Part shown: piece by piece, positions 1 through 64,000 of the stretch
Position numbering within the stretch: the first letter of the stretch is position 1
Layout: the number at the start of each line of letters is the position of its first letter
IMG/VR virus record: IMGVR_UViG_3300033145_003233
Location: 124,001 to 188,000 of that record
DNA from: a virus
Reading direction: 5' to 3' (one strand)
DNA length: 64,000 nt
Position numbers and translations under genes: made by a program
Notes under the pieces: generated by a model
The model's database searches: none
What the model was told of the DNA's origin: nothing
The model's input: only the letters and a program-made list of their open reading frames with translations

Positions 1-144
1 CAAACTGAAGTGCTCCAGCCTGATGCTTTCCGGAGGGGAGAAAACTCTTTCACTAATAATATACAAAGAATCCCCCGAAAAGTCAAGAGAAAAATAAAAA
101 ATATTTAAAATTTTAAGTGCCTATAGAATAAAGAGTTATAAAAA

Positions 145-627
145 TCACAATATTAATATTTCCCATCTATTATGAATCATACTATTTTCAACACATTTTG
201 AGCAAGCATATGCCTTAGGAAAGTTATAGTGATTTTCAATCATTTCCTCGATTAAAAAATACTTTTTACAACTATTACAGAGATCATGATCGGGAGAAAA
301 TTTTTCTGGGTTTAAACCAACACAGGTTTCACAATAATAACCATCATAATCAATCATTTCTTCAATTAAAAATCTCTCTATACAGCTATTACAATACTGG
401 TAATCTGAAGATGATTTTTCTGGCATTAAATGGACACAATCCGAACAATAATAATAACCGTCACAATGATCATAATATAAATATTCTTTATATATTATTG
501 TTCCTCAATTTGAGCAGTCTCCATAATCCTCTATCATAAAAGAGCATCTAAGACAACCATCATCTTTACAATGCCTAATATGTAGTATGTCATCTTCTTC
601 TGAAAGATATCTATCAGGTACTTCCAT
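145..627 (-). pseudogene. Zinc-ribbon repeat protein broken by an in-frame TGA
   Basis: One reading frame of 161 codons runs from ATG at 627 to the stop at 145, interrupted only by TGA at 505-507. It encodes repeated four-cysteine units (CxxC, about 20 residues, CxxC). The TGA falls exactly where the second cysteine of the first CxxC is expected (DCSN-stop), so one base change from TGC or TGT explains it. The downstream part (145..426) could restart at an internal Met. The C-terminus NRWEILIL looks like a decayed copy of the RFEILDL tag found from 12.4 to 29.1 kb. TGA is a normal stop elsewhere in the window, so recoding is unlikely. Function unknown; zinc binding is inferred from cysteine spacing. 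Confidence 0.7.
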
Positions 628-952
628 AAGCTTTCATCCTATATATAGCATCATACGTTAATTGATCCTTTATATATTGTCCACAATCCTCCCACTTTGC
701 AACAGAAAAATTGTCAAAATTCTTAATATGATAAAAAGGGTCTACATCGCATTTCATCTCTCCACAAGCTATTTTTATACAAAAAGCATATCCCATGCTA
801 TTATCAAGCAACTCAAAATATATATAAAGAAGAGTTTTATCTTCAACCTGATATACCTCCCACTCTTGCCCTTCGATAAAGAAGCTTGTAAGATATTGAT
901 CTGAAGAAATAAGTTTCAATTCTTCTAAATGCTTTTTAACTAAATTTTCCAT
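614..952 (-). CDS. Hypothetical protein, 112 aa
   Basis: I do not recognise this protein. It is acidic, has no membrane segment, and has three cysteines without CxxC spacing. Its ATG lies inside the last codons of the upstream gene (17-base overlap with 936..1730) and its stop overlaps the start of the broken zinc-ribbon gene by 14 bases, so it is probably translated by coupling at the end of the long paralogue operon. It carries no C-terminal tag. Confidence 0.7.
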   Translation of the reverse strand: MENLVKKHLEELKLISSDQYLTSFFIEGQEWEVYQVEDKTLLYIYFELLDNSMGYAFCIKIACGEMKCDVDPFYHIKNFDNFSVAKWEDCGQYIKDQLTYDAIYRMKAYGST

Positions 953-1730
953 TTATAAAAGGATTGTCCCTCCATATAACATGATTTTTATCAACTCTAT
1001 CTTTGAAATTTTTAGCCATCTTTTTGTAATCTCCTGGTAATATTTTTTTGGGAAGAATATATGTAATGGGATCACTCACAAAATGGGACCAGACATATTT
1101 GAAATTATCTTTATCTATTTGTTGCAAAAAAGATTCTTTCCATATCTTAGAAAAATATTTATTACAACTAATTCTATCATAATGACCATGATATTTGTTC
1201 ACAAATCCTATTTTATCAACATGTAAGGTATACATGTAAAAAGCATAAAAAAAAGTTAGCATGTGACAAGTTTCTGTCCACCACCATGAAACACGGTCAA
1301 AATTAGTATATACCGGGAAGCACACTTTAAAAGCATCAGAATGAAAAGCTAATAAAATAGTGGTTTGATGTTCTATTTTATTAATAAAGTTATAGTAAAC
1401 AGTTCCAATAGCAGGTTGGTACTCTAATAAAAAATCATCAAATATTTGCCATGGATTCTTTCCCTCATCTTCAGGATATTTATCTTTTCTAATACGTAAT
1501 TCAAGGTCATTCTCCAAACAAACATAATATAAATATTTCTTAGGAACTATCTCTGCTAATTTATTTTTACCTTCCCAGCATGTGCTATTAGGAAAAAATA
1601 TACTATTTTTATACTCTACTGGCTTCTTCCACGATAAAATATATACGTCCCTTCCCATCTCTTCTAATGTTTTAACATATTTAGGGATATAGTCTGAAGT
1701 CTGAACTAGATATGCTATTTCTTTAGCCAT
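936..1730 (-). CDS. Tandem paralogue L: glycosyltransferase-like, decayed DDD motif
   Basis: Last (promoter-distal) of twelve tandem paralogues, 264 aa. It keeps the family start (KEIAYLVQTSDYIPKYVKTL) and the NKLAEIVPKKYLYYV block, but the acidic triad is LENDLEL instead of LDDDVEL, and the GRNK block has become GKNK. The central part is shorter than in most copies. It overlaps 1723..2532 by 8 bases and ends FINGKFS rather than FINE. If the acidic triad binds metal and sugar nucleotide, as in GT-A enzymes (inference), this copy may be weak or inactive. Confidence 0.8.
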   Translation of the reverse strand: MAKEIAYLVQTSDYIPKYVKTLEEMGRDVYILSWKKPVEYKNSIFFPNSTCWEGKNKLAEIVPKKYLYYVCLENDLELRIRKDKYPEDEGKNPWQIFDDFLLEYQPAIGTVYYNFINKIEHQTTILLAFHSDAFKVCFPVYTNFDRVSWWWTETCHMLTFFYAFYMYTLHVDKIGFVNKYHGHYDRISCNKYFSKIWKESFLQQIDKDNFKYVWSHFVSDPITYILPKKILPGDYKKMAKNFKDRVDKNHVIWRDNPFINGKFS

Positions 1731-2532
1731 TTATAAAAGGGTTATTCTTCCAAATATTATGATCTTTTTTTACTCTTTTTTTGAAATCCTCTGCTAATTC
1801 CAAATATTCTCCAGGATAAGGTTTTTTATATTTAATACCAGTAGAGGATCTACCATTCCTACATTTAAATCCTTCATCTATTTTTTTCTTATCTTCTTCA
1901 TATAATAAAGAAGTTTTATAGAACTTATCCCAGAAATATCTTCTACGATATTTAACTCTTCCACCTCTATGAAGCCCATTCTCCCAACAGATATCAAAAA
2001 AGCTAAGAATATATTTTTCAAAAGCTAGTCTAAAAGTAACCCAATTTATTTGTTCAGTCCAATCCATATTAATTATATCTAGACGATAGTACATGGGGTA
2101 ACATATTTTCATTGCGTCTCTATGAAAAGCCATACAACCAGTGTCTGGCATCCATGTTGTTTCTATTTCTCCCTTTTTTATTTTCTTTTTGTTAGAACAA
2201 TTAGGAAAACTAGGAGAACCAATAGCTGGTTCATATTCTAATAATAAATTCTCGAATTTCTCCAACGCATTAAGATGAGACAAAGATGGATCTCTCATAA
2301 ATACCTCTCCATCCTCATCCATAAATAAATAATATTTATATTTTCTAGAGACAATCTCCGCTAACTTATTTTTGCCTTCTCCATAGGTACATGGAAAGAA
2401 TATACTATTCTTATATTTTACTGGTTTTTTATAAGATAAGAGATATACATCTCTTCCCATTTTATCCAGTATTTCCATATACTTAGGAAGATAATCTGGA
2501 GTATGAATTAAATATACTATTTCTTTATTCAT
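1723..2532 (-). CDS. Tandem paralogue K: divergent glycosyltransferase-like protein
   Basis: 269 aa member of the tandem family and one of the more divergent copies. The acidic block reads FMDEDGEVF, and it has unique residues between 115 and 140 (KKKIKKGEIETTW). It keeps the N-terminal KEIVYLIHTPDYLPKYMEIL and the C-terminal KKDHNIWKNNPFING. Its ATG overlaps the end of 2525..3289 by 8 bases. Assignment to GT-A-like enzymes rests on the DxD-like motif and the N-terminal Rossmann-type strand; substrate unknown. Confidence 0.8.
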   Translation of the reverse strand: MNKEIVYLIHTPDYLPKYMEILDKMGRDVYLLSYKKPVKYKNSIFFPCTYGEGKNKLAEIVSRKYKYYLFMDEDGEVFMRDPSLSHLNALEKFENLLLEYEPAIGSPSFPNCSNKKKIKKGEIETTWMPDTGCMAFHRDAMKICYPMYYRLDIINMDWTEQINWVTFRLAFEKYILSFFDICWENGLHRGGRVKYRRRYFWDKFYKTSLLYEEDKKKIDEGFKCRNGRSSTGIKYKKPYPGEYLELAEDFKKRVKKDHNIWKNNPFING

Positions 2533-3289
2533 TTATAAAGCGATTTTTCCAAATAACGTGTTCTTTGTCTATCCTATTTTTAAAATTGTCTGACATTTCT
2601 TGATATTTTCCTGGACAAGACATTTTAGAAGAAGGCCTATAATGATGAACCATAAAATTAAAATTATCAATATCTTTTTTCTCTAAAAGAAATCTCTTCC
2701 ATATTTTTTTAAAATATCTATTAAGAGGACGTCTTGGATATTCCCCATCACGCTTATTTATAAACATTAATTTATCACATTGTAATATATACGGTTTAAA
2801 AGCATATGTAATAGTCATTAAATATGAGATACAACTCCAAAACCGAGAAACTTTTTCAAAACCTGTATATGCTGGGAACGATATCTCCATCGCATCACTA
2901 TGAATAGCAAATATAATTGGATCATACACTTCTCTATTAACGCCGTATTTAGAAGAAACTGTTCCTATAGCTGGCGTATTATCTAATAAAAATTCCTCAA
3001 ATATCTCCCAAGGATTTTTATTAATATCTTTAGGGTATTTTTCTTTCTTAATAAATAATCCTAGATCATCATCTAACATGACATAATATAAATACTTTTT
3101 AGGAACTATCTCTGCTAATTTATTCCTACCTTCCCATAGAGTGCTATCGGGAAAAAATATGTTATTCTTGTGAGCTAACGGCTCCTTCCAAGAATGTATA
3201 TAAACATCACTCTCCATATCCTCTAGTACTTTAACATAGTCAGGGATATAATCTGGAGTTTGAACTAAATATACAATTTCTTTACTCAT
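2525..3289 (-). CDS. Tandem paralogue J: glycosyltransferase-like protein
   Basis: 254 aa, the shortest copy. Conserved blocks are VYLVQTPDYIPDYVKVLEDM at the start, EGRNKLAEIVPKKYLYYVML, LDDDLGL at about residues 72-78, PAIG at about 107, and the ending HVIWKNRFINE. The usual DMGRDVYILS is DMESDVYIHS here. It is coupled by 8-base overlaps to both neighbours. Same putative function as the other copies. Confidence 0.82.
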   Translation of the reverse strand: MSKEIVYLVQTPDYIPDYVKVLEDMESDVYIHSWKEPLAHKNNIFFPDSTLWEGRNKLAEIVPKKYLYYVMLDDDLGLFIKKEKYPKDINKNPWEIFEEFLLDNTPAIGTVSSKYGVNREVYDPIIFAIHSDAMEISFPAYTGFEKVSRFWSCISYLMTITYAFKPYILQCDKLMFINKRDGEYPRRPLNRYFKKIWKRFLLEKKDIDNFNFMVHHYRPSSKMSCPGKYQEMSDNFKNRIDKEHVIWKNRFINE

Positions 3290-4127
3290 TTAATAAAGGA
3301 TGATCCTTCCATATAATATGATTCTTATTTATTCTATTCTTAAAATCCTCTACCATTTCTTTATATTTCCCAGGATAAGGCTTTTTATAGCGACCGTCCA
3401 GGGAATGAACCCAGAAAGGGACTCCTATCAATCTGGCTCTTTCCTTATCTTTTTCATATAACAAAGAAGATTTATATAGTTTATGGAAAAACTGCCTAGG
3501 TTTCCTTTTGGTATATTTTCCTGTCCACCTATGCAATTTATTCTGTAATATTATTTTATTACATTGCAAGACACAAGATTTAAAAGCAAGAGCCACATGT
3601 TCCAAATACAACATTGTAGTCCACCACCAACCAGTCTCGTCAAAACCCGTATATAATGGAGAGAATAATTTTAGAGCATCTTTATGAATAGCAGATATAA
3701 TAGGATCATGTATTTTAATAGTATTAGCATCTTTAGTGTCGTCCACATATAGCTCTATAATTTCTTGCTCTTCAAATATTGGCCAAATATAAATAGCCGT
3801 TCCTATAGCCGGTTCATACTCTAATAAAAAATCTTCAAATATCTTCCAAGGATTCTTGCCGACTTCTTCTGGATATCTTTCATCTCTAATATGTAATTCC
3901 ACATCTTCATCTAAAAATACATAATATAAATACTCTTTAGGGACCATTTCTGCCTGCTTATTTCTACCTTCCCAAACAGTGCTATCCGGCAAAAAGATAT
4001 TATTCTTATGTTCTAATGGCTTTTTCCACGAAAGTATATATACATCTCTTCCCATGTCCTCTATGATTTTAACAAAATCAGGGATATAGTCTGGAGTCTG
4101 AACTAAATATGCTATATCTTTATTCAT
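3282..4127 (-). CDS. Tandem paralogue I: glycosyltransferase-like protein
   Basis: 281 aa. Carries GRNKQAEMVPKEYLYYVFLD followed by LDEDVEL in place of LDDDVEL, an acid-to-acid change that could preserve metal binding. It has an extra stretch around residues 118-135 containing YVDDTKDANTIK, similar to the YLDDxKEINTVKE insert in copies D, E and B. The HKDAL and FSPLYTGFD blocks are intact. Overlaps both neighbours by 8 bases. Confidence 0.82.
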   Translation of the reverse strand: MNKDIAYLVQTPDYIPDFVKIIEDMGRDVYILSWKKPLEHKNNIFLPDSTVWEGRNKQAEMVPKEYLYYVFLDEDVELHIRDERYPEEVGKNPWKIFEDFLLEYEPAIGTAIYIWPIFEEQEIIELYVDDTKDANTIKIHDPIISAIHKDALKLFSPLYTGFDETGWWWTTMLYLEHVALAFKSCVLQCNKIILQNKLHRWTGKYTKRKPRQFFHKLYKSSLLYEKDKERARLIGVPFWVHSLDGRYKKPYPGKYKEMVEDFKNRINKNHIIWKDHPLLNE

Positions 4128-4899
4128 TGATAAAAGGATTATCTTTCCAAAAAATATGATTTTTATTTACTCTTTTTTTAAAATCTTCTGCCATTTCTTT
4201 GTATCCATTGGGGCAAATTTTATTATAATATCTCGGAATAATAAAAATGCTATGAACAAGAGAAAATATATAATCTATCGTATTTCTATCTTCTTCTCTT
4301 AATAAAGCATTTTTAAATAATTTACATAAAAATCTAAACTTACCTTTGCGAGGATATTCTCTATGATATTTATTTATCGTTAATAATTCATCACACGATA
4401 ATATGTATGGCTCAAAAGCAAGTATTGTAATAATTAGATGAAAAATAGTAGCCCAAAGCCAGGAAGTTTGATCAAAATCTGTGTACACAGGAAAACAAAT
4501 ATCAATAGTGTCTTTATGCATGCCCATAATAATAGTATCATAGAATTTTTTTACTTTCTTGTCGTGATCGCGAAAAAAAACTGCACCTATAGCAGGTTTA
4601 TATTCCAACAAAAAGTTATCAAATATCTCCCAAGGATTCTTGTTTGTATTCTCGTCCTTGATTCTTAACTCTAAATCATCCTCTGTAAATACGCAATATA
4701 AATACTTCTTTGGAACTATTTCTGCCAATTTATTCCTGCCCGTCCAGCATGTGCCGTTAGGAAAAAATATACTATTTTTATGCTCTACTGGCTTCTCCCA
4801 CGATAAAATATATACGTCCCTTCCCATCTCTTCTAAAGTTCTAACATAATCAGGGATATAGTCTGGTGTTTGAATTAAATATGCTATTTCTTTATTCAT
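4120..4899 (-). CDS. Tandem paralogue H: glycosyltransferase-like, altered triad
   Basis: 259 aa. The acidic block is FTEDDLEL rather than LDDDVEL. The N-terminal block (KEIAYLIQTPDYIPDYVRTL) and C-terminal block (NKNHIFWKDNPFINE) are typical. The GxNKLAE block reads TGRNKLAEIVPKKYLYCVF. Coupled by 8-base overlaps to its neighbours. Confidence 0.82.
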   Translation of the reverse strand: MNKEIAYLIQTPDYIPDYVRTLEEMGRDVYILSWEKPVEHKNSIFFPNGTCWTGRNKLAEIVPKKYLYCVFTEDDLELRIKDENTNKNPWEIFDNFLLEYKPAIGAVFFRDHDKKVKKFYDTIIMGMHKDTIDICFPVYTDFDQTSWLWATIFHLIITILAFEPYILSCDELLTINKYHREYPRKGKFRFLCKLFKNALLREEDRNTIDYIFSLVHSIFIIPRYYNKICPNGYKEMAEDFKKRVNKNHIFWKDNPFINE

Positions 4900-5716
4900 T
4901 TATAAAAGGATGATCTTTCCAAATAACATGATTTTTATCAATTCTATTTTTAAAGTCTTCAGCCATTTTTTTATACTTGCCAGGATAAGGTTTTTCATAT
5001 TCTCCGGCAGGTTCTCGATTAACCCATAACACATAAGCATTATCTTTATCCTCTTGACATAACAAAGATTTTTTACATATATCATACAGAAGCTTATTAG
5101 ATCTGATATGCTGAGATGTTTCTCCTCTGTGAAATTTATTTAGTAATAACAATTTATTACATTGCAATAACGATGATTTTGAAATTGCCGCCATAAAGAG
5201 CAGATGACTAGTACATGTCCAAAACCAAGAAGAATCATCAAATCCAGTATACATTGGAAAACATATGTTCATAATATCTTTATGAATAGCCATTATGATT
5301 ACCTCGAATTCTTTTAAGGTATTTGTTTCTTCATCACTTAAATATGTCAACATAGGGCTATTAGATGTCCCCCTGCCGCAATAAGCTGTCCCTATGGCAG
5401 GCTCATATTCCAATAAGAAATCATCAAATATTTTCCATGGATTCTTTCCCTCATCTTCAGGATATCTCTCTTCCCTAACCAATAAATTTACATCATCATC
5501 TAAAAACACATAATACAAATAGTCCTTTGGAACTATCCCTGCTAATTTATTCCTGCCTGTCGCAAAAGTGCTATTAGGAAAGAAAATGCTATTCTCATGC
5601 TTCACTGGTTCTTTATAAGAAAGTATATATACATCTCTTCCCATATCCTCTAACACTTTAACATAATCAGGGATATAATCAGAAGTCTGGACTAAATATA
5701 CTATTTTTTTATTCAT
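4892..5716 (-). CDS. Tandem paralogue G: glycosyltransferase-like protein
   Basis: 274 aa with an intact acidic triad (FLDDDVNL), TGRNKLAGIVPKDYLYYV, PAIGTAYC, IHKDIMNICFPMYTGFDDSS, LLQCNKLL and the ending KNHVIWKDHPFINE. It contains the acidic insert YLSDEETNTLKE at about residue 125. An out-of-frame ORF inside 4900..5085 is a shadow. Coupled to both neighbours. Confidence 0.84.
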   Translation of the reverse strand: MNKKIVYLVQTSDYIPDYVKVLEDMGRDVYILSYKEPVKHENSIFFPNSTFATGRNKLAGIVPKDYLYYVFLDDDVNLLVREERYPEDEGKNPWKIFDDFLLEYEPAIGTAYCGRGTSNSPMLTYLSDEETNTLKEFEVIIMAIHKDIMNICFPMYTGFDDSSWFWTCTSHLLFMAAISKSSLLQCNKLLLLNKFHRGETSQHIRSNKLLYDICKKSLLCQEDKDNAYVLWVNREPAGEYEKPYPGKYKKMAEDFKNRIDKNHVIWKDHPFINE

Positions 5717-6590
5717 CTTTTAATAAAGGATGATCTTTCCAAAAAATATGTTTCTTATTTATTCTGTTCTTAAAATTATTAACTATTTTTTTATATTTTC
5801 CTGGATATGGTTTTTTATATACTCCATCACAATACCCTTTTTCGAAAAAACGCCCTTCAGGTCCATATCTAATATTTCCATTATAATCGGGAGGAGGGGG
5901 ATCATTTTGATAAGGGTCTAAAAAGGCACGATCTTGGTCTTCTTTATATAATAAAGATTTCTTATAGATGGCAGAATAAAAACGGGGGGCACGATGCCTG
6001 TCACAATTTATTCTACGACCCTTATTTATAAATGTTAAATTATTATCTTGTAATACACAAGATTGAAATGCTATTTTATGTGTAATTCTGGCAATTGCCT
6101 CTGTCCACCATATCGAAATGTGGTCAAAACCAGTAAACATGGGAAAACATATGTCAAGAGCATCTATATGATATGCCAACATAGCACATTCAGTGCGATA
6201 TGTGGTTTCAGTTTGTTCTTCTATTTCTCTTATCTTTTTATATTTGAGTCTTCCCTCATAATAAACGCATCCTATAGCTGGCTCATACTTTAATAAAAAG
6301 TCATCAAATGTCTTCCACGGTTTTTTTTTAATTAATAGTTTATTTCTTACATATAATTCAACATCATCATCTATCTGAACATAATATAAGTATTTTTTAG
6401 GAACTATTTCTATTAATTTATTTCTGCCAGTAGACCATGTGCTATCAGGAAAAAATATATTGTTTTTATGCTCTACTGGTTTTTTATAAGAAAGGATATA
6501 AACATCTCTTCCCATATCCTCTAATACTTTAACATAATCAGGAATAGTATCTGTTGTTTGAGCTAAATATACTATGTCTTTATCCATCAT
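5709..6590 (-). CDS. Tandem paralogue F: longest glycosyltransferase-like copy
   Basis: 293 aa, the longest copy. Intact QIDDDVEL triad. It has a glycine- and proline-rich insert near residues 225-255 (DPPPPDYNGNIRYGPEG) not seen in the other copies, just before the common KKPYPGKYK block. Two ATGs occur at the start; the second (6587) restores the 8-base overlap used elsewhere in the array and is the more likely start. Confidence 0.83.
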   Translation of the reverse strand: MMDKDIVYLAQTTDTIPDYVKVLEDMGRDVYILSYKKPVEHKNNIFFPDSTWSTGRNKLIEIVPKKYLYYVQIDDDVELYVRNKLLIKKKPWKTFDDFLLKYEPAIGCVYYEGRLKYKKIREIEEQTETTYRTECAMLAYHIDALDICFPMFTGFDHISIWWTEAIARITHKIAFQSCVLQDNNLTFINKGRRINCDRHRAPRFYSAIYKKSLLYKEDQDRAFLDPYQNDPPPPDYNGNIRYGPEGRFFEKGYCDGVYKKPYPGKYKKIVNNFKNRINKKHIFWKDHPLLKDE

Positions 6591-7404
6591 TCAATAAAGG
6601 ATGATCTTTCCATATAACATGTTTTTTATTTACTTTATTCTTAAATCCTTTTACCATCTTTTTGTATTTTCCTAGATAAGGTTTTTTATATTCTTTCTCT
6701 GAAAAACGATTCTCCCATGATACATACGCTTCTTTTTTGTCTGCCTCCAATAATAAAGAATCTTGAAACATCTTATATAAGAAGTTAAAATCTACTATTC
6801 TTTTATATTTTTTATGATGCCTGTGAAACCTATTATTTATTATGAGCCTATTACATTGTAATATATAAGGATAAAAAGCTAACATTCTAGTAAGTAAAAG
6901 GGTCCCACCTGTCCAATACCATGTAACCTCATTAAATCCTCCAAATATGGGAAAACATAAATCTAAAGTATCTTTATGAAGGCCAGAAATAATACACTCA
7001 TATTCTTTAACTGTGTTAATTTCCTTGTTATCGTCTAAATATGAGACAAACCCACCATAAGAGCTATTATCACAAGAAACCGTTCCGATAGCGGGCAGAT
7101 GCTCTAATAAAAAATTCTCATATACTTTCCAAGGATGTTTATCATTAGGATATTTATCTTTCCTAATTAATAACTCTAAATCATCATCTAAAAACACATA
7201 ATATAAATATTTCTTAGGAACTATCTCTGCCAATTTATTCCTGCCTTCTGACCATGCACAATCAAACAAGAAGGTGTTATTCTTATGGTTAACTGGTTTT
7301 TTATAAGAAAGAATATAAACGTCTCTACCCATATCTTCTAATACCTGAACGTAATCGGGAATGTAGTCGGGTGTTTGAACTAAATATGCTATTTCTTTAC
7401 TCAT
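6580..7404 (-). CDS. Tandem paralogue E: glycosyltransferase-like protein
   Basis: 274 aa, intact FLDDDLEL triad, EGRNKLAEIVPKKYLYYV block, PAIGTVSC, GLHKDTLDLCFPIFGGFNEV and ILQCNRLI blocks. Contains the YLDDNKEINTVKEYE insert shared with copies B and C, which suggests these copies are closest relatives. Ends LLNDG instead of FINE. Confidence 0.84.
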   Translation of the reverse strand: MSKEIAYLVQTPDYIPDYVQVLEDMGRDVYILSYKKPVNHKNNTFLFDCAWSEGRNKLAEIVPKKYLYYVFLDDDLELLIRKDKYPNDKHPWKVYENFLLEHLPAIGTVSCDNSSYGGFVSYLDDNKEINTVKEYECIISGLHKDTLDLCFPIFGGFNEVTWYWTGGTLLLTRMLAFYPYILQCNRLIINNRFHRHHKKYKRIVDFNFLYKMFQDSLLLEADKKEAYVSWENRFSEKEYKKPYLGKYKKMVKGFKNKVNKKHVIWKDHPLLNDG

Positions 7405-8221
7405 TAATAAAAGGATGTCCTCTCCATAAAATGTGCGACTTGTCTATTCTATTTATAAAATTCTTCGCCATTTTTTTATATCTACCATTGCTAGGTTTTT
7501 TATATTCTTTATGAAGACAAGAATTACGAAAATGGAATGCATATGCTAATTTCTCCTTGTCCCCATCCTCCAATAAAGAGTCCTGATATATCTCAATAAG
7601 ATCATGATAATTAATTTCTCTAGGATATTCCCTATGCAATCTATCATTAAAGGTTAATTTATTACATTGTAAGACAAATGGAGATAAAAAAAACATACTA
7701 GTTGTTGAATATATCCATCCAGGCCACCACCAAGAAAAACTATCATAATGAGAACAAATGGGATAACAAACATCTATGACATCTTTATGAGCAGCAGAGA
7801 TAATAGAATTATGGAACCTGACAACATTTATCTCTTTAGTATCATCTATATACGTTGCTGCTCCGCTATTTGAAGCCTTCCCACAATAAACACTCCCAAT
7901 AGCAGGCATATGCTTTAATAAAAAATCTTCAAATATCTCCCATGGATTTTTGTCTATTTCTTCTGGATATCTCTCCTCTCTTACAAATAATTCTACATCA
8001 TCATCTAACAGAACATAATATAGATATTTCTTCGGGACTATCTCTACTAATTTATTTCTACCTTCGGCCCATGTACTATTAGGAAAAAATATATTGTTCT
8101 TGTGATCTATAGGTTTTTTATAAGACAATAAATAAACATCTCTTCCCATATCCTCTAATGTTTGAACGTAATCTGGAATATAATCTGGTGTCTGAACTAA
8201 ATATACTATTTCTTTACTCAT
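7397..8221 (-). CDS. Tandem paralogue D: glycosyltransferase-like protein
   Basis: 274 aa, intact LLDDDVEL triad, EGRNKLVEIVPKKYLYYVLL, the YIDDTKEINVVRFH insert, AAHKDVIDVCYPI and VLQCNKLT blocks, ending SHILWRGHPFINE. Overlaps neighbours by 8 bases. Confidence 0.84.
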   Translation of the reverse strand: MSKEIVYLVQTPDYIPDYVQTLEDMGRDVYLLSYKKPIDHKNNIFFPNSTWAEGRNKLVEIVPKKYLYYVLLDDDVELFVREERYPEEIDKNPWEIFEDFLLKHMPAIGSVYCGKASNSGAATYIDDTKEINVVRFHNSIISAAHKDVIDVCYPICSHYDSFSWWWPGWIYSTTSMFFLSPFVLQCNKLTFNDRLHREYPREINYHDLIEIYQDSLLEDGDKEKLAYAFHFRNSCLHKEYKKPSNGRYKKMAKNFINRIDKSHILWRGHPFINE

Positions 8222-9044
8222 TTATAAAGGGATGGTCCTTCCAAAGAATATGATCCTTTTTTACCTTATTTTTAAATTCTTCCATTAAATTTTTATATTT
8301 GCCAGGATAAGGTTTTTTGTATTCTCCTGGAATAGGGTCCTTTTTATAAACAAATTCTAAATACACCTCATCCTTATCTTTTTTATTTATTATAGAAGAA
8401 CCAAAAAACCAGAACAAGGTGACTTTAGGAAAAACCCCATATTCAGGCCTGTGAAGATTATTTTTTAATATCAACTTATTACATTGCAATATAGAATTAG
8501 AAGCAAAAGCTATTTTAGTAGTTAAGATATAACAACATGCAGGCCATACCATACTAAATCTATCAAAACCTAAAAATAGAGGAAAGCATAAATCTAAAAC
8601 ATCCTTGTGAATAGCAGATAATATAGGCTCATGTTCTTTAAGAGTATTTATTTCTTTGTCGTCATCCAAATAATGTTTAAACTTGGCTTCAGTTAGCTCG
8701 TTAGAACAATAAACCGTTCCTATAGCAGGTTCGTATTTTATGAGAAAATCCCCAAATATTTTCCAAGGATTTTTATCAACATCTTCTGGATATTTTTTCT
8801 CTCTTACAAATAATTCCACATCATCGTCTATCATAACATAATATAGATATTTCTTAGGGACTATCTCTGCTAATTTATTTCTGCCTGAAGACCATGTGCT
8901 ATCAGGAAAGAATATACTATTCTTATATTCTACAGGCTTTTTCCATGAGAGGATATAAACATCTCCTCCCGCAGCCTCTAACATTTTAACATAGTTGGGA
9001 ATATAATCTGGAGTTTGAACTAAATATGCTATTTCTTTATTCAT
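8214..9044 (-). CDS. Tandem paralogue C: glycosyltransferase-like protein
   Basis: 276 aa, intact MIDDDVEL triad, SGRNKLAEIVPKKYLYYVM, the YLDDDKEINTLKEHE insert, AIHKDVLDLCFPLFLGFD and ILQCNKLI blocks. The usual DMGRDVYILS motif is AAGGDVYILS. Overlaps both neighbours by 8 bases. Confidence 0.84.
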   Translation of the reverse strand: MNKEIAYLVQTPDYIPNYVKMLEAAGGDVYILSWKKPVEYKNSIFFPDSTWSSGRNKLAEIVPKKYLYYVMIDDDVELFVREKKYPEDVDKNPWKIFGDFLIKYEPAIGTVYCSNELTEAKFKHYLDDDKEINTLKEHEPILSAIHKDVLDLCFPLFLGFDRFSMVWPACCYILTTKIAFASNSILQCNKLILKNNLHRPEYGVFPKVTLFWFFGSSIINKKDKDEVYLEFVYKKDPIPGEYKKPYPGKYKNLMEEFKNKVKKDHILWKDHPFINE

Positions 9045-9876
9045 TAATAAAAGGATGGTCCTTCCACAAAAAATGATCTTTATCTACTTCGTTTTTGAAT
9101 CTATCTATCATCTTTTTATATTTGTATGGATAAGGTTTCTCATAGTCATCTGGAACAGAATCATTTTCATAACTAAACTCTAAATATGTTTCTTTTTTAT
9201 CTCCTTTATTCAATAGAGAATTAGCAAACATCCAAAAAAGGATATTAGTATCTAACCCTCCTCTATGTCTCTCCCTGTGGAGGCTATTCTCTAATGCCAA
9301 TTTATTACATTGTAATATAGATGCATGAATACCAAAAGCTATCTTTGTAATTAATATGTATAAACTGGCCGTCCAGCACCATGGTTTATGGGCCTCATCG
9401 AACTTTAAACAGACAGGGAAACATAAATCTAAAGCTTCTCTATGGACAGCAGAAATAATAGGCTCATGCTCCTTAATAGTATTGATCTTTTTACTATCAT
9501 CTAAATAATGTCTAAAACGAGCTTTGGGGTGAGTGGAATTACAATAGACTCCCCCTATAGCTGGCTCATGCTTCAATAAGAAATCATCAAATATCTTCCA
9601 AGGATTACTGCTCTCGTTAGGATACCTTTCTTTTCTTATATGTAATTTTATATCATCATCTAGAAAGACATAATATAAATATTTCTTAGGGACTATCTCT
9701 GCCAATTTATTCCTACCAGAATAACATGTACTATCAGGAAAGAATATATTATTCTTATGAGCTATTGGCTTTTTATAAGACAATAAATAAACGTCTCTTT
9801 CCATATCTTCTAATGTTTGAACAAAATCTGGGATATAATCGGAAGTTTGAACTAAATATGCAATGTTATTATTCAT
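9037..9876 (-). CDS. Tandem paralogue B: glycosyltransferase-like protein
   Basis: 279 aa, intact FLDDDIKL triad, SGRNKLAEIVPKKYLYYVFL, YLDDSKKINTIKEHE insert, AVHREALDLCFPV and ILQCNKLA blocks, ending KDHFLWKDHPFINE. Very similar in layout to copy C, as expected from recent duplication. Coupled by 8-base overlaps. Confidence 0.84.
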   Translation of the reverse strand: MNNNIAYLVQTSDYIPDFVQTLEDMERDVYLLSYKKPIAHKNNIFFPDSTCYSGRNKLAEIVPKKYLYYVFLDDDIKLHIRKERYPNESSNPWKIFDDFLLKHEPAIGGVYCNSTHPKARFRHYLDDSKKINTIKEHEPIISAVHREALDLCFPVCLKFDEAHKPWCWTASLYILITKIAFGIHASILQCNKLALENSLHRERHRGGLDTNILFWMFANSLLNKGDKKETYLEFSYENDSVPDDYEKPYPYKYKKMIDRFKNEVDKDHFLWKDHPFINE

Positions 9877-10708
9877 TGATAAAAGGATGATTTCTCCAAA
9901 GAATATGTTTCTTATTCACTCTCGTTTTAAAGTCTTCTACCATTTCTTTATATTTGTACGGATAAGGTCTTTTATATTCTTTATCGGGAGAATAGAGCCA
10001 AGAAGGAGAAGACATTAATGTTATTATATCTTTATCTGTTTCTTTTAAAAAAGAAGATTTATATAACTCATGAAAAAACTTTCCAGGATATAATAAATAT
10101 TTTCCAGTATGTCTTAATCTATCTGTGTTTTTTAATACTATTTTATTACATTGTAAAATACAGGACTTAAAAGCAAGTATAATATTTCTGGTGTATATGC
10201 CAGAAGCCCAATATATAGAAATTTTGTCAAAACCAGTATATATAGGAAAACATAGTTTCATAGCATCTTTATGGACAGCAGATAATATGGGTTCATGTTC
10301 CTTAACGGTCATTATGTCCATAGCATCATCTAAATACTTTGGTACAAGATTACCTTTTAATACAGGGTAGAAACAGAAACAGCTTCCTATGGCCGGTTTA
10401 TGCTCTAATAAGAAGTTCTCAAATATTTTCCAAGGATTTTTATTAGCATCTTCTGGATAATTTTTTATCTGGATGTTTAAATCTACATCGTCATCTAAAA
10501 ATACATAATATAGATATTTCTTAGGGACTATTTCAGCTAATTTATTTCTTCCTTCTGTCCATGTGCTATCTGGAAAAAATATATTGTTTTTGTGTTTTAC
10601 CGGCTTCTTCCATGAGAGAATATAAACTTCTCTTCCGATGTCCTCGATCATTTGAACATGATCGGGGATATAATCGGGGGCCTGAATTAAATATACTATC
10701 TCCTCCAT
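9869..10708 (-). CDS. Tandem paralogue A: first gene of the glycosyltransferase-like array
   Basis: 279 aa, promoter-proximal copy. Domain reading: N-terminal strand EEIVYLIQAPDYIPDHVQMI, then EVYILSWKKP, GRNKLAEIVPKKYLYYVF at about residues 52-70, acidic triad FLDDDVDL at about 70-77, NPWKIFENFLLEHKPAIG, AVHKDAMKLCFPIYTGFDK, ILQCNKIV, and YKRPYPYKYKEMVEDFK near the C-terminus. The strand-then-DDD arrangement suggests a GT-A glycosyltransferase acting on a sugar nucleotide (inference; substrate unknown). It has an upstream GGTGGGGT that may serve as ribosome binding site; downstream copies depend on overlap coupling. Confidence 0.84.
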   Translation of the reverse strand: MEEIVYLIQAPDYIPDHVQMIEDIGREVYILSWKKPVKHKNNIFFPDSTWTEGRNKLAEIVPKKYLYYVFLDDDVDLNIQIKNYPEDANKNPWKIFENFLLEHKPAIGSCFCFYPVLKGNLVPKYLDDAMDIMTVKEHEPILSAVHKDAMKLCFPIYTGFDKISIYWASGIYTRNIILAFKSCILQCNKIVLKNTDRLRHTGKYLLYPGKFFHELYKSSFLKETDKDIITLMSSPSWLYSPDKEYKRPYPYKYKEMVEDFKTRVNKKHILWRNHPFINE

Positions 10709-10841
10709 ACCCCACCTATTCTTTTAAACTAATAGCTGAATAGTATCTTGAATCGCAGGAAATAAGGAACATAAAGTAGTTGTGTCTAAATTAGTGCTAT
10801 AAATAAGATTGTTGATCTTTATAGCAATAAATGTAAAAAAA

Positions 10842-11144
10842 TTAATCATCGTTTTTCTCTTTCTCTATTTTAGAAATCACTTCGTTTATATCTTCTTTTA
10901 TTCTATCCTCTTGGGGAGATAAATCAGCAGCCCTAATAGCTTCAACTAACATCTCTAGATGTTCTACTGCCTCTTTAGAAGTATCAAACTTCCCCTTGTC
11001 AATGCTAACGATAGGAGTATTAATCTCTTCGTCTTTTAACATATATACAACTCCACCATATTTACCATCTTCAAATGGTCCCATAGAGACGCACTTAACA
11101 TCGTTTCCCCTAATCATTAGTGCTGATATTAGGCTCATTGCCAT
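10842..11144 (-). CDS. Hypothetical protein, 100 aa
   Basis: Unrecognised. Beta-rich N-terminal half (VKCVSMGPFEDGKYGG, VVYML) followed by a charged helical C-terminal half (residues 55-100) likely to form a coiled coil. The start at 11144 has a good AGGAG site 5 nt upstream, even though it lies 35 bases inside the HNH gene before it. No tag. Confidence 0.7.
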   Translation of the reverse strand: MAMSLISALMIRGNDVKCVSMGPFEDGKYGGVVYMLKDEEINTPIVSIDKGKFDTSKEAVEHLEMLVEAIRAADLSPQEDRIKEDINEVISKIEKEKNDD

Positions 11145-11529
11145 AGTCTCTCCTAGCAGAAATTAATTCTAACTTTTTCTTTTTCTTTTCTTCCATATGA
11201 AATTTGGCATGACAATTTAGACACAAAACATCACACTTATCAATTTCATTTTGAAGCCTCTTTAACCCATATCCTCTGTTCACCATATCTGAGATATTGC
11301 CCTCTTTATCTCCGTCTCTATGATGAAAAGACAAACAACAAGTTGTTGTTACTCCACATGGACAAGGGTGATTAATTTTATATGCTTCAACATATTTGCG
11401 ATTTCTTTTAACTACCCTTTTTCTACTTCTTTTAGCCTGTTCTTTTTTCTTCTTTTTATTCTTAGCATACCATTTTTTACTATACTCAGAATTATAATCG
11501 CGTCTTGCCGTTTTGTTTTTTCTTGGCAA
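11110..11529 (-). CDS. HNH endonuclease (homing-type), TTG start
   Basis: 139 aa. Very basic N-terminus (residues 1-50), then CPCG...CC, SFHHRDGDKEGNIS, and KCDVLCLNCHAKFH: the zinc-bound HNH core with catalytic FHHRD. Such proteins nick or cut DNA and spread as free-standing homing endonucleases (family knowledge). The start codon is TTG (11527-11529) behind GGGGAAGG. Promoter-like TTGAAA/TAAAAT lies upstream. It belongs with the FHHRDP...KCDLLCxNCH proteins at 50956, 54154, 58087 and 59048. Confidence 0.88.
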   Translation of the reverse strand: MPRKNKTARRDYNSEYSKKWYAKNKKKKKEQAKRSRKRVVKRNRKYVEAYKINHPCPCGVTTTCCLSFHHRDGDKEGNISDMVNRGYGLKRLQNEIDKCDVLCLNCHAKFHMEEKKKKKLELISARRDYGNEPNISTND

Positions 11530-11564
11530 AACCTTCCCCTCGTTATTAATATTTCATATTATCT

Positions 11565-11593
11565 ATTTTATCGTCTTATTTATCACTTTTCAA
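11565..11593 (-). promoter_or_regulatory. Sigma70-like promoter before the HNH gene
   Basis: TTGAAA, 17 nt, TAAAAT on the minus strand, 36 bases before the TTG start at 11529. The GTGA that follows the -35 is shared with the other promoters of this class in the window. Confidence 0.55.
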
Positions 11594-11602
11594 TTAGTTT
11601 TT

Positions 11603-11635
11603 AAAAAAAAACCCAGGCTTCCGAAGAAGACTGGG
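11603..11635 (-). terminator. Intrinsic terminator with UUCG loop
   Basis: On the minus strand CCCAGtCTTC, loop TTCG, GAAGcCTGGG, followed by nine T. A near-perfect rho-independent terminator closing the small RNA candidate at 11603..11661. Confidence 0.85.
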
Positions 11636-11661
11636 GCCTGATGGCATACCATCAGGGCGGT
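11603..11661 (-). ncRNA. Small RNA candidate, two hairpins, about 59 nt
   Basis: A promoter (11668..11695) and a strong terminator (11603..11635) are separated by only about 30 bases with no ORF. The predicted transcript contains a perfect hairpin CCTGATGG-TATG-CCATCAGG and then the UUCG terminator hairpin. Promoter, RNA and terminator are seen in sequence; expression and function are inferred. It could instead be an attenuated leader, but termination comes before any gene. Confidence 0.6.
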
Positions 11662-11667
11662 ATCTAT

Positions 11668-11695
11668 ATTATACCACATATACTTTCACTTTCCT
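11668..11695 (-). promoter_or_regulatory. Sigma70-like promoter of small RNA a
   Basis: AGGAAA, 16 nt, TATAAT, with the GTGAAAG block after the -35 and GGTATAAT at the -10, as in the promoters at 12057 and 57289. Confidence 0.7.
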
Positions 11696-11745
11696 CTATG
11701 TTTTTAAAAAAGGTAAATTTATTTTTTAATAGAAATAAAACTATT

Positions 11746-11979
11746 ATGGGATGGACATGGGGAGATAATGTAAAGAAGCCAGTAGTGAAGCTCAATGGGG
11801 AATGTATAAACAGATCCCAATGGAAATATTGCCCGTACTGGACTGCAAAACATAGGGTTGACTCAAAAAGAGTTACTGGTTTTCGTTGTTTATTGTTTGA
11901 TGTAGATAAGAATAACGGAATGTTGTCTTTACCACAATGTAATGCACGATATGGCACAACTTATGATGGTGATCCATAA
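11746..11979 (+). CDS. Small cysteine/tryptophan-rich phage protein, plus strand
   Basis: 77 aa from the Met at 11746 (an in-frame Met at 11698 is possible). It contains LNGECINRSQWKYCPYW and GFRCLLFD...LSLPQCNARYG. I recall this cysteine layout from small uncharacterised phage proteins but cannot name a function. It is one of only three genes read on the plus strand, placed between two minus-strand small RNA candidates. No clear ribosome binding site, so the start is uncertain. Confidence 0.6.
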   Translation: MGWTWGDNVKKPVVKLNGECINRSQWKYCPYWTAKHRVDSKRVTGFRCLLFDVDKNNGMLSLPQCNARYGTTYDGDP

Positions 11980-12008
11980 AAAAGACCTCCTATTACAAGA
12001 ATAGGAGG
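11978..12008 (-). terminator. Intrinsic terminator of small RNA b
   Basis: Minus-strand GGCCTCCTATT, loop CTTGT, AATAGGAGGTC followed by TTTTTT. No T run exists on the plus side, so it serves the minus strand. Confidence 0.8.
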
Positions 12009-12050
12009 CCTTCGGTTCAGGACTCGATGTTAATCGAATCAGGACAAGAT
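11978..12050 (-). ncRNA. Small RNA candidate, about 73 nt
   Basis: Promoter at 12057..12084 and a terminator hairpin (CCTCCTATT/AATAGGAGG plus six T, 11978-12008) frame about 70 bases with no ORF on this strand. The 5' part contains TCGAT-TAAC-ATCGA. The 3' end abuts the stop of the plus-strand gene. Read as an independent small RNA by inference. Confidence 0.6.
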
Positions 12051-12056
12051 ATAAGC

Positions 12057-12084
12057 ATTATACCAGAAATCTTTCACTTTTCAA
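12057..12084 (-). promoter_or_regulatory. Strong sigma70-like promoter, copy 1 of an identical pair
   Basis: TTGAAA, 16 nt, TATAATG. The 27 bases from TTGAAA to TATAAT are identical to those at 60208..60235; both copies precede noncoding RNA candidates. It overlaps the 3' end of gene 12074..12472. Confidence 0.8.
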
Positions 12085-12472
12085 GTGTTTTTATTTTTTC
12101 TTTATTCGGAGTATATATTCCGCCCCCTATTCCAAATCTTTCTTTTAAAACAATTGCCATTTGTTTTGAATCTTCAATAAAACTATCCCAATAATCTTCT
12201 CCAGAAGGAGAAGGAAGCTCTCCTCTTAATCTTCTTATATATCCGAATAATTTACCTATTCTTCCGCTCCCCCATATAAGGCCAGTTATTCTAGTGCTTG
12301 CCAAAAAGTAAATATTATTAAGGTTCCACATCATTTCTATTGAAGTCATTAATCTAAATCTATCTGGGTGTTTAGTTATTCCTATTCTCGTTTCTAATAT
12401 TATCGTAAATAAGATAAGAGGTATTGATATAATTATTAACATAAACATAAGAATGTATTTGAATATTTTCAT
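12074..12472 (-). CDS. Membrane-anchored hypothetical protein, 132 aa
   Basis: A hydrophobic N-terminal segment (about residues 5-27) after MKIFK predicts a single membrane anchor or uncleaved signal, followed by a basic region (IRRLRGELPSPSGEDYW) and a charged tail. No tag: it is the last gene of the tagged cluster and its ATG is coupled to the tag-encoding end of 12469..12696 by a 4-base ATGA overlap. Function unknown. Confidence 0.75.
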   Translation of the reverse strand: MKIFKYILMFMLIIISIPLILFTIILETRIGITKHPDRFRLMTSIEMMWNLNNIYFLASTRITGLIWGSGRIGKLFGYIRRLRGELPSPSGEDYWDSFIEDSKQMAIVLKERFGIGGGIYTPNKEKIKTLEK

Positions 12473-12696
12473 AAATCTAAAATGTCAAACCTATTATCTA
12501 TTGGATTATTTATTTTATAATCTAGTATATTACCTTCTTCATCTCTTTCAAATTTATTGAAACAAGATAAACAATATTTAAACTCACATTTTGACTGATC
12601 CTCTGGAGGAAAAAGATCTATTCTTACAGCATATTTATTCCCATCTAAAAGGTTGCCACAATGATCACAATAATATTTTTGTTCTTTTTCAATCAT
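12469..12696 (-). CDS. Zinc-ribbon mini-protein with C-terminal tag
   Basis: 75 aa. CDHC at 10-13 and CLSC at about 42-45 form a four-cysteine zinc ribbon with a 28-residue loop. Ends PIDNRFDILDL, the shared tag. The stop TGA is embedded in the next ATG (ATGA overlap). The fold is inferred from cysteine spacing; target unknown. Confidence 0.88.
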   Translation of the reverse strand: MIEKEQKYYCDHCGNLLDGNKYAVRIDLFPPEDQSKCEFKYCLSCFNKFERDEEGNILDYKINNPIDNRFDILDL

Positions 12697-13031
12697 AAAT
12701 CTAAAATCTCAAAACGATTATTAATAGGGTCAGGATTAACAATAGTGTTTTTCCCAACCCATATCTGATGTCCAATCGCAGCTTCTTCCCATGTAGAATA
12801 TCTTTCCTGCTCTCCATCGAGGGGGCCTCCAAATACCATAGTTTCAAAAACTATGGGAGGATCACTCTTATAATAATTATGATTCAAACCCAGAAACACA
12901 GTTGAAATCTCAATATCTCCTATCTTAGTTTGCGCAAGTACCCTATCAGCCTTAGCAAACCATTTGCCCCATTCATTAATGTCTTCACACATGACAGGTT
13001 TATGACCTTCTAATATATAATGCTCAGCCAT
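12693..13031 (-). CDS. Phage protein of the FETMVFGGPLDGE family, tagged
   Basis: 112 aa. The block DIEISTVFLGLNHNYYKSDP, then PIVFETMVFGGPLDGEQERY and STWEEAAIGHQ is a pattern I recognise from many phage and prophage hypothetical proteins of unknown function, usually ending shortly after this block. Here the C-terminus is extended by DPINNRFEILDL, the local tag, which shows the tag is added to a pre-existing family. ATGA-coupled to the next gene. Confidence 0.88.
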   Translation of the reverse strand: MAEHYILEGHKPVMCEDINEWGKWFAKADRVLAQTKIGDIEISTVFLGLNHNYYKSDPPIVFETMVFGGPLDGEQERYSTWEEAAIGHQIWVGKNTIVNPDPINNRFEILDL

Positions 13032-13038
13032 TTCTTAC

Positions 13039-13227
13039 CTATAAATCCAAAATTTCAAATCTACTCTCTATAGGAATAGGAAGTATTCCTTTCATTATTT
13101 CCTCTGTAGGCCAATATTCATCTTTATCATAACAAGTTTGGCAATAAGATGTGGCATGACCCTCAACATAAATAATTGTTTTGTAATACCCACATCGAGG
13201 ACAACGCATTTCATCTATAAAACTCAT
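13039..13227 (-). CDS. Zinc-ribbon mini-protein with tag
   Basis: 62 aa. CPRC at 9-12 and CQTC at about 29-32, with short connecting beta hairpin (YKTIIYVEGHATSY). Ends IESRFEILDL. It starts by 4-base overlap with the tag end of 13224..13442. Function unknown. Confidence 0.86.
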   Translation of the reverse strand: MSFIDEMRCPRCGYYKTIIYVEGHATSYCQTCYDKDEYWPTEEIMKGILPIPIESRFEILDL

Positions 13228-13442
13228 ATATCCAAAATCTCAAATCTATCATTAATTTTAACAATTTTATTTTTGTCTATGTTCTCCGAGACATTCTCTA
13301 AGGGGCAATCCGGAGAAATAAATGAAGAGACATAACTAGAATCAAATCTCTTCTGAGTTTTTTGGCAAACAAAAAAATAAACAACTTTTTCAAGAAAAGG
13401 ACACTCATCACAATATTCGATTAATAAATCTAATTTCTTCAT
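13224..13442 (-). CDS. Cysteine-rich small protein with tag
   Basis: 72 aa. CDECPF at 11-16, a lone Cys in VCQKTQKRF, and PDCPLE near residue 47: the CxxCP...C...CPL layout seen in many phage mini-proteins. Ends INDRFEILDI. ATGA-coupled at both ends. Confidence 0.85.
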   Translation of the reverse strand: MKKLDLLIEYCDECPFLEKVVYFFVCQKTQKRFDSSYVSSFISPDCPLENVSENIDKNKIVKINDRFEILDI

Positions 13443-13624
13443 ATATCTAAGATCTCAAATCTGCTATATATTGGCTCTGGAGGAATGTGCCTTCTAGCAC
13501 AAGTTGCACATGCTATAAATACTTTTCCTTCATCATCAGCGGATTCCCATTCCCATACTTCTTTAGCAACAGCAAATCTCTCATAACCTAGCATTATTTT
13601 TCTATTACAAAAAGCGCAATACAC
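13439..13624 (-). CDS. Zinc-ribbon mini-protein with tag
   Basis: 61 aa. CAFC at 3-6 and CATC at about 39-42 with an intervening WEWESADDEGKVF segment. Ends IYSRFEILDI. Overlaps its neighbours by 1-4 bases. Confidence 0.86.
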   Translation of the reverse strand: MYCAFCNRKIMLGYERFAVAKEVWEWESADDEGKVFIACATCARRHIPPEPIYSRFEILDI

Positions 13625-13863
13625 TATATATCCAATATTTCAAATCTACTATATATGCCTTCCGGCAATACATATTTACACTCATACCATCCACCATATG
13701 GCATTACATCATTTCTTTCACAACAAATAGAACAATATATTTTCGCTCTTTCATATTTGCCTTTAATCCCGATAGCCCACATCTTTTTATTTAAACGATA
13801 TTCTTTAATAGTTAAATATTTTTCACCTACCCATATCTCCTCACAACAAATATCACAATACAT
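13624..13863 (-). CDS. Zinc-ribbon mini-protein with tag
   Basis: 79 aa. Similar in plan to 13439..13624 (CDICCEEIWVGEKYLTIKE near the start, CSICC in the middle) but longer. Ends EGIYSRFEILDI. The two genes are probably duplicates. Starts and stops overlap the neighbours. Confidence 0.86.
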   Translation of the reverse strand: MYCDICCEEIWVGEKYLTIKEYRLNKKMWAIGIKGKYERAKIYCSICCERNDVMPYGGWYECKYVLPEGIYSRFEILDI

Positions 13864-14210
13864 TATATGTCCATTATCTCAAATCTATTTTCTATAATAG
13901 TATCTTTTTCTATAACTGTATTGCCTTTTGTAGGAAGAGGAGGTATGGGCATCCAATGAGTTACTGACCAAAATTTCTTTGATAAAGGGTTAAAAAAACC
14001 ATAGAACCTCTTATTTACATCAAACATAAACATTGAGGTGTCTCCTTTGTGAGATAAATGTTCAGGACAAATCCTCAATAGGGCAGAAAAGATTGTGCTG
14101 TCGGGAACTCCATTCTCCATTTTACCACGAACTGGGTCTATATCACAACAGAGAACCGTTTTCCCTATTGGGGGCAATCTCTTTTTAACATTATGCCATT
14201 GTCTTCTCAT
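13863..14210 (-). CDS. DUF551-like protein with tag
   Basis: 115 aa. QWHNVKKRLPPIGKTVLCCD at the start and FWSVTHWMPIPPLP near residue 80 match the plan of the DUF551 family of phage proteins (W...V..RLP..G..VL ... VTHWMPLP). The family normally ends near that motif; here it continues into ENRFEIMDI. Function of DUF551 is unknown to me. Confidence 0.86.
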   Translation of the reverse strand: MRRQWHNVKKRLPPIGKTVLCCDIDPVRGKMENGVPDSTIFSALLRICPEHLSHKGDTSMFMFDVNKRFYGFFNPLSKKFWSVTHWMPIPPLPTKGNTVIEKDTIIENRFEIMDI

Positions 14211-14446
14211 TATAAATCCATAATTTCAAATCTACTCTTTATTGGTGATGGTCTAGGAGCTTTTTTTGTCGTATCTATAGAACCATTTACTGCTCTGGCA
14301 TTCATCGAACATCTTCTATGATAACAATATAAACGATGTATCGGTTTCGACATATCAGTTAATCTTGCACTTTCTTCTGATGCCCAGATTTTTTTACCAC
14401 AATAATGACAAATTGTATAAGGAACTTTTATAGATGATGATCCCAA
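14210..14446 (-). CDS. Zinc-finger mini-protein with tag
   Basis: 78 aa. CHYCGKKIWASEES at 13-26, then LYCYHRRCSMNARA, a CxxC...HxxC-type zinc site. Ends SPIKSRFEIMDL. It starts inside the end of 14428..14778, with a 19-base overlap. Confidence 0.83.
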   Translation of the reverse strand: MGSSSIKVPYTICHYCGKKIWASEESARLTDMSKPIHRLYCYHRRCSMNARAVNGSIDTTKKAPRPSPIKSRFEIMDL

Positions 14447-14778
14447 TTCTCCCCTGGCCCCTCTCTTCTAAAGCAAGATTTATCTCTTAACATATCTGAA
14501 ATACGAACTGTTGTTCTTTTTGATGTTACCCACTCCTCACCCTCGACTAAATAAAGATCGGTCCATTCAAGTTCTACCTGTGTTCCGTCCTGTTCAGTAT
14601 CTTTTATTATATGTCCGTTAATTGGTATGCTATGTGTCTTTTTAAATTCCTTACACTTTTCATTTAATTCTCTTAATGCCGTGTGGATCTTCTCTCTTGC
14701 TTCATATTGTTTTCTTTTAAGATCCAGTAATTTCTTTTCTAATTGTTCTCTTTGTGTTTTAAGTGTTTTCTTTTTCAT
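14428..14778 (-). CDS. Coiled-coil hypothetical protein without tag
   Basis: 116 aa from the Met at 14778, which has GGAGAG 6 nt upstream; the longer ORF from 14817 overlaps the upstream tag and is less likely. Residues 1-50 are a lysine/glutamate-rich coiled coil; the second half is beta-like (DGTQVELEWTDLYLVEGEEW). No tag, and it has its own ribosome binding site instead of ATGA coupling. Confidence 0.75.
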   Translation of the reverse strand: MKKKTLKTQREQLEKKLLDLKRKQYEAREKIHTALRELNEKCKEFKKTHSIPINGHIIKDTEQDGTQVELEWTDLYLVEGEEWVTSKRTTVRISDMLRDKSCFRREGPGENWDHHL

Positions 14779-14797
14779 TTGTTCTCTCCTATCTTTA

Positions 14798-15067
14798 TTA
14801 TAAATCCATAATCTCAAATCTATTATCTATGGAATCTGATACCTCTTCTATTATTTTTGCAAACTCTTTTATTTCTCTTTCTGACCAATTATAGCCAATC
14901 TCTTCCATCTTATAAATTCTAAACATTTCATGCCCATTTGCGCTCTTTTCTCGAGTAAAATCTTTTATTGTAAATATGTTTTTATGTTTTTTTAATGCTT
15001 CTCGTATGTCTGTATTATAATTATCATGAGCTATTATCTCTACCTTATCTCCTATTTTATATTTCAT
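14798..15067 (-). CDS. SH3/KOW-like small protein with tag
   Basis: 89 aa. Starts MKYKIGDKVEIIAHDNY, the same start as the four tandem paralogues at 22933-24105 (YKVGDxVKIKTW), and keeps IGYNWSEREIKEFAK against their WxWTDDMIEGLAK. Probably a fifth, displaced member. Ends IDNRFEIMDL. The YKxGDxV start is typical of small beta barrels. Confidence 0.84.
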   Translation of the reverse strand: MKYKIGDKVEIIAHDNYNTDIREALKKHKNIFTIKDFTREKSANGHEMFRIYKMEEIGYNWSEREIKEFAKIIEEVSDSIDNRFEIMDL

Positions 15068-15252
15068 ATATCTAAAATCTCAAATCTACTATATATTGGC
15101 ACAGGTATCGGGAGAGGCTTTGGAACCTGTGGATAACTATATTCGTGCTCACCAGGACATGTCTCACAATAATAGATCACAGCATAATCATCAGGACAAG
15201 TAACAATAGTTTTTAATTTTCCACAACAAGAACAAATTCTTAACACAGCCAT
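15064..15252 (-). CDS. Zinc-ribbon mini-protein with tag
   Basis: 62 aa. CSCCGKLKTIVTC near the start and CETCPG at 29-34, then a proline-rich linker (PQVPKPLPIPVP) leading to IYSRFEILDI. The linker suggests the tag is held away from the folded part. Confidence 0.85.
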   Translation of the reverse strand: MAVLRICSCCGKLKTIVTCPDDYAVIYYCETCPGEHEYSYPQVPKPLPIPVPIYSRFEILDI

Positions 15253-15254
15253 GA

Positions 15255-15446
15255 TTACAAATCCAGAATATCGAACCTACTAACCACTGATTCTCCTTTT
15301 TCTCCTCCACGTCTTACCCACCAATAACAAGCTGTACAGTAATATTCATAAGAAGATCCCCAAGCAGGATAGACATAATGATATTCTCCAAATGGTTTGC
15401 CCATTAAAGATTTCTCACAACGAAAACATTTTACCGGGTCATCCAT
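15255..15446 (-). CDS. Zinc-ribbon mini-protein with tag
   Basis: 63 aa from the Met at 15446, chosen because it gives the usual 8-base ATGGATGA overlap with the gene before. CFRC at about 6-9 and CTAC at about 34-37. Ends VVSRFDILDL. Confidence 0.82.
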   Translation of the reverse strand: MDDPVKCFRCEKSLMGKPFGEYHYVYPAWGSSYEYYCTACYWWVRRGGEKGESVVSRFDILDL

Positions 15447-15810
15447 ACGATAAGTCCAATATCTCAAACCGACTTATTATAGGATCAAAAACTTCTTCTT
15501 CTGGTTCTTCTGTTTCTTCTTTATAATTTAATATAAACTGTTTTAATGCACTCTTATTGCAAGAATCATTTGAATCGATATTAAGGTCGAACAAACCCAT
15601 TCTATTTTTCATCAACTTAACTTTTTTATTGCCGCTATTATCAATATACCTATGTGCAATAACGCTCGCCGTGTGTCTCTCTCTCATCCCTAAAACACCG
15701 AATAGAGGACTTTTTAACCTTACTTCCTCCGTAAAAATTTTATTCTTGGCCATATCATCGTCATCAAGAATTATAATTTTTCCATATGTTACATGGTCTA
15801 AAGTTATCAT
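15439..15810 (-). CDS. Hypothetical protein with near-terminal tag
   Basis: 123 aa from the Met at 15810, which has GGGAGGG 3 nt upstream; the longer ORF is unlikely. The acidic linker EETEEPEEEVFDPI precedes ISRFEILDLSYG, so the tag is followed by three residues created by the overlap with the next gene. No known domain. Confidence 0.8.
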   Translation of the reverse strand: MITLDHVTYGKIIILDDDDMAKNKIFTEEVRLKSPLFGVLGMRERHTASVIAHRYIDNSGNKKVKLMKNRMGLFDLNIDSNDSCNKSALKQFILNYKEETEEPEEEVFDPIISRFEILDLSYG

Positions 15811-16004
15811 ATTCCCTCCCGCTTTATTGCTAACATAATTAATGTTGTTTGAGTACAATTAAACCATCTTTGCACAAAATCTAATGCCAAGTCGTCCTCT
15901 TTATATTTATCTAAAAAATAGAACAATACTTTCTTGTCATAATCTGTAAATTCTTGAGAAGTTCTCTTTTTCTGATCTCCTAATTGTGTTCTCAAGGAAG
16001 TCAT
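15807..16004 (-). CDS. Small helical protein without tag
   Basis: 65 aa, predicted all-helical and charged (YDKKVLFYFLDKYKEDDLAL). It ends KREGI with no tag, and its stop overlaps the start of 15439..15810 by 4 bases. Unknown function. Confidence 0.72.
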   Translation of the reverse strand: MTSLRTQLGDQKKRTSQEFTDYDKKVLFYFLDKYKEDDLALDFVQRWFNCTQTTLIMLAIKREGI

Positions 16005-16210
16005 AGGTCTAATATCTCGAATCTACTAAATATTGGATCAAAAATTGGTTCCTCATCGAAAATATACACAGAAGGCGAAGAAGATCTTTTTTCGGTACAG
16101 CTATTACAATAAAAATTTTGTGCATTAACCGTATGATTAACAATAGTAAGAGGACCTCCTCCAGGGATAATTATTTTACTACAACTATTACACATATATC
16201 CAGTTGCCAT
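16001..16210 (-). CDS. Zinc-ribbon mini-protein with tag
   Basis: 69 aa from the Met at 16210; the upstream Met at 16240 lies in the tag of the previous gene in another frame. CNSC at 7-10 and CNSC at about 35-38. An acidic linker (FDEEPIFDPI) leads to FSRFEILDL. Confidence 0.84.
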   Translation of the reverse strand: MATGYMCNSCSKIIIPGGGPLTIVNHTVNAQNFYCNSCTEKRSSSPSVYIFDEEPIFDPIFSRFEILDL

Positions 16211-16211
16211 A

Positions 16212-16388
16212 TTATAAATCCAAAATCTCAAATCTATCATATATAGGAGTTGGAACTAAAACTGCCATACTTCTTTTACATTTTTTCTGAATAACACAGT
16301 CTGTGCAATGAAAATTAGCATCAAAGAAAACAATCTCTTCATTATCTTCTATCTTTTTGCGACAAGCATGACACTTCATTTCTACCAT
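16212..16388 (-). CDS. Zinc-ribbon mini-protein with tag (short gene)
   Basis: 58 aa, easily missed because of its size. Starts MVEMKCHACRKK with the TAATG overlap to the gene before; CHAC at 6-9, CTDC at 28-31, and ends PTPIYDRFEILDL. The perfect tag and the one-base overlap with its neighbour make it a convincing gene. Confidence 0.88.
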   Translation of the reverse strand: MVEMKCHACRKKIEDNEEIVFFDANFHCTDCVIQKKCKRSMAVLVPTPIYDRFEILDL

Positions 16389-16657
16389 TACAAATCCATC
16401 ATCTCAAATCTATCTATATTTTCTCTTTTCTCTACCTCCTTTTTTAAGGGCCTTCTTACTATATGATCTCCCTTCTGTCTTCCCCAACCAACCACTATCT
16501 CCCATCCATCTGCAAGAAGATAATATATAGATTCCATATTTTGCCCCATATCACCATATCTGCCATAGTCATACTTGTCAAAAAATCCATATTCATAATT
16601 ATCTATTTCCATTCTTTTCGTAATAACATATTTATCTTTATATTTATCTCTAGCCAT
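16388..16657 (-). CDS. LADGWEIV-family small protein with tag
   Basis: 89 aa. KYVITKRMEIDNYEYGFFD, then IYYLLADGWEIVVGWGRQKG and HIVRRPL. Paralogues at 18490 and 18696 share the YYLLADGWEIV...DHIVRR block. Ends NIDRFEMMDL. Function unknown. Confidence 0.84.
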   Translation of the reverse strand: MARDKYKDKYVITKRMEIDNYEYGFFDKYDYGRYGDMGQNMESIYYLLADGWEIVVGWGRQKGDHIVRRPLKKEVEKRENIDRFEMMDL

Positions 16658-16911
16658 TACAAATCTAATATTTCAAATCTGCTCCCTATCGGAATAAAGA
16701 AAGATTTATTTTCCAAAATCTCAAAATAGCTACTTGATTTAACAGAATCTCCTTCAAAATAAGAGAGAAAACAAATTTCCATTATTTCTGGAATCTCTAG
16801 AATTTCTTCTCCATTAAAAATAAGACGATAACAAGCAGTATGGGTTCCGGAGCAAGCAAATCCAGCACAAGCGAAAGAACGTTGAAAACGATCTTTATTT
16901 CTAACTCTCAT
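16657..16911 (-). CDS. Hypothetical protein with tag
   Basis: 84 aa. Cysteines in FACAGFACSGTHTACYRLIF near residue 13-32, beta-like remainder, ending PIGSRFEILDL. Not recognised. Confidence 0.8.
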   Translation of the reverse strand: MRVRNKDRFQRSFACAGFACSGTHTACYRLIFNGEEILEIPEIMEICFLSYFEGDSVKSSSYFEILENKSFFIPIGSRFEILDL

Positions 16912-17348
16912 AAATCCATCATCCCAAAGCGACCGTCCTCAGCATTTATTGGTTTGGGGGTTTTTCTTTCAGGAGGACGAGGATCTAATTCATATCCAGC
17001 ACGTTCTGACTCTCCTATTCTTTTTATTTTTTTCCATTGTCTTCTAGATATTTGAGAAATACTTTTTTTCATACAAGATTGACAAGCACACGTCCATCCC
17101 CAAAAAGAAACTTGTAGAACTACACTGCTTGTAGTCTTGTTCCCAAATTTATCCTTCGTTTTAATTGGGGCCAAGCAAAAACTATGTTTTTCTCTGACAT
17201 CCATACCATGCTCTACATCATAACCAATACTCTGCCATGAATATTTTCCCTCTTCTTTGGTGCTTGTTGTAATCGTTTCTTTTTTCCCGCAAAAATCACA
17301 AATATATGTGCTTGTATGTTTATGACTTTCTTCTTTTTTTACTCCCAT
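16908..17348 (-). CDS. Zinc-binding protein with variant tag
   Basis: 146 aa. CDFCGKKETITTSTKEEG at 17-34 and WTCACQSCMKK at about 86-96 form a likely zinc site separated by a long beta insertion. The C-terminus GRFGMMDL is a divergent tag (E to G, IL to MM), which shows which positions tolerate change: R, F, D and L persist. Confidence 0.82.
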   Translation of the reverse strand: MGVKKEESHKHTSTYICDFCGKKETITTSTKEEGKYSWQSIGYDVEHGMDVREKHSFCLAPIKTKDKFGNKTTSSVVLQVSFWGWTCACQSCMKKSISQISRRQWKKIKRIGESERAGYELDPRPPERKTPKPINAEDGRFGMMDL

Positions 17349-17350
17349 AA

Positions 17351-17545
17351 TTATTTCTTCTTCAATTTTTTCAGAGCTTTTTTCGAAGCCACATCAATTC
17401 TTTTAATAATAAAAAATGGTCCCATCTCAGGATATTCAGAAACTATTTCTTCTTCAAAAGGACATTCAGAACAACATACAACTCTGTCTGATGCCAAATT
17501 CTTCTTACATAGTTTGACATGCTTTTTTAGCTTTTTCTTATCCAC
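17351..17545 (-). CDS. Lysine-rich small protein, CCSECPF motif, no tag
   Basis: 64 aa, basic ends (MDKKKLKKHVKLCKKN and KKALKKLKKK), central VVCCSECPFEEEIV. May bind nucleic acid by charge (inference). It directly follows 17545..17754 with a one-base stop/start contact. Confidence 0.7.
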   Translation of the reverse strand: MDKKKLKKHVKLCKKNLASDRVVCCSECPFEEEIVSEYPEMGPFFIIKRIDVASKKALKKLKKK

Positions 17546-17754
17546 TATCTCTTTTCCAATTTTGGAGTTTTAAATGATTCTTCATGACACTGTGTTAAAA
17601 TAGTTTTTAAAAGCCTACCAGAACCTTTGCACTTTTTACACGTTTCAGTCCAATGATCATAATGACCATTATGATAATCTGTTAATTCACTTTGATGAAT
17701 TACCCCTTCTCCTTCACATTTGGTGCATAAAATTATTTGCTTTTCTTTATCCAT
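17545..17754 (-). CDS. DnaJ-type zinc-finger mini-protein
   Basis: 69 aa. CTKCEGEG at 10-17 and CKKCKGSG at 39-46 are two CxxCxGxG repeats, the signature of the DnaJ cysteine-rich domain, here alone without J domain. It probably binds zinc and perhaps unfolded protein (family knowledge; role here unknown). No tag. Confidence 0.82.
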   Translation of the reverse strand: MDKEKQIILCTKCEGEGVIHQSELTDYHNGHYDHWTETCKKCKGSGRLLKTILTQCHEESFKTPKLEKR

Positions 17755-17959
17755 ATTTATGATCCTCCTTTACTTCTTGAATGCTCCCCACATGATCTCC
17801 ATGGAAATGGACAACACTAAATATGTTCATTAAAGGGTATTTCATAATCAACCCATTCTTGAGTTGAAAACAACAAAACCCACCCTTTGTGTAGATTGCC
17901 TCAACATCTTTTCTCACTAATGGCGTAGACGCTGAGTGAAAAATTATTTCAACTTCCAT
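17747..17959 (-). CDS. Hypothetical protein, 70 aa
   Basis: Not recognised; mixed beta content (VEIIFHSAS, GGFCCFQLKNGLIMKYP) and histidines in VVHFHGDHVG. Overlaps the next gene by 8 bases. No tag. Confidence 0.68.
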   Translation of the reverse strand: MEVEIIFHSASTPLVRKDVEAIYTKGGFCCFQLKNGLIMKYPLMNIFSVVHFHGDHVGSIQEVKEDHKYG

Positions 17960-17981
17960 TATTTACCCCCCACAATAATTT

Positions 17982-18245
17982 CTACAAATCTATGTCTCTA
18001 TCCCATTGCTGTCCAGGATGAACCCTTGTATATCTCCTGCTAGCACAGCCAGGAGTACTTAAAACATTCTTCCAAGACCAAAGTGCAAAGATCCCCAACA
18101 ACACAGCAGATAGGAGATTCCAAAAAGAAACATAAAACCACAAACAATATAAAGCCCTCAAAAAGAAAGCGCTAAATATTAAGGCCACGACACCTCTCAA
18201 GCTTTTAAACTTAGAGGCATTTCTTTTAATTAGAAACCAACTCAT
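17982..18245 (-). CDS. Two-segment membrane protein
   Basis: 87 aa. Hydrophobic segments at about 17-38 and 42-58 with basic N-terminus (KRNASKFKSLR). The cytoplasmic-type tail is arginine-rich and ends QQWDRDIDL, which resembles the end of the tag (D-L) only weakly. SD-like AAGGAG precedes the ATG. Confidence 0.72.
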   Translation of the reverse strand: MSWFLIKRNASKFKSLRGVVALIFSAFFLRALYCLWFYVSFWNLLSAVLLGIFALWSWKNVLSTPGCASRRYTRVHPGQQWDRDIDL

Positions 18246-18259
18246 CTTTTTAACTCCTT

Positions 18260-18433
18260 CTAAATTTCAAATTCATCTGCTAAATCTAACCACTTAACAA
18301 AAGCTTTAGCAATTTTAACACATCTTCCACATTTTTCAGCTTCTATATCACATAATTCCAGATGACACTTAGAACAAAGCCCATCTGGAGACTCCAACTC
18401 AAGCTCATTTTCACACATTCTACAATTTTTCAT
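18260..18433 (-). CDS. Zinc-ribbon mini-protein, truncated tag (short gene)
   Basis: 57 aa. CRMCENELELESPDGLCSKCH and CDIEAEKCGRC give two cysteine pairs. It ends LADEFEI: the tag seems cut after FEI by an early TAG stop. GGGAGG lies upstream of the ATG, and the 18453..18480 promoter sits 20 bases before it. Confidence 0.72.
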   Translation of the reverse strand: MKNCRMCENELELESPDGLCSKCHLELCDIEAEKCGRCVKIAKAFVKWLDLADEFEI

Positions 18434-18452
18434 TCTTCCCTCCCATTCCTAT

Positions 18453-18480
18453 ATTATACCCGTTTTACTTTCACTTTCTA
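18453..18480 (-). promoter_or_regulatory. Sigma70-like promoter inside the tagged cluster
   Basis: TAGAAA, 16 nt, TATAAT with the class-typical AAGTGAAAG after the -35 and GGGTATAAT at the -10. It would drive the genes from 18433 downwards. Confidence 0.7.
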
Positions 18481-18489
18481 ACTATTTTT

Positions 18490-18696
18490 TTAAACTTGTC
18501 TTCTTACGATGTGGTCATACCCGTATTTTCCCATACAAGCAACAATTTCCCACCCATCTGCAAGAAGGTAGTACCTACTATCTATCAGGCAATTATCACA
18601 TTCATCTTCGTTCTCATCATCTGAAAAATAACCATATTCATACCCTTTGATTATTTTTTTATCAATTATTCTATATTTCTCTTTTTTTTTAGCCAT
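18490..18696 (-). CDS. LADGWEIV-family small protein, no tag
   Basis: 68 aa paralogue of 16388..16657 (RYYLLADGWEIVACMGKYGY, HIVRR). It ends RRQV without the tag: the next base pairs are the promoter at 18453..18480, so the tag may have been lost when that region was rearranged (inference). Confidence 0.78.
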   Translation of the reverse strand: MAKKKEKYRIIDKKIIKGYEYGYFSDDENEDECDNCLIDSRYYLLADGWEIVACMGKYGYDHIVRRQV

Positions 18697-18947
18697 TATA
18701 TATCCATCATCTCAAATCTGCTAACTTGTGTCTTATCTTGTCTTATGAGAGGTCTTTTTAAATAAAAATCATCCTTATCTCCAGCAGAAGTGTTAGTAAT
18801 AACTTCCCAACCATCTGCAACAGCACAAAATAATGCTGGTGGTTTATCATTATTAGCAAGAAAACTGTAAAGAACACTATATTCATAGTCATCTATTACG
18901 ATAAAATCTGCCAAAACATATTTTGATTTATTTTTATCTTTATACAT
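18696..18947 (-). CDS. LADGWEIV-family small protein with tag
   Basis: 83 aa, third paralogue (DYEYSVLYSF, CAVADGWEVITNTSAGD, FYLKRPL). Ends QVSRFEMMDI. The stop overlaps the start of 18490..18696. Confidence 0.82.
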   Translation of the reverse strand: MYKDKNKSKYVLADFIVIDDYEYSVLYSFLANNDKPPALFCAVADGWEVITNTSAGDKDDFYLKRPLIRQDKTQVSRFEMMDI

Positions 18948-19247
18948 CTATTTTGTTTCATTTTTACATTCTTTTAAACATATTTTTCCACAATGTCCTT
19001 TATCACCACTCCATAATATATCTAAAGCATTTTGAGCTTCTATCTCTATCATTTGTAAATGACATCTTGAACAAGGACATGGGTCTTTTGTGCAATCTCC
19101 AAAATGAACATCTGCCCCCTCTAAAAACTGTTGGTATCCGAAATAAGAGGTACAAGCTTTTAAATTATCTATTTCAGACAATTTGCAAAACATAATAAAT
19201 TTTAAGTACTCATACATCTCTTCTCTTGTAAATTTTTTAGTCTTCAT
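18948..19247 (-). CDS. Cysteine-rich protein without tag
   Basis: 99 aa from the Met at 19247. CTSYFGYQQF, then CTKDPCPCSRCHLQM and CGKICLKEC: eight or more cysteines likely holding zinc. A helix EIEAQNALDILWSG lies between. Overlaps 19237..19461 by 11 bases. Confidence 0.72.
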   Translation of the reverse strand: MKTKKFTREEMYEYLKFIMFCKLSEIDNLKACTSYFGYQQFLEGADVHFGDCTKDPCPCSRCHLQMIEIEAQNALDILWSGDKGHCGKICLKECKNETK

Positions 19248-19461
19248 TATCATCCCTCTCAATTTCTTCTATTTCTATTATCTTTCCTATTGAGAAATGC
19301 CCCATAGCACAATAACAAGTGGTAGGATCACTTTCTGGAAAATAAAATGCCGCACAATTTTCCCTGCATGTCGCAGTTCTATTATAACAACAAATATCTT
19401 TGTTCTCAGCAACTCCATATACGCCGCCATTGTCTCTATCTATCATTACTCTTCTTGCCAT
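19237..19461 (-). CDS. Cysteine-rich small protein without tag
   Basis: 74 aa. CCYNRTATCRENCAAFYFPE and TTCYCAMGHFSIGK: this C...C..CAAF...CxC layout resembles small phage proteins of unknown function. Acidic C-terminal tail (EIEEIERDDNED) in place of the tag. Confidence 0.76.
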   Translation of the reverse strand: MARRVMIDRDNGGVYGVAENKDICCYNRTATCRENCAAFYFPESDPTTCYCAMGHFSIGKIIEIEEIERDDNED

Positions 19462-19485
19462 TTTTATTTACTCCTGACTTTGTTT

Positions 19486-19731
19486 TCATATATCCATTAT
19501 CTCAAATCTACTAATCTTTTCTATTTTATCTTGTTCTTCATGAAATATTTTACTTATTGCTTTTTCTATCTCTTTCTTAGATTCTCTATATACAGTAGTA
19601 TCATCAGAGTGCATGAAACTAATCTGAATATGAGCCTCATAATCTTGTATCTCAGCTATATTATTAATATTAATCCAGATCTTATTCTCTCCCCAGTCTG
19701 TCAATTCTATAAAAAATCCCATTCTTCTCAT
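19486..19731 (-). CDS. FlbD-like small beta protein with tag
   Basis: 81 aa. FIELTDWGENKIWININNIA, then an acidic turn and VYRESKKEIEKAISKI: the strand-strand-ESxxEI plan recalls the FlbD/DUF family of short proteins (weak match, from memory). Ends KISRFEIMDI. Confidence 0.78.
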   Translation of the reverse strand: MRRMGFFIELTDWGENKIWININNIAEIQDYEAHIQISFMHSDDTTVYRESKKEIEKAISKIFHEEQDKIEKISRFEIMDI

Positions 19732-20042
19732 GATAAATCCAAAATTTCAAATCTATTAATAATTCCTCTTTTAAGCCGCTTTGCACTTGTCCTTCCTTTA
19801 GCTGGCCCAGCGAGACCCAATATAAAAATTATCTCTTCTTCTATTGCTTCGGCATATTTAGGAATTCTTGTTATATTTTCTAAATGTTCCTCAACCTCTA
19901 AAAAAGAACCTTTGTTATCTTTTTGATAATATAGTTCTCTTTCTACGCTTTCTCTAAGAGCTTTAGCATATAATGCTCTTCCTTTAGCAGTTTTTAATCC
20001 TTCTCTTATTGTATCTCTTTGTTTCTTCGTTAATTTTTTCAT
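19728..20042 (-). CDS. Helical basic protein with tag
   Basis: 104 aa, mainly helical and basic (KKLTKKQRDTIREGLKTAKG). Central EEIIFILGLAGPAKGRTSAK. Ends INRFEILDLS. ATGA-coupled to the next gene. Confidence 0.8.
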   Translation of the reverse strand: MKKLTKKQRDTIREGLKTAKGRALYAKALRESVERELYYQKDNKGSFLEVEEHLENITRIPKYAEAIEEEIIFILGLAGPAKGRTSAKRLKRGIINRFEILDLS

Positions 20043-20260
20043 AAATCCATAATGTCAAATCTATCAATTATTGGTTTAGCATTTTTTTCTGATATATCAT
20101 GTTCTTTCCATAAACCACCTATCAATGCTGCAAGCTCATTATTAATTTTTCTTATCTTTTCTTCGGAGTCGGCATAATTGCAACTAAGAGAAGGATCATT
20201 GTTTATAGCATGTATCATGCTAATATGATTATTTAGTAATTTGCGTTCATCTGGTGTCAT
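20039..20260 (-). CDS. Small helical protein with tag
   Basis: 73 aa, helical (DERKLLNNHISMIHAINND, EEKIRKINNELAALIGGLW). Ends PIIDRFDIMDL. Unknown function. Confidence 0.8.
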   Translation of the reverse strand: MTPDERKLLNNHISMIHAINNDPSLSCNYADSEEKIRKINNELAALIGGLWKEHDISEKNAKPIIDRFDIMDL

Positions 20261-20718
20261 TCTATAACTATATCCAGTTCATTGCCTAAATTTGTATCGT
20301 CCATACTTATATCTAATATATCTGATCTATTTGAGATTTCTTCTGATGGCCCTACTGGAGGCGAAAGCAAGTTATCATTTATCTCTTCTATTGCTTCTTC
20401 TGGAGCAATTGAAAATTGAATCCTTCGTGCAGAATAACTATACGAAATACGCCATTTACTATATATCTCAGCAAGTTTTTCTAATAATATCTTTCTGATT
20501 AAACATGGAATAATATCACAATCTTTAATCTTTTTAGTTGATCTTAATACTGATTTGCTTAATTCTCTTTCTGAGATAGAAACTTTACCATCTTGAATTA
20601 AAGTCAAATAATTTTCTCTTAAGTACTCATCTATAAATGATTCAGACCTCGAGACATATTCTTCTGCTATTTTATTAAACTGATTTTCTTCTAAAAGATC
20701 ATTCGGGGTCAATGACAT
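20257..20718 (-). CDS. P-rich ~150 aa paralogue family, member 1, internal tag
   Basis: 153 aa. Family plan seen in about fourteen genes from here to 29110: TPxDI/L at the start, a helix ending IDxYL, a beta hairpin around GxVxIxE, a helix ending LxKIYxxW, then a beta strand and a flexible linker to the tag. Here the tag is SNRSDILDIS followed by 20 more residues, the longest extension. Function unknown. Confidence 0.8.
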   Translation of the reverse strand: MSLTPNDLLEENQFNKIAEEYVSRSESFIDEYLRENYLTLIQDGKVSISERELSKSVLRSTKKIKDCDIIPCLIRKILLEKLAEIYSKWRISYSYSARRIQFSIAPEEAIEEINDNLLSPPVGPSEEISNRSDILDISMDDTNLGNELDIVIE

Positions 20719-21115
20719 TACTATCTCCTAAATCCAATATGTCAGCCCTATTAGTTATTTCACTATCTTTTTTAGTCTCCGATGTAGTTTTTTCGAATTT
20801 TTTTATGGGAGAAAACTCTAATACATATTTAGAACTACCTGGCCCACCATATGTAGGACTTGCTTTTTCCTTTACAACCCAAGCAGGATATAGTTTGCCA
20901 AGAGCATCAATAAATTGTTCCCTAATTAGAACGGGGAATCTAGTATCATATGTACCCAATGTATGACCAATCAAATCTTCTTCCTTGATACGTACAAAAC
21001 CTTCCCTCATAAGTTGACTTGTATGGGTTCTTATATAATTATCTATATATGGCTCCGCCAATATAAGAGCACTATTTAATTTCTCTGATAAAATTTGATC
21101 AGGATCAACCGACAA
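20699..21115 (-). CDS. ~150 aa paralogue family, member 2
   Basis: 138 aa. DPDQIL start, PYIDNYIRTHTSQLMREGFV, IREQFIDALGKLYPAWVV, and tag TNRADILDLGDSNVIDPE. It overlaps 20257..20718 by 20 bases. Confidence 0.8.
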   Translation of the reverse strand: MSVDPDQILSEKLNSALILAEPYIDNYIRTHTSQLMREGFVRIKEEDLIGHTLGTYDTRFPVLIREQFIDALGKLYPAWVVKEKASPTYGGPGSSKYVLEFSPIKKFEKTTSETKKDSEITNRADILDLGDSNVIDPE

Positions 21116-21530
21116 TTCCTTCTCCTAAATCTAATATCTCTGACCTATGCTCTATCTGCTCTTCAGGTTGTAACACTTGCTTTTTCTTCTTAAAATTTTT
21201 GCGGGGAATAAAATCTAATGTATAATCAGGCCCATCACTTATTTTGTTAGTATAATTAGTCACTGTTCCCCTCTTTATCTCCCAATCAGGATATAACCTA
21301 ATAAGCTCCGCTATTAACTCCTCCCTAATTAATACGGGAAGTGAGCGACCATAAGTATCATTGTTAGTATGGAATATATGATGATTAAACGAAACTTCTC
21401 TAAAACGTATAAAGCCTGAGGTTAAAAGAGCAATCTCACAAGAAAGCAATGAATTGTCTATATAAGAGACTACACTATCAAGAGCATCTGAAAATCTTCT
21501 CTTTATAATATCATTAGAAGATACAGGCAT
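21105..21530 (-). CDS. ~150 aa paralogue family, member 3
   Basis: 141 aa from the Met at 21530 (MPVSSNDIIKRRF). The ORF extending to 21620 is out-of-frame overlap with the ThiS-like gene. SYIDNSLLSCEIALLTSGFI and IREELIAELIRLYPDWEI follow the family plan; tag EHRSEILDLGEGIVG. Confidence 0.8.
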   Translation of the reverse strand: MPVSSNDIIKRRFSDALDSVVSYIDNSLLSCEIALLTSGFIRFREVSFNHHIFHTNNDTYGRSLPVLIREELIAELIRLYPDWEIKRGTVTNYTNKISDGPDYTLDFIPRKNFKKKKQVLQPEEQIEHRSEILDLGEGIVG

Positions 21531-21732
21531 TCCCACCACCCATGAAATAAAGAAACTCCACCACATCCCCATCATTAAGGTTTGTAGTATCAAAGCCATC
21601 CCTACGAAGTATCTCTCCATTTAACTCAACAGAGACCATATCAGGCATCTTGACCTTCTGCTCAGTTAATAAACCACTTACACTAATACCATCCTTGCTC
21701 TCTATGTATTCACCATTTACAATAAGATTCAT
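21514..21732 (-). CDS. ThiS/MoaD-like ubiquitin-fold sulfur carrier
   Basis: 72 aa. NLIVNGEYIESKDGISVSGL, then VSVELNGEILRRDGFDTTNL and NDGDVVEFLYFMGGG match the ThiS family from end to end (N-terminal strand, LxxL helix, VAVNGxIVPR strand, DGDxVxxxxxxGGG). ThiS normally ends in Gly-Gly, adenylated and thiocarboxylated by ThiF. Here five residues (NACIF) follow GGG, encoded in the 17-base overlap with the next gene, so the glycine end would need trimming. Placed in the tagged cluster but has no tag. Phage role unknown. Confidence 0.82.
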   Translation of the reverse strand: MNLIVNGEYIESKDGISVSGLLTEQKVKMPDMVSVELNGEILRRDGFDTTNLNDGDVVEFLYFMGGGNACIF

Positions 21733-22091
21733 GATAAGTCCAAAATTTCAAATCTGCTGATTATAGGTTCCATATAAGTTGCTGTTATAGCATCCACTCT
21801 AGTATCCATTTCTCTAAAATCAAGAATAAGTATGATGTCATTAACATTATTTATTTGACGAAGAGAACAGGCGTAAAATTTACTGTCAATAATAAACCAT
21901 GCTGTACCTAATTCTAATTTAAATATTTCTGAATCCCTTCCAATCCCATAAAATTTATAATATCTTCCTGCACCACCATCGGTTATTAGCCATGGATCTC
22001 CCCTCTCCATATCAAATGTATTGACATTATCTCCCTGATAAACTTTGAGCCGTTGTTGAAGAATTCGTTCTATAATTATCTCATGAGTCAT
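21729..22091 (-). CDS. Hypothetical beta-rich protein with tag
   Basis: 120 aa. PWLITDGGAGRYYKFYGIGR and AWFIIDSKFYACSL suggest a beta fold. Ends IISRFEILDLS. Its ATGA overlap couples it to the ThiS-like gene. Unknown function. Confidence 0.8.
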   Translation of the reverse strand: MTHEIIIERILQQRLKVYQGDNVNTFDMERGDPWLITDGGAGRYYKFYGIGRDSEIFKLELGTAWFIIDSKFYACSLRQINNVNDIILILDFREMDTRVDAITATYMEPIISRFEILDLS

Positions 22092-22094
22092 TAC

Positions 22095-22511
22095 TTACCA
22101 TTCTCCATCTGAATCTTCTAAATCTAACAATTCCGACCTATTCTCTACAGGAGCTACAGTCTCCTCTACAGAAGCAACTTCTTCAACTACTTGCTCCCTT
22201 GCTTGAGGATAAAATGCAAAAAAGCATTCACAGTTGCTTGATTGCATTTCTTCTACTATTTTCCAATCGGGATATAAAGGACTAAGACCTGAGAGCACAC
22301 CCAACCTAATAACTTTTGGAAAGTTTTTTTTCTGGCGGAATAAATGAGCATTTAACTTGTGCTCAGAAATCTTTACATATCCCTTCTCTAAAAAACTGTC
22401 ATATCTCGATAGCAATTGAGCATCTATATATATCTCTAACTTTTTGATATACTCATCCATCTTCTTTTGAAATCCATTCCTTTTCATAATCTCTTGTGGG
22501 GAAACTCCCAT
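22095..22511 (-). CDS. ~150 aa paralogue family, member 4
   Basis: 138 aa. SPQEIMKRNGFQKKMDEYIK, YIDAQLLSRYDSFLEKGYVK, LSGLSPLYPDWKIVEEM; a valine/glutamate-rich linker leads to ENRSELLDLEDSDGEW. Confidence 0.8.
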   Translation of the reverse strand: MGVSPQEIMKRNGFQKKMDEYIKKLEIYIDAQLLSRYDSFLEKGYVKISEHKLNAHLFRQKKNFPKVIRLGVLSGLSPLYPDWKIVEEMQSSNCECFFAFYPQAREQVVEEVASVEETVAPVENRSELLDLEDSDGEW

Positions 22512-22933
22512 TATTTATCTCCTAAATCTAATATCTCAGACCTATTCTCTATCTCAGACTCTCCTATATCTACGGTAGTAGGGGGAACAGGAGCAACAGG
22601 TGCTTCTATAACTACTTCTGCTCCCGCATTAGGAGTAAACTTTACCCAAGGTTCTGCTCTGTCAATCTCCCAATATATCGTCCAATCAAAATATAAATTA
22701 CTAATAATGGGGAATAAAGAGTTCCTAAGCAATGCAGGAATCTTTTTCCCCTTCTCTAAAAATTTCTTAGGTAGAAAATCTTTCTCAGATATAGCTATAT
22801 TTCCATCATTAATAAGTTCCTGATAATGAGAACTTATATAAGAGTCGATGCCTTGCTCGGCCGCTATAGCACACTCTTGTACTAAAGCTTCAAAATTATT
22901 ATCTATTAAAACTTGACCTGGAGAAATAGCCAT
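22511..22933 (-). CDS. ~150 aa paralogue family, member 5
   Basis: 140 aa. SPGQVLIDNNF start, GIDSYISSHYQELINDGNIA, LFPIISNLYFDWTIYWE, a proline-rich linker (VIEAPVAPVPP) and ENRSEILDLGDK. Confidence 0.8.
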   Translation of the reverse strand: MAISPGQVLIDNNFEALVQECAIAAEQGIDSYISSHYQELINDGNIAISEKDFLPKKFLEKGKKIPALLRNSLFPIISNLYFDWTIYWEIDRAEPWVKFTPNAGAEVVIEAPVAPVPPTTVDIGESEIENRSEILDLGDK

Positions 22934-23235
22934 TATTCATTTCCTAAATCTAAAATTTCAAATCTGTTATCTATTGAATTAAATATTGCTTCTTCTACTA
23001 ATTCTTCTATCATCTCATCACTCCAAATCCAACCAATCTCTACCATAGAATAACGAACACCCTCATTGCAAATACCTTTTATTGTAAGAATTCTATTAGA
23101 AATTGATTTTAATGCTTCTTCCATATCAGTTACAAAACGCCCTGGAATTGCAATAGCAAGGCCTGTACTGTCAAACTCCTTTGCCATGTCTACCCATGTC
23201 TTTATCTTTACTCTATCTCCTACTTTATATTTCAT
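22933..23235 (-). CDS. YKVGD family, tandem copy 1, with tag
   Basis: 100 aa. MKYKVGDRVKIKTW start, a helix with DMEEALKSISNR, ILTIKGICNEGVRYSMVEIG and WIWSDEMIEELVEEA. Tag DNRFEILDLGNE. First of four tandem copies; the YKVGDxVxI start is typical of small SH3/KOW-like barrels. Confidence 0.84.
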   Translation of the reverse strand: MKYKVGDRVKIKTWVDMAKEFDSTGLAIAIPGRFVTDMEEALKSISNRILTIKGICNEGVRYSMVEIGWIWSDEMIEELVEEAIFNSIDNRFEILDLGNE

Positions 23236-23519
23236 ATATCTAAGATCTCAAATCTGTTATCTATTTCTTCTGCTAATCCCTCTCCTTCAAATCCTTCTAT
23301 CATCTCATCACCCCATTCATTGTCAGTTCCTTCCATGCGATAAGAATGATCCCCAATATATTGTATTGTAAGAATTCTATCAGGGAGGGATTCTAATAAT
23401 ATTTCCATACAAGTTGTAAAGGATAATGGCACTGCAATAGAAGAACCTTTAAGACCAAATTCTTTCTTCATGTCTACCCATGTTTTTATTTTTACTCTAT
23501 CTCCTATTTTATATCTCAT
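23232..23519 (-). CDS. YKVGD family, tandem copy 2, with tag
   Basis: 95 aa, same plan (MRYKIGDRVKIKTWVDMKKE, LPDRILTIQYIGD, EWGDEMIEGFEGE), ending EIDNRFEILDI. ATG overlaps the upstream tag by 4 bases. Confidence 0.84.
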   Translation of the reverse strand: MRYKIGDRVKIKTWVDMKKEFGLKGSSIAVPLSFTTCMEILLESLPDRILTIQYIGDHSYRMEGTDNEWGDEMIEGFEGEGLAEEIDNRFEILDI

Positions 23520-23815
23520 ATGTCTAAGATCTCAAATCTGTTACCTATTGGTTCGGGCATCTTTATTTCTTTTGCTAATCCCTCTATCATATCGTCAGTC
23601 CATCTCCAATCAATATCTTCCATATAATAATATCCTTTTTCAATGCTTTTTATTATAAGAATCCTGTCAGAATTTAAGTCGCTTTCCATTCTGCTTGTAA
23701 AATTGCCTGATGTTGCAAGAACCCAATCATCTGGCCTGTCCCACCTGTGCCCGAACTCTGCCAGCATCGCTTCCCATGCTTTTATCTTTACCTCGTCTCC
23801 TACTTTGTATTTCAT
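23516..23815 (-). CDS. YKVGD family, tandem copy 3, with tag
   Basis: 99 aa, same plan (YKVGDEVKIKAWEAMLAEFG, NSDRILIIKSIEKGYYYMED, WRWTDDMIEGLAKEI), ending PIGNRFEILDI. Confidence 0.84.
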   Translation of the reverse strand: MKYKVGDEVKIKAWEAMLAEFGHRWDRPDDWVLATSGNFTSRMESDLNSDRILIIKSIEKGYYYMEDIDWRWTDDMIEGLAKEIKMPEPIGNRFEILDI

Positions 23816-24105
23816 ATGTCTAAGATCTCAAATCTGTTATCTATTGGTTCTATTGTCTTTATGTCTTTTGCTAATCCCTCTATCATATCATCAGTCCAAG
23901 ACCAACGAACATTTTCCATCTCATAAAAATCTTCTTTAACTTTTCGTATTATAAGAATCCTGTCAGAATTTAATGATTTTTCCATGTCAGTTATAAAAGT
24001 TTTTGATACTTTAAGAACCCGATCTTCTCCTGGCTGACACCCAAACTCTGCTTTCATCTCTTTCCATGTTTTTATCTTTACCTCGTCTTCTACTTTGTAT
24101 TTCAT
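23812..24105 (-). CDS. YKVGD family, tandem copy 4, with tag
   Basis: 97 aa, closest to copy 3 (NSDRILIIRKVKEDFYEMEN, WSWTDDMIEGLAKDI), ending PIDNRFEILDI. First of the four in transcription order. Confidence 0.84.
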   Translation of the reverse strand: MKYKVEDEVKIKTWKEMKAEFGCQPGEDRVLKVSKTFITDMEKSLNSDRILIIRKVKEDFYEMENVRWSWTDDMIEGLAKDIKTIEPIDNRFEILDI

Positions 24106-24326
24106 ATGTCTAAGATCTCAAATCTACTTTCAATTATATCTTCAGAATTTAATCTCTTTGGATTATCATAATCTAAATGACCATACTCCCTATAAAACGA
24201 GGCAGCAGTACATTGCCATTTATTATAATAGTTACATTCAGGCAATCCATCATGGCCAGGTAATTTACAAAGTGTTTTTTTCTCAAATTCACACTCTCTA
24301 CTCATTTTGCCATAAGATTCCTTCAT
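24102..24326 (-). CDS. Cysteine-rich small protein with tag
   Basis: 74 aa. CEFEKKTLCKLPGHDGLPEC and WQCTAASFYREYG: four cysteines, C...C...C...C. Ends IIESRFEILDI. May start at the second Met (MSREC). Confidence 0.8.
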   Translation of the reverse strand: MKESYGKMSRECEFEKKTLCKLPGHDGLPECNYYNKWQCTAASFYREYGHLDYDNPKRLNSEDIIESRFEILDI

Positions 24327-24730
24327 TGCTCATCACCTAAATCCAATATCTCTGCTCTATTCGTGATAACCTCATCAGGAGTTATTTCTTTCTGAACTCC
24401 CTCACCCACACTAGTACCTAATTCTTCTCTATAATTTATCTTAACTTTAGGAGATAATGCCAAATATTGAGAACCAACCGCGAATTTTAAATTCCAGCTT
24501 TTATATATTTTTCGCAATGGAACCATAAGATCATTTTCTGCAAAACCATGACTAGATTCAGTAAGTAGTTTCCATGGAATCCATACATAATTTAATTTAC
24601 ATATCTGCTCTTGTTCATCTACTATGTACCCGTTGATTATTGTTATACATGCACCAACAGCAGCTTCTAACCTTTTTTTCTGCTTACCGATATAAGCTAT
24701 CTTAATATCTTCTGGAGTTATCTCTTCCAC
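24323..24730 (-). CDS. ~130 aa TPEDI paralogue family, member 6
   Basis: 135 aa. EEITPEDIKIAYIGKQKKRL, CITIINGYIVDEQEQICKLN, LRKIYKSWNLKF, YLALSPKVKI, tag TNRAEILDLGDEQ. The TPxDIKxxYI start defines a subfamily running from here to 29110. Confidence 0.82.
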   Translation of the reverse strand: MEEITPEDIKIAYIGKQKKRLEAAVGACITIINGYIVDEQEQICKLNYVWIPWKLLTESSHGFAENDLMVPLRKIYKSWNLKFAVGSQYLALSPKVKINYREELGTSVGEGVQKEITPDEVITNRAEILDLGDEQ

Positions 24731-24731
24731 A

Positions 24732-25127
24732 CTAATCCTCTAAATCCAATATCTCTGCCCTATGCTCTATCACTTCATTAGGAGCAACAGACTTATTTTT
24801 CTTCTTAATCTGACCAATATTTAAACTAAGCTCATCACTTATTTTTTTGCGGGAAGAAAAACGAATGTGTAATCCATCTTTTCTAATCTCCCAAGCAGTA
24901 TATATCTCTTTTAAGTATTTAAGTATGTCATCATATTCCCTGTTGTTTTCATAATTGATATGGTCACTAGTGATAAAATAGATATATCCATCTCTACATA
25001 TTTGTTCACATCTTTCTAATAATGCATCGTTAAGAGATTCTATAGCTGATTCTATCTTTATTTTTAGTTGCTCTCCATATGTCTCTATATATTTTTTTCT
25101 TACATCATCTGGTGTTATGCCATCCAT
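24732..25127 (-). CDS. ~130 aa TPEDI paralogue family, member 7
   Basis: 131 aa. DGITPDDVRKKYIETYGEQL, AIESLNDALLERCEQICRDG, YLKEIYTAWEIRKDGLHIRF, tag EHRAEILDLED. Confidence 0.82.
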   Translation of the reverse strand: MDGITPDDVRKKYIETYGEQLKIKIESAIESLNDALLERCEQICRDGYIYFITSDHINYENNREYDDILKYLKEIYTAWEIRKDGLHIRFSSRKKISDELSLNIGQIKKKNKSVAPNEVIEHRAEILDLED

Positions 25128-25128
25128 G

Positions 25129-25590
25129 CTATTCCCCTAAATCCAATAACTCAGATCTATTCTCTACTGGACTATCCCTAACAACAATCTCAACCTCACT
25201 ACAATTAGGTTCTTTTTCTTCTTCCGATTTTTCTTCTAAAGTATTATCAAAAGGAGTCTTTGGCCTAAATCTAAAATAATAGTTAGATCCATAATTAGAT
25301 TCAACTATCCAACTAGTAAAAGTATCTTGTACGGCTTTTTTTATGAATTTCCAATTATAACCTAAATTTATCTCTTCTTTTATAAAGGACCGTTTAGGAA
25401 AAATAGATGATTGGTATATATCAATATAACCATCTAATATTAATTGACTCTTATCTTTTGATAATGTTTTATTAATTATCTGTATAGCATGGTTAATAAG
25501 ATTCTCTATTTTTGTCTTATTTACTTTTATATATTGATTTCTAATCATATCAGGTGTTATTTCTTCTTTATTATCACTCCAAACTTTCAT
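25129..25590 (-). CDS. ~150 aa TPEDI paralogue family, member 8
   Basis: 153 aa from the Met at 25590 (KVWSDNKEEITPDMIRNQYI), right after the stop of the previous gene; the longer ORF to 25653 is a shadow. AIQIINKTLSKDKSQLILDG, WKFIKKAVQDTFTSWIVESN, FRFRPKTPFD, tag ENRSELLDLGE. Closest to members at 26524 and 27016. Confidence 0.82.
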   Translation of the reverse strand: MKVWSDNKEEITPDMIRNQYIKVNKTKIENLINHAIQIINKTLSKDKSQLILDGYIDIYQSSIFPKRSFIKEEINLGYNWKFIKKAVQDTFTSWIVESNYGSNYYFRFRPKTPFDNTLEEKSEEEKEPNCSEVEIVVRDSPVENRSELLDLGE

Positions 25591-25591
25591 A

Positions 25592-25777
25592 TCAACTTTC
25601 CAAAACCTTCTTAATCTTCTCTGCCATGTCCATACCAAGCTCTCTAGTCGCATAGTCTATTATTGCAATATTACATATTGCATTCTTAGAGGAATCTTTA
25701 CATACAACCCATATAGGACGGTCTTTTAACATTCCCGAACCTTTCCATGGCTCTATTTCAACTTTTTCTGTTTTCAT
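25592..25777 (-). CDS. Small protein without tag
   Basis: 61 aa. KVEIEPWKGSGMLKDRPIWV, CNIAIIDYATRELGMDMAEK. Compact alpha/beta composition; not recognised. Its start overlaps the tag end of 25774..26145 by 4 bases. Confidence 0.72.
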   Translation of the reverse strand: MKTEKVEIEPWKGSGMLKDRPIWVVCKDSSKNAICNIAIIDYATRELGMDMAEKIKKVLES

Positions 25778-26145
25778 TCTCTTAAATCCAATATTTCTGA
25801 CCTATTTTGAACTTTCTCAATTTCTTCTTCTATATCTGAAGAACTGACAGGTTTATCGTCTCTCATAACTTCATTTAAATGAATTTTTAACCCTTCTTTT
25901 AATGTAAAGAGGAGTTTTCCATCATCTTTTGTAACTTCCCAATCTTCATATATTGCATTTAAAGCCTTTATAAGAATTTCAAGATCATTATCATATTTAT
26001 AAGAAATATGACAGCGACCTGTTTGACCTACCTTTTTATAATTAGCCAATAATGTTTTATTAATAACTGTCATGGCCTTTTGTACTTCTTGACCTATAAA
26101 TTCTGTAAATTTTTCTTTAATATCATCTGATGTTACGGGTTTCAT
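25774..26145 (-). CDS. ~125 aa TPEDI paralogue family, member 9
   Basis: 123 aa. KPVTSDDIKEKFTEFIGQEV, AMTVINKTLLANYKKVGQTG, KALNAIYEDWEVTKDDGKLL, tag QNRSEILDLRE. Confidence 0.82.
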   Translation of the reverse strand: MKPVTSDDIKEKFTEFIGQEVQKAMTVINKTLLANYKKVGQTGRCHISYKYDNDLEILIKALNAIYEDWEVTKDDGKLLFTLKEGLKIHLNEVMRDDKPVSSSDIEEEIEKVQNRSEILDLRE

Positions 26146-26146
26146 A

Positions 26147-26524
26147 CTAAGTCCCTAAATCCAAAATTTCTGCTCTATTATCTATAATATCGTCAGTACT
26201 TACCGGCTTATTTTCTCCTTTAATCTTAACTGAATCTAATTTAATCTCATCTATAGAATCCTTAGCAGAAAAAGTCATAGAAAGACCATTCTTAGTGATA
26301 TTCCAATCAGCATATATCTTTTGTAAATATTCAATAATAGTGTAAATTTCTGTGCTATTAGCATATTCCATTCCACTAATAGGAATATTAACATAACCTT
26401 TCTGACAGATTAATCTATAATTAGCTAATAATGCCTTATTGAAATAAGCTACTGCTATACCAACCTTCTTCTCTAAATCAGCTTTATATGTATCTTTGAT
26501 AGTTTTAATAGTCATACCTTCCAT
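26147..26524 (-). CDS. ~125 aa TPEDI paralogue family, member 10
   Basis: 125 aa. AVAYFNKALLANYRLICQKG, YLQKIYADWNITKNGLSMTF, tag DNRAEILDLGT. The ASTDDI-like block near the end (PVSTDDII) repeats the start motif of the family. Confidence 0.82.
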   Translation of the reverse strand: MEGMTIKTIKDTYKADLEKKVGIAVAYFNKALLANYRLICQKGYVNIPISGMEYANSTEIYTIIEYLQKIYADWNITKNGLSMTFSAKDSIDEIKLDSVKIKGENKPVSTDDIIDNRAEILDLGT

Positions 26525-26979
26525 TATATATCCAATATCTCTGACCTATTATCTATTGAACTATCAACAACAACTTCTTCTTTTTTCTTTTTTTCCGATT
26601 TTTTATCTAATTTCATAGTGAAATCAGAGCCAGGATGAAATCTAAAGTAATATTCTCCACCAGCTCTATTAGATTCTATATTCCAACTTGTAAAAATATC
26701 CTGTACAGCTTTATTTATAAATTGCCAAGTATTTTTTAAATCTAATCTTTTTCCATCAAAGGATTTATTTGGGAAAATATGTTTTTGGCCTACATCAATA
26801 CTGCCACTCTCTATTAATTCTTTAGTTCCTGCTGATAGCTTTCCATTAATTATTTGTACAGTGTGACGAATAAGATTTTGTATCTTTATATCGTTTTTAT
26901 TTATATACTTATTTCTAAGCATATCGGGAGTTATCTCTTCTTCACTATCACTCCATGTTTCTTGAGGTTCACATCTCAT
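26524..26979 (-). CDS. ~150 aa TPEDI paralogue family, member 11
   Basis: 151 aa. RCEPQETWSDSEEEITPDML, TVQIINGKLSAGTKELIESG, WQFINKAVQDIFTSWNIESN, YYFRFHPGSDF, tag DNRSEILDI at the very C-terminus. Nearly the same N-terminus as the next gene upstream, a recent duplication. Confidence 0.82.
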   Translation of the reverse strand: MRCEPQETWSDSEEEITPDMLRNKYINKNDIKIQNLIRHTVQIINGKLSAGTKELIESGSIDVGQKHIFPNKSFDGKRLDLKNTWQFINKAVQDIFTSWNIESNRAGGEYYFRFHPGSDFTMKLDKKSEKKKKEEVVVDSSIDNRSEILDI

Positions 26980-26980
26980 C

Positions 26981-27432
26981 TTATTTCTCTAAATCTAACA
27001 ACTCTGACCTACTATCTATCGAAATATCAATAACATCAACTTTTTTTCTTTTGATTTTTTATCCAATGTTGTATCAAGAGGGGTTCTTGCTCTAAAGTTT
27101 AAAGATCTAGTCCGATCAACAATAGATTCAACATTCCAATTTGTAAAAGTGTTCTGTACGGCTCTAACTATAAATACCCAAGTACTGATTAAATCTATTT
27201 CATCTTTTTTAAACATAGGTTCAGGAAAAATAAATTCTTGATTTATTTTAATGCTGTTATTTTTCATTAGGTCTACAGACCCCTGTGATAAACCTTTATT
27301 AACCATTTGTATAGTATGACTAATAAGCTTTTTTATTTTTTCTGAGTTACGCTTTAAATACTCATCTCTGAGCATCTCAGGTATTATCTCTTCTTTATTT
27401 TTACTCCATGTGTTTTGAGGTTCACATCTCAT
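26981..27432 (-). CDS. ~150 aa TPEDI family, member 12: frameshift needed for tag
   Basis: The zero frame runs from 27432 to a TAG at 27016 (138 aa, ending KKLMLLIFR, no tag). At 27040-27046 the frame reads GAA AAA AAG, containing the canonical -1 slippery heptamer A_AAA_AAG. After a -1 shift the frame continues KKVDVIDISIDSRSELLDLE and K to TAA at 26981, giving a perfect tag and the normal 1-base gap to the next ATG. Either programmed frameshifting or a single-A deletion in an eight-A run explains this. N-terminus RCEPQNTWSKNKEEIIPEML matches member 11. Confidence 0.75.
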
Positions 27433-27433
27433 C

Positions 27434-27895
27434 TTATTTCTCTAAATCTAACAACTCTGACCTGTTCTCTATTGCCTCTCCAGGGACTATTGCCTCTTCT
27501 TTCGCTTCTAATTCTATTTTTATGTTTTTATCAATAAGTTCTTTGGGAGAAAATTTAAAATGAGGGTTTGCTTTATTCTTAACCAGCTTTACGTCCCATT
27601 CTGTGAAAACTCCATAAATAGTTACATAAATAAAATCTATTCTTTCAGATTTTTTCGAAAAATTCCAATTCTTTCCATTTATAGTGATTCTATCAATAAA
27701 AACCTCGTCCCATAAAGAAGCAAAAGTATCTTTATATACTATGATAATAGTGCCATCTTTAACAATAGAATCACTATGATATTTTAAATCTTCATTAACG
27801 ATTTTTATAGTTGAAGAAATAACCTTCTCTATTACAGAAATATGTTTATCCTTATATCCATTCAGGATGTTCTCTGGAGTTATAGGCTCTTCCAT
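27434..27895 (-). CDS. ~150 aa TPEDI paralogue family, member 13
   Basis: 153 aa. EEPITPENILNGYKDKHISV, TIKIVNEDLKYHSDSIVKDG, IYGVFTEWDVKLVKNKANPH, FSPKELIDKNI, tag ENRSELLDLEK. Confidence 0.82.
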   Translation of the reverse strand: MEEPITPENILNGYKDKHISVIEKVISSTIKIVNEDLKYHSDSIVKDGTIIIVYKDTFASLWDEVFIDRITINGKNWNFSKKSERIDFIYVTIYGVFTEWDVKLVKNKANPHFKFSPKELIDKNIKIELEAKEEAIVPGEAIENRSELLDLEK

Positions 27896-27898
27896 TAG

Positions 27899-28075
27899 TT
27901 ACTCTTCCGCAAATGGAAGGTTCATCCATTCTTCAAAACATTTTGCTTTGCAAAAATCTTTCTTATGGAATCTATCAGGCAATGTTATTCCACTCCTATT
28001 ACCAAGATATCCTTCTAATTTTATTCTTTCTTCCCCACAAATTTCTCCACAAAAATCACATTTTATAATAATCAT
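27899..28075 (-). CDS. Zinc-finger mini-protein without tag (short gene)
   Basis: 58 aa. KCDFCGEICGEERIK at 5-19 and FCKAKCFEEWM at 41-51. It fits between its neighbours, overlapping the tagged gene before it by 4 bases (ATGA). Ends PFAEE without tag. Confidence 0.78.
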   Translation of the reverse strand: MIIIKCDFCGEICGEERIKLEGYLGNRSGITLPDRFHKKDFCKAKCFEEWMNLPFAEE

Positions 28076-28275
28076 TTTTCTCCTCCTAAATCTAAAATAT
28101 CTATTCTACTCTCTATCCCTTCATCGAGAATTTCTTCTATTTTCTCTAATTGAGAAAACTGAACGACTTGGAACTTTTTTTGACAATGATCACAAATCTG
28201 TTCACCTGAGATGTCTTTTACCATTTTAAGTTTCTTATCACAATGAGGGCATATCTTACTATATAAATATTCCAT
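28072..28275 (-). CDS. Zinc-ribbon mini-protein with variant tag
   Basis: 67 aa. CPHCDKKL at 9-16 and CDHCQKKF at 28-35 form a classic ribbon; a helical linker (QLEKIEEILDEG) precedes ESRIDILDLGGEK, where Ile replaces Phe at the second tag position. Confidence 0.85.
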   Translation of the reverse strand: MEYLYSKICPHCDKKLKMVKDISGEQICDHCQKKFQVVQFSQLEKIEEILDEGIESRIDILDLGGEK

Positions 28276-28697
28276 TACTTTTCTCCCAAATCTAAAATCT
28301 CTGCTCTGTTATTTATAATATCGTTAAGAGTTACTTCTTTCTTCTGTTTCTTGTTAAAATCTACTCGTATTTCTATATCAATAGGAGTTTTAGGTCTAAA
28401 ACAAAAATAGTGACCTCCAGAATAGAAATAAGAACTTACTTTCCAATTCTTATAAAATTTACGTACGTTGTCCGCCAAAACCGTCCATCTACTTTCAATA
28501 GCTTTTGCACAGAATCCATCATTATCAAGATCTCCTCTGGCCTTCACATAAACAAAGCCATCATCTACTATCGCTTGATATCTCTCTTTTAATAATTTGT
28601 TTATAATATCTATAGAATAGGAAACGAGATTTTCCATTATCGGGGTTTCTTTGTCTATATATAATTCTTTAATATTTTCTGGTGTTACTTCTTCCAT
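28275..28697 (-). CDS. ~140 aa TPEDI paralogue family, member 14
   Basis: 140 aa. EEVTPENIKELYIDKETPIM, SIDIINKLLKERYQAIVDDG, LADNVRKFYKNWKVSSYFYS, CFRPKTPIDIEI, tag NNRAEILDLGEK. Confidence 0.82.
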   Translation of the reverse strand: MEEVTPENIKELYIDKETPIMENLVSYSIDIINKLLKERYQAIVDDGFVYVKARGDLDNDGFCAKAIESRWTVLADNVRKFYKNWKVSSYFYSGGHYFCFRPKTPIDIEIRVDFNKKQKKEVTLNDIINNRAEILDLGEK

Positions 28698-29110
28698 TAT
28701 ATATCCAATATATCAAATCTGCTCTCTACTGGTTCAGTAGTAATTAAAGGAATATCTTTTTTCTGTTCGGCAGTAGGGGCCATCTCTATTACAATAGGTT
28801 CTTTCGGCATAAATTGAAAATACCGTCCCTTATTTTCACAACCTGAAGCTATATCCCAACTTTTAAAAAATTTGCCTAAACAATCTCCCAAGAGTTCCCA
28901 ACTGGTATCTGTTGCTCTGAAGCCTTTAGGAAGATTTAAATCTGAACGAAGTATGTTAAGATATCCAGATGAGATAATAACTTTATACTTATCTACTAAT
29001 ATCTGATTAATAGTTTCTATACATGGAGACACTAATCCATCTAATAATGGAATCTCTTTTTCCATAAATATATTTTTGATATCTTCGGGAGTTACTTCTT
29101 TCATATCCAT
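28697..29110 (-). CDS. ~137 aa TPEDI family, member 15; first gene of the cluster
   Basis: 137 aa. MKEVTPEDIKNIFMEKEIPL, CIETINQILVDKYKVIISSG, GDCLGKFFKSWDIASG, tag ESRFDILDI. It is the promoter-proximal gene of the tagged cluster; the 29134..29161 promoter lies 24 bases upstream. Start at 29110 or the internal Met at 29104. Confidence 0.83.
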   Translation of the reverse strand: MDMKEVTPEDIKNIFMEKEIPLLDGLVSPCIETINQILVDKYKVIISSGYLNILRSDLNLPKGFRATDTSWELLGDCLGKFFKSWDIASGCENKGRYFQFMPKEPIVIEMAPTAEQKKDIPLITTEPVESRFDILDI

Positions 29111-29133
29111 TCCCCATAAAATTATCCAAACTT

Positions 29134-29161
29134 ATTATATACTAAATGTTTTCACTTTCAA
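29134..29161 (-). promoter_or_regulatory. Sigma70-like promoter of the tagged gene cluster
   Basis: TTGAAA, 16 nt, TATAAT with the class-typical AAAGTGAAAA after the -35. It is the only strong promoter seen before the ATGA-chained run that begins at 29110. Confidence 0.75.
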
Positions 29162-29178
29162 ATGTTTAATTGAGAAAC

Positions 29179-30417
29179 CTAGAGAAGAAATGCTAATTTA
29201 TAGTATTTAGATATGTTGTAGTCTATGTAGGGTAGATAGCTGTTTATGTCTATTTTGAGTGGGGTTATTTTTTTACCTATGTAAGATTCTAGGTGATATT
29301 GAGTAGTTTTAGTCCCGTATGAGTAGTGAAAATCTTCATGACAATTATGGCATAAACAGACAGTTTTTGATAATTCTTTGCTAATTTTACCGCGGCCTTC
29401 TTTGTGCATTATGCTTATTTTTTTATACTTTAAATCACTTTCTACGTGATGGAATAATAAGATAGCAGGATCGTTAATTTTACAATTTATACAAAATAGC
29501 GATTTTTTGAATTCCCAAATCATTAGATGGTTTCTGCATAAAGTTTTCTTATTAGTAGGAGAACGAAGATACCGTTTTATTAAAATATCTTCTCTCTCTT
29601 TAGAAGTTCCTATATGTATAATGGTATGACAATTCTTGCATTTAACCACCCCTTTTTTGAATTCTTTATTTATTCGCTCAATGCTGTGGCTACACATTTT
29701 TCTAATCGAATTATCTTTTTCTAAAGGATTTAAATGGTGGAAAGATAATTTGGTTATTTTTTTTTCTCCACAATCACATCCCTGAGTAGTCATGCGTTTT
29801 TTTATATCTTCCCATTTTATTGCCATTTTTGCTCTTTGGAGAGGCTTCTGTTTGTCCCACCATCTTTTTTTTATGAGTTTACTAACCTTTTCTTCTATTT
29901 GATCAGGAAAAGGAATGATGAAATATCTATATACCTTCTCTCTAGTTTTTTGGTGAATATGACATAAGTATTCTGCTTTCTGGCAAATATCATATGATCG
30001 TATTTTTAAGTATATGGAAGAATATTTTTCCATCCGTATATTATGTTGTTTTTTATTACGATTTTCTACAATTCTTTTTAATATCTTATTATGCTGAGTT
30101 AGATCTGAAGAGTACCAATGCTTGTAATATTTACTTCGTAAATCTCTTTTCTTATTGCAAATTTTTTCTTCTATTTGATCAGAAAAAGGAATGATAAAAT
30201 ATCTATATATTTTCTTTCTAGTTTTTTTATTAACTTCATAAAGAATTTCTGCTTTTACATCTATGTTATAAGATTTTATCTTATTATAAAATGGAGAATA
30301 TTGTTTTAACCATCTTTTGTCATTAGCTTTTTTTATGCTGTTCTTATACTTCTCGGGGTTTTCTTGTTGCCATTTTTTTTTATGTTGTAGTTGTTTTGAC
30401 TTATCTTTATATGCCAT
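29179..30417 (-). CDS. Large HNH homing endonuclease with internal duplication
   Basis: 412 aa, about three times the usual size. Two copies of a helical module (KIKSYNIDVKAEILYEVNKK...YRYFIIPFSDQIEEK at about 45-90 and KIRSYDICQKAEYLCHIHQK...YRYFIIPFPDQIEEK at about 138-183) are followed by two HNH cores: CDCG...LSFHHLNPLEKD...CKNCHTIIH and CINC...LLFHHVES...CLCHNCHEDFH. Lies between the tagged cluster and the next region. Likely DNA endonuclease (family knowledge). Confidence 0.85.
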   Translation of the reverse strand: MAYKDKSKQLQHKKKWQQENPEKYKNSIKKANDKRWLKQYSPFYNKIKSYNIDVKAEILYEVNKKTRKKIYRYFIIPFSDQIEEKICNKKRDLRSKYYKHWYSSDLTQHNKILKRIVENRNKKQHNIRMEKYSSIYLKIRSYDICQKAEYLCHIHQKTREKVYRYFIIPFPDQIEEKVSKLIKKRWWDKQKPLQRAKMAIKWEDIKKRMTTQGCDCGEKKITKLSFHHLNPLEKDNSIRKMCSHSIERINKEFKKGVVKCKNCHTIIHIGTSKEREDILIKRYLRSPTNKKTLCRNHLMIWEFKKSLFCINCKINDPAILLFHHVESDLKYKKISIMHKEGRGKISKELSKTVCLCHNCHEDFHYSYGTKTTQYHLESYIGKKITPLKIDINSYLPYIDYNISKYYKLAFLL

Positions 30418-30505
30418 ATAAATATATCGACATATAGATAAAAAATCTATTAATTATAGAGTGAAAAAATAGGTGGTTGGCAAAATAGGGTCCCAGGAAA
30501 GGATG

Positions 30506-30706
30506 TTAAGGGTAAGTATAAGTGTTCTCTGAAACTGGACGCCCACGGCACGGGGTAACGTAAAATGATTTTTCTGAGGAGTAATACTCCATTGTTCTAT
30601 CGAAAGTTTCGATTGAGTATATTATCCGTCTTATATGAGCATCTCCTGTAACTGCTGTAACCGTAAGTAGAACCCCCTGCAATGTATGGAGTCTATACCG
30701 AACCAT
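30506..30706 (-). CDS. Short overlapping ORF of doubtful status
   Basis: 66 codons, of which the first 25 overlap the metalloprotease-like gene in another frame. Only the part from the Met at about 30592 (28 aa, ending RGRPVSENTYTYP) lies in free sequence. I cannot tell whether it is translated. Confidence 0.3.
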   Translation of the reverse strand: MVRYRLHTLQGVLLTVTAVTGDAHIRRIIYSIETFDRTMEYYSSEKSFYVTPCRGRPVSENTYTYP

Positions 30707-31092
30707 GCCGTGTCAAGGTGGTGCATAATCTCATGGAGTAGAGTAGATATAGCCCCTTTGGGAGTTCTTACCTGTCGTCTCTTAGCTGTGAGTCTATATA
30801 CTTCTATCCATGACCTTTTACCCCTTATCCCTCTACTATGATAGACACCTTGAGTTTTTTCTCTCATAGTCTCTTTGCCTCTCTGTTTTTTGTGAGGCTG
30901 TATTCCCTGAAACTTGATAGGAATAGGTAATAAATCAAACCTGTCAAGGATACGGTCGCCCAGGATTTGCAACTGCTCTTCAGTAATAACAGATAGATTC
31001 CTAAATTCGTTATATAATCTCTTAACCAATTCAGAAAATTCTATCTTATCAGGAAGAGTCAATCTATTCGATTTTGTGTAGTTCGTTTCCAT
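30631..31092 (-). CDS. HExxH zinc metalloprotease-like protein
   Basis: 153 aa. AISTLLHEIMHHLDTAWFGI near residues 112-131 contains the HExxH zinc/catalytic motif, with a third ligand candidate in SIHCRGFYLRL further on; the basic middle part (KKQRGKETMREKTQGVYHSR) is unusual. Resembles small metallopeptidase-like domains of phages (inference). The ATG follows TATAAATT directly, the -10-like part of the CCAGACC element at 31095..31127, so no leader is left. Confidence 0.78.
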   Translation of the reverse strand: METNYTKSNRLTLPDKIEFSELVKRLYNEFRNLSVITEEQLQILGDRILDRFDLLPIPIKFQGIQPHKKQRGKETMREKTQGVYHSRGIRGKRSWIEVYRLTAKRRQVRTPKGAISTLLHEIMHHLDTAWFGIDSIHCRGFYLRLQQLQEMLI

Positions 31093-31094
31093 AA

Positions 31095-31127
31095 TTTATA
31101 GAACCAAAAAACTGCTGGTCTGGAAAA
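31095..31127 (-). promoter_or_regulatory. CCAGACC-type promoter element
   Basis: TTTTCCAGACC, 16 nt, TATAAA; ATG of 30631..31092 begins 2 nt after the hexamer. Confidence 0.7.
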
Positions 31128-31216
31128 TTAAAAGGCTTTTAATTTTCTCCCCCTTATCAGACTACCTATTATCTGTTTTATCTCAACCTGAGCTAATCTG
31201 AGCCGTTCTGAGGCAA

Positions 31217-31245
31217 ATTATAGCAGGTATCTAATCACTTTTCAA
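31217..31245 (-). promoter_or_regulatory. Sigma70-like promoter
   Basis: TTGAAA, 17 nt, TATAAT with AGTGA after the -35. It overlaps the end of 31231..31527 and points to the metalloprotease-like gene, giving that gene a second promoter. Confidence 0.65.
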
Positions 31246-31527
31246 TATGTCTTTAAGATAAGCAAGGAGGATTTCTCTTGCTGCCTCATGGTCAAAGACT
31301 TCACAATCATTTTCTCCTGCTACAGAGATAACAAAGCAATTTTCATCATCAACGCCGCCTGAGTCGTCTGGAAACGGACGATGGATATGTTTTGCTTTGA
31401 CAGTTCCATAAATTAGAAGTTCATCAGTAGTAGAGATCGAAGTTCCTGTCGCAAAAGACGCTGCTATAGCTGCCTTTTTTAACTCTCCTGCCAATGTCTT
31501 TATTGCTTCTTTTGCTGTTTTGTTCAT
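31231..31527 (-). CDS. Hypothetical protein, 98 aa
   Basis: Helical, alanine-rich N-terminus (TAKEAIKTLAGELKKAAIAA), then beta-like ISTTDELLIYGTVKAKHIHR and an acidic end. Not recognised. Starts by 4-base overlap with the membrane gene before it. Confidence 0.72.
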   Translation of the reverse strand: MNKTAKEAIKTLAGELKKAAIAASFATGTSISTTDELLIYGTVKAKHIHRPFPDDSGGVDDENCFVISVAGENDCEVFDHEAAREILLAYLKDILKSD

Positions 31528-31703
31528 TTTTTGATTCCCTGTTTTTTCTTTTGTTTGTTTTTAATCCTTCTCATATCAATCGCAAACCGTATTTCGATAT
31601 AAAGATAACAAGCCACCCAAGCTATAATAGTAGCTATAGCAGGCAATGACTTTATGATTATCATGGTTGCAATTACTGTTAATACTACTTCTGAAAAACT
31701 CAT
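31524..31703 (-). CDS. Single-span membrane protein
   Basis: 59 aa from the Met at 31703 (AAGGAATC upstream). Residues about 5-33 are hydrophobic (VVLTVIATMIIIKSLPAIAT...), followed by a strongly basic tail (RRIKNKQKKKQGIKK), so the tail should face the cytoplasm. Confidence 0.75.
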   Translation of the reverse strand: MSFSEVVLTVIATMIIIKSLPAIATIIAWVACYLYIEIRFAIDMRRIKNKQKKKQGIKK

Positions 31704-31736
31704 TTTTTGATTCCTTATTAGGTTTTCACTTAACAA

Positions 31737-31769
31737 TCTATAGGAAAGAAAAAACGTTGGTCTGGAAAA
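31737..31769 (-). promoter_or_regulatory. CCAGACC-type promoter element
   Basis: TTTTTCCAGACC, 16 nt, TATAGA. It lies between the terminator at 31778..31808 and the membrane protein gene. Confidence 0.75.
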
Positions 31770-31777
31770 ATAGAAAA

Positions 31778-31808
31778 TAGCCTTGCAAGCTGTTTACCTG
31801 CAAGGCTA
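31778..31808 (-). terminator. Intrinsic terminator after 31825..32502
   Basis: TAGCCTTGCA, 11-nt loop, TGCAAGGCTA, then TTTTCTATTTTT on the minus strand. Its T-rich tail runs straight into the next promoter element. Confidence 0.85.
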
Positions 31809-31824
31809 TAGTTCCGTGAAAACC

Positions 31825-32502
31825 TTAGCCCATTTTGTATTGAGCCGTGTTTAGATGTATTCGGGTTATATTGCCGAGCAAATAATCTCTGACAATAATC
31901 GGTTTTTTCAAGCCTTGACGTTCGCCCTCTTTTTTCTTAGGGATAAACGACTTCGCAATTGCAAGGTCTGCGGCTGTGAGTTCGTCGCCCGTATCTTTGT
32001 AACGATAAACGGCGGGTTTCGTTCCCAATATAGCCACTTGCAAATAGTAATTGTGCTGATTGTCTTTGTTGGTATGTTCAACCAAAATTCTTGACAATTT
32101 GCCCGAATAAGGGTCTCTGACATGAGTTCCCCACTGTCGGCTTTTTGCCTTAAACGTCGCGGCTGAGTTTTCTGTCATTTCTTTGACTTCGCCCTCAAAC
32201 TGAGCAAGAATTTCCTCTGACACTCCTGCCTCTAAGCAAGCCTCTCTGACTTCGGCTGTGAGTTCCCTGCCTCTTGCATTGTTGACCATATTGGTATAGG
32301 AAAAACCAACAATACAATTCGTGATGGAGTCTTTGACAACCTGCTTGTGTAGAGGATTTCCCCTTTTGTTCATTTTGAGTTCGGTTGTTGATGACAACTG
32401 AATAAATGTTGTCCCGTTCACTCTGAGCAACCGTTCTCTCAAATCTGCCTGATTGATAACGATTGCAGAGTCTTTTGTTTTTACTGCTGTGATTTCTGCC
32501 AT
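31825..32502 (-). CDS. 225 aa protein of higher GC, probably highly expressed
   Basis: Not recognised. Soluble, mixed alpha/beta (SAIVINQADLRERLLRVNGT, HVRDPYSGKLSRILVEHTNK, HNYYLQVAILGTKPAVYRYK), basic C-terminal half. Codons are richer in G and C than in the neighbours. It is alone in a unit with its own CCAGACC element, an AAGGAAT ribosome site and a strong terminator, the layout of an abundant product (inference). Confidence 0.78.
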   Translation of the reverse strand: MAEITAVKTKDSAIVINQADLRERLLRVNGTTFIQLSSTTELKMNKRGNPLHKQVVKDSITNCIVGFSYTNMVNNARGRELTAEVREACLEAGVSEEILAQFEGEVKEMTENSAATFKAKSRQWGTHVRDPYSGKLSRILVEHTNKDNQHNYYLQVAILGTKPAVYRYKDTGDELTAADLAIAKSFIPKKKEGERQGLKKPIIVRDYLLGNITRIHLNTAQYKMG

Positions 32503-32546
32503 TTTTTCATTCCTTAAAAGGTTTTCACTTGGTTCTCACTTACTAA

Positions 32547-32579
32547 TCTATAGAAGCTGAAAATCAAAGGTCTGGAAAA
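32547..32579 (-). promoter_or_regulatory. CCAGACC-type promoter element
   Basis: TTTTCCAGACC, 16 nt, TATAGA, 45 bases before the ATG at 32502. Confidence 0.75.
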
Positions 32580-32599
32580 TTAAATGATAGTATAATTAC

Positions 32600-32749
32600 T
32601 CATTTTCTTCTTCTTGTTCTTTTCTTCCATATTCTGTCAATATGTTTGTTTATTGCTCTGTTTATCCTATTATCACAGAAAATAGGTATTGGAAAACCTT
32701 TTACACATTGCCAAGCATAGAATTTTATTTGTCCGAATGTTAATTTCAT
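32600..32749 (-). CDS. Basic mini-protein (short gene)
   Basis: 49 aa, starts MKLTFGQIKFYAWQCVKGFP and ends with a cluster of basic residues (WKKRTRRRK). It sits between 32759..33238 and the next promoter element with a TAGAGAA upstream of the ATG. Could bind nucleic acid by charge (inference). Confidence 0.68.
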   Translation of the reverse strand: MKLTFGQIKFYAWQCVKGFPIPIFCDNRINRAINKHIDRIWKKRTRRRK

Positions 32750-32758
32750 TTCTCTATT

Positions 32759-33238
32759 TTACACTTTTTCATTCATTATGTCAAGCCCTAAATTGGGATA
32801 TTTTGCCTCAAGATACTTTTTCACTCCTGCACTATATACAGTGGTTACTATTCTATAACTACCTTCCTTATCCCCTTTTAGACGATAGACGGTTTGAGTT
32901 TTGCACCATCTTTTCACTTGTGCCTTTTGTTTTTTCCTTGCTTGGTCTTGTTCTACTGCTTCTACAAGGTTTGTAACGAATATATCACAATCCGTATCTA
33001 TTCCTTTGGGCATCATTGTTGACGGTTTTCTTGCTTGTGATAATGTTCTGCAATGGGCATCAAGTTTTTCTTTTTCCCCTTGATTGAGATAGAAGTCAAC
33101 CATGCCACCACCTGCCGTATCTGTTACTGTTCCGATTCTTTTACCATCTAACCACAAAGAGCAGGAAAAGCCATAGCCTTCTCTACCTACGAAACTTTTA
33201 ACTGCTTTTACTGTATATCCCATTATTTTTTTACCCAT
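32759..33238 (-). CDS. Conserved phage protein of the GREGYGF type
   Basis: 159 aa. VKAVKSFVGREGYGFSCSLW, then GKRIGTVTDTAGGGMVDFYL resembles a family of phage hypothetical proteins (KxFxGREGYGFNxxLxxDGKKVAxVxDDAxGG). Function unknown. Start may be the second Met (33223, MGYTVKAV). Codon use is less AT-rich than in neighbours. Confidence 0.8.
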   Translation of the reverse strand: MGKKIMGYTVKAVKSFVGREGYGFSCSLWLDGKRIGTVTDTAGGGMVDFYLNQGEKEKLDAHCRTLSQARKPSTMMPKGIDTDCDIFVTNLVEAVEQDQARKKQKAQVKRWCKTQTVYRLKGDKEGSYRIVTTVYSAGVKKYLEAKYPNLGLDIMNEKV

Positions 33239-33255
33239 TGTCTTATCCTTTTTAT

Positions 33256-33288
33256 TCTATCCCGCAGAAAAATCGTTGGTCTGGAAAA
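33256..33288 (-). promoter_or_regulatory. CCAGACC-type promoter element
   Basis: TTTTCCAGACC, 16 nt, GATAGA, followed by AAAAAGGAT as ribosome site for 32759..33238. Confidence 0.75.
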
Positions 33289-33483
33289 TTAGGCATCTAC
33301 CACTTCGACATCGCCAGGGTCAGTACCTAAATCTTCGAGTTCTTCGAGTTCGTCAACTATGATAACCGGGTTTCCTTCTGAGGCAAACTGATGGATATTT
33401 TCAGCATCATCTTCTATAGCTGAGGCATCGTCTGCTAGTTTCATCGCATAATAATTGCCGCTCATTCTTGTTACTCTAAACAT
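33289..33483 (-). CDS. Acidic hypothetical protein, 64 aa
   Basis: Short and strongly acidic (ASAIEDDAENIHQFASEG, VDELEELEDLGTDPGDVEVV). Such charge is seen in DNA-mimic proteins, but nothing specific supports that here. Its stop TAA begins the next TAATTTTCCAGACC element. Confidence 0.72.
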   Translation of the reverse strand: MFRVTRMSGNYYAMKLADDASAIEDDAENIHQFASEGNPVIIVDELEELEDLGTDPGDVEVVDA

Positions 33484-33486
33484 TTT

Positions 33487-33741
33487 TTACTCCATTTCTT
33501 TTTTTAACCTGTTAAAAACTCTTACTGAAATATGACTCCAATGCTCTCCGTTCTCTTCTAGGTCGAATAAAATAGCCACATAGTCTGGATATAACGGTTT
33601 GAATTCAGGATCTAGACAATATCCTACAACATTATGTCGTTTTATCCAAGCTAATAATTTATCATCATCTACAAATACTCCGTTAGGTATATCAGCATTA
33701 TAATTTCCATATCTGAAAGCATTTGGTGGTAATTCTTGCAT
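33487..33741 (-). CDS. Hypothetical protein, 84 aa
   Basis: QELPPNAFRYGNYNADIPNG, then FDLEENGEHWSHISVRVFNR. Not recognised. ATG follows TATAGATT directly (element 33744..33776). Confidence 0.75.
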   Translation of the reverse strand: MQELPPNAFRYGNYNADIPNGVFVDDDKLLAWIKRHNVVGYCLDPEFKPLYPDYVAILFDLEENGEHWSHISVRVFNRLKKEME

Positions 33742-33743
33742 AA

Positions 33744-33776
33744 TCTATACAAGCTGTTTTTTGTTTGTCTGGAAAG
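33744..33776 (-). promoter_or_regulatory. CCAGACA-type promoter element
   Basis: CTTTCCAGACA, 16 nt, TATAGA; ATG starts 2 nt after the hexamer. Confidence 0.75.
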
Positions 33777-34064
33777 TTAAAACCCACTTTTTCTCCAATC
33801 AACAGTAGGTATTGTAATGCTAGTTATTTTCTTTTCAAAATCGAGGTTTATTTCTAAATCATATAATTCTGACCAATAAGATACATATATGCTTTGTCCA
33901 GATGGAAGAGCTGCTTCAGAATAATGGACCATCTGGAAAACTATTCCTGACATATAAAGAAAGTCTCCATTCTTATATTTTTCTTCTAGTTCTTCTGGAG
34001 TTAAAGCCCTGATATGCTTTATAAAATGTGAGGCTAGTTGTCTGGTTTCAATTATCTTTGCCAT
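33777..34064 (-). CDS. Hypothetical protein, 95 aa
   Basis: Start chosen at the TAATG overlap with the gene before (34064), which has AAAGGGAAAAC upstream; the Met at 34085 is less likely. HFIKHIRALTPEELEEKYKN, then FQMVHYSEAALPSGQSIYVS. Not recognised. Confidence 0.75.
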   Translation of the reverse strand: MAKIIETRQLASHFIKHIRALTPEELEEKYKNGDFLYMSGIVFQMVHYSEAALPSGQSIYVSYWSELYDLEINLDFEKKITSITIPTVDWRKSGF

Positions 34065-34300
34065 TAGTTTTCCCTTTGCAACCAATGTTGTCTAGGTCGT
34101 CCTTCTTCTGGTAAATCTCCAAATCCCATTCCTTCTGCTGCTGCTCCGATAAGATTACTATTAACTACTGACCTATCTTTCATTTCTTTTGTAAAACGAG
34201 GTGGAGCACTTCGTCTGCATTGCCAGCATAATTCCGAGACAGAAGTAGTGTCTCTTCCACAACCTAAGCAACAAAATATTGGATCTGGTTTCTTACTCAT
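34064..34300 (-). CDS. Zinc-ribbon small protein
   Basis: 78 aa. CCLGCGRDTTSVSELCWQCR at about 10-29 is a CxxC...CxxC ribbon; the rest is basic and flexible. ATG follows TATAAATT directly. Confidence 0.78.
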   Translation of the reverse strand: MSKKPDPIFCCLGCGRDTTSVSELCWQCRRSAPPRFTKEMKDRSVVNSNLIGAAAEGMGFGDLPEEGRPRQHWLQREN

Positions 34301-34302
34301 AA

Positions 34303-34335
34303 TTTATACCAGTTGAAAATTATTTGTCTGGAAAG
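34303..34335 (-). promoter_or_regulatory. CCAGACA-type promoter element
   Basis: CTTTCCAGACA, 16 nt, TATAAA; ATG 2 nt after the hexamer. Confidence 0.75.
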
Positions 34336-34704
34336 TTAGCTTCCTACATTCGGCATTGGAAATTGTGTATCCCATTTTCTCTTTCTCACAATATCTAACG
34401 GGTCTAAAAGAACATTGCCATTTTGTGTCCAGACATCAATATCACAAAAAGCAGAAGAGGTTACAAGACCTGCTAATCCTACCCCTTCTAGATGATTAGT
34501 TTCTAATACTACATGAGGTCTGAAAAAACAGTCTCCCCAGACAAACTGATGAATCATCTTCGATCCATATTTGATTTTCGTATCCCTTATTGCCCCAACA
34601 AAAGATACTACTCCTTCATCAGCCTTTTGGACAATCATTCTCAGGGGAATATGTATCCCATTTTCCCCTACCATCATTCTAGTTGCTACATCACTTCCAA
34701 GCAT
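34336..34704 (-). CDS. Hypothetical protein, 122 aa
   Basis: Beta-rich (IVQKADEGVVSFVGAIRDTK, FFRPHVVLETNHLEGVGLAG). Not recognised. Preceded by TATAGAAT and an AAAAAGGGAAT ribosome site, showing the second layout of this promoter class, with a leader. Confidence 0.75.
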   Translation of the reverse strand: MLGSDVATRMMVGENGIHIPLRMIVQKADEGVVSFVGAIRDTKIKYGSKMIHQFVWGDCFFRPHVVLETNHLEGVGLAGLVTSSAFCDIDVWTQNGNVLLDPLDIVRKRKWDTQFPMPNVGS

Positions 34705-34721
34705 TTTTATTCCCTTTTTAT

Positions 34722-34754
34722 TCTATACTTTTAATTTTTCATTTGTCTGGAAAT
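34722..34754 (-). promoter_or_regulatory. CCAGACA-type promoter element
   Basis: ATTTCCAGACA, 16 nt, TATAGA. It lies inside the last codons of the short gene 34723..34860. Confidence 0.75.
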
Positions 34755-34860
34755 TTGATGAATTAGGTAATATTACTGGTTCTTCTCTATCTTTTCTAGC
34801 TTGTTGTTCTATTTGTTGTTGAGCTAGTTGTATTTCTTCTTCTGGGGTTAAATTATTCAT
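34723..34860 (-). CDS. Glutamine-rich mini-protein overlapping a promoter
   Basis: 45 aa: NNLTPEEEIQLAQQQIEQQA then a tail NSSNFQTNEKLKV encoded by the promoter element itself. ATG overlaps the stop of 34853..35110 by 8 bases, as in other chained genes. Confidence 0.6.
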   Translation of the reverse strand: MNNLTPEEEIQLAQQQIEQQARKDREEPVILPNSSNFQTNEKLKV

Positions 34861-35110
34861 TTGGAAATTTCTTCTTAACTAGTTTATCTTTGTAACAATC
34901 TTCACAAACAGCCACATGACCTTTTTTAACTAGTTCTTGTGCTCTTTTATCATCATAAAAGCCCTCTTGGTCTATCCATAGGAGTTTCTCAGACTGTTCT
35001 ATCTCACCGCATATATCGCAGCAATTAAGACCCATATCTCCCAGGGCATTTCTTTCCTCATCTGTTATATCTTTAATATTAAGATAGATTAGTTCTTTTC
35101 TAGTTCTCAT
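34853..35110 (-). CDS. Zinc-ribbon small protein
   Basis: 85 aa. CCDICGEIEQSEKLLWIDQE near 29-48 and CEDCYKDKLVKKK near 70-82. TraR/DksA-like spacing is possible but the helical hairpin is missing, so no function is assigned. Confidence 0.76.
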   Translation of the reverse strand: MRTRKELIYLNIKDITDEERNALGDMGLNCCDICGEIEQSEKLLWIDQEGFYDDKRAQELVKKGHVAVCEDCYKDKLVKKKFPNE

Positions 35111-35113
35111 TAG

Positions 35114-35329
35114 TTACCCCGGATGAATTATTATATCGCTTGTGTGTAATACATATTGGAAAGTAAAATCACAACCACAATTTTCACAATACCCTGATAA
35201 ATACAACATTGTCCTATTGTGTTGTAAAGTAGGACGATTTAAGTGTAGGTGTTTATCTTCTGATTTACAAGAGGGACAATTTCTATCGCCTCTTTCGTCT
35301 CTATAAATTTTTATTTCTCTTAATGCCAT
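35114..35329 (-). CDS. Zinc-ribbon small protein
   Basis: 71 aa. CPSCKSEDKHLHLNRPTLQH and YCENCGCDFTFQYVLH: a CxxC...CxxC ribbon with a beta hairpin. ATG follows TATAGATT directly. Confidence 0.78.
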   Translation of the reverse strand: MALREIKIYRDERGDRNCPSCKSEDKHLHLNRPTLQHNRTMLYLSGYCENCGCDFTFQYVLHTSDIIIHPG

Positions 35330-35331
35330 AA

Positions 35332-35364
35332 TCTATAGAAAAGATTTTTCATCTGTCTGGAAAT
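35332..35364 (-). promoter_or_regulatory. CCAGACA-type promoter element
   Basis: AATTTCCAGACA, 16 nt, TATAGA; ATG 2 nt after the hexamer. Confidence 0.75.
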
Positions 35365-35811
35365 TTAGCCAAACTCATAACAGCCATCATCAATCCATCT
35401 TTTTTTAGGAATTTTCCACTTAATATCAGGATTGCCCATAAAAGCAATTACCATCCAAAACCTAACCCACATTCCCACATACATAGCAACCTCTTGTTGT
35501 TTACTGTCTGGATTAAGCCACAAATCCTCCTGAAAGTGTTCATAGGTATAATTTGTTGAGCCATACCATTTCGGCGCAGTGGGTAAATCTAACACTTCTT
35601 TGATTTTCTCCCAAGGGTATCTGACATCACCTATTTCTTTGATAAAGAATTTAGTAGGATCAAAGCCAATTATTTCTTTACCTGCTTTATAGGCTTTTGT
35701 TAACTCGTGTTCATCTACGTTGGATAGAACAACGATAGTTTCATACCTACCATGTCCATCTCCCCATCTATCGCCAACTGTAAATGATATGATAAAGTCA
35801 TCCGTTTTCAT
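35365..35811 (-). CDS. Hypothetical protein, 148 aa
   Basis: TVGDRWGDGHGRYETIVVLS near the start, FDPTKFFIKEIGDVRYPWEK, a tryptophan-rich end (WVRFWMVIAFMGNPDIKWKI). Not recognised. Overlaps 35798..36166 by 14 bases. Confidence 0.76.
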   Translation of the reverse strand: MKTDDFIISFTVGDRWGDGHGRYETIVVLSNVDEHELTKAYKAGKEIIGFDPTKFFIKEIGDVRYPWEKIKEVLDLPTAPKWYGSTNYTYEHFQEDLWLNPDSKQQEVAMYVGMWVRFWMVIAFMGNPDIKWKIPKKRWIDDGCYEFG

Positions 35812-36166
35812 AATGGTCTATTGCTCCTTCATCACACTTCTGATTACGAATACAGTCTGAGCATTTCGTGATAGGTGCTTTCCCATAATAAATACAATCT
35901 TCCCAAGTGCAAGTAAACCTCATAGCTTTGTGGATAGACTGAACATCTTTTCTCATCTGTTTTATGTCTTTTTCTATTGTTGATACTCTATCTATGTATT
36001 TATCATAGAATACAAATAGTGTAACAACAAAAACTATTGACCCGCAGAGAGAGACATATAAAAATACGTCTACAGGAATAAATGCGATAGGTAATTCTGG
36101 ACATGAGAAAATAGCTAATAAAAGAACAATAGCAAACCACCATTTATATATTTTATCTAAGCTCAT
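35798..36166 (-). CDS. Membrane protein with coiled coil and cysteine motif
   Basis: 122 aa. Two hydrophobic segments (about 9-24 and 31-53), a coiled coil (DRVSTIEKDIKQMRKDVQSI) and a cysteine part (CTWEDCIYYGKAPITKCSDC, IRNQKC). ATG follows GATAAAAT directly. Confidence 0.76.
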   Translation of the reverse strand: MSLDKIYKWWFAIVLLLAIFSCPELPIAFIPVDVFLYVSLCGSIVFVVTLFVFYDKYIDRVSTIEKDIKQMRKDVQSIHKAMRFTCTWEDCIYYGKAPITKCSDCIRNQKCDEGAIDHYENG

Positions 36167-36168
36167 AT

Positions 36169-36201
36169 TTTATCTTATTAAAAAACCTTTTGTCTGGAAA
36201 A
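36169..36201 (-). promoter_or_regulatory. CCAGACA-type promoter element
   Basis: TTTTCCAGACA, 16 nt, GATAAA; ATG 2 nt after the hexamer. Confidence 0.7.
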
Positions 36202-36202
36202 A

Positions 36203-36600
36203 TAATGCCGGTTGGTGCCCGTTCTCTTAAGGGAGCGCCAGTTACCCCCGAAAAAGCCACTAGCAAGCACCAACCGGCTCTCTAATCGCGGGAGCATTGC
36301 CCCAGCGAGGTTACAATACGACTCTCCCTGCCGACCCATGCCAGCAGGGAGAGTTTCAACTACCTTACGTTTCCAAACGTTTCCGACATTGCTAAGAAGA
36401 GATTATATCGAAGGCCGATTTAATTGACTACAGCTTGTCAGGGGAAATCGACTAAAAAACCATCAAGCCTGCCGAATCTCTAATAATATTCTCTAATCAG
36501 TGTAAGAATTTTCGTTTACCGCATCATAGCCTCCTTTCGAGTCCGTTTGAAGTTTCGATATTAACTTGTTATTTGTTCTCTACTCTTTATTGGGTAAAGA
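36203..36600 (-). ncRNA. Structured noncoding RNA candidate, about 400 nt
   Basis: No convincing ORF, visibly higher GC than the flanks, and strong inverted repeats: GCCGGTTGGTGC (36267-36278) with GCACCAACCGGC (36207-36218), 12 of 12 paired, and CTCTCCCTGC/GCAGGGAGAG (36322-36353). A perfect AAAGGAGG and ATGATGCGGTAA mini-ORF lie at 36516-36537. The region fills the space between two CCAGACA elements. I could not match it to tmRNA, RNase P or a group I intron by eye. Confidence 0.55.
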
Positions 36601-36618
36601 AATTGATTGTCTGGAAAA
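36586..36618 (-). promoter_or_regulatory. CCAGACA-type promoter element before the structured RNA
   Basis: TTTTCCAGACA, 16 nt, AATAAA. The -10-like part is weak. Confidence 0.55.
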
Positions 36619-36786
36619 TTATAAATCTTCTCTGATAACTTCTTCTACTTCTTCTTCAGTGTAACCTGTTGCCTGTGCTATAGCTTCTATATACATTGAA
36701 GCAGAATCAGGTATAGACTTTAACATCCACTTTGCTTGTTTATAATCTTTGTGATCTCTTATTTTTTCTTTGTCAAATTTATCCAT
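36619..36786 (-). CDS. Small helical protein (short gene)
   Basis: 55 aa: DKFDKEKIRDHKDYKQAKWM, then YIEAIAQATGYTEEEVEEVI. Helical with a possible HTH-like end. AAGGATTAAAA precedes the ATG. Its TAA stop begins the TAATTTTCCAGACA element. Confidence 0.74.
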   Translation of the reverse strand: MDKFDKEKIRDHKDYKQAKWMLKSIPDSASMYIEAIAQATGYTEEEVEEVIREDL

Positions 36787-36788
36787 TT

Positions 36789-37109
36789 TTAATCCTTCTC
36801 TCTAGGTTTTCCACGACTTATACCTGCTCCTAACATAGCAGCTTCTTTTTGTGGAGAAGTGCCAAAATCCCAACATGCTCTTGAATCACATTCTTTGATG
36901 AGTTTCTTTATTTGTTCCAAGTTAGATACATTATACTCAACATTAAGCCCTCCCTCAGTAATGTTCGCATATATGTTTAACTTGTCCAGTTTTTTCTGGA
37001 GTTTGACAGCATTAAGATATTTTATTCTAGAGACAAAGATTCTCCTTTGTCTCGCCTCTTCCAATATCTCTATTGCTTTGGGATTGATTTTCTTATCTTT
37101 ATCACTCAT
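36789..37109 (-). CDS. Hypothetical protein, 106 aa
   Basis: Helical charged N-terminus (NPKAIEILEEARQRRIFVSR), then KLNIYANITEGGLNVEYNVS and LIKECDSRACWDFG. Not recognised. ATG follows GATAGAAT directly. Confidence 0.75.
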   Translation of the reverse strand: MSDKDKKINPKAIEILEEARQRRIFVSRIKYLNAVKLQKKLDKLNIYANITEGGLNVEYNVSNLEQIKKLIKECDSRACWDFGTSPQKEAAMLGAGISRGKPREKD

Positions 37110-37287
37110 ATTCTATCCCAGTAATTTTTCTTTTGTCTGGAAAATTAGCAGAGGGGCAAGTTTGAGGGCATAAATAAGAGGTTATTCCTTCTTCTGATAT
37201 TAACACTATCATATACCAGCCTCTTTTACATTTTCCATCTTTGATCTCTTTATATCGGCATTCTTTTTCGGTGTCAAAGGTCTCCAT
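37102..37287 (-). CDS. Cysteine-rich mini-protein reading through a promoter element
   Basis: 61 aa: ECRYKEIKDGKCKRGWYMIV, YLCPQTCPSANFPDKRKITG. The last 16 residues are encoded by the CCAGACA element itself, and its stop overlaps the next ATG. The C...C...C..CP layout is common in small phage proteins. Confidence 0.7.
   Translation of the reverse strand: METFDTEKECRYKEIKDGKCKRGWYMIVLISEEGITSYLCPQTCPSANFPDKRKITGIEYE
37112..37144 (-). promoter_or_regulatory. CCAGACA-type promoter element
   Basis: TTTTCCAGACA, 16 nt, GATAGA; ATG of 36789..37109 2 nt after the hexamer. Confidence 0.75.
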
Positions 37288-37320
37288 AACCTTTGATTTA
37301 ACTTTTTATTTTATATCCCT

Positions 37321-37560
37321 CTAAATTACTTCAAACCAACTACAAAGAACATTAAAAGAACAATGTCCGCTTGTAAATTCCATACATTCAATGAACATTC
37401 CATTACCTGAACACATCTTTTTAACTAATGTCGATGTCTCATCACTGATATAAACTTTTTCGGTGTGGCCTGCTTTTACTACTTCGGTGTAAGGTGCGGT
37501 GGTATCATCGGCTGATTCATAGATGGTCAGTGTTACATCTTGTCTCCATCTTATTCGCAT
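37321..37560 (-). CDS. Beta-rich hypothetical protein
   Basis: 79 aa from the Met at 37560 (GGGAGG 7 nt upstream, overlap with EVEKCE end of the gene before). RIRWRQDVTLTIYESADDTT, KAGHTEKVYISDETSTLVKK. Not recognised. Confidence 0.74.
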   Translation of the reverse strand: MRIRWRQDVTLTIYESADDTTAPYTEVVKAGHTEKVYISDETSTLVKKMCSGNGMFIECMEFTSGHCSFNVLCSWFEVI

Positions 37561-37787
37561 TTTTCTACCTCCCAATGATTGATTGCCCCGGAAAATTCTC
37601 TATTCATCATATTACAGATTTCACGGGCAAACTCATAAGAGAATTTTGTAGTTCCGTAATCTTTGAACCCTGTCAATTTTGATTCCCAGTATATCCTATA
37701 CATGGGAGGTTTATTCTCTTTCGCCACCCCGATATTAGTCAACATCAGAACAAATATTACTACAAATATTGCTATAAGCCTTTTCAT
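37551..37787 (-). CDS. Exported small protein
   Basis: 78 aa. N-terminus MKRLIAIFVVIFVLMLTNIG is a signal peptide (basic start, hydrophobic core), with possible cleavage after GVA. The mature part (KENKPPMYRIYWESKLTGFK) is soluble. ATG follows GATAGAAT directly. Confidence 0.77.
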   Translation of the reverse strand: MKRLIAIFVVIFVLMLTNIGVAKENKPPMYRIYWESKLTGFKDYGTTKFSYEFAREICNMMNREFSGAINHWEVEKCE

Positions 37788-37789
37788 AT

Positions 37790-37822
37790 TCTATCCAATC
37801 ATTTTTTTGTTTGTCTGGAAAA
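37790..37822 (-). promoter_or_regulatory. CCAGACA-type promoter element
   Basis: TTTTCCAGACA, 16 nt, GATAGA; ATG of the exported protein 2 nt after the hexamer. Confidence 0.75.
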
Positions 37823-38029
37823 TTAATCAGGTTCGACTGTTTCTACAAAACTATACTGCTTGCCACCCTTGTAGGTGTCATTACGAGAGGATATAAGAAC
37901 ATGATGTCCTACATATCTTTTATCCAGAGGATTTATAACCTCATAGATATTATATGGAACATCCATTGCATTAGCATAGGTCTGTGCTCTTTTTCTGGTA
38001 GCTGCTAAGGTAGATATAGTAATACTCAT
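37823..38029 (-). CDS. Small basic protein, 68 aa
   Basis: SITISTLAATRKRAQTYANA, YNIYEVINPLDKRYVGHHVL. Compact alpha/beta; not recognised. Begins by ATGA overlap with the 30 aa membrane peptide gene before it and has GGGAG upstream. Confidence 0.72.
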   Translation of the reverse strand: MSITISTLAATRKRAQTYANAMDVPYNIYEVINPLDKRYVGHHVLISSRNDTYKGGKQYSFVETVEPD

Positions 38030-38118
38030 TTTTTAACTCCCTTTTCTATTTTCTGAAAAATTTTCATGAATATAAAGACCGTAAGGGGCAACCATATATC
38101 TATATCTTTGATTAACAT
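38026..38118 (-). CDS. Membrane micro-protein candidate, 30 aa
   Basis: LIKDIDIWLPLTVFIFMKIF followed by QKIEKGVKK: one hydrophobic span with basic tail. The ATGA link to 37823..38029 and GGGAG inside its last codons support translation coupling. Start uncertain. Confidence 0.5.
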   Translation of the reverse strand: MLIKDIDIWLPLTVFIFMKIFQKIEKGVKK

Positions 38119-38124
38119 AATTCA

Positions 38125-38535
38125 TCAAAAGTTTTGTTCTATGTCCTTTTCATGGCAGATATGCTGTATATGGTTATAAATTTCATCAGCTATATCATTT
38201 CCCTGTGCAGGGATAAAATCTTGTTTGAAAACTGTTTTGACAATGACTTCAATAGTTGCAAATATTTCTGTTGAAAGTTCTTCCCAAAAATCGTAATGCT
38301 CTCCACCCTCTCCTTCAATAGTAATATCTTTTTCTGCCTTTATTATTGCATAGTCTAAAACTCTGCTTTTCTTCTCACTATCCGACATAGATTCTTTGTA
38401 GAAGATATGAATAGTCATATCATAAGTGGTTTCTTCTCCAGAACCCTGTATTTCAAATGTAAACTGCTGCTCACACTCTCTAAAAACCGAGTGAACTACA
38501 GCATTACATGTACCTTTTGACAATATTTCTAACAT
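38125..38535 (-). CDS. Acidic hypothetical protein, 136 aa
   Basis: FTFEIQGSGEETTYDMTIHI, KDITIEGEGGEHYDFWEELS, ending HICHEKDIEQNF. Soluble alpha/beta; not recognised. Downstream of the palindrome-flanked promoter at 38556..38602. Confidence 0.75.
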   Translation of the reverse strand: MLEILSKGTCNAVVHSVFRECEQQFTFEIQGSGEETTYDMTIHIFYKESMSDSEKKSRVLDYAIIKAEKDITIEGEGGEHYDFWEELSTEIFATIEVIVKTVFKQDFIPAQGNDIADEIYNHIQHICHEKDIEQNF

Positions 38536-38555
38536 TCTTTTTTCTCCATAATCGA

Positions 38556-38602
38556 ATCACTTGCACACATTATAACATTTTTCTACAATGTATGCAAGTG
38601 AT
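38556..38602 (-). promoter_or_regulatory. Promoter enclosed in a 15-base inverted repeat (operator candidate)
   Basis: TTGCAT, 17 nt, TATAAT (38569-38597) lies within arms ATCACTTGCAcACAT (38556-38570) and ATGTaTGCAAGTGAT (38588-38602), complementary except one position. One arm covers the -10 start side and the other the -35, as expected for a repressor site. Drives 38125..38535. Confidence 0.7.
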
Positions 38603-38621
38603 TTTTCATTTGTCTGGAAAA
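38589..38621 (-). promoter_or_regulatory. CCAGACA-type promoter element next to the operator
   Basis: TTTTCCAGACA, 16 nt, CATACA; the hexamer lies in the right arm of the inverted repeat, so the two promoter types overlap. Confidence 0.6.
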
Positions 38622-38792
38622 TTAGTTTTTGGGGAGAAACGACTTAATAGCTCTCCAGATGACAAACACCTGTAAGGTAACTATGGGCCAGAGAACCATC
38701 CATTTGGCAGTAAAAACTACCGAGTCAAAAGACACCTGTAAACTCAACAGGTTCTTGAGTAATCCTGCTAATGTAGCTTCTGTTCCGTTCAT
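38622..38792 (-). CDS. Membrane mini-protein (short gene)
   Basis: 56 aa: NGTEATLAGLLKNLLSLQVS, then hydrophobic FTAKWMVLWPIVTLQVFVIW and a basic end. GGAGATATG-like site before the ATG. One span; holin-like peptides share this plan but evidence is thin. Confidence 0.7.
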   Translation of the reverse strand: MNGTEATLAGLLKNLLSLQVSFDSVVFTAKWMVLWPIVTLQVFVIWRAIKSFLPKN

Positions 38793-38846
38793 TTCATATC
38801 TCCAATATTATATTAAGGTTGACAAGTTAAAAAAGGGAGAGGGGGT

Positions 38847-39077
38847 TCAACCCCCCTTGTTTCCCTTAGCGTTTCCCCAAGTCCACACGCTGTTACCATG
38901 ACCGCCTGTGTAACTGGGACCGGCTGCTCTGCTTTTCCACACTTCATTGTTGTTTTCATCTTTGTAGAAAGACTTCGCACTTGCTCCACCATGAAGGTCC
39001 ACTTGACAACCCGAAAATAGACCTATCAGGAGGAACACACAAATCACTACTGCTACTTCCCATAATCTACTACGCAT
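38847..39077 (-). CDS. Lipoprotein
   Basis: 76 aa. MRSRLWEVAVVICVFLLIGL, then FSGC: a signal peptide with lipobox, Cys 24 to be lipidated. The mature part (QVDLHGGASAKSFYKDENNN) is glycine- and asparagine-rich. Host-surface lipoproteins made by phages often block superinfection (family knowledge; role here inferred). A leader hairpin (CCCTGTT/AACAGGG) precedes it. Confidence 0.8.
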   Translation of the reverse strand: MRSRLWEVAVVICVFLLIGLFSGCQVDLHGGASAKSFYKDENNNEVWKSRAAGPSYTGGHGNSVWTWGNAKGNKGG

Positions 39078-39150
39078 TGTTCTAACTCCTAACTGAGTTA
39101 TTTACTTCCCTGTTATTGCTTTAAGAGCAACAATCTTTGTTACTCAACAG

Positions 39151-39183
39151 GGGATAGGAAGGAAAAACGACTTGTCTGGAAAT
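39151..39183 (-). promoter_or_regulatory. CCAGACA-type promoter element of the lipoprotein
   Basis: ATTTCCAGACA, 16 nt, TATCCC, then a leader of about 70 bases containing CCCTGTT...AACAGGG. Confidence 0.6.
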
Positions 39184-39251
39184 ATAAATGTAAGTTCCGA
39201 TAAGATAAGGACTTATGTATTTTTGGGGTTAAAGAGAGATTATTATGGGAC

Positions 39252-39287
39252 AAAAAAAGAGAGAGGCCATATCCTTATGGACTCTCT
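39252..39287 (-). terminator. Intrinsic terminator after 39313..39534
   Basis: Minus strand AGAGAG, 16-nt loop with an inner CCATAAGGATATGG, CTCTCT and seven T. Confidence 0.7.
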
Positions 39288-39312
39288 GGGGGGGAGAAAA
39301 AAATAGGTTCTC

Positions 39313-39534
39313 TTACTTAATTAACCAGTTTTCTCTTCTACTTATAGTAATGTCATTCGGTGTTGCAGACATAATAATAAAACCTATTGCATCAGTTTTG
39401 ATCAGTTTTTTCTCCACGTGCTCTTTACCACTCTTATCAAGGATAGTCCAGACAGTTTTCCCTTGCTCTTCTGCAATTTTAGCTTTCTCATACTCCGTTA
39501 TTATATCACACTCTATTGAGAGTTTTGCTTTCAT
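39313..39534 (-). CDS. Hypothetical protein, 73 aa
   Basis: KAKLSIECDIITEYEKAKIA, VWTILDKSGKEHVEKKLIKT. Preceded by AAGGTGGG. The plus-strand ORF over the same bases is judged a shadow. Not recognised. Confidence 0.7.
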   Translation of the reverse strand: MKAKLSIECDIITEYEKAKIAEEQGKTVWTILDKSGKEHVEKKLIKTDAIGFIIMSATPNDITISRRENWLIK

Positions 39535-39552
39535 CCCACCTTATTTTTAGCT

Positions 39553-39789
39553 TTATCCCTTCTTTACATTATCATTGGCCCACGAAGGTTCAATCCAACT
39601 TAGTTCTTCACAAGCCCTCTTAACAGACCGACCATCTCGTATGTCTGTAAATGTATCATCCATAATACGTTGTGCCATTTTTTTAAGGAGTTTCTTAGAA
39701 GTTCCAGCGGGCACACGGGTGCAATAAGAAGCATCTTCAACTTGTTCGAAAATTCCATCGGGTTCTGTATATACAGTAAATCTTAACAA
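39553..39789 (-). CDS. Hypothetical protein, 78 aa
   Basis: FTVYTEPDGIFEQVEDASYC, KKLLKKMAQRIMDDTFTDIR, ending WANDNVKKG. Not recognised. Follows 39800..40126 after 10 bases. Confidence 0.72.
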   Translation of the reverse strand: MLRFTVYTEPDGIFEQVEDASYCTRVPAGTSKKLLKKMAQRIMDDTFTDIRDGRSVKRACEELSWIEPSWANDNVKKG

Positions 39790-39799
39790 CTTGTCTTTG

Positions 39800-40126
39800 T
39801 CATTGTTTTCCCTCTAATAATATATCCGCATCAATTATATTAGTAAAAAGCACTTCTCCGATTTCAGGAGTAATGATTTCTTTTCTCTCAAAACTAATAT
39901 CAGGAATCATATTGGTGCAATATATATTATAACTCTCATCAGCTTCTGCGTTCAAGTTCATAAAATCGCCACGTTCAACTTTTCTAAATATATCATAGGG
40001 AGAATCTGGACCATAGAAAGTGTTGAGACAATGAATAAAAACATCTTGCGGGGATAAAGAATCATTTATAAAATGATGCCCTATCTCATTATGACCATCC
40101 CAAATTGTAATATACCATACGTTCAT
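39800..40126 (-). CDS. Hypothetical protein, 108 aa
   Basis: WYITIWDGHNEIGHHFINDS, DVFIHCLNTFYGPDSPYDIF, acidic end. ATG follows GATAGATT directly, though AGGA sits 7 nt upstream. Confidence 0.75.
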   Translation of the reverse strand: MNVWYITIWDGHNEIGHHFINDSLSPQDVFIHCLNTFYGPDSPYDIFRKVERGDFMNLNAEADESYNIYCTNMIPDISFERKEIITPEIGEVLFTNIIDADILLEGKQ

Positions 40127-40128
40127 AA

Positions 40129-40161
40129 TCTATCCTAATAAAAAATCACTTGTCTGGAAAT
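40129..40161 (-). promoter_or_regulatory. CCAGACA-type promoter element
   Basis: ATTTCCAGACA, 16 nt, GATAGA; ATG 2 nt after the hexamer. Confidence 0.75.
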
Positions 40162-40436
40162 AAGTGTTTTATTTCTTCCCAATCATAGAAAGTATCGTTG
40201 ATAGTGATACCTTTTTTATGTTCTCTCATAAAATCTAAGAGGTTAGCAATATCTTCTGAATCATCAGGACGATTTATGAGATGTTGGAGTGTGTCCATAT
40301 CATTTTGTGGGATTTCTTCTTCGGAGATATTTATACTGCCATACTCATAACTATCGAATATATCGACCTCATAATATATTTCACCACTACGAAGATTCTC
40401 AACTTTATTGGCATTAGCATATATTCTATTACTCAT
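40146..40436 (-). CDS. Acidic hypothetical protein, 96 aa
   Basis: YYEVDIFDSYEYGSINISEE, MDTLQHLINRPDDSEDIANL, ending WEEIKHLFPDK. Its last codons run into the CCAGACA element. One-base contact with the gene before. Confidence 0.74.
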   Translation of the reverse strand: MSNRIYANANKVENLRSGEIYYEVDIFDSYEYGSINISEEEIPQNDMDTLQHLINRPDDSEDIANLLDFMREHKKGITINDTFYDWEEIKHLFPDK

Positions 40437-40639
40437 TAAATCTCCACATCTGCACCCTTATTAGCATCTAAACAATGGATAGTATCTCTCTCTTCTCTAT
40501 CATTCCCATCATCTTGAAACTTTCTAAGTGCTACGTCTCTTATTTCTTCGGTATCGTACGGGCCATATAAGTTTGGTTCTACACAACCCCACATATGTAA
40601 AAAATAGTATTCTCTTTCTTTTTTCTCTTGTTCTGCCAT
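40436..40639 (-). CDS. Small acidic protein, 67 aa
   Basis: REYYFLHMWGCVEPNLYGPY, then DTEEIRDVALRKFQDDGND: this FxxxWGxxEPxLxGPYxTxxExxxxA pattern I recall from small phage proteins of unknown role. AAAAGGAT lies upstream. Confidence 0.76.
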   Translation of the reverse strand: MAEQEKKEREYYFLHMWGCVEPNLYGPYDTEEIRDVALRKFQDDGNDREERDTIHCLDANKGADVEI

Positions 40640-40656
40640 TTTTATATCCTTTTTAT

Positions 40657-40689
40657 TCTATACTAACTATTTTTCATTTATCTGGAAAT
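40657..40689 (-). promoter_or_regulatory. CCAGATA-type promoter element
   Basis: ATTTCCAGATA, 16 nt, TATAGA, then AAAAAGGAT before the ATG at 40639. Confidence 0.7.
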
Positions 40690-41237
40690 TAGTCAGGCAA
40701 ATATCCTGCAAGTTCCATTCCGGGTTCATTATATAACCAAGAGATAGAAATGTTAGGAAACAACTCTACCAACTTATTATATATACCAGTTGGAGGACTC
40801 CACGGAGTCATAAAGGAAAAATCAACATCACAATCGTATGCTTTACAGACTACATCACTTGCAGACCATTTTACTCCCCAATTATTTACACACCAGTCAT
40901 ACCAATTAGTAGCTCCATAGTCAGCCAAGAAACGCTTCTCCATTTTTTTAGTCATACCTCTTATAAACCAACTGCCGAGTTTTTTTTCCTCTCTTTCCTC
41001 TTTTGAAGCATTTTTCCACACTTCATATCTTTTTTCTTGTTCCTTAAATTGTGCCTCAGTGATAATATCAACAGGACGAGTAAATCCTTTTAACTCTGGA
41101 GGCAAAGAAAGAATCTTATCGAAGTCAAACTCATCAGTAATTAACTCCATAAGTTTCTTAATATCTTCTTCTGAGCCACTAATTCTTACTGTATTCTCAC
41201 ACCAATTAGGCAAAGCACACCTCACTTTCTTTTTCAC
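40689..41237 (-). CDS. DUF1281/Api92-like protein
   Basis: 182 aa. CALPNWCENTVRISGSEEDI at the start, NWYDWCVNNWGVKWSASDVV in the middle and FMTPWSPPTGIYNKLVELFP near the end are the marks of the ferredoxin-like Api92/DUF1281 family found in phages and plasmids. Function unknown. Its promoter-like element is displaced 490 bases upstream by an inserted LAGLIDADG gene. Confidence 0.84.
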   Translation of the reverse strand: MKKKVRCALPNWCENTVRISGSEEDIKKLMELITDEFDFDKILSLPPELKGFTRPVDIITEAQFKEQEKRYEVWKNASKEEREEKKLGSWFIRGMTKKMEKRFLADYGATNWYDWCVNNWGVKWSASDVVCKAYDCDVDFSFMTPWSPPTGIYNKLVELFPNISISWLYNEPGMELAGYLPD

Positions 41238-41320
41238 TTATATTGGGCATTTTATTAAAAGAAAATAGCATAATAATTAGAATAATATGTAATATAAATT
41301 AACTAATAAGGAATATATCT

Positions 41321-41725
41321 ATGAATAAAAAAGACTTAATTTACTCAGCAGGTTTTATTGACGGAGAAGGCTGTCTTACAACAGGGCATAAATTTGCTTT
41401 TCGTCTTACTATTTCCAGTACGGATAAAAGTATTTTAGAATGGTTACAAAGCAAATTCAAGGGTAACATCAATAATCAATGGCTTCCTAAAAACCCTAAC
41501 CATAATATGGCTTGGAAATGGGTTTTATGTAAGAAATCCGATTTACTCACTTTCTTATTAGCAATTATACCATATCTTAAATTGAAAAAGAGCCAAGCTC
41601 AACTTATAATCAATTATATGAAAACCTATCCTAATCGAAGAAAGAAAAATGAAATCTCTAATCGAGAAATAGATTTTCTAAAAATTAAAGAGCTATTGCG
41701 TTATTTGAAAAATGTTCATTCTTAA
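41321..41725 (+). CDS. LAGLIDADG homing endonuclease, single motif, plus strand
   Basis: 134 aa. YSAGFIDGEGCLTTGHKFAF near residues 8-27 carries the LAGLIDADG helix with catalytic Asp/Glu (DGEG). WLQSKFKGNINNQW and LLAIIPYLKLKKSQAQLIIN follow the family. One motif means it works as a dimer (family knowledge). AAGGAATAT precedes the ATG. It lies between a CCAGACA element and the gene that element should serve. Confidence 0.86.
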   Translation: MNKKDLIYSAGFIDGEGCLTTGHKFAFRLTISSTDKSILEWLQSKFKGNINNQWLPKNPNHNMAWKWVLCKKSDLLTFLLAIIPYLKLKKSQAQLIINYMKTYPNRRKKNEISNREIDFLKIKELLRYLKNVHS

Positions 41726-41758
41726 ATTATAGAACTAAAAAATCATTTGTCTGGAAAA
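41726..41758 (-). promoter_or_regulatory. CCAGACA-type promoter element separated from its gene
   Basis: TTTTCCAGACA, 16 nt, TATAAT, pointing through the plus-strand homing endonuclease towards 40689..41237. Confidence 0.75.
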
Positions 41759-42190
41759 TTATTCCCAAGTGATGGTTGCAGGTATTTCCTGGCAGGTTTT
41801 ACCATCAAAAATCCATCTCCATAAATAACCATCTTCGCCGCTCATCTCAATAAAACTATCCTTTTTAACAAAGAGTGCAATAGCCTCAAAGAGATGTTCA
41901 TCATTTCCCAACTTTTCTCCCTCAAAGTAGATAGAAGTGATATTGCCATCGCCATCGGTTTCAGGATGCCATCGAAAAGCATCTAAAATATCTTCGATAT
42001 TTTGAGCATTATCAAGTTCTGAGTTATCTACCCAAGAATATGACCTAATACATATATCAAACCCAGATCTACCGCCGCCTACTTTGTCTCTTTCGTCAAG
42101 TAATTTTTTATGAACGTGCTTGAATGCCTCTACCTTTTTATCAGCAGAGAGAAAAAAGTCTTGATCTTTTTGTTCCATACAATAACCCAT
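41759..42190 (-). CDS. Conserved MGYCMEQ-type phage protein
   Basis: 143 aa from the Met at 42190 (AAAGGAG upstream); the ORF to 42232 would overlap the promoter. GYCMEQKDQDFFLSADKKVE, FDICIRSYSWVDNSELDNAQ, ILDAFRWHPETDGDGNITSI, SGEDGYLWRWIFDGK. I recognise this as a family found on phages and plasmids; function unknown. Confidence 0.82.
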   Translation of the reverse strand: MGYCMEQKDQDFFLSADKKVEAFKHVHKKLLDERDKVGGGRSGFDICIRSYSWVDNSELDNAQNIEDILDAFRWHPETDGDGNITSIYFEGEKLGNDEHLFEAIALFVKKDSFIEMSGEDGYLWRWIFDGKTCQEIPATITWE

Positions 42191-42211
42191 TTTGATATTT
42201 CTCCTTTTTAT

Positions 42212-42244
42212 TCTATAAAAGGAATTTTTCATTTGTCTGGAAAA
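42212..42244 (-). promoter_or_regulatory. CCAGACA-type promoter element
   Basis: TTTTCCAGACA, 16 nt, TATAGA, then AAAAAGGAGAAA before the ATG at 42190. Confidence 0.8.
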
Positions 42245-42247
42245 TTC

Positions 42248-42760
42248 TTATTTCGGTGGAACATACTCATAAACTACAACATCAATACCATTCTCAAGCC
42301 ATATTTCCCTGATGAGTTCAAGGATGAAGTCCCAGTTGCCCTTTGCCAAATCACTGCCGAATTTAGGACAATGTATGACAGGTTTCGCATCATTTTGGCC
42401 ATAATTATCCTCGCAAAAGAAACGGACTCTTAACATTGCTTCTGATAAAGCCCAATATTTGACGGGTTTAGGATTATCCTGGTGAACTGTTCCGTGTTGA
42501 CCTATCATATTAACTACAACAATCTGATCCTCATTATTCATTTCTTGAACATGAGCAAAAGAAACAAACCCAAGAGTCAAAGATTGCATTTTATAAACAT
42601 CTTCTACTAAAGGCCATTTCTCTTTCAGTGCAAGTGCTACTCCCTTTCCCATAATCCCGAGATCATTACAGCAATGAGGAATGATTACTACTTCATTCTT
42701 ATTTGTGATCCAGGGGTTTGTTACATCACCCTGTACTACTTTTAGTTTTCCTTGTTCCAT
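42248..42760 (-). CDS. Macro-domain protein (ADP-ribose binding/hydrolysing)
   Basis: 170 aa. KVVQGDVTNPWITNKNEVVI, IPHCCNDLGIMGKGVALALK and KWPLVEDVYK match the macro domain: GDVT at the start, N-D-x-G-x-M-G-x-G-V-A binding loop at about 33-45, and VVNMIGQHGT. Poa1p/Appr-1''-pase-like members remove phosphate or ADP-ribose from ADP-ribose derivatives (family knowledge). Together with the PARP at 46126 it could reverse ADP-ribosylation. AAAGGAG before ATG. Confidence 0.88.
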   Translation of the reverse strand: MEQGKLKVVQGDVTNPWITNKNEVVIIPHCCNDLGIMGKGVALALKEKWPLVEDVYKMQSLTLGFVSFAHVQEMNNEDQIVVVNMIGQHGTVHQDNPKPVKYWALSEAMLRVRFFCEDNYGQNDAKPVIHCPKFGSDLAKGNWDFILELIREIWLENGIDVVVYEYVPPK

Positions 42761-42775
42761 CTTTTTTCTCCTTTT

Positions 42776-42898
42776 TCATAAGATAACCATAAGACAATGA
42801 CTTACATCACAATCTTCTTCACAGGTTTCACAATCTTCTGTTGTAGAAACCACTTCATTAGAAAGAACTTCATCTTCATAGATATGAAAAAGACTCAT
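42776..42898 (-). CDS. Cysteine-rich mini-protein candidate, 40 aa
   Basis: SLFHIYEDEVLSNEVVSTTE, DCETCEEDCDVSHC. The frame stays open upstream to 42938 without a usual start codon, so the start is unsure. Cysteine pairs suggest a real product. Confidence 0.4.
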   Translation of the reverse strand: MSLFHIYEDEVLSNEVVSTTEDCETCEEDCDVSHCLMVIL

Positions 42899-42929
42899 TG
42901 GATAACCACAACGAACTCTTTTGCCTTTT

Positions 42930-43127
42930 TTAGTAATTTATCCTACCCCCACAATTAAGACAATATATGCTATGTAAGCCATGACAAATAACATTGGAAA
43001 AATCGAACATAACAGGTTCTTTACAAACACACATATCTTTATGATTACCAAGTTCTACTCTCTTTTTATGAAGTTCAGCAGTTCTTTGGTTTATTTCTTC
43101 TGCAAATTGTCTTATTCTTACTTTCAT
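42930..43127 (-). CDS. Small cysteine protein, 65 aa
   Basis: VRIRQFAEEINQRTAELHKK helix, then CVCKEPVMFDFSNVICHGLH and YCLNCGGRINY; a zinc ribbon is likely. ATG follows TGTAGAAT directly. Confidence 0.73.
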   Translation of the reverse strand: MKVRIRQFAEEINQRTAELHKKRVELGNHKDMCVCKEPVMFDFSNVICHGLHSIYCLNCGGRINY

Positions 43128-43129
43128 AT

Positions 43130-43162
43130 TCTACACCACCTAAAAATTATTTGTCTGGAAAA
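43130..43162 (-). promoter_or_regulatory. CCAGACA-type promoter element
   Basis: TTTTTCCAGACA, 16 nt, TGTAGA; ATG 2 nt after the hexamer. Sits in the T-rich tail of the terminator at 43159..43196. Confidence 0.72.
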
Positions 43163-43196
43163 ATAAAAAAGAGAGTAGAATTGCTCCTACTCTCTT
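43159..43196 (-). terminator. Intrinsic terminator after 43219..43812
   Basis: AAGAGAGTAG, 8-nt loop, CTACTCTCTT followed by TTTTATTTTT on the minus strand. Confidence 0.85.
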
Positions 43197-43218
43197 AGTT
43201 ACTAAATCGGGGGGTCTC

Positions 43219-43812
43219 TTAGACCGCTTCGAGGGTGATTTTGTTAGCCGATACATCGACTGTTACCCGAACCTTCTTAGAGGATATACCTCTTTGAGCG
43301 ACACCGAGTCGGACTCGACCGTCTTTTTCGGGTTTACGGCAATGCAATGTGCCGTTGATTTCGATGTCATAGCTCCCACCTGTAGCATCGACCTTATCCA
43401 ACAGGGTCTTAGCGATGTTTATGCGACCGCCAGCCGCAATAGTATAAACATCGGAGTCGGTGCTGCCTGAGCCGACTGCATCTTCCAACTCATCATCATC
43501 GTCAGCATCGAGTGCGGGTGCGGCAGGTTTGATAGCAAGGGGATGGTCATAAGGGCTTTTGCCATGAGGGTAATACACCAAAACGACAGGGTTATTCGTA
43601 ACGTCCAACTCTACCGGGTCCCTGTTATAATTGCCCATTGCTCCGGTGCGGAACTCATTGACAACTATATCGCGAACGTCTTTGAGCAATACGGTTTCTG
43701 AGGTCGCTTTGCGAGCTGCTAACGTAACATCGAAAGCTGTAAAAATCTCAGAATTAGAGACCTTTACCCCCAAACAATCCAAAGTTTCTTGAGCTACTGT
43801 CACTGTACACAT
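43219..43812 (-). CDS. 197 aa protein of higher GC, own transcription unit
   Basis: Not recognised. CTVTVAQETLDCLGVKVSNS start, an acidic alanine-rich stretch (APALDADDDDELEDAVGSGS), then YTIAAGGRINIAKTLLDKVD and KKVRVTVDVSANKITLEAV. Codon use is richer in G and C than the neighbours. Flanked by its own promoter and terminator with AGGAGAAA before the ATG, like 31825..32502: both may be abundant proteins (inference). Confidence 0.78.
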   Translation of the reverse strand: MCTVTVAQETLDCLGVKVSNSEIFTAFDVTLAARKATSETVLLKDVRDIVVNEFRTGAMGNYNRDPVELDVTNNPVVLVYYPHGKSPYDHPLAIKPAAPALDADDDDELEDAVGSGSTDSDVYTIAAGGRINIAKTLLDKVDATGGSYDIEINGTLHCRKPEKDGRVRLGVAQRGISSKKVRVTVDVSANKITLEAV

Positions 43813-43859
43813 CTGTCTTTTCTCCTAATTTATTAGTTTTTATTCTTTTTTAACGACAT

Positions 43860-43892
43860 TGTATAGTAATGAAAAAACATTTGTCTGGAAAA
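43860..43892 (-). promoter_or_regulatory. CCAGACA-type promoter element
   Basis: TTTTCCAGACA, 16 nt, TATACA. A 45-base leader with AGGAGAAA follows. Confidence 0.78.
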
Positions 43893-44219
43893 TTAGCCCC
43901 AATATGGGCCTTCAAAAATTTTCAACAACTTTTCATTACCACCACTAGTTAAAACTATTTTAGTATAAGTAGGCTCTAACTTACAATAAAGAGGCCAATC
44001 TTCTGAAAGAACATCTTCAAAATATGTTTTATATTTTATAATAGCTCCATTAGATTGTAACGATGAATGACATTTACAAGGAGGTCTGAAATAACCATCT
44101 TCTAAAGGAGGATCATATAATGGATTAGCTCTTGGATCTGCATATACCTTTTCCTTCTTTTTGCGGAGAAAAAGATAACAAATAAAAACAATTGCTAAGA
44201 TTGCCAGAATCTTAATCAT
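43893..44219 (-). CDS. Membrane-anchored hypothetical protein, 108 aa
   Basis: N-terminal span IKILAILAIVFICYLFLRKK (signal-anchor, basic after it), then a soluble part with CKCHSSLQSNG and WPLYCKLEPTYTKIVLTSGG. AAAAAGGATG precedes. Confidence 0.74.
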   Translation of the reverse strand: MIKILAILAIVFICYLFLRKKKEKVYADPRANPLYDPPLEDGYFRPPCKCHSSLQSNGAIIKYKTYFEDVLSEDWPLYCKLEPTYTKIVLTSGGNEKLLKIFEGPYWG

Positions 44220-44310
44220 CTACATCCTTTTTAGAAATTAACCGATTTAAGGAACAAATAAAGAAGTGTCGGCACTATACAATAACCTATAGTCCCACCT
44301 ATTATACTAC

Positions 44311-44601
44311 TTACACTACGATCTCCTTCGAAAGCATTATAATATTAACTAATAATTTTAAAATCCAAACAATTATTCTTGCTAAAAACTTAAAAACTGA
44401 CTTCCACCATTTTTTACTACCAAATCTTTTGTTACATCCTTCTATAACCTTTTCTCCAATTTCATCTAATATTTCTAACCAATTTTCTTCTTCGATCTCT
44501 TCAGGTTCCTCATCCTCTTTATCCTCTTCTATAAACCAATATCTAAACCACTTTTTTATTGACTCTCCATCCATTCCTGCTCTCTTCTGTATTAATTGCA
44601 T
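44311..44601 (-). CDS. Acidic protein with C-terminal membrane helix
   Basis: 96 aa. Acidic middle (EEDKEDEEPEEIEEENWLEI) and a hydrophobic end (FLARIIVWILKLLVNIIMLS) suggest a tail-anchored protein. The EILDEI inside is not the cluster tag. AAAAAGGAGAAA precedes the ATG. Confidence 0.74.
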   Translation of the reverse strand: MQLIQKRAGMDGESIKKWFRYWFIEEDKEDEEPEEIEEENWLEILDEIGEKVIEGCNKRFGSKKWWKSVFKFLARIIVWILKLLVNIIMLSKEIVV

Positions 44602-44622
44602 TAACTTATTTCTCCTTTTTAT

Positions 44623-44654
44623 TCTATATTATCTATTTTCATTTGTCTGGAAAA
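44623..44654 (-). promoter_or_regulatory. CCAGACA-type promoter element, 15-nt spacer
   Basis: TTTTCCAGACA, 15 nt, TATAGA; the only clear copy with a 15-nt spacer. Confidence 0.75.
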
Positions 44655-46058
44655 TTATAATTTCCATTTGTATTCCATAGAAGGAACAGGACAACTACCT
44701 ATAATATCATAGAAAAGAGAGGATTGAGATTGATAAACTCTTATTCTATGTCTTTTGTAATATTCTCCCTTATATTTGTAACTATAAGGGAATACTTTAC
44801 ATATTTTACCATATTCTTTATCAATTTTTTCAACAATCATCTGTTGATTATCTTTTGTGAAACATTCACTACATAGAATTATTACAACCTGTTTGGTGCT
44901 ACTATTTTTTCTTCTCTGATAACTCGTTCCATCATCCATAAACCAATTCAACAAAGAAACAGGAGAAATATCTATATCTTCTGGAATCACTTTTTTATAA
45001 TTGTTCCATTCGGGATACCATTTTCTATATAACGGTTTTAATTCTTTATGAGACAAGCTCCTGATAGAGTATGCAGTATAAAATTCTTTTTTAAATCCCC
45101 ATTTTTTACTAGGAAAAGAAATCTCTTTTTTAATCTTCATTCTATTTTTATTAAAAATTTGTTTATAAACATACTCTATATGATCTTTACCAATATTCTT
45201 TTTATAAAAACGAGGATTAGATATATTACTCTTTCTATTATATACCCCTAAACCTGCATCCCCCAATAAAGAACCTTCTATTACAGGAATATTAAAAATA
45301 AAGCCATCTTCTTCTCTATTGCAAGTTAGCCCCTCACTGATATTCCTTACATTAATATTATGACGTAGAAGAGACTGTCTAGCAGAGTTAGGAGTCTTTG
45401 CCCCGCATAACTTTGTTATATTTCTGGTGCTACATTTTTCTTCAACATATTTTTGTTCTAACCATTCTTTATCATTCAATAATTCATAATAAAAAGATTT
45501 AGAAACTACATAGCGACGAGCTTCTCTATTATCTCTGATTTTTATATCAAATTTTCTTAATGCCCTTATTACGTTTCCACTATCACAACCTATCAATTTT
45601 GCCATCTGTTTAGATGATTGAGTCTCTTCAATATATTTTTGACATAACCATTCTCTACTTTCTAGCTCCTTATATTTAGATTTATATTCTTTTAATTTCC
45701 CAGCTTCGCTAATAGTTCTTGTAGAAATATTATGTCTTTTAAGTGCTGTAAATACTGATTTTTGATTAGAATTAGCTAACTCTGCTACTTGATAAGAGGT
45801 AAGTTGCTCTGTTATGTATTTCTGATAAAGCCAGTCTTTGTTATTTAGTTTTTCTGCTTTAAATTTTTTCTTGCCTTTTCTTTTTTTCGCAGCAGAAGAA
45901 CAATTACGAACTTTTATATCAAATTTTCTCAAACATCTTAAAACACTGCTAGGATTAACTCCTATTTCTTTGCCAATATCAACGGTGGATAATTGATCTG
46001 TTGTATACTTTCGAAAGAGCCAATCTTTATCATTTAAATACTTATTTGGTAATGCCAT
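44655..46058 (-). CDS. LAGLIDADG homing endonuclease with four HTH-like repeats
   Basis: 467 aa. Four tandem repeats of about 55 residues (W-L-x-x-K-Y...S-x-x-x-I/V-A...L-R-x-F/H-x-I-x-x-R) at about 8-55, 73-115, 130-175 and 195-240 read as winged or simple HTH modules. Then EGSLLGDAGLGV and LLNWFMDDGTSY, two LAGLIDADG-type motifs. The repeats probably extend DNA recognition (inference). Its stop TAA starts the TAATTTTCCAGACA element. TATATTATG start region is AT-rich. Confidence 0.84.
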   Translation of the reverse strand: MALPNKYLNDKDWLFRKYTTDQLSTVDIGKEIGVNPSSVLRCLRKFDIKVRNCSSAAKKRKGKKKFKAEKLNNKDWLYQKYITEQLTSYQVAELANSNQKSVFTALKRHNISTRTISEAGKLKEYKSKYKELESREWLCQKYIEETQSSKQMAKLIGCDSGNVIRALRKFDIKIRDNREARRYVVSKSFYYELLNDKEWLEQKYVEEKCSTRNITKLCGAKTPNSARQSLLRHNINVRNISEGLTCNREEDGFIFNIPVIEGSLLGDAGLGVYNRKSNISNPRFYKKNIGKDHIEYVYKQIFNKNRMKIKKEISFPSKKWGFKKEFYTAYSIRSLSHKELKPLYRKWYPEWNNYKKVIPEDIDISPVSLLNWFMDDGTSYQRRKNSSTKQVVIILCSECFTKDNQQMIVEKIDKEYGKICKVFPYSYKYKGEYYKRHRIRVYQSQSSLFYDIIGSCPVPSMEYKWKL

Positions 46059-46125
46059 AATATATATTCCATAAAAATAATGTTTATAGAATATACTTTC
46101 GACATATATTTAGAAAATCCTTTAA

Positions 46126-47430
46126 TTATTTCCCAAATTCTAATAAATATTTAAAATTAGACTGAGAAGGTCTATATACAATAAACTCATCATTTAATAT
46201 CCCACTAACACTAGCTTTAGCCCAAGTGCTATCGTAACCATTTTTAGGAAAGCTTCCCCATCTATCAGTAGGGGTATAGCATTTCCCCATAGCTACATCT
46301 GTAATAAATAAAAAACATCTATTATTATGAGAACCGTCCCAATATCCATAACTATAATTTAAACTTTTAGTTGAAGATGAGGCAAAATAACATCCTCTAC
46401 CAAAAAGGGATCCAGTAACATGGACAGAAGCAGCGGGAGGAATTATTAATCCCTGACGAAGTATACTCAAAATATGATGGCTGCGTGTTCCATGATAAAG
46501 ACTTTTAATATTCCCAACATTTTTCCCATCTCTTTCAAATGCCTCTTCCATTATATTTATAGAAACAGTATAAACAGTTTTTAGTTTTAAATGATTGCAG
46601 GAATGAGATCTTCTACGAGTTTTATTTATTTTTTCACTTATTTTGTCAATAACTTTTTTGTCAGTAACTATTTTCATTCCAACATTAAAAATTTGTGGAG
46701 TATCATCTTTTTTAGTTTTTTTCTTTTTCTTTTTAGGAGCAGCAGCGGTTGTAACTCCTACAAAAGAGGCGTCCAACCCATCTAATAAATCATTCTCTTG
46801 TTGAACAGTTGAAAGGTCAGGGAGTATATCTTCCGGAGACATTCTACTCCTGCCAAAATCTCTTGGAATAAGAGAAAGATACTCATTAAGTGCTTCCTCA
46901 ATATCCCAATTATCATCTGCTATTTCATCGGATATACTGCTTAAAAGACTTCGTGCTCTTGCCACTTGTGCAGGAACAACTACGCCCTGTGTAGTTCTAA
47001 ATTGTGCGGTGCTTGTATCATAAGTAATCCTCCCTTTTGTTGCTGTTAATATATTATGAGCATTAACATCAACTAAGTAATCAACCAGTTTTTGAACAAG
47101 AGGGTTTGAGTGCTTAATCTGCTTGCGTGCTATGGCTTTTATATCACCATTTCTTACTGAGGCTGTAGTAGCTGCTCCTGTTACTGTCCCGCTTCCTTCT
47201 ACAACTTCATTTTCTATGTAACCCTTTTTCTCTTTTGACCTAATCTTAGTCTCCATAAAAGAGCGACCTTCTCCATACCATGTTTTGCTTTGGGTGCTTG
47301 CTGAATGCCCCTGTCTCCCCCACTCACTCATTACATCGTCATTATCATAGAGAGTAACATTCCAATACTTGTTAGCGTTATTCCCTAAATTGGTAAGGCT
47401 AAATTTTTTGTGTTCAACTACTGTCGGCAT
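46126..47430 (-). CDS. WGR-PARP fusion: ADP-ribosyltransferase
   Basis: 434 aa. Residues about 8-75: NKYWNVTLYDNDDVMSEWGR, then SKEKKGYIE, a WGR domain. Middle helices 90-200 resemble the PARP regulatory region. A lysine-rich linker (PKKKKKKTKKD) precedes the catalytic domain: SLYHGTRSHHILSILRQGL (His of H-Y-E), GRGCYFASSSTKSLNYSYGY (Tyr), NDEFIVYRPSQSNFKYLLEF (Glu). PARPs transfer ADP-ribose from NAD to protein, DNA or RNA (family knowledge). A phage copy could modify host targets or phage DNA, or manipulate NAD-based defence (inference). Confidence 0.9.
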   Translation of the reverse strand: MPTVVEHKKFSLTNLGNNANKYWNVTLYDNDDVMSEWGRQGHSASTQSKTWYGEGRSFMETKIRSKEKKGYIENEVVEGSGTVTGAATTASVRNGDIKAIARKQIKHSNPLVQKLVDYLVDVNAHNILTATKGRITYDTSTAQFRTTQGVVVPAQVARARSLLSSISDEIADDNWDIEEALNEYLSLIPRDFGRSRMSPEDILPDLSTVQQENDLLDGLDASFVGVTTAAAPKKKKKKTKKDDTPQIFNVGMKIVTDKKVIDKISEKINKTRRRSHSCNHLKLKTVYTVSINIMEEAFERDGKNVGNIKSLYHGTRSHHILSILRQGLIIPPAASVHVTGSLFGRGCYFASSSTKSLNYSYGYWDGSHNNRCFLFITDVAMGKCYTPTDRWGSFPKNGYDSTWAKASVSGILNDEFIVYRPSQSNFKYLLEFGK

Positions 47431-47581
47431 TCTCTGCGTCCTTTAATCTTTGGTTTTCTGTCATATGAGATATTGCTTTTATACAAATTTCATCTGTATC
47501 GGCTGGTAATCCTAAATCTTCGAGCATCGCTGCCCAAATTACCTTACTCTTACAATCTTCTTTATATATTGTTCCATTCAT
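47414..47581 (-). CDS. Small helical protein before the PARP gene (short gene)
   Basis: 55 aa: NGTIYKEDCKSKVIWAAMLE, DLGLPADTDEICIKAISHMT. Strong promoter TTGACG/TATAAT and AAGGAAAAG upstream; its end overlaps the PARP start by 17 bases, so the two are coupled and may act together (inference). Confidence 0.75.
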   Translation of the reverse strand: MNGTIYKEDCKSKVIWAAMLEDLGLPADTDEICIKAISHMTENQRLKDAENADSS

Positions 47582-47594
47582 TCCACTTTTCCTT

Positions 47595-47623
47595 ATTATA
47601 ACCTATTTTCTACCTTACGTCAA
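47595..47623 (-). promoter_or_regulatory. Sigma70 consensus promoter of the PARP operon
   Basis: TTGACG, 17 nt, TATAAT: the closest match to the sigma70 consensus in the window, 14 bases before the short gene. A CCAGACA box at 47636..47647 lies just upstream without its own -10. Confidence 0.78.
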
Positions 47624-47635
47624 GAAAAAATTACT

Positions 47636-47647
47636 TGTCTGGAAATT
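47636..47647 (-). promoter_or_regulatory. Isolated CCAGACA box
   Basis: ATTTCCAGACAAG, with no TATAGA-like hexamer 16 nt downstream; instead a sigma70 promoter follows. Confidence 0.55.
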
Positions 47648-47686
47648 AATAACTTAATCCTTCTTTCACTTTCAAGTGTTATTTAA

Positions 47687-47758
47687 CAGGTCGCTAGGGG
47701 TACGATCCCTAAACTGAACTTTTGGAGAGTCCTGTGATGCCAATTTCACCAACGACCT
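47687..47758 (-). tRNA. tRNA-Trp(CCA)
   Basis: Anticodon arm GGACT-CTCCAAA-AGTTC; acceptor AGGTCG/CGACCT; T arm with GGGATCGTACCCC. No encoded CCA end. Confidence 0.88.
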
Positions 47759-47762
47759 ATAA

Positions 47763-47837
47763 TATCCCCGGAAGGACTTGAACCCTCACAAACCCAGATT
47801 CGTAGTCTGGTGCTCTGTCCATTTGAGCTACGGGGAC
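47763..47837 (-). tRNA. tRNA-Arg(ACG)
   Basis: Anticodon arm CCAGA-CTACGAA-TCTGG, T arm GGGTTCAAGTCC, acceptor GTCCCCG/CGGGGAT. Confidence 0.92.
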
Positions 47838-47843
47838 AATAAA

Positions 47844-47917
47844 CGCCCATAGTAGGACTCGGACCTACATTTTTCGCCTTAGGAGGGCGATACCTTATCC
47901 ATTTAGGCTATATGGGC
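47844..47917 (-). tRNA. tRNA-Arg(CCT)
   Basis: Anticodon arm TCGCC-CTCCTAA-GGCGA, T loop TCCGAGT, acceptor GCCCATA/TATGGGC. Confidence 0.92.
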
Positions 47918-47930
47918 ATATAAACAAAAC

Positions 47931-47953
47931 GCTTCTAGTGACAAACTAGAAGC
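47931..47953 (-). terminator. Terminator-like hairpin
   Basis: GCTTCTAGT, TTGTC, ACTAGAAGC followed by GTTTTGTTT on the minus strand, between the small gene at 48019 and the tRNAs. Confidence 0.65.
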
Positions 47954-48018
47954 ACATCGTTTGTAGAAGTCCTAATCTCAACCAAAAGGTTGCAAATTAG
48001 CAAATTTTATTAAAAAAC

Positions 48019-48246
48019 CTAGTTACAGGTCTCATCCCCAAATAGTTCTCGATCTTCTGATTCGTCTAAAGTAGCTTTTTGCAAAAAAGCAAAAGCAGCT
48101 AAAATTATAATTGATATCTCTTCATCATTCTTAGCTCCATCTATCAAGATATTTTCTAATCTATCAAGATATTTTCTTGCTTCAGCCCAACTTTCATTGA
48201 CAACTCTTTCACATCTGATCCTATATAAATCTTCTTTTTTAGCCAT
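48019..48246 (-). CDS. Small helical protein, 75 aa
   Basis: AKKEDLYRIRCERVVNESWA, DEEISIIILAAFAFLQKATL. Helical, CTAAGG before ATG. Not recognised. Two hairpins follow it before the first tRNA. Confidence 0.74.
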   Translation of the reverse strand: MAKKEDLYRIRCERVVNESWAEARKYLDRLENILIDGAKNDEEISIIILAAFAFLQKATLDESEDRELFGDETCN

Positions 48247-48372
48247 CCTTAGATCCCCACAAATAATATAAAAGAACTAGTCAAATATGTAACTATTAAA
48301 AATATAACAACTAATTAAACACTTTCAAGAAAAATCTTATAAATATTATATTTTTTTATATTAGGCCATAAA

Positions 48373-48403
48373 AAATGCCCAACCTATAAAAAGCTGGGCA
48401 TTT
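48373..48403 (-). terminator. Intrinsic terminator after 48422..48862
   Basis: AAATGCCCA, 13-nt loop, TGGGCATTT with continuing T run on the minus strand. Confidence 0.85.
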
Positions 48404-48421
48404 GATAGCTCTTAACTAGAG

Positions 48422-48862
48422 CTAAGCAGCGGAGGCAGGGATCTTCCTGCGCTTCCTTTGCCCGCTTTTTTGGAGAACAAAAACTCCTCGACTGGTTTTT
48501 TGTATCTTCCTGTCTCTATTGAGCTTGTTGTTCACCATGGTGTAAAATAGTCGGCTATTCGTGTGGTACAAATCCTGTTTCCGTATTGAAGATAGGACAT
48601 CCTGCATCGTCATCTTCTTACCAGGAACCATACTTTTTCGAATTGCGTCTCTCAAAATGACTGTATTATGCATCCTCGGCACATAACTCTTTATCCCCGC
48701 TGACTTAGAATTACGAGCTAAATAACGGGAAAGCCTTCTTTGCACCTTAGAGATCTGACGATCCATCTGTTCTTTCTGCCTTAGCAAGTCCTGTAAAGTT
48801 TGATAGTAGGCCTCTTCAGTTCTTACCGAGGCGTCCTTTCCCACTTTCTTCGTCTTCGGCAT
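48422..48862 (-). CDS. Basic winged-helix-like protein (HARE-HTH-like)
   Basis: 146 aa from the Met at 48862 (GGGAG 9 nt upstream). Coiled coil at 14-48 (TLQDLLRQKEQMDRQISKVQ), then LRDAIRKSMVPGKKMTMQDV, LSSIRKQDLYHTNSRLFYTM, VNNKLNRDRKIQKTSRGVFV: the plan of the HARE-HTH winged helix (start helix, xDVxxxI, SxxxxVxxxLxxxxxFxxxxRGxxxL). Less AT-rich codons than neighbours, perhaps acquired. Probably binds DNA. Confidence 0.78.
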   Translation of the reverse strand: MPKTKKVGKDASVRTEEAYYQTLQDLLRQKEQMDRQISKVQRRLSRYLARNSKSAGIKSYVPRMHNTVILRDAIRKSMVPGKKMTMQDVLSSIRKQDLYHTNSRLFYTMVNNKLNRDRKIQKTSRGVFVLQKSGQRKRRKIPASAA

Positions 48863-49111
48863 TTTAAAAACTCCCAAAAAAGAAACTAATTTAGTTAAAC
48901 TATACGATAGTCTAGACAAGTATTAATATAACAGATTCTTGTTAGTAGTTCAACTCTTTTCTCTATTTTTCTATCATAGATTATGGATAGGAAATAAAGA
49001 AAATAGATATAACTTGTTAGTCTATAGGAAGTTATGTAAAATGATAAAAGTGGAAATATATTTTATTTTTTGCTAAAGTTTCTTGACAATAGATCCGAAG
49101 AATAATAAGTT

Positions 49112-49154
49112 CTAATTAAATATCCCCGGTAGGACTCGAACCTACAACATCCAG
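49112..49154 (-). tRNA. Truncated tRNA, 3' half only
   Basis: Only TGTAGGTTCGAGTCCTAC and CGGGGAT remain (T arm plus acceptor 3' strand). The 5' half is replaced by the end of gene 49156..49368, whose stop lies in the fragment. Pseudogene. Confidence 0.7.
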
Positions 49155-49155
49155 C

Positions 49156-49368
49156 TTAGGAAGACATTCTAGTAAGTTTCCATTTTTGAATTTTTTTCTC
49201 CATTTTTTCTTCAGCTTCTTCTTTATCTCGACCCCAAGTTTCTCCGAAATCATCTTCTATTTTAGCATCATTACAATACATAGATTGGACTTTGGTAACA
49301 TAATAATATCTATTGCCAATTGGTGGTAACAATTCTCGACTATCTATATAATATTCATACTTATTCAT
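49156..49368 (-). CDS. Hypothetical protein, 70 aa, fused into a tRNA remnant
   Basis: NKYEYYIDSRELLPPIGNRY, GRDKEEAEEKMEKKIQKWKL. GGGAGAACATA precedes the ATG. The last codons and stop are formed by the tRNA 3' half. Not recognised. Confidence 0.68.
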   Translation of the reverse strand: MNKYEYYIDSRELLPPIGNRYYYVTKVQSMYCNDAKIEDDFGETWGRDKEEAEEKMEKKIQKWKLTRMSS

Positions 49369-49397
49369 TATGTTCTCCCTTGATTATACAAATGAAA

Positions 49398-49474
49398 CAC
49401 CTCAGGTAGGGATCGAACCCACATGTGTCCATTTACCCTTTCATCTGCTTAGAAGGCAGAGGGGATACTGAGGC
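49398..49474 (-). tRNA. tRNA-Arg(TCT), abnormal: no D arm
   Basis: Acceptor GCCTCAG/CTGAGGT, anticodon arm TCTGC-CTTCTAA-GCAGA and T arm GTGGG-TTCGATC-CCTAC are sound. Only seven bases (TATCCCC) stand where the D arm should be, while about 21 bases follow the anticodon arm, including GGGTAAATGGACAC. TATCCC may pair with GGGTA to lengthen the anticodon stem. Confidence 0.7.
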
Positions 49475-49479
49475 AAAAC

Positions 49480-50172
49480 CTAACTTTTTACCCATTTTCT
49501 TATTGAGTTATCAGAAACACCATATTTCCTACCAACAGCACAATAGTTAGTTTCTTCTATTTCTTGTAACAACCGTTCTTTAGACGGTCTATTTTTAACT
49601 TTTCTTTGTTCTATATCGACACAGTTTTTACACATATCTAATATAGAATATTTTTTTATTTCTTTTCCACATTTTTTACAATTATGCTTTTTTCTATTTT
49701 TTCTTCCAGCAAAAGTTTCTTGTTGACTATTGCAATTAGGACATAATAATCTTAAATTTTCTAATCTATGATCATTATTAACTCCATTTATATGATCTAA
49801 AACCATTACTAAATTTTGATTGTTATGAATTGGTAATTGATTACAAATAACACATCTATTTTCTAACATCCCATTTTGTAATAATCTTTTTTTAAGATTT
49901 CCTCTATCATAAGTAGAATTCTCTATCATAGCCTCTTTCAAAGGAAGAGATCTTTCTGGAAATTTTCTGTTTTTATTACTATTTAAACCTAGAGATATAT
50001 GAGAATAATCGATACTTTCTTCATCCAGTCTTTTTTTTAAAGCCTTATAATTACTACCTGCTATAACTAAATCAAAATACCTAATAATGGCAGCAATGCT
50101 ATCACTTTTAGCAACTATATTCTTTAATTCTTCGGTAGATATGCCCCAGATTATACTTGTTCTTTTTCTCAT
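49480..50172 (-). CDS. HNH homing endonuclease with terminal HTH
   Basis: 230 aa. N-terminal helical DNA-binding part (EELKNIVAKSDSIAAIIRYF), CVICNQLPIHNNQNLVMVLD, HINGVNNDHRLENLRLLCPN CNSQ core with catalytic D-H-I-N-G, a second zinc site CKKCGKEIKK...CKNC, and a C-terminal HTH (NYCAVGRKYGVSDNSIRKWV). A free-standing homing endonuclease between tRNA genes. The TCGAATATATAGATAG signature precedes it and TATAGGAGA is the ribosome site. Confidence 0.9.
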   Translation of the reverse strand: MRKRTSIIWGISTEELKNIVAKSDSIAAIIRYFDLVIAGSNYKALKKRLDEESIDYSHISLGLNSNKNRKFPERSLPLKEAMIENSTYDRGNLKKRLLQNGMLENRCVICNQLPIHNNQNLVMVLDHINGVNNDHRLENLRLLCPNCNSQQETFAGRKNRKKHNCKKCGKEIKKYSILDMCKNCVDIEQRKVKNRPSKERLLQEIEETNYCAVGRKYGVSDNSIRKWVKS

Positions 50173-50278
50173 CTCATTTTCTCCTATATAAATAACTTCT
50201 ATCTATATATTCGAGATAAAAGCCAGGACTCCTTTAATAAAATATTATATCCTCCTAATAAATAATAGAAATAAAAAA

Positions 50279-50350
50279 TACTCCTACAGAGAATCGAACT
50301 CTGATCTTCAGGGCGAAAACCTAATATCCTAACCGTTAGACGACAGGAGC
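50279..50350 (-). tRNA. tRNA-Glu(TTC)
   Basis: Anticodon loop TTTTCGC, T arm AGAGTTCGATTCTCT, acceptor GCTCCTG/TAGGAGT. Confidence 0.88.
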
Positions 50351-50354
50351 AAAA

Positions 50355-50436
50355 TGCGGCTGAGAGGAGTCGAACCTCCACGCCTTGCGGCACAAGATTC
50401 TAAATCTTGCGTGTCTGCCAGTTTCACCACAACCGC
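50355..50436 (-). tRNA. tRNA-Leu(TAG)
   Basis: Anticodon arm CAAGA-TTTAGAA-TCTTG, long variable arm, T arm GGAGGTTCGACTCCTC, acceptor GCGGTTG/CAGCCGC. Confidence 0.92.
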
Positions 50437-50441
50437 TTAAA

Positions 50442-50513
50442 TACGGGATACCGGACTCGAACCGATAGCTCCGACTTGGAAGGACGGCATGTTACCAATT
50501 ACACCAATCCCGC
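50442..50513 (-). tRNA. tRNA-Gly(TCC)
   Basis: Anticodon loop CTTCCAA, T arm CGGTTCGAGTCCG, acceptor GCGGGAT/ATCCCGT. Confidence 0.9.
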
Positions 50514-50520
50514 TTAATTT

Positions 50521-50646
50521 ACAGATAGGTAAGGATTTGCACCTTACAATTCTAATTTAGGGATGTTAGAATCTAACACGGGCAGGATAAATTAACTACC
50601 CCTTAGCACCCACATAATATTTACCTATTTCACCACTACCTGTCTA
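50521..50646 (-). tRNA. tRNA-like gene with internal insertion, about 125 nt
   Basis: Acceptor AGACAGG/CCTATCT (one mismatch), Leu-like D arm (GTGGTGAAATAGGTA), and T arm TAAGG-TGCAAAT-CCTTA are visible. Between D arm and T arm there are about 80 bases, with hairpins GGGTA/TATCC and GTGTTAG/CTAACAT. Either an intron-like insertion in the anticodon arm or a decayed class II tRNA. Anticodon not assigned. Confidence 0.5.
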
Positions 50647-50647
50647 A

Positions 50648-50718
50648 AGGCCGATGAGGGAATCGAACCCTCTTACACACTTTTGCAGAGTGCGACCTTG
50701 CCAATCGGACAATCGGCC
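50648..50718 (-). tRNA. tRNA-Cys(GCA)
   Basis: Anticodon arm GCACT-CTGCAAA-AGTGT, T arm GAGGGTTCGATTCCCTC, acceptor GGCCGAT/ATCGGCC. Confidence 0.92.
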
Positions 50719-50722
50719 ATGG

Positions 50723-50793
50723 GGTGATCGAGGGAATTCGAATCCCTACTCGCAGGATCACAACCTGCTGTGCTGCCATTACACCACGACCAC
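50723..50793 (-). tRNA. tRNA-His(GTG)
   Basis: Anticodon arm GCAGG-TTGTGAT-CCTGC, acceptor GTGGTCG/CGATCAC, discriminator C as usual for His. Confidence 0.9.
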
Positions 50794-50795
50794 AA

Positions 50796-50871
50796 TGCCA
50801 GAAGGTGGATTTGCACCACCAAGACCTCTCGGCCACAGTTTTACAGACTGCTTGGCTCACTAATGCCTGCC
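50796..50871 (-). tRNA. tRNA-Tyr(GTA), acceptor partly mismatched
   Basis: Anticodon arm GCAGT-CTGTAAA-ACTGT, long variable arm, T arm GGTGG-TGCAAAT-CCACC. The acceptor GGCAGGC/TTCTGGC pairs at only five of seven positions. Confidence 0.78.
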
Positions 50872-50880
50872 CTGACGGAA

Positions 50881-50954
50881 TACCCCCACCTGGAATCGAA
50901 CCAGGAACTCAAGGTTAAGAGCCTAGTATTTTCCCAATTAAACTATAGAGGCGC
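50881..50954 (-). tRNA. tRNA-Lys(CTT)
   Basis: Anticodon loop CTCTTAA, T arm CCTGGTTCGATTCCAGG. Acceptor pairing is imperfect, near the HNH gene that starts two bases away at its 5' side. Confidence 0.82.
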
Positions 50955-50955
50955 A

Positions 50956-51462
50956 TTAAAAGTTAAATAGATTCCTATAATAATTAGGATCCTTCATTTT
51001 TATCTCATCTTCTATTTCTATATGGCAATTTGAACAATACATATCACATTTATTAAATTCTTCAAGTATTGTCTCCCATTTTTTCGACCAAAGATTATTA
51101 ATTGTTAATCCAAAATTCTTTTGAGAAGGATCTCGATGATGAAATACCAATGCTTTAACATTCTTTTTATATCCACATCTTTTACAAGAGCCTCCCGCTT
51201 TTGCTACTAATTCTTGCTTTTTATTCCATCCTCTTTTATATATATTCCCTCTATGTTTTTGTTTAGATTCTTCACTCCAACAATAATAAGGCCCTTTTTT
51301 CTTAGCAGGACGACTAGGATCATCAGATTTTGTATTATGACCTCTATAGGGAGAACATTTTAAACAAAATTTTCTATTTCCAAGGTTCTTATTTTTTCCA
51401 TCAATTTTTGTCCAGTGAGGGATATATTCCCCACATTTTCTGCAATCTCTTTTATTACTCAT
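50956..51462 (-). CDS. HNH homing endonuclease with two zinc sites
   Basis: 168 aa. CRKCGEYIPHW and CLKCSPYRGHN near the start; CKRCGYKKNVKALVFHHRDP, then KCDMYCSNCHIEIE, the HNH core. Same family as 54154..54630. It ends 1-2 bases from tRNA-Lys. TATAGGAGATATGC gives its ribosome site; GAATATATCTTC lies upstream. Confidence 0.9.
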   Translation of the reverse strand: MSNKRDCRKCGEYIPHWTKIDGKNKNLGNRKFCLKCSPYRGHNTKSDDPSRPAKKKGPYYCWSEESKQKHRGNIYKRGWNKKQELVAKAGGSCKRCGYKKNVKALVFHHRDPSQKNFGLTINNLWSKKWETILEEFNKCDMYCSNCHIEIEDEIKMKDPNYYRNLFNF

Positions 51463-51554
51463 TGCATATCTCCTATAAAATAACTCTTATAGAAGATATA
51501 TTCTGTAACTTAATTAAAACTCCTCTTTCTATTTACTTTTTAAGTTACAATGAA

Positions 51555-51639
51555 TGAGGGTAGGAGGATTCGAACCTCCAGCGTCCTTACGGATCCGGGT
51601 TAAAAGCCCGGTGCAGCCTACCGTATCTGCAACACCCCC
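51555..51639 (-). tRNA. tRNA with UUU anticodon but class II variable arm
   Basis: Anticodon arm CCGGG-CTTTTAA-CCCGG reads TTT (Lys), T arm GGAGG-TTCGAAT-CCTCC, D stem GCAG/CTGC. The variable region contains TCC-GTAA-GGA, a class II feature typical of Leu, Ser and Tyr, not Lys. Charging identity uncertain. Confidence 0.75.
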
Positions 51640-51649
51640 TATATTTTAC

Positions 51650-52150
51650 CTGATTTCTCTTGTTTTCGTTTCATGAGAATTTTCCTTTCTATTCTCTTTA
51701 AGAAGAATAATTAAATTTGAACAACTAACTCCTCCAGCCGCAAAACCCATACTAAACCAAAAGAGAGGATGAATTAGTCAATTACCTCCACCATAAAGGT
51801 GGAGGCTTGTAATTAGCGTCAGGATGACGCTACTACAATAGGCTGATTGACATCAGCCTTACTAAGGTAACATATAGTATCTTAGTAATGTTCTTTAACT
51901 AATTATAAGGATTCACTAATTACAACCGTTAACTCTAATTTAGAGTGTCTTACCTGCCGTAGGCAGGAAAGTGACTTATAAGGGCCTGTGAGTTTTACTT
52001 TAACAAGATTTGTTAAAAACTCCATACTCTTAACTTTAAAAAGAACTATTATATAATTCGTCAGAAAGTAGTTAAAACCTTTAAGAAAATGATAATTTTA
52101 GAAAAAATAAGTTTTGAGATACTTCGTCAGCCTTTGGCTGACTTAATGTC
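51650..52150. other. Noncoding stretch of 500 bases rich in hairpins
   Basis: No ORF, between a tRNA and the gene 52151..52291. Clear hairpins on either strand: CCTCCACC/GGTGGAGG (51785-51805), GCGTC/GACGC (51816-51830), GGCTGA/TCAGCC, CTTACTAAG/CTTAGTAAG region, CCTGCC/GGCAGG and GTCAGCC/GGCTGAC. Could be a large structured RNA or the remains of a palindrome-ended mobile element. Strand not decided. Confidence 0.55.
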
Positions 52151-52291
52151 TCATTCCTCCCCTCCCACAAGAGAAGGGGTTTCCTGAGACCCGATTAATG
52201 AAGACACAAAAATAGCTGTAACTCCTATTGTAATAAGACTACTAAACATAACAGTACTTATAAATAAAGAAATAATTCGTTTCCGTTCCAT
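52151..52291 (-). CDS. Single-span membrane mini-protein (short gene)
   Basis: 46 aa: ERKRIISLFISTVMFSSLIT, IGVTAIFVSSLIG, then QETPSLVGGEE. Basic start and one hydrophobic span. AAAGGAG in the end of the gene before is its ribosome site. Its last codons lie in a CCCCTTCTC/GGGAGGGG hairpin bordering the noncoding stretch. Confidence 0.72.
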   Translation of the reverse strand: MERKRIISLFISTVMFSSLITIGVTAIFVSSLIGSQETPSLVGGEE

Positions 52292-52292
52292 A

Positions 52293-52580
52293 CTAATCTC
52301 CTTTCTTCCATAATTTTTGTAAAAATCTTATTATTTTATTAGAAGGTTTTTGAGCTTTTATCACCTCTACTATATCTGTTATATTCTTTTTTTGTCTAAA
52401 AATCTTATCACATTCTGGACAATATCTTTCGTGCAAATGAGTTTTCATTCCCCAACAAGATATAGGGATTTTTGTATGCATAGTATTTTTATTACCACAT
52501 AAAGGAATATTCCCCTCAGCAACATGATAGAAAAAACTGCTATGAATACTTTCTCTTATAACTAAATCTTTTTCACTCAT
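52293..52580 (-). CDS. Zinc-site hypothetical protein, 95 aa
   Basis: CGNKNTMHTKIPISCWGMKT and RYCPECDKIFRQKKNITDIV; histidines and cysteines suggest zinc. C-terminal basic helix (NKIIRFLQKLWKKGD). Not recognised. Confidence 0.75.
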   Translation of the reverse strand: MSEKDLVIRESIHSSFFYHVAEGNIPLCGNKNTMHTKIPISCWGMKTHLHERYCPECDKIFRQKKNITDIVEVIKAQKPSNKIIRFLQKLWKKGD

Positions 52581-52759
52581 AGATCTTCTTCTTTAATTTC
52601 TTTGCCTTTACAAGTAAAAATAATTACATCAGTTAATAATGGACAATCAGGAGGAAGATCATTATAGCTAGATGCTGTTTTTGTAATATTACATCTTGGA
52701 CCAGAAACCCCATATCCTTCTAAGAAACATTCTCCACAATTTTCTACTTCTATTTTCAT
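52577..52759 (-). CDS. Cysteine mini-protein of the DLPPDCPL type
   Basis: 60 aa. CGECFLEGYGVSGPRCNITK, then NDLPPDCPLL: CxxC...C...CPL as in many small phage proteins. ATGA overlap with the next gene. Confidence 0.78.
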   Translation of the reverse strand: MKIEVENCGECFLEGYGVSGPRCNITKTASSYNDLPPDCPLLTDVIIFTCKGKEIKEEDL

Positions 52760-53269
52760 TTATTCTAATCCTTTCTTTACTACATCCCAATCTATATGAC
52801 TCCATTTCTGATCTTTTGATTGTTCTAATAATGACTCAGCTCTTTTATTCCCATATGATAAGATTCTTTCAGCATGTTCTTCCGGTGTTATCTTCTTAGG
52901 TGCTTTATAAGGAGGAAGGCCTAAAGCCCTATTTATCTCAGGTTCTTTTTTGAGAGGTGCTCGTGCCTTTTTTAAGATCTTCTCTTTCTCTTCCTTTTCA
53001 TCTTTTTCTTTTTTCGCCGAAACAAAATCAAAACCACACCCTGGGCATTTCTTTGTAACTCCTCCTATAATGATGTTACATTCTGGGCATTTCTTTCTTC
53101 CTTGTCCCAAAGATGTATAAATTTTAGGGGCTACTACCTTATTCTTTTCTTTTAAAAGATCTTCTCTTATCTGTTTTGTGGGGAAATGATATCCACAACT
53201 ACAAAGAGAACTTCTTGCTCCTAATTCGGTGTGACAATTAGGACAATCTTTTTTACCTCTACCTGACAT
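52760..53269 (-). CDS. Double zinc-ribbon protein
   Basis: 169 aa. RGKKDCPNCHTELGARSSLC then SCGYHFPTK; second ribbon CPECNIIIGGVTKKCPGCGF; charged linker; C-terminal helices ITPEEHAERILSYGNKRAES. The GKKxCPxCxxxxGxRxxxCxCGYxF block is known from phage proteins, function unknown. A 140-base leader with GATATTAG/CTAATATC precedes it. Confidence 0.8.
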   Translation of the reverse strand: MSGRGKKDCPNCHTELGARSSLCSCGYHFPTKQIREDLLKEKNKVVAPKIYTSLGQGRKKCPECNIIIGGVTKKCPGCGFDFVSAKKEKDEKEEKEKILKKARAPLKKEPEINRALGLPPYKAPKKITPEEHAERILSYGNKRAESLLEQSKDQKWSHIDWDVVKKGLE

Positions 53270-53413
53270 TGTTAATCTCCATTATTATTCGGTGCTAATA
53301 AGATAGATATTAGTCCCTACAGGAATGGTAGTTCATCCTAATATCTACACTATTTCCATTATAACTTGATTGATAGGGGCTATAAGTCCCTAGGTCATAA
53401 TGACCATCTTCAA

Positions 53414-53446
53414 TCTAATATAATGAAAAAACAGTTGTCTGGAAAA
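53414..53446 (-). promoter_or_regulatory. CCAGACA-type promoter element
   Basis: TTTTCCAGACA, 16 nt, ATTAGA; overlaps the last codons of 53415..53924. It leads to the structured leader of 52760..53269. Confidence 0.65.
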
Positions 53447-53924
53447 TAAATGGAAATTCTGCTTTTAAATCGTTTCTAAAAACAGTATTATATTTAAAAT
53501 TAGTGGTAAGAATGATAACAGGTATTATTATGTATATGGATACAAATAGAATAAGAGGAAAAAAGTTGTCTCCTTTCTTTTTTTTATTATCATAACAATT
53601 ATCTCGAAAACATATTATATTCCATAATAATAAAAATACACAAAATATTGTATATAAAACCCAGGCTGTCTCATCGTCCATAGGCAAATCCCCCGGAGAA
53701 TCGATCCAGCTAATAACAGGCAACCAACTCCCACATAAAAAAGATACTATTATAGCTCCTATAATAGATCCCTTAAATAAGCTATAATAGTATTTCATTT
53801 CTCCTTTTACTTCATTAGCCATTATTCTTCTACGTTTGATTTTCTCCGCTTCTTTAAGGATCTTTGCTTCTTTAAGGATCTTTCTAACTTCTCTTACATT
53901 TTTTTCCCACCAGCTCTCACTCAT
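53415..53924 (-). CDS. Membrane protein reading through a promoter element
   Basis: 169 aa. Charged N-terminal coiled coil (VREVRKILKEAKILKEAEKI), then hydrophobic spans at about 53-70, 88-105 and 122-140. The last residues FPFIFQTTVFSLY are encoded by the CCAGACA element. Start could be the Met at about 53819 (ANEVKGEMKYYY). Confidence 0.74.
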   Translation of the reverse strand: MSESWWEKNVREVRKILKEAKILKEAEKIKRRRIMANEVKGEMKYYYSLFKGSIIGAIIVSFLCGSWLPVISWIDSPGDLPMDDETAWVLYTIFCVFLLLWNIICFRDNCYDNKKKKGDNFFPLILFVSIYIIIPVIILTTNFKYNTVFRNDLKAEFPFIFQTTVFSLY

Positions 53925-53973
53925 GCTCTTATCCCCATTAAATTATTATTTCATAAATAGTTATTCATCCTAT

Positions 53974-54006
53974 ATAGTTATTATAGAAAAACAATTGTCT
54001 GGAAAA
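53974..54006 (-). promoter_or_regulatory. CCAGACA-type promoter element
   Basis: TTTTCCAGACA, 16 nt, AACTAT; weak -10. Follows tRNA-Met directly. Confidence 0.6.
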
Positions 54007-54011
54007 TTAAA

Positions 54012-54087
54012 TGGGTCCTCTTGGATTTGAACCAAGGATATCCAAGTTATGAGCTTGGTGCTTTAGGCCAGGCTAAGCTAAGAACCC
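54012..54087 (-). tRNA. tRNA-Met or Ile2 (CAT)
   Basis: Anticodon arm CCAAG-CTCATAA-CTTGG, T arm CTTGGTTCAAATCCAAG, acceptor GGGTTCT/AGGACCC. Confidence 0.9.
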
Positions 54088-54094
54088 AAAGAAG

Positions 54095-54167
54095 TGGTAC
54101 TCCCCGGAGTCGAACCGGGTCCTCAAGATTTTCAGTCTTGCGCTAAATCCACATCAGCTAGAGCACC
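54095..54167 (-). tRNA. tRNA-Phe(GAA)
   Basis: Anticodon arm CAAGA-CTGAAAA-TCTTG, acceptor GGTGCTC/GAGTACC. Its first 14 bases are also the last codons of the HNH gene 54154..54630. Confidence 0.92.
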
Positions 54168-54630
54168 TTTTTTGTAGATAATGAACTTCTGCATGACAAT
54201 TCTTACAGAGTAAATCACACTTTTTAGCTTCTTTCTCGAGTCTCTCCCATTTCAATAACAAACCCGAATTGCTAATTGACATCTCTTTTTCTTCTGGATC
54301 TCTATGATGAAAATCCATACTAGCAATACATTTATTATATCCACATTTTATACATTTACTTCCCTGTAACTCTATTAGAGCTTTTTTTCTTTCTTCTCTT
54401 TTATTTTTTTGATAAGACCAATATTTTTTTCTATTGTTATCTTTTTTTCTTCTGTTTTTATTGATCTCGAATTCTTGGAAAGTTTCTCCATATCTACACA
54501 GCTTAGCATGATTCCCACTCCCAAAAGGAGAACAATTAAGACAATATTTTCTCCTTTGCATATTCCTTTGTTTTCCATCAATCTTGACTTTAGTTTTAAA
54601 TTCTTCTCCGCATAATTTACATGTTTTCAT
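54154..54630 (-). CDS. HNH homing endonuclease ending inside tRNA-Phe
   Basis: 158 aa. CKLCGEEFKTKVKIDGKQRN, CLNCSPFGSG, then CIKCGYNKCIASMDFHHRDP and KCDLLCKNCHAEVH, the HNH core. Ends QKRCSS, encoded by the 5' part of tRNA-Phe. Upstream sequence has the TATCGAATATATC signature. Confidence 0.9.
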   Translation of the reverse strand: MKTCKLCGEEFKTKVKIDGKQRNMQRRKYCLNCSPFGSGNHAKLCRYGETFQEFEINKNRRKKDNNRKKYWSYQKNKREERKKALIELQGSKCIKCGYNKCIASMDFHHRDPEEKEMSISNSGLLLKWERLEKEAKKCDLLCKNCHAEVHYLQKRCSS

Positions 54631-54710
54631 TTTTATACCTAGATTAACAGTCGCTCTAGATATATTCGATATAATAGCTCAAAAACCTTTAATTAATAAA
54701 AACTGTTTTA

Positions 54711-54782
54711 AGCTCCCTGCCGGAATCGAACCGACTTTTCTGGAGTACGAAACCAGTAGATCACCATTTATCCTTAGGAAGC
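54711..54782 (-). tRNA. tRNA-Thr(CGT)
   Basis: Anticodon loop TTCGTAC in CTGGT...TCCAG (one mismatch), T arm GTCGGTTCGATTCCGGC, acceptor GCTTCCT/AGGGAGC. Confidence 0.82.
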
Positions 54783-54784
54783 AA

Positions 54785-54856
54785 AGCCGATGAGAGGAGT
54801 CGAACCCCCATTCCCTGATTACAAAACAGGTGTCTTAGCCATTAGACGACAGCGGC
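54785..54856 (-). tRNA. tRNA-Thr(TGT)
   Basis: Anticodon arm CCTGT-TTTGTAA-TCAGG, T arm with GGTTCGACTCC, acceptor GCCGCTG/CATCGGC (one mismatch). Confidence 0.86.
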
Positions 54857-54888
54857 ATGATTAAAAACTTTTACCTTCAGCATATCTT

Positions 54889-55458
54889 TTATAATTTATC
54901 TAGCATTTCTCTTGGAGTTAAATGAAAAAAAGAAAAAACCCATTTTCCATTTTTTAAATATAAATGTCTTTTTACATGACAATTCTTACAAATTATTTCA
55001 AAATTTTCCATAACATTATTTGTTCTATCTTTATCTTTATGATGAACTTCCAAAAGATACTCTTTATCTTCTGAACATCCTTCACAAACAGGATTTATAT
55101 GATTTTTTATTAACTTTCTATATATCTCCCTACCTTGAGATGTTCCATAATGAGAAGGTCTTATTTCAGGACAATTCCCTTTTAGACTTTGTGATTTTTC
55201 TTTACATTTCCTTGAGCAAAAATGGAAACCATATTTTGAATTTTTAAGCTTAGATGGAGGTCTTTCTATCTTATTATTACAATTATAACAATAAACCGTA
55301 ATCCTATTTTTACGACTTATATCATGACATTTTTTATTACAATATTTTTTAGGCTTAGAAGCATTTTTTCTTCTTAAAAATTCTTTTCTACAATATTTAC
55401 AACTATGTTTTTCTGCTCTTCTTTTTTCCCCAGATTCCATAATAAATAATTGTTCCAT
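54889..55458 (-). CDS. HNH homing endonuclease with zinc-finger N-terminus
   Basis: 189 aa. CKYCRKEFLRRKNASKPKKY, CNKKCHD, CYNCNNKIERPPSKLKNSKY, then CEGCSEDKEYLLEVHHKDKD and MENFEIICKNCHVKRH, the core. Two or three zinc sites before the HNH part read the DNA (inference). Ribosome site TATAGGAGA; GAATATATAATAG signature upstream. Confidence 0.9.
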   Translation of the reverse strand: MEQLFIMESGEKRRAEKHSCKYCRKEFLRRKNASKPKKYCNKKCHDISRKNRITVYCYNCNNKIERPPSKLKNSKYGFHFCSRKCKEKSQSLKGNCPEIRPSHYGTSQGREIYRKLIKNHINPVCEGCSEDKEYLLEVHHKDKDRTNNVMENFEIICKNCHVKRHLYLKNGKWVFSFFHLTPREMLDKL

Positions 55459-55541
55459 TTAAATCTCCTATAAAATAGATATCTAACTATTATATATTCA
55501 ATATAAATGGGAGGAATCCTTCATTGCATTGCAAATTTTAA

Positions 55542-55613
55542 TGGAGACTGAGGGTTATGATCCCTCTACTGAACTTTGCAAGAGTTCTGTGATACCCGAT
55601 TTCACCAAGCCCC
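55542..55613 (-). tRNA. tRNA-Ala(TGC)
   Basis: Anticodon arm GAACT-CTTGCAA-AGTTC, T arm GAGGGATCATAACCCTC, acceptor GGGGCTT/AGTCTCC with a mismatch. Confidence 0.85.
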
Positions 55614-55617
55614 CAAA

Positions 55618-55641
55618 GTAGCACCGCCTAAGCAGTGCTAC
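55618..55641. repeat. Hairpin between tRNA genes
   Basis: GTAGCAC and GTGCTAC arms, 7 of 7 paired with a 10-base loop. May aid processing or termination. Confidence 0.5.
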
Positions 55642-55644
55642 GTT

Positions 55645-55775
55645 TGTAGATGTGTGTGAGCAAATAAGGATTTAGCGTGCTGCCATTACACTATAGGATT
55701 GATCTCTCAATCCTAGCAAGATTCGAACTTGCTCTGCTCGTTCCGTAGACGATAACTTATTCACATTCAACCTAC
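55645..55775 (-). tRNA. Circularly permuted tRNA candidate (Arg ACG-like)
   Basis: On the minus strand an anticodon-like arm (TCGT-CTACGGA-ACGA), a T arm (GCAAG-TTCGAAT-CTTGC) and the acceptor 3' strand TAGGATTG come first. After six bases (AGAGAT) the acceptor 5' strand CAATCCTA and a D arm (GTGTAATGGCAGCAC) follow. The eight acceptor pairs are perfect. The outer flanks TGTGAATAAG and CTTATT...TCACA can also pair. This is the order of a permuted tRNA; whether it is processed is unknown. Confidence 0.6.
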
Positions 55776-55779
55776 GTAA

Positions 55780-55854
55780 TCGGAGTATCCGGATTTGAAC
55801 CGAAATTATTCCTGGCCCCAAACCAGGTGCCATACCAAATTAGGCGATACTCCG
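55780..55854 (-). tRNA. tRNA-Pro(TGG)
   Basis: Anticodon arm CCTGG-TTTGGGG-CCAGG, T arm TCGGTTCAAATCCGG, acceptor CGGAGTA/TACTCCG. Confidence 0.92.
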
Positions 55855-55863
55855 TATAATTAA

Positions 55864-55936
55864 TCTGGGCGGAAGGATTTGAACCTTCACCCCCTGGCTC
55901 CAGACCAGGAATGCTGCCAAGTAACACTTCGCCCAG
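55864..55936 (-). tRNA. tRNA, Pro(TGG)-like with C33
   Basis: Acceptor CTGGGCG/CGCCCAG and T arm GAAGGTTCAAATCCTTC are perfect. The loop TCTGGAG gives TGG at the anticodon positions but has C instead of T at position 33. If the loop is read one base earlier it would be CTG (Gln). Identity uncertain. Confidence 0.72.
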
Positions 55937-55939
55937 GAC

Positions 55940-55980
55940 AGACAAAAACTCCATAGCTATGAAACTATGAAGTTTTGTCT
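55940..55980. repeat. Long hairpin between tRNA genes
   Basis: AGACAAAAACTCCATAG and CTATGAAGTTTTGTCT arms pair almost fully. Likely transcript punctuation between tRNAs. Confidence 0.55.
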
Positions 55981-56002
55981 AATATTAACATTTGTTTAAG
56001 AA

Positions 56003-56077
56003 TTGCGGGAGGTGGATTTGAACCACCGACCTTCAGGTTATGAGCCTGACAAGCTAACCAAACTGCTCTACCCCGCT
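56003..56077 (-). tRNA. Initiator-like tRNA-fMet(CAT)
   Basis: CAGG-CTCATAA-CCTG, D arm AGAGCAGTTTGGTTAGCT, T arm GGTGGTTCAAATCCACC and unpaired first base (A1 against A72) resemble bacterial initiator tRNA, though the three G-C pairs of the anticodon stem are not all kept. Confidence 0.85.
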
Positions 56078-56093
56078 ATGTTTTTAATAATAG

Positions 56094-56204
56094 TGTACAG
56101 GGTAGGATTTACACCTACATTTTTTCACAACAACGATAAATCACTACTGCAAAACGTCTTAAATAGAAAGGCGAACCAAACTACTTTATTAAGACCACCT
56201 GAAC
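56094..56204 (-). tRNA. tRNA-like gene with internal insertion, about 111 nt
   Basis: Acceptor GTTCAGG/CCTGTAC and T arm GTAGG-TGTAAAT-CCTAC are clear. The D region is extended by a GTCTTAA/TTAAGAC helix and no standard anticodon arm can be drawn. Intron-bearing or decayed tRNA. Confidence 0.5.
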
Positions 56205-56208
56205 ATGG

Positions 56209-56280
56209 CATCGGGGCATGGACTTAAACCATAGCATCCCATCAGTTAAGCTGATGCGCTTTACATGTAAGCTACCCGAT
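56209..56280 (-). tRNA. tRNA, anticodon region TTA (identity uncertain)
   Basis: Acceptor ATCGGG/CCCGAT, T arm TATGG-TTTAAGT-CCATG, D arm AGC...GC. Stem CATCA/TGATG encloses GCTTAAC, placing TTA at 34-36, which would read UAA stops; position 33 is C. Could be a suppressor-type or non-functional tRNA. Confidence 0.6.
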
Positions 56281-56287
56281 ATAAAAT

Positions 56288-56357
56288 AGTAGAAACTGGA
56301 GTTGAACCAGTATAATCCTTCTTATGAGAAAGGAGCATTCCCGTTATGCTATTCTAC
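56288..56357 (-). tRNA. tRNA-Met or Ile2 (CAT)
   Basis: Anticodon arm CCTTT-CTCATAA-GAAGG, D stem GCAT/ATGC, acceptor GTAGAAT/TTTCTAC. The HE gene 56358..57014 stops at the very next base. Confidence 0.86.
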
Positions 56358-57014
56358 CTAGAAAAGCCATTTATCAGAATTATCATTTACATATTCCTTT
56401 ATAGAACCAAAAATTTGTTGAGCAATCTGAGTATTTCCGATAGCAATAGAACAAATACCATAAGGATGTTTAATTTTAGAGGTGCTATAATATTTACTTT
56501 TTAAAGTGCATTTTCTTAAACAACTCTTTGGTAATTTTAATTGATTACACCAATAAGTCTGAATCTCTTCTAAAGTTAAACCATTATCAAGATAATATTG
56601 AAAAGTAAGAGCAACATCTTCATTAGCAACCGAAAAATACTTTCTAAGAAAATTAATAAAAAAAGACATCAGCTTAGGATCGCTATTTACTAACCTTACA
56701 TAATTCTTACATTTACTTCCTTCTCCCCAGAATAAAGCACATCCAAAAGCATAATATTGATCTTCTGTCCTAGCTTTTTCTCTTCCCTGTTGTTGATACT
56801 CTCTTCTTTTATTCCTAAAATTCTCAGAATGATTTATATATGCTTTATCTCTAAATTGTAATTTCTTTTTTTGCTTATTTGTAAGGTCAATATCTCTAAC
56901 CCATATACTAACAGAACCTTTAGATACTTTAATTTGTTTTGAAATATTTCTAAGCGACATTCCTTGTTTGCGAAGTTTCCTACATTCTGCTTTTTCTTTA
57001 ATTTTTGCTTTCAT
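56358..57014 (-). CDS. LAGLIDADG-like homing endonuclease with N-terminal HTH
   Basis: 218 aa. HTH CRKLRKQGMSLRNISKQIKV SKGSVSIWV at 11-39, basic linker, then YYAFGCALFWGEGSKCKNYV, a GxxxWGEG motif of the LAGLIDADG type, and DPKLMSFFINFLRKYF; C-terminal SIAIGNTQIAQQIFGSIKEY. The stop TAG touches tRNA-Met. GAATATATAAGG lies upstream of the start. Confidence 0.82.
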   Translation of the reverse strand: MKAKIKEKAECRKLRKQGMSLRNISKQIKVSKGSVSIWVRDIDLTNKQKKKLQFRDKAYINHSENFRNKRREYQQQGREKARTEDQYYAFGCALFWGEGSKCKNYVRLVNSDPKLMSFFINFLRKYFSVANEDVALTFQYYLDNGLTLEEIQTYWCNQLKLPKSCLRKCTLKSKYYSTSKIKHPYGICSIAIGNTQIAQQIFGSIKEYVNDNSDKWLF

Positions 57015-57059
57015 AATAGAACCCCTTATATATTCAAACTCTTATTAAGCATTCGAAAT

Positions 57060-57240
57060 AAAAGGGTTCATATCCTTTATTTATTTAAAATATATGAAAG
57101 TTGCGTGATATCCCATTTCACTATATTGCTGTGAAATTATTAAAAATTACGGATGTGTTATTGCAAAAAAGCTGGTTTCGGTTTTGATATCGATAACTTT
57201 TTCACTTCAACCCGTATAAATGTCAATTAAACTTTTCATA
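57060..57240 (-). other. Decayed tRNA-like remains before a promoter
   Basis: The stretch 57015-57372 has no gene. On the minus strand GGTTGAAGTGAAAAAGTTATCG matches the leader of the permuted tRNA candidate (GGTTGAATGTGAATAAGTTATCG), and TAGTGAAATGGGATATCACG is a D-arm-like piece further on. No T arm or matching acceptor remains. Read as a relic of a second permuted gene. Confidence 0.45.
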
Positions 57241-57288
57241 GGTCAAGTCTATTTTTATTTTAAAGAACCATAAACTACAGTATATAGC

Positions 57289-57316
57289 ATTATACCACAT
57301 CTGCTTTCACTTTCAA
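57289..57316 (-). promoter_or_regulatory. Sigma70-like promoter inside the tRNA cluster
   Basis: TTGAAA, 16 nt, TATAATG with GTGAAAG after the -35 and GTGGTATAAT. Would drive the tRNAs from 57240 downwards. Confidence 0.78.
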
Positions 57317-57372
57317 GGACTTTTTTATATTTTTCTGAAAAAAGTTATAAACTCTTTTAAAAAAATGACTTA

Positions 57373-57444
57373 TACCCCTACAGAGAGTCGAACTCTGGTC
57401 TTCAGTTAGAGAGACTGATATCCTATCCACTAGACGACAGGGGC
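57373..57444 (-). tRNA. tRNA-Glu(CTC)
   Basis: Anticodon arm TCAGT-CTCTCTA-ACTGA, T arm CAGAGTTCGACTCTCTG, acceptor GCCCCTG/TAGGGGT. Confidence 0.9.
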
Positions 57445-57450
57445 AAATAA

Positions 57451-57536
57451 CGGAGAGTAATCGAATCGAACGATCAACCAGTAATAGGTTGGGCCAGTTT
57501 TCAAGACTGGGTGGGAACCATTTCCCCCTACACTCC
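57451..57536 (-). tRNA. tRNA-Ser(TGA)
   Basis: Anticodon arm CCAGT-CTTGAAA-ACTGG, long variable arm (CAACC...GGTTG), acceptor GGAGTGT/ACTCTCC. Confidence 0.9.
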
Positions 57537-57541
57537 ATAAG

Positions 57542-57627
57542 CGGAAAAGACAGGGAACGATCCTGCACTACCCGAAAGTAGGATAGTTTAGCAAACTACT
57601 TGGCACGCCAACCTTGCCAGCTTTTCC
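57542..57627 (-). tRNA. tRNA-Ser(GCT)
   Basis: Anticodon arm GTAGT-TTGCTAA-ACTAT, variable arm CTAC-TTTCGG-GTAG, acceptor GGAAAAG/CTTTTCC. Confidence 0.9.
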
Positions 57628-57639
57628 AAAAATAGGCAA

Positions 57640-57705
57640 GAGCCGTGTGTAACCCTTTTACTCCCTAACTCTCCTTGTTAGGGAAACCTAACCCCCTCAC
57701 ACGGT
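57640..57705. repeat. Large hairpin overlapping the end of tRNA-Asp
   Basis: CCGTGTGTAACCC and the CACACGG near 57703 pair, with an inner GTTAGGG...CCTAAC helix. It competes with the T arm of tRNA-Asp for pairing. Confidence 0.5.
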
Positions 57706-57763
57706 TACGATCCGAGTATTTTTGCTCGACAAGCAAATGTGATAGCCAGTTCACTATAAGGGG
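57692..57763 (-). tRNA. tRNA-Asp(GTC)
   Basis: Anticodon arm TTTGC-TTGTCGA-GCAAA, acceptor CCCCTTA/TGAGGGG; T arm ATCGTAA loop with one mismatch in the stem. Confidence 0.85.
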
Positions 57764-57768
57764 TTAAT

Positions 57769-57887
57769 GAGAACAATATTCAAGGACGAGTCGAACACCC
57801 ATTTCCGGCTTGTTGGCCGGTGCCCTACCATTAGACGACTAAAGTATCCTCGATATCGTATCTAGAAAAATATATCGGATAGTTCTC
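57769..57887 (-). tRNA. tRNA-like gene with hairpin inserted near its 5' end
   Basis: D arm AGTCGTCTAATGGTAGGGC, anticodon-like stem CCGG...CCGG and T arm GGGTG-TTCGACT-CGTCC are clear. Between the outer GAGAAC/GTTCTC pair and the D arm lies a hairpin TATCCGATAT...ATATCGAGGATA. The anticodon loop is not standard. Insertion in, or decay of, a tRNA. Confidence 0.5.
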
Positions 57888-57890
57888 AAA

Positions 57891-57965
57891 TGGGCGAGAG
57901 AGGATTTGAACCTCTGACTATTTCCGTGTAAAAGAAACACTCTATCCAGACTGAGTTACACGCCC
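57891..57965 (-). tRNA. tRNA-Val(TAC)
   Basis: Anticodon arm TTTCT-TTTACAC-GGAAA, T arm GAGGTTCAAATCCTC, acceptor GGGCGTG/CTCGCCC with one mismatch. Confidence 0.87.
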
Positions 57966-58086
57966 TAAAAACTATTCGAACTATTATTTTATTTGATATG
58001 AACCATAAAATAATTTTGTATATAAATTAAAGGTTTTTATAAAAATAGTTCGAATATATAATAGAAACATTTATAGGAGAAATATT

Positions 58087-58707
58087 ATGAATAAAGGTCT
58101 TAAAGAAAAAATAATATCATTAAGAATAAAAGGGACTAGTTATCGTCAAATTGCTAAAAAACTAAATTGCTCTAGAGGAACAATTAGCTTACATTGTTCT
58201 AAATTAGAAGAGAATAAAACAATTGAACAATGTAATAGAAAAATGTTGGCTTTTCACCAAAATGAAAGTCTTAATTTTTCAAAAAAAACAATTAGAATCA
58301 TAAAAATACTTTATAATTACGGAATTCAAACTACTGAAATAGCAGATATCCTTAATATAGATATTAGACCAATTAGATCTTTTTGTATAAAACTTCCTAA
58401 AAAAGATTACTCCTTTTTATCAAACTATGAGAAAGTTAAGAGAAGAAGAAAGAAAATTAAAATATTAGGAGTTATCTATAAAGGAGGCAAATGCCAAAAA
58501 TGCGGTTATAATAAATATTTTGAAAATCTAGAATTTCATCATGTAGATCCTAACAAAAAAGAATTTACAATCGCTCAGAAATGTAACCATAGGTGGTTAA
58601 CTATTAAAAAAGAATTAGACAAATGTGTTTGTTTATGTTCAACTTGTCACAGAGAAGAACATATAAAAAAACATATTACAGATATAACACCCATAGATTT
58701 AGAATAG
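58087..58707 (+). CDS. HNH homing endonuclease with two HTH motifs, plus strand
   Basis: 206 aa. HTH 1 TSYRQIAKKLNCSRGTISLH at 17-36, HTH 2 IQTTEIADILNIDIRPIRSF at about 82-101, then CQKCGYNKYFENLEFHHVDP and KCVCLCSTCHREEH, the HNH core. Only such gene of its family on the plus strand; it converges on tRNA-Ile, and its stop overlaps the tRNA 3' end. TTCGAATATATAATAG and TATAGGAGA upstream. Confidence 0.9.
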   Translation: MNKGLKEKIISLRIKGTSYRQIAKKLNCSRGTISLHCSKLEENKTIEQCNRKMLAFHQNESLNFSKKTIRIIKILYNYGIQTTEIADILNIDIRPIRSFCIKLPKKDYSFLSNYEKVKRRRKKIKILGVIYKGGKCQKCGYNKYFENLEFHHVDPNKKEFTIAQKCNHRWLTIKKELDKCVCLCSTCHREEHIKKHITDITPIDLE

Positions 58708-58774
58708 GATTAATAGGAGTTGAACCTATATACCCGCCTTATCAGGACGGAGCTTTGCCATTAAGCTATAATCC
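58706..58774 (-). tRNA. tRNA-Ile(GAT)
   Basis: Anticodon arm CCGTC-CTGATAA-GGCGG, T arm TAGGTTCAACTCCTA, acceptor GGATTAT/TTAATCC. Confidence 0.88.
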
Positions 58775-58780
58775 TAGAAA

Positions 58781-58802
58781 TGGGGAGTAGGCAAACTCCC
58801 CA
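58781..58802 (-). terminator. Hairpin before tRNA-Ile
   Basis: TGGGGAGT, 6-nt loop, ACTCCCCA then TTTC; perfect 8-pair stem, weak T tail. Confidence 0.55.
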
Positions 58803-58865
58803 TGGGAATTTACAAAACTTCATTTGTGGCCCTCTTGGACCCCCTATTAACTTTTTATAGATCAT

Positions 58866-58967
58866 AAATCGTAATATCTTACGACTTATATAATATTTCC
58901 TGCTTAAGTCGTAATATCTTACGACTTATATAATATTTCCTGCTTAAGTCGTAATATCTTACGACTT
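58866..58967. repeat. Three palindromes repeated every 40 bases (operator or iteron array)
   Basis: AAGTCGTAATATCTTACGACTT occurs at 58906-58927 and 58946-58967 and with one change at 58866-58887. Between them the 18 bases TATATAATATTTCCTGCT are identical. Each palindrome folds as a 9-pair hairpin. The TATAAT in each spacer suggests regulated transcription. Confidence 0.85.
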
Positions 58968-58969
58968 AG

Positions 58970-59040
58970 CTCCACCACCTAGATTCGAACTAGGACCGAA
59001 GCATTAACAGTGCTCTATGCTACCGTTACACCATGATGGA
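58970..59040 (-). tRNA. tRNA-Asn(GTT)
   Basis: Anticodon arm GAGCA-CTGTTAA-TGCTT, T arm CCTAGTTCGAATCTAGG, acceptor TCCATCA/TGGTGGA. Confidence 0.92.
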
Positions 59041-59047
59041 ATTATAT

Positions 59048-59380
59048 TTATTGGTTATAATCTTCTTTGTCATGTAATTCCATATGACATCTACAACATA
59101 ACAAATCACATTTATCTACTTCTTTTTTAAGCCTCTTAAGACTTTTATCATAACTCTTAGCTATTTGTAATTCTTTTTCTTTTTTATCACGATGATGAAA
59201 AGAATAAGCAGCTGGTATACCTTTATTATATCCGCATTCTTGACACTTACCACCCTTGTAAAGAACAAGCTTCCATTTAGTTCTTTTTCGACAATTAATT
59301 ACATTTCTGGATCTTCTTTGCTTTTGATATTCTTCCCACTTTTCTTCTCCCATCTCTGCTCTGCGTTTAGTGATCCTCAT
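59048..59380 (-). CDS. HNH homing endonuclease, compact
   Basis: 110 aa. Basic start (RITKRRAEMGEEKWEEYQKQ), CQECGYNKGIPAAYSFHHRD, KKEKELQIAK, KCDLLCCRCHMELHDKEDYN. Minimal HNH with one zinc site. Seven bases before tRNA-Asn. TATCGAATATATAGATAG and TATAGGAGAGA upstream. Confidence 0.89.
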   Translation of the reverse strand: MRITKRRAEMGEEKWEEYQKQRRSRNVINCRKRTKWKLVLYKGGKCQECGYNKGIPAAYSFHHRDKKEKELQIAKSYDKSLKRLKKEVDKCDLLCCRCHMELHDKEDYNQ

Positions 59381-59478
59381 TTTTCTCTCCTATATAGATA
59401 ATTTACTATCTATATATTCGATATATAATGATAAACTCCTTTAGTTAACCAATAAATATTTACTTTTTAAAGATCTAA

Positions 59479-59549
59479 CAGCCCCATCAGGGTTCGAACC
59501 TGAGACGCGAGATTCAAAGTCTCGAATGTTACCGCTACACCACAGGGCT
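59479..59549 (-). tRNA. tRNA-Gln(TTG)
   Basis: Anticodon arm CGAGA-CTTTGAA-TCTCG, T arm TCAGGTTCGAACCCTGA, acceptor AGCCCTG/TGGGGCT. Overlaps the stop of the RelB-like gene by two bases. Confidence 0.92.
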
Positions 59550-59703
59550 ATTCGGTGCTACTATCGTCTTTATTCAATTCTTCAAAAAGTTCTTCTACTG
59601 TATCACAAGTAAAAATATCTTTACCAAGATGAGCATCTTCAAAAGCTTGTATTGTCTCAGCATTCGGTACTAAAAATTTTCTTTTTCTTTTTATAGTTCC
59701 CAT
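59548..59703 (-). CDS. RelB/DinJ-like antitoxin tail protein
   Basis: 51 aa from the Met at 59703. FLVPNAETIQAFEDAHLGKD and TCDTVEELFEELNKD match the C-terminal part of RelB-family antitoxins (AIEEARxGK...FDSVEELFxEL), which wraps the toxin. The DNA-binding N-terminal half and any toxin are absent. The terminator at 59714..59742 is directly upstream. It could neutralise a host toxin (inference). Confidence 0.68.
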   Translation of the reverse strand: MGTIKRKRKFLVPNAETIQAFEDAHLGKDIFTCDTVEELFEELNKDDSSTE

Positions 59704-59713
59704 ATCTACCAAT

Positions 59714-59742
59714 AAAAAAAGACGACTGAGTTTTTCAGTCGC
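59714..59742 (-). terminator. Intrinsic terminator of the large RNA candidate
   Basis: GCGACTGA, 5-nt loop, TCAGTCGT followed by seven T on the minus strand. Confidence 0.88.
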
Positions 59743-60201
59743 CTTTGAACGAGAAAATATATATTCAAAAGCGACTATCCAGGGCTTCCTACTGTGAGGA
59801 TAAACCAATTATCCATGTAGGATTGGACTGACGGTTCCGCCGTAGCGGCCGATAAATCCTGCCTACATAGATTGCGTCTATGTTTAGTTATGGCTTCTGG
59901 ATATTTGATTGTGATAGTCATCTTCTGGGACTTTCCCTAATAAATAAATAACGAATTACTATATTATATCATATATAGTCGGCATTTCCTTCTTTTTTCT
60001 TTAATCTTTTCAACTTTTTTTTCAATACTTATAAAAGCTGGGTTAACTACCCAAAAAAGCGATACCCTCTTGAGTAGTTAAACCCAGTCGGAGGAGGCTG
60101 TTTAATTTAAAAAGCGGGAAAAAGGAAAACAGGCCCTTTTAGGTTTTGTCGGCAGACATCCTATCTTCCTATTCCCAATCTTCTTCATCAACTCCATATC
60201 A
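59714..60201 (-). ncRNA. Large structured noncoding RNA candidate, about 490 nt
   Basis: Framed by a strong promoter (60208..60235) and a strong terminator (59714..59742), with no convincing ORF. Structures seen: CTGGGTT-AACTAC/GTAGTT-AACCCAG near the 5' part, a long-range TATCCAG/CTGGATA stem enclosing CATAGA/TCTATG, AGGATT/AATCCT and GGATAA/TTATCC helices. Position at the end of a phage tRNA cluster recalls GOLLD and ROOL RNAs, but I cannot confirm identity by eye. Confidence 0.7.
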
Positions 60202-60207
60202 AAACAC

Positions 60208-60235
60208 ATTATACCAGAAATCTTTCACTTTTCAA
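60208..60235 (-). promoter_or_regulatory. Strong sigma70-like promoter, copy 2 of an identical pair
   Basis: TTGAAA, 16 nt, TATAATG, identical over 27 bases to 12057..12084. Confidence 0.82.
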
Positions 60236-60267
60236 CTACTTTATAAAAAAAACATTTGTCTGGAAAA
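60235..60267 (-). promoter_or_regulatory. CCAGACA box just upstream
   Basis: TTTTTCCAGACA, 16 nt, AGTAGT (weak). It overlaps the -35 of the sigma70-like promoter. Confidence 0.5.
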
Positions 60268-60268
60268 A

Positions 60269-60339
60269 TAAGACTCCTATAGAAGCACATCTCACAAGCC
60301 CGCCAAAGTTTCTGATCCACACTATCCACAGGAGTCTTA
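60269..60339 (-). terminator. Terminator-like long hairpin after the RadA-like gene
   Basis: TAAGACTCCT (including the stop) and AGGAGTCTTA pair 10 of 10 across a 51-base loop, followed by TTTTT. Confidence 0.65.
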
Positions 60340-61263
60340 GTAATTACCAAACAAACATCTACAAATGAAGCTACGCTCACTCGGTGCTACTTCTTCTTCT
60401 ACAAAGCCACTATAGTCAGGAAGGGAGTTATAATAAACCTCCATATCCCTAACAGAGATACCATGAGTGAGACACCATCTATCATCTTCCAAACTATAAT
60501 CTGAAATACACTCTACACCATTATCAGAATGCTCCCAGATACTATAAAACTCTTTACCAGTTCTACCATATCGGTGCTTGATACCTACACCCAAAACAAA
60601 CAAGTTGCCTCTTTGACCCTGTAGATGTTTGAGATTCAGTGCTATATCTACTAAGTGAGGCAAAGAAGTGCCACCCTTAATAGTACCATCCTGGTTTAAT
60701 TGAGAAAGTAGTATCACATGACACTTAACCTCTAAACAAGCATCCCTAAATCCTTTTTTAATACCACCACCCTCTATAATCAAACGGGCTTGTTTCTTAC
60801 TACCTGTCTCAAATTCTTCTATCTCATTGACACTATCAACAATAACTATGCTAGGATTAACATAGTAAATAGCCTCTATCATCTTTCCCAAGGTCTTAGC
60901 ATCACTACAAATAAAACTATCAAGTTGAGAGCCAGAGAGACCAGACGTTTGTTTTACCCAACCAGCAAAGGTTGAAACATCTACCTCATTTTGAAAATAA
61001 AGAACCTTTACGCCTGCTCTAGCATAACTACCTGCCAACTTTATAGCTGCTCTACTTTTACCTACACCACTCTCACCACTCCACAAGCTAATCTTACCTT
61101 GTGGAATTCCCCATTGGTAAGTTATTTGGCGTCTAGCATGAGTAGCATTAAAAGTGCTACAACCATAAATCCAATCTAACTCTTGGAATCCGGTAGGCGC
61201 TCTTAATACAGGTTTAGCCTCAACCTCTGAGATTTTAAAAATATTATCCATTCCTGTCTCCAT
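60337..61263 (-). CDS. RadA/RecA-like ATPase
   Basis: 308 aa. GFQELDWIYGCS, then ISLWSGESGVGKSRAAIKLA (Walker A at about 59-66), VLYFQNEVD (catalytic Glu region), SIVIVDSVNEIEEF (Walker B) and LLSQLNQDGTIKGGTSLPHL, VDIALNL...IKHRYGRTGKEFYSIWE, the RadA/Sms pattern (KNRFG-like KHRYG). Lacks the zinc finger and Lon-like domain of bacterial RadA. Probably a recombination or branch-migration motor. Met 5 (61251) has GGAGACAGG upstream and may be the start. Confidence 0.88.
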   Translation of the reverse strand: METGMDNIFKISEVEAKPVLRAPTGFQELDWIYGCSTFNATHARRQITYQWGIPQGKISLWSGESGVGKSRAAIKLAGSYARAGVKVLYFQNEVDVSTFAGWVKQTSGLSGSQLDSFICSDAKTLGKMIEAIYYVNPSIVIVDSVNEIEEFETGSKKQARLIIEGGGIKKGFRDACLEVKCHVILLSQLNQDGTIKGGTSLPHLVDIALNLKHLQGQRGNLFVLGVGIKHRYGRTGKEFYSIWEHSDNGVECISDYSLEDDRWCLTHGISVRDMEVYYNSLPDYSGFVEEEVAPSERSFICRCLFGNY

Positions 61264-61268
61264 TCTAT

Positions 61269-61301
61269 TATATTGAAAGAGTTTTCCAATTGTCTGGAAA
61301 A
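61269..61301 (-). promoter_or_regulatory. CCAGACA-type promoter element of the RadA-like gene
   Basis: TTTTCCAGACA, 16 nt, AATATA (TATAAT two bases on). Confidence 0.65.
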
Positions 61302-61778
61302 TTATTTCTTATTTCCCGAAAAAAAGACACAAGCATATAAAATACATATTATAGCAGGACTCCAAAATAGACACGCAGGATGAAATATCCTGGGACTTAT
61401 ATATAAACAAGCTGCTGATTTGTCATGCATAGCAAAAACCCTATGATCTGTATGGTATCCATTAAGAGTATCACCACCAGGCCTCCACATCCTACCAGGT
61501 ATAGTAACACTCATCAAGCTCTTTAGATCTACAGAATGACCATCATTATTGTATACCCTATGAACTAATAGATCTGAACCATCTTCTGCTTTTAAAGGAT
61601 TAGGAGTAGCTACCTCCAGAACAAATAATCCCACTACTGCCAAGACAACAGCTATAAAAGAGCCATTAGGAGACCTAGCTGCCAATATAAAGCAGATTAT
61701 TAGATAAACTATGCCTACAGCACAAAAAGCTGATTTTATGCTCCACAAGCTCACTGGGATGTCAATTTCTGCTAACAT
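61302..61778 (-). CDS. Membrane protein, 158 aa
   Basis: Hydrophobic segments at about 15-33, 38-56 and 136-153 with a soluble middle (VHRVYNNDGHSVDLKSLMSV, DTLNGYHTDHRVF). AGAAAGGAAA precedes the ATG. Not recognised. Confidence 0.76.
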   Translation of the reverse strand: MLAEIDIPVSLWSIKSAFCAVGIVYLIICFILAARSPNGSFIAVVLAVVGLFVLEVATPNPLKAEDGSDLLVHRVYNNDGHSVDLKSLMSVTIPGRMWRPGGDTLNGYHTDHRVFAMHDKSAACLYISPRIFHPACLFWSPAIICILYACVFFSGNKK

Positions 61779-61794
61779 ATAGTTTCCTTTCTAT

Positions 61795-61827
61795 ATTAGT
61801 ATAGCATAAAATTGATTGTCTGGAAAA
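61795..61827 (-). promoter_or_regulatory. CCAGACA-type promoter element
   Basis: TTTTCCAGACA, 16 nt, ACTAAT (TATACTAAT overlapping). Confidence 0.65.
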
Positions 61828-61837
61828 TTATTCGGTG

Positions 61838-62419
61838 CTATAGGGTGAAATCCCTACCTTTACAGAAATCAGATATAGCCTGCATTATCTTCTTAATCTC
61901 AACCCTATAGGGACCACCAAACCAATAATTCTGAGTTTTTAGCTCAGTGAGTAGTTTTACTATTAATTCACATAGGTCGAATACATTGCTATAGTTCTTC
62001 TGATTCTTATCTGAAAACCTTTCTAGATTCTCATATTGAGTAGTAAGAGTTTTAAGGTCTTCTGTGATCTGCCCTAACTCTCCATCCATTTCTTTTTTCG
62101 CGGAAAGAAAAGTACTGACACTACTCATTTGTTGTTTCTCTTCAGTCCATCCTCTTACCCACCAATTAGAAGAATCTTGAGTTAAAGAACCACTACCATA
62201 AGGATTATCTTTAAGTTGCTTACCATCCATAAAAGCTATCTTACCTTCTGCATAAGCCTCTGACATATTAATATTGTAGAGAATAAGCTCTTCTGTAGAA
62301 GTTACTGTTTCAGATAGTTCTATTTCGGTGTTACAGTTACTACATTTTATACAACATTTACCATCTTCCCTAGACCCTATAAAAAGAGTATCATGGTAAC
62401 ATTTATTACATTTTAGCAT
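61838..62419 (-). CDS. Zinc ribbon plus RMF-like protein
   Basis: 193 aa from the Met at 62419 (GGGGATAT upstream). CNKCYHDTLFIGSREDGKCC and IKCSNC at 3-29 form a zinc ribbon of the Lar/restriction-alleviation type in layout. AYAEGKIAFMDGKQLKDNPY and WWVRGWTEEKQ match the ribosome-modulation-factor plan (A..G..A...G......PY......W..GW). A coiled coil and a tail follow. Function inferred only from these parts. Confidence 0.74.
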   Translation of the reverse strand: MLKCNKCYHDTLFIGSREDGKCCIKCSNCNTEIELSETVTSTEELILYNINMSEAYAEGKIAFMDGKQLKDNPYGSGSLTQDSSNWWVRGWTEEKQQMSSVSTFLSAKKEMDGELGQITEDLKTLTTQYENLERFSDKNQKNYSNVFDLCELIVKLLTELKTQNYWFGGPYRVEIKKIMQAISDFCKGRDFTL

Positions 62420-62420
62420 T

Positions 62421-63107
62421 TTATATCCCCTGCTTAATAACATCGTCACTAGTTATAATAGTACCAATAAACTTATTACTTACATATTTATTACGGTGCT
62501 TGAGAAATTTAAACCGCTTATAATTTCTTATAGGAAAGGCCTTTGCGGTGTTAGAGTATGTAGATAATCTATAGAAGAAGATACCATTAGATATACCTCT
62601 CTTAGATACCCTCTTCATATCTATAGCAGCACCTACCTGCATTAGTTTGTAGGCATAAGGATGTCTCTCTCCTAGCCTTTGAAAGAATATGAAATTCTCT
62701 TGTATCCTACCAATGTGATCCTTACATTTTACAGCATGGTCTCTCTCTGATTTCCCCTTATATTTCTCCCAAGCATTGAAAAAACCTGGTCCCTTGGCTG
62801 GGATGGCAGACATGATTGCTTCTATCTTTTTAAGAACATCAGATAAACTATGCCATTGATTGCCACCTAACAAGAATAGAGATTGTATTTGATAATAGTA
62901 AATACCTTTTCTATAGGGGTTAAAAAATAACCTACCTGATTTTTTCCTAATTCTCTTATCTACTTTTCTAACATCTAATAACCAGCTTGTTCTAGTAGCT
63001 GTTTTCTCTTCCTCTGTCATGTGATATTTTCTTCTCAATACTAATTTTCCATTCTTACTGATGACTTGCTTCCCTGCTTCTTCCGGGTTGTAAATTATAT
63101 CGGACAT
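62421..63107 (-). CDS. Basic hypothetical protein, 228 aa
   Basis: SDIIYNPEEAGKQVISKNGK, RKVDKRIRKKSGRLFFNPYR, HSLSDVLKKIEAIMSAIPAK, IRNYKRFKFLKHRNKYVSNK. Very basic; probably nucleic-acid binding (inference). Not recognised. AAAGGAAAT precedes the ATG. Confidence 0.76.
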   Translation of the reverse strand: MSDIIYNPEEAGKQVISKNGKLVLRRKYHMTEEEKTATRTSWLLDVRKVDKRIRKKSGRLFFNPYRKGIYYYQIQSLFLLGGNQWHSLSDVLKKIEAIMSAIPAKGPGFFNAWEKYKGKSERDHAVKCKDHIGRIQENFIFFQRLGERHPYAYKLMQVGAAIDMKRVSKRGISNGIFFYRLSTYSNTAKAFPIRNYKRFKFLKHRNKYVSNKFIGTIITSDDVIKQGI

Positions 63108-63119
63108 ATTTATATTTCC

Positions 63120-63152
63120 TTTCTAAAGAACCTATTTTTGTAGTCTGGAAAG
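63120..63152 (-). promoter_or_regulatory. CCAGACT-type element, left member of an inverted pair
   Basis: CTTTCCAGACT, 16 nt, TAGAAA. Faces 62421..63107; the opposite-strand copy is at 63166..63180. Confidence 0.6.
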
Positions 63153-63180
63153 TTATTTGATAGTTTAATTTTCCAGACTA
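63141..63180. repeat. Inverted pair of CCAGACT boxes, copy 1
   Basis: TAGTCTGGAAAGTTA and TAATTTTCCAGACTA pair across 10 bases (14 matches and one G-T). The same arrangement recurs at 63231-63272. Confidence 0.8.
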
Positions 63181-63211
63181 TCGATTTTCTATATCATACT
63201 ACTTTCTAACC

Positions 63212-63244
63212 AACTTGTCAAGCAAAAAACAGTTGTCTGGAAAG
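63212..63244 (-). promoter_or_regulatory. CCAGACA box without clear -10
   Basis: CTTTCCAGACA followed 16 nt on by CAAGTT; poor hexamer. Confidence 0.45.
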
Positions 63245-63272
63245 TTATTCGATAGTTTAATTTTCCAGACTA
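63231..63272. repeat. Inverted pair of CCAGAC boxes, copy 2
   Basis: GTCTGGAAAGTTATTCGATA then GTTTAATTTTCCAGAC: nearly the same 38 bases as copy 1, with one or two changes. Confidence 0.8.
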
Positions 63273-63358
63273 TTAATTTTTAGATTTAAAATCTATTTTT
63301 ATTTCAAGACAAAAAAGATCCAGTTTATCCATTTCTGTCGATAAACCATTTTTTCTTC

Positions 63359-63496
63359 CTATTCACTACTCTCTAGTTTTTTTAATCTTTCATTTAAATT
63401 TTCAACATTTTTTCTATTAGTTTGAATGTTACGATCTATTGTGTACAACAATACACCTATTACAACTATCAAAGCAATTCCATAAAATTCCAGCAT
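63359..63496 (-). CDS. Single-span membrane mini-protein (short gene)
   Basis: 45 aa: LEFYGIALIVVIGVLLYTID span, then a charged coiled-coil tail (RKNVENLNERLKKLESSE). AGGAGAAAGAAAA precedes the ATG. The plan resembles the next gene and both could be Rz-like or holin-like, but nothing specific shows it. Confidence 0.72.
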   Translation of the reverse strand: MLEFYGIALIVVIGVLLYTIDRNIQTNRKNVENLNERLKKLESSE

Positions 63497-63507
63497 TTTT
63501 CTTTCTC

Positions 63508-63640
63508 CTATTGATCTTTCAATTCTCTTATTTTCTTTTGTACATCTCTATGTAATTTTCTCATAAGGAAGAGATGACCACTTATAGCCAACACACATAT
63601 CCCAAAGAACACAACAACTAATATTATCTCATCCTTATTA
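63508..63640 (-). CDS. Single-span membrane mini-protein, start uncertain
   Basis: About 43 aa: KDEIILVVVFFGICVLAISG then HLFLMRKLHRDVQKKIRELK. No ATG, GTG or TTG at a good place; ATT near 63637 behind AGAGG may serve. Paired with 63359..63496. Confidence 0.5.
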
Positions 63641-64000
63641 ATAATTAACCTCTTTGAAAGTTTCTACTTCTACTCTATCAAAACTATGATCTTGTCCTAC
63701 TATATCAAATCCCTTTGTTACTATAACTTCTGATTTTTCTTGTCCTTCTACCCCTATATCCGTAATCAACCTTTTTGGTATTAAGCATTTTATTATTTTT
63801 CTACTTGATGAAGTTAAACATAGCCATCGTGTTGCTCCCCCTCTATTCACATGTAAATGATAATAAGCTATATATGATGTCCATCCTCTTTTTGGAGTAT
63901 CGCACCATGTTATCTCTTTTTTGGAAGTATTACCTTCCCTAGGTTTTTGGAGTCTATTTTTTCTTTTATATGGTTTGCCATCATATATAGGTGGAGAGAA
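63638..64000 (-). CDS. Hypothetical protein, partial at window end
   Basis: At least 120 residues; the frame is open to the last base, so the GTG at 63850 need not be the start. PPIYDGKPYKRKNRLQKPRE, ITWCDTPKRGWTSYIAYYHL, HVNRGGATRWLCLTSSSRKI, FDRVEVETFKEVNY. A zinc or HNH-like fold cannot be seen. Not recognised. Confidence 0.7.
   Translation of the reverse strand, partial: FSPPIYDGKPYKRKNRLQKPREGNTSKKEITWCDTPKRGWTSYIAYYHLHVNRGGATRWLCLTSSSRKIIKCLIPKRLITDIGVEGQEKSEVIVTKGFDIVGQDHSFDRVEVETFKEVNY

What the first reader, a model, noticed from the sequence alone, without database searches (positions are those of the whole stretch)
12469..29110. One C-terminal tag shared by about 43 unrelated small proteins
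Seen directly: consecutive proteins from different families (zinc ribbons, DUF551-like, GGPLDGE-type, YKVGD barrels, a 130-150 aa paralogue family) all end in R-(F/S/A/I)-(E/D)-(I/L)-(L/M)-D-(L/I), usually preceded by N or S and a flexible, proline- or acid-rich linker. It is absent from the genes outside this cluster except for a decayed copy at 145. Known families such as DUF551 are extended by it. Inference: the tag is a docking or sorting peptide, for example a cargo signal into the capsid (compare C-terminal cargo peptides of encapsulins, which share the HK97 fold), an adaptor for a phage enzyme or a localisation signal. I know of no described system of this kind.
Basis: partly seen in the sequence, partly recalled or inferred. 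Interest (0 to 1): 0.96.

Follow-up and report, generated by a model that had tools for sequence, protein, structure and literature searches.

The report
Shared C-terminal tag in giant phages
A group of giant bacterial viruses puts the same seven-to-ten-residue tail on the ends of dozens of otherwise unrelated small proteins, which looks like a postal code for one shared, still unknown partner.

Summary
43 of the ~56 genes in window 12469-29110 (22 unrelated sequence families) end in [I/V]-x-[S/N/D]-R-[F/S/A]-[E/D]-[I/L]-[L/M]-D-[L/I], sometimes followed by 1-16 residues. It is not a DNA-level repeat: 17 genes with the identical peptide RFEILDL use 15 DNA spellings. Genome-wide, 61 of 688 ORFs in the stretches held of this 548-kb jumbo-phage record carry it, against 0.13 expected; 'absent outside the cluster' is true of the window but not of the genome. 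Two related records (298 and 351 kb) and a 65-kb fragment carry 4-36 copies. Tagged orthologues keep the tag while bodies diverge to 24-40% identity. In distant relatives only 2-4 genes carry it, always a metalloprotease-like protein and a 119-aa protein beside DnaE in the replication operon; one relative is intermediate (13 copies). So an old docking motif of a replication operon was copied onto about 70 protein families. Predicted structures show a disordered tail. Integral membrane proteins carry it, which argues against capsid cargo. I favour docking to one shared hub, probably linked to replication; its chemistry resembles sliding-clamp-binding tails, but that is unproven. The partner is unknown.

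The parts
12469..12696 (-). zinc-ribbon-like protein, tag RFDILDL at C-term
12693..13031 (-). GGPLDGE-type protein, tag RFEILDL; orthologue G001:12978-13343 also tagged
13039..13227 (-). zinc-ribbon-like, tag RFEILDL
13224..13442 (-). Cys-rich protein, tag RFEILDI
13439..13624 (-). zinc-ribbon-like, tag RFEILDI
13624..13863 (-). zinc-ribbon-like, tag RFEILDI
13863..14210 (-). DUF551 protein extended by linker and tag RFEIMDI
   Evidence: PF04448 22.7 bits
14210..14446 (-). zinc-ribbon-like, tag RFEIMDL
14798..15067 (-). YKVGD-type barrel, tag RFEIMDL
15064..15252 (-). zinc-ribbon-like, tag RFEILDI
15255..15467 (-). zinc-ribbon-like, tag RFDILDL
15439..15858 (-). tag RFEILDL + SYG; orthologues in G001 and G002 tagged
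16001..16240 (-). zinc-ribbon-like, tag RFEILDL
16212..16388 (-). LIM/zinc-ribbon-like, tag RFEILDL
16388..16657 (-). tag RFEMMDL; paralogue of untagged 18490-18696
16657..16911 (-). tag RFEILDL
16908..17348 (-). variant tag RFGMMDL
18490..18696 (-). untagged paralogue that ends where the body of 16388-16657 and 18696-18947 ends: natural tag-minus control
18696..18947 (-). tag RFEMMDI
19486..19731 (-). tag RFEIMDI
19728..20042 (-). tag RFEILDL + S
20039..20260 (-). tag RFDIMDL
20257..20718 (-). paralogue family, tag RSDILDI + 16 aa
20699..21115 (-). paralogue family, tag RADILDL + 9 aa
21105..21620 (-). paralogue family, tag RSEILDL + 6 aa
21729..22091 (-). tag RFEILDL + S
22095..22511 (-). 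paralogue family, tag RSELLDL + 7 aa
22511..22933 (-). paralogue family, tag RSEILDL + 3 aa
22933..23235 (-). YKVGD barrel, tag RFEILDL + GNE
23232..23519 (-). YKVGD barrel, tag RFEILDI
23516..23815 (-). YKVGD barrel, tag RFEILDI
23812..24105 (-). YKVGD barrel, tag RFEILDI
24102..24326 (-). tag RFEILDI
24323..24730 (-). paralogue family, tag RAEILDL + 4 aa
24732..25127 (-). paralogue family, tag RAEILDL + 2 aa
25129..25653 (-). paralogue family, tag RSELLDL + 2 aa
25774..26145 (-). paralogue family, tag RSEILDL + 2 aa
26147..26524 (-). paralogue family, tag RAEILDL + 2 aa
26524..26979 (-). paralogue family, tag RSEILDI
26984..27432 (-). paralogue broken by a frameshift at an A7 run; tag RSELLDL + EK continues in another frame
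27434..27895 (-). paralogue family, tag RSELLDL + 2 aa
28072..28275 (-). zinc-ribbon-like, tag RIDILDL + 4 aa
28275..28697 (-). paralogue family (AF2 model), tag RAEILDL + 3 aa
28697..29110 (-). paralogue family, tag RFDILDI
145..426 (-). zinc-ribbon-like protein with decayed tag RWEILIL

Best explanation
The tag is a C-terminal short linear docking motif. Each tagged protein has its own folded body, a flexible linker and the same disordered peptide, by which it binds one shared partner (a hub) in the infected cell. The motif began in the replication operon, on a zinc-metalloprotease-like protein and a 119-aa protein beside DnaE. In one clade of jumbo phages it was copied onto about 70 protein families, so that new small proteins became clients of the same hub. 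Shown: tag, amino-acid constraint, modularity, predicted disorder, ancestry and expansion. Inferred: one common partner. More weakly inferred (about 0.3): the hub belongs to the phage replication/transcription complex and works as a tool-belt, as the T4 sliding clamp does for gp43, gp33 and gp55.
For: 61 of 688 ORFs tagged vs 0.13 expected. 17 identical RFEILDL peptides with 15 DNA spellings. 130 tagged proteins fall in 70 sequence clusters, 22 in the window. Tagged orthologues in G000/G001/G002/G003 stay tagged and untagged ones stay untagged. 119-aa family over 5 phages: 9 invariant columns of 129, 3 of them in the tag. Paralogue family: 4 invariant columns, 3 in the tag. AF2: folded core, tag region pLDDT < 50 (119-aa protein) and about 50 (window paralogue). 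Distant relatives have the motif mainly in the operon next to DnaE; G008 is intermediate, 13 vs 0 control hits. An SSB-like protein of G001 is tagged. RB69 gp43's clamp-binding tail SLFDMFDF scores 2nd and 5th of 326 T4/RB69 ORF C-termini with profiles of the tag. T4 gp43, gp33 and gp55 are a precedent: unrelated proteins, interchangeable C-terminal hydrophobic/acidic motif, divergent linker (PMC2988020).
Against: No partner identified, and one common partner is not proved. Replication hub: the DnaE proteins of these phages end in a different, bacterial-type motif (VDMFEDLF, DIFG, DLFG); no sliding clamp was found by PF02768 or PF02916; tagged integral membrane proteins are unexpected for a DNA-bound hub; T4 gp43, gp33 and gp55 do not score consistently high with the tag profiles.
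Confidence: 0.5

Rival explanations
1. Sliding-clamp-binding motif proper: the tag binds the hydrophobic pocket of the phage or host sliding clamp, so dozens of small proteins are tethered to replicating DNA or compete for the clamp.
For: Same layout as T4 clamp-binding tails: C-terminal, hydrophobic/acidic, flexible linker. RB69 gp43 SLFDMFDF ranks 2/326 and 5/326 with tag profiles. Ancestral operon holds DnaB, primase and DnaE.
Against: DnaE of the same phages keeps a distinct D[ILM]F motif; no Q or terminal F as in QL(S/D)LF; known T4 binders rank inconsistently; no clamp gene detected; membrane proteins tagged.
Confidence: 0.2
2. Stability signal: the tag is a degron or an adaptor-recognised turnover signal that sets the lifetime of early proteins, soluble or membrane-bound.
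For: A generic property would explain the breadth of clients, membrane proteins included, and the unstructured C-terminal location.
Against: Not strictly C-terminal (tails of up to 16 aa); sequence is very specific; on a core conserved metalloprotease-like protein across distant phages; no C-degron of this form known to me.
Confidence: 0.13
3. Capsid cargo signal: a C-terminal counterpart of the T4 capsid-targeting sequence that packs diverse small proteins into the prohead.
For: T4 internal proteins are a highly diverse set sharing only a capsid-targeting sequence (PMC3012670); same picture of small, variable, clustered genes.
Against: Several unrelated integral membrane proteins carry the tag; ancestral location is the replication operon, not the head module; T4's sequence is N-terminal (own knowledge).
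Confidence: 0.07
4. Localisation signal for an infection compartment (nucleus- or vesicle-like).
For: Giant phages do sort proteins (PMC13282480).
Against: The known phage-nucleus import uses surfaces, not terminal signals (PMC11087766); DnaE, UvsX, DnaB and the main SSB are untagged; membrane proteins are tagged.
Confidence: 0.08
5. DNA-level element (for example a start-overlap or recombination sequence) that only looks like a peptide tag.
For: 28 of 61 tagged genes overlap the next start; several tags extend by a shared Y-x-D-I-x-S-D-I stretch, suggesting 3'-end shuffling.
Against: 15 DNA spellings of one peptide; 16 of 61 tagged genes have no gene start within 30 bases downstream; residue-level conservation across 24-40% identical orthologues.
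Confidence: 0.02

Closest known systems
T4 sliding-clamp-binding motifs (C-termini of gp43, gp33, gp55)
   Same: C-terminal hydrophobic/acidic peptide on unrelated proteins, flexible divergent linker, interchangeable (PMC2988020); RB69 gp43 SLFDMFDF resembles SRFEILDL/NRFDLMDF
   Different: A few clients rather than ~70 families; here the polymerase itself lacks the tag, clients include membrane proteins, and no clamp was found
T4 capsid-targeting sequence of internal proteins
   Same: One terminal peptide shared by highly diverse small proteins in variable gene clusters (PMC3012670)
   Different: N-terminal and head-directed; here C-terminal, from a replication operon, on membrane proteins too
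Encapsulin cargo-loading peptides
   Same: C-terminal linear peptide on unrelated proteins
   Different: Different sequence, needs an encapsulin shell; no evidence for either here
Phage-nucleus protein import (PicA/Imp1, Chimalliviridae)
   Same: Sorting of many phage proteins by one machine
   Different: No terminal signal; recognises surfaces (PMC11087766)

Membership tests
T4-type sliding-clamp-binding motif | C-terminal hydrophobic/acidic motif on a flexible linker, in unrelated proteins | tested here: met
   T4 tails
T4-type sliding-clamp-binding motif | Sequence similarity to known clamp-binding tails | tested here: inconclusive
   RB69 gp43 rank 2 and 5 of 326 (ancestral and expanded profile), but T4 gp43 35 and 179, gp33 11 and 76, gp55 84 and 56
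T4-type sliding-clamp-binding motif | The phage's own polymerase carries the motif | tested here: not met
   DnaE ends in VDMFEDLF/DIFG/DLFG
T4-type sliding-clamp-binding motif | Binding to a sliding clamp | not testable with these tools
   No clamp found by PF02768 or PF02916; no complex prediction available
Bacterial beta-clamp motif QL(S/D)LF | Q at position 1, F at position 5 | tested here: not met
   R and L/M instead
T4 capsid-targeting sequence | N-terminal position | tested here: not met
   All copies C-terminal
T4 capsid-targeting sequence | Clients are soluble head-internal proteins | tested here: not met
   Membrane proteins tagged; virion content itself not testable
Encapsulin cargo peptide | Encapsulin shell present and cargo-loading sequence | not tested
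   No shell search made; sequence differs from the known loading peptides (own knowledge)
Phage-nucleus import signal | Cargo are replication and transcription proteins | tested here: not met
   DnaE, UvsX, DnaB and main SSB untagged

The most novel reading that the evidence does not exclude
A phage-wide 'zip code': a transferable C-terminal tag that assigns about a tenth of a giant phage's proteome (some 70 unrelated families across the clade, membrane proteins included) to one previously unknown hub or compartment, and that spreads to newly acquired genes.
Probability: 0.45. Interest if true: 0.95.

Novelty: categorically new. Interest (0 to 1): 0.9.

Why it matters
Most small genes of giant phages have no known function; a 2026 review lists this as an open question (PMC13282480). 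A tag shared by dozens of them gives one experiment that could place them all: find the partner of the tag. It would also show that viruses can evolve a transferable protein-sorting or recruitment code, and it could serve as a tool for addressing proteins in infected cells.

Tried and rejected
DNA-element reading: rejected by codon variation. Capsid cargo: weakened by membrane proteins and operon context. Major-capsid fragments: two tagged proteins hold a VPYTPL/APYIPL stretch, one with a sub-threshold Gp23 hit, but a Gp23 search of six records found nothing, so dropped. Clamp reading: tested with T4/RB69 tails; suggestive only. Clamp gene search by PF02768 and PF02916: none. Fold searches of the 119-aa protein and of the window paralogue gave nothing below E = 0.001. 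PDB sequence searches with the metalloprotease-like and 119-aa profiles gave nothing convincing. A resemblance to the C-terminus of sigma-70 came to mind from memory; not tested, not used. The one bacterial-genome hit is a 38-aa chance ORF.
Full report
WHAT IS THERE. The window is 124001-188000 of a 547,943-base viral record of a tailed jumbo phage: a terminase-like and a tape-measure-like protein, DnaE-type polymerase, DnaB, UvsX and UvrD genes were found in it. In 12469-29110, 43 minus-strand genes end in or near [I/V]-x-[S/N/D]-R-[F/S/A]-[E/D]-[I/L]-[L/M]-D-[L/I]. After removal of the tag the bodies of 41 of them fall in 22 sequence clusters: zinc ribbons, a DUF551 protein, YKVGD barrels and a 14-member paralogue family. 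About a dozen genes in the span are untagged. One of these, 18490-18696, is a paralogue of the tagged 16388-16657 and 18696-18947 and stops where their bodies end, so the tag is an add-on.

CHANCE AND LEVEL OF SELECTION. In the stretches held of this genome, 61 of 688 non-overlapping ORFs carry the motif in their last 27 residues; the internal rate predicts 0.13. Codon choice mostly follows genome usage: 67 tags have 62 distinct 21-mers but only 27 peptides, and RFEILDL is spelled 15 ways in 17 genes. Some codon bias remains (CTT is absent for Leu; the last codon favours A, which forms ATGA with the next start), consistent with common descent and gene overlap. 16 of 61 tagged genes have no gene start within 30 bases downstream, so the tag is not a start-overlap element.

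RELATIVES. Pattern scans of 2.9 million viral contigs found it in four records only, and a scan of 84,980 bacterial and archaeal genomes gave a single 38-aa chance ORF. Whole-record counts are 36, 27, 4 and 2 in G001 (351 kb), G002 (298 kb), G003 (65 kb) and G004 (29 kb), against 3, 5, 0 and 0 for controls; no tagged ORF was confirmed in G004. The 130 tagged proteins of G000-G003 form 70 sequence clusters. Orthologues agree in state: tagged ones stay tagged at 30-80% identity, and DnaE, UvrD and others stay untagged. Variants such as RSNWLDL, RFKILDL and RFDYLDL occur.

ORIGIN. Relatives found through DnaE and the metalloprotease-like gene show the ancestral state. In G005, G006 and G007 only 4, 2 and 2 convincing cases remain, always in the operon beside DnaE: an HExxH protein of about 265 residues, a 119-aa protein and small neighbours, with tails like NRFDLMDF, TRYDFIEIEDEEE and TRADLLDIEIESE. 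More distant contigs show TRYDFLDLSSNDE, SRYDFMDIIEEGK and SKRFDLIDFGD at the same places. G008 (219 kb) is intermediate, with 13 hits against 0. So the motif is old in a replication operon (DnaB, primase, DnaE) and spread later. Shared longer ends such as Y-x-D-I-x-S-D-I-x-x-R-F on unrelated bodies suggest copying of gene ends.

CONSERVATION AND STRUCTURE. Across five phages the 119-aa family keeps 9 of 129 columns invariant, three in the tag. The window's paralogue family keeps 4 of 244, three in the tag. AlphaFold2 models have folded cores and a low-confidence tail: residues 101-119 below 50 in the 119-aa protein, and means of about 49-59 over residues 111-140 in the window paralogue. The alignments were shallow (5 and 14 sequences), so the disorder is likely rather than proved. 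Fold searches gave nothing significant.

MECHANISM. These facts fit a short linear docking motif. The breadth of clients matters: six tagged proteins in four families have clear membrane segments, one in G001 is SSB-like, one is metalloprotease-like. Membrane proteins argue against capsid cargo. Untagged DnaE, UvsX, DnaB and main SSB argue against a general compartment import signal; the known phage-nucleus import in any case uses surfaces and not terminal signals (PMC11087766). The best precedent in design is T4: gp43, gp33 and gp55 share interchangeable C-terminal hydrophobic and acidic clamp-binding motifs on variable linkers (PMC2988020). T4 tails read SLDFLFG, TLDFLL and SLDFLYEAND, and RB69 gp43 ends SLFDMFDF. 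Scored with tag profiles, RB69 gp43 is 2nd and 5th of 326 ORF C-termini, but its score (9.0 and 1.5) is below every training sequence (13.5 and 15.3 at least), and the T4 tails do not rank consistently. The phages' own DnaE keeps a different bacterial-type tail and no clamp gene was found. A clamp or other replication hub therefore stays a lead, about 0.2-0.3. That one partner serves all tags is inference.

KNOWN OR NEW. Shared terminal targeting peptides are known: the T4 capsid-targeting sequence on 'a highly diverse set' of internal proteins (PMC3012670), clamp tails, encapsulin cargo peptides. None passes a membership test here. I found no description of one C-terminal peptide on about a tenth of a phage's genes; the paper searches covered open-access text only. 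I therefore rate it categorically new as a system, while its likely mode of action, a docking motif, is of a familiar kind.

Noticed in passing
window 936-10708 (-): Twelve tandem, mostly overlapping paralogues of 254-293 aa beginning M..(E/D)I(A/V)YL(V/I)QT(P/S)DY; PHROGs gave none for two copies, Pfam none for two copies. A related protein starts at G000:278859.
   Followed up: partly
window 46126-47430 (-): PARP-1-like protein with WGR, PARP regulatory and PARP catalytic domains (Pfam E 1.8e-27), unusual in a phage.
   Followed up: no
window 21514-21732 (-): ThiS-like ubiquitin-fold protein (Pfam 1e-12) inside the tagged cluster, untagged, ending GGGNACIF after the usual terminal glycines.
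   Followed up: no
window 26984-27432 (-): Frameshift at an A7 run separates a paralogue body from its tag: pseudogene, sequencing error or slippage.
   Followed up: no
window 44655-46058 (-): 467-aa protein matching HNH and LAGLIDADG endonuclease families in different parts; more HNH genes nearby.
   Followed up: no
L015:7140-8162 (G000:507137-508162): Volactin-type actin-like protein (Pfam 4e-59) close to two tagged genes in the tail module.
   Followed up: no
L003:8982-10391 and L003:7016-8998: DnaE-type polymerase split into two ORFs with an HNH-like ORF and two tagged genes between them.
   Followed up: no
L009:12200-17806: 1868-aa protein whose residues 964-1003 share a zinc-ribbon segment with small tagged-variant proteins of G001 and G002.
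   Followed up: partly
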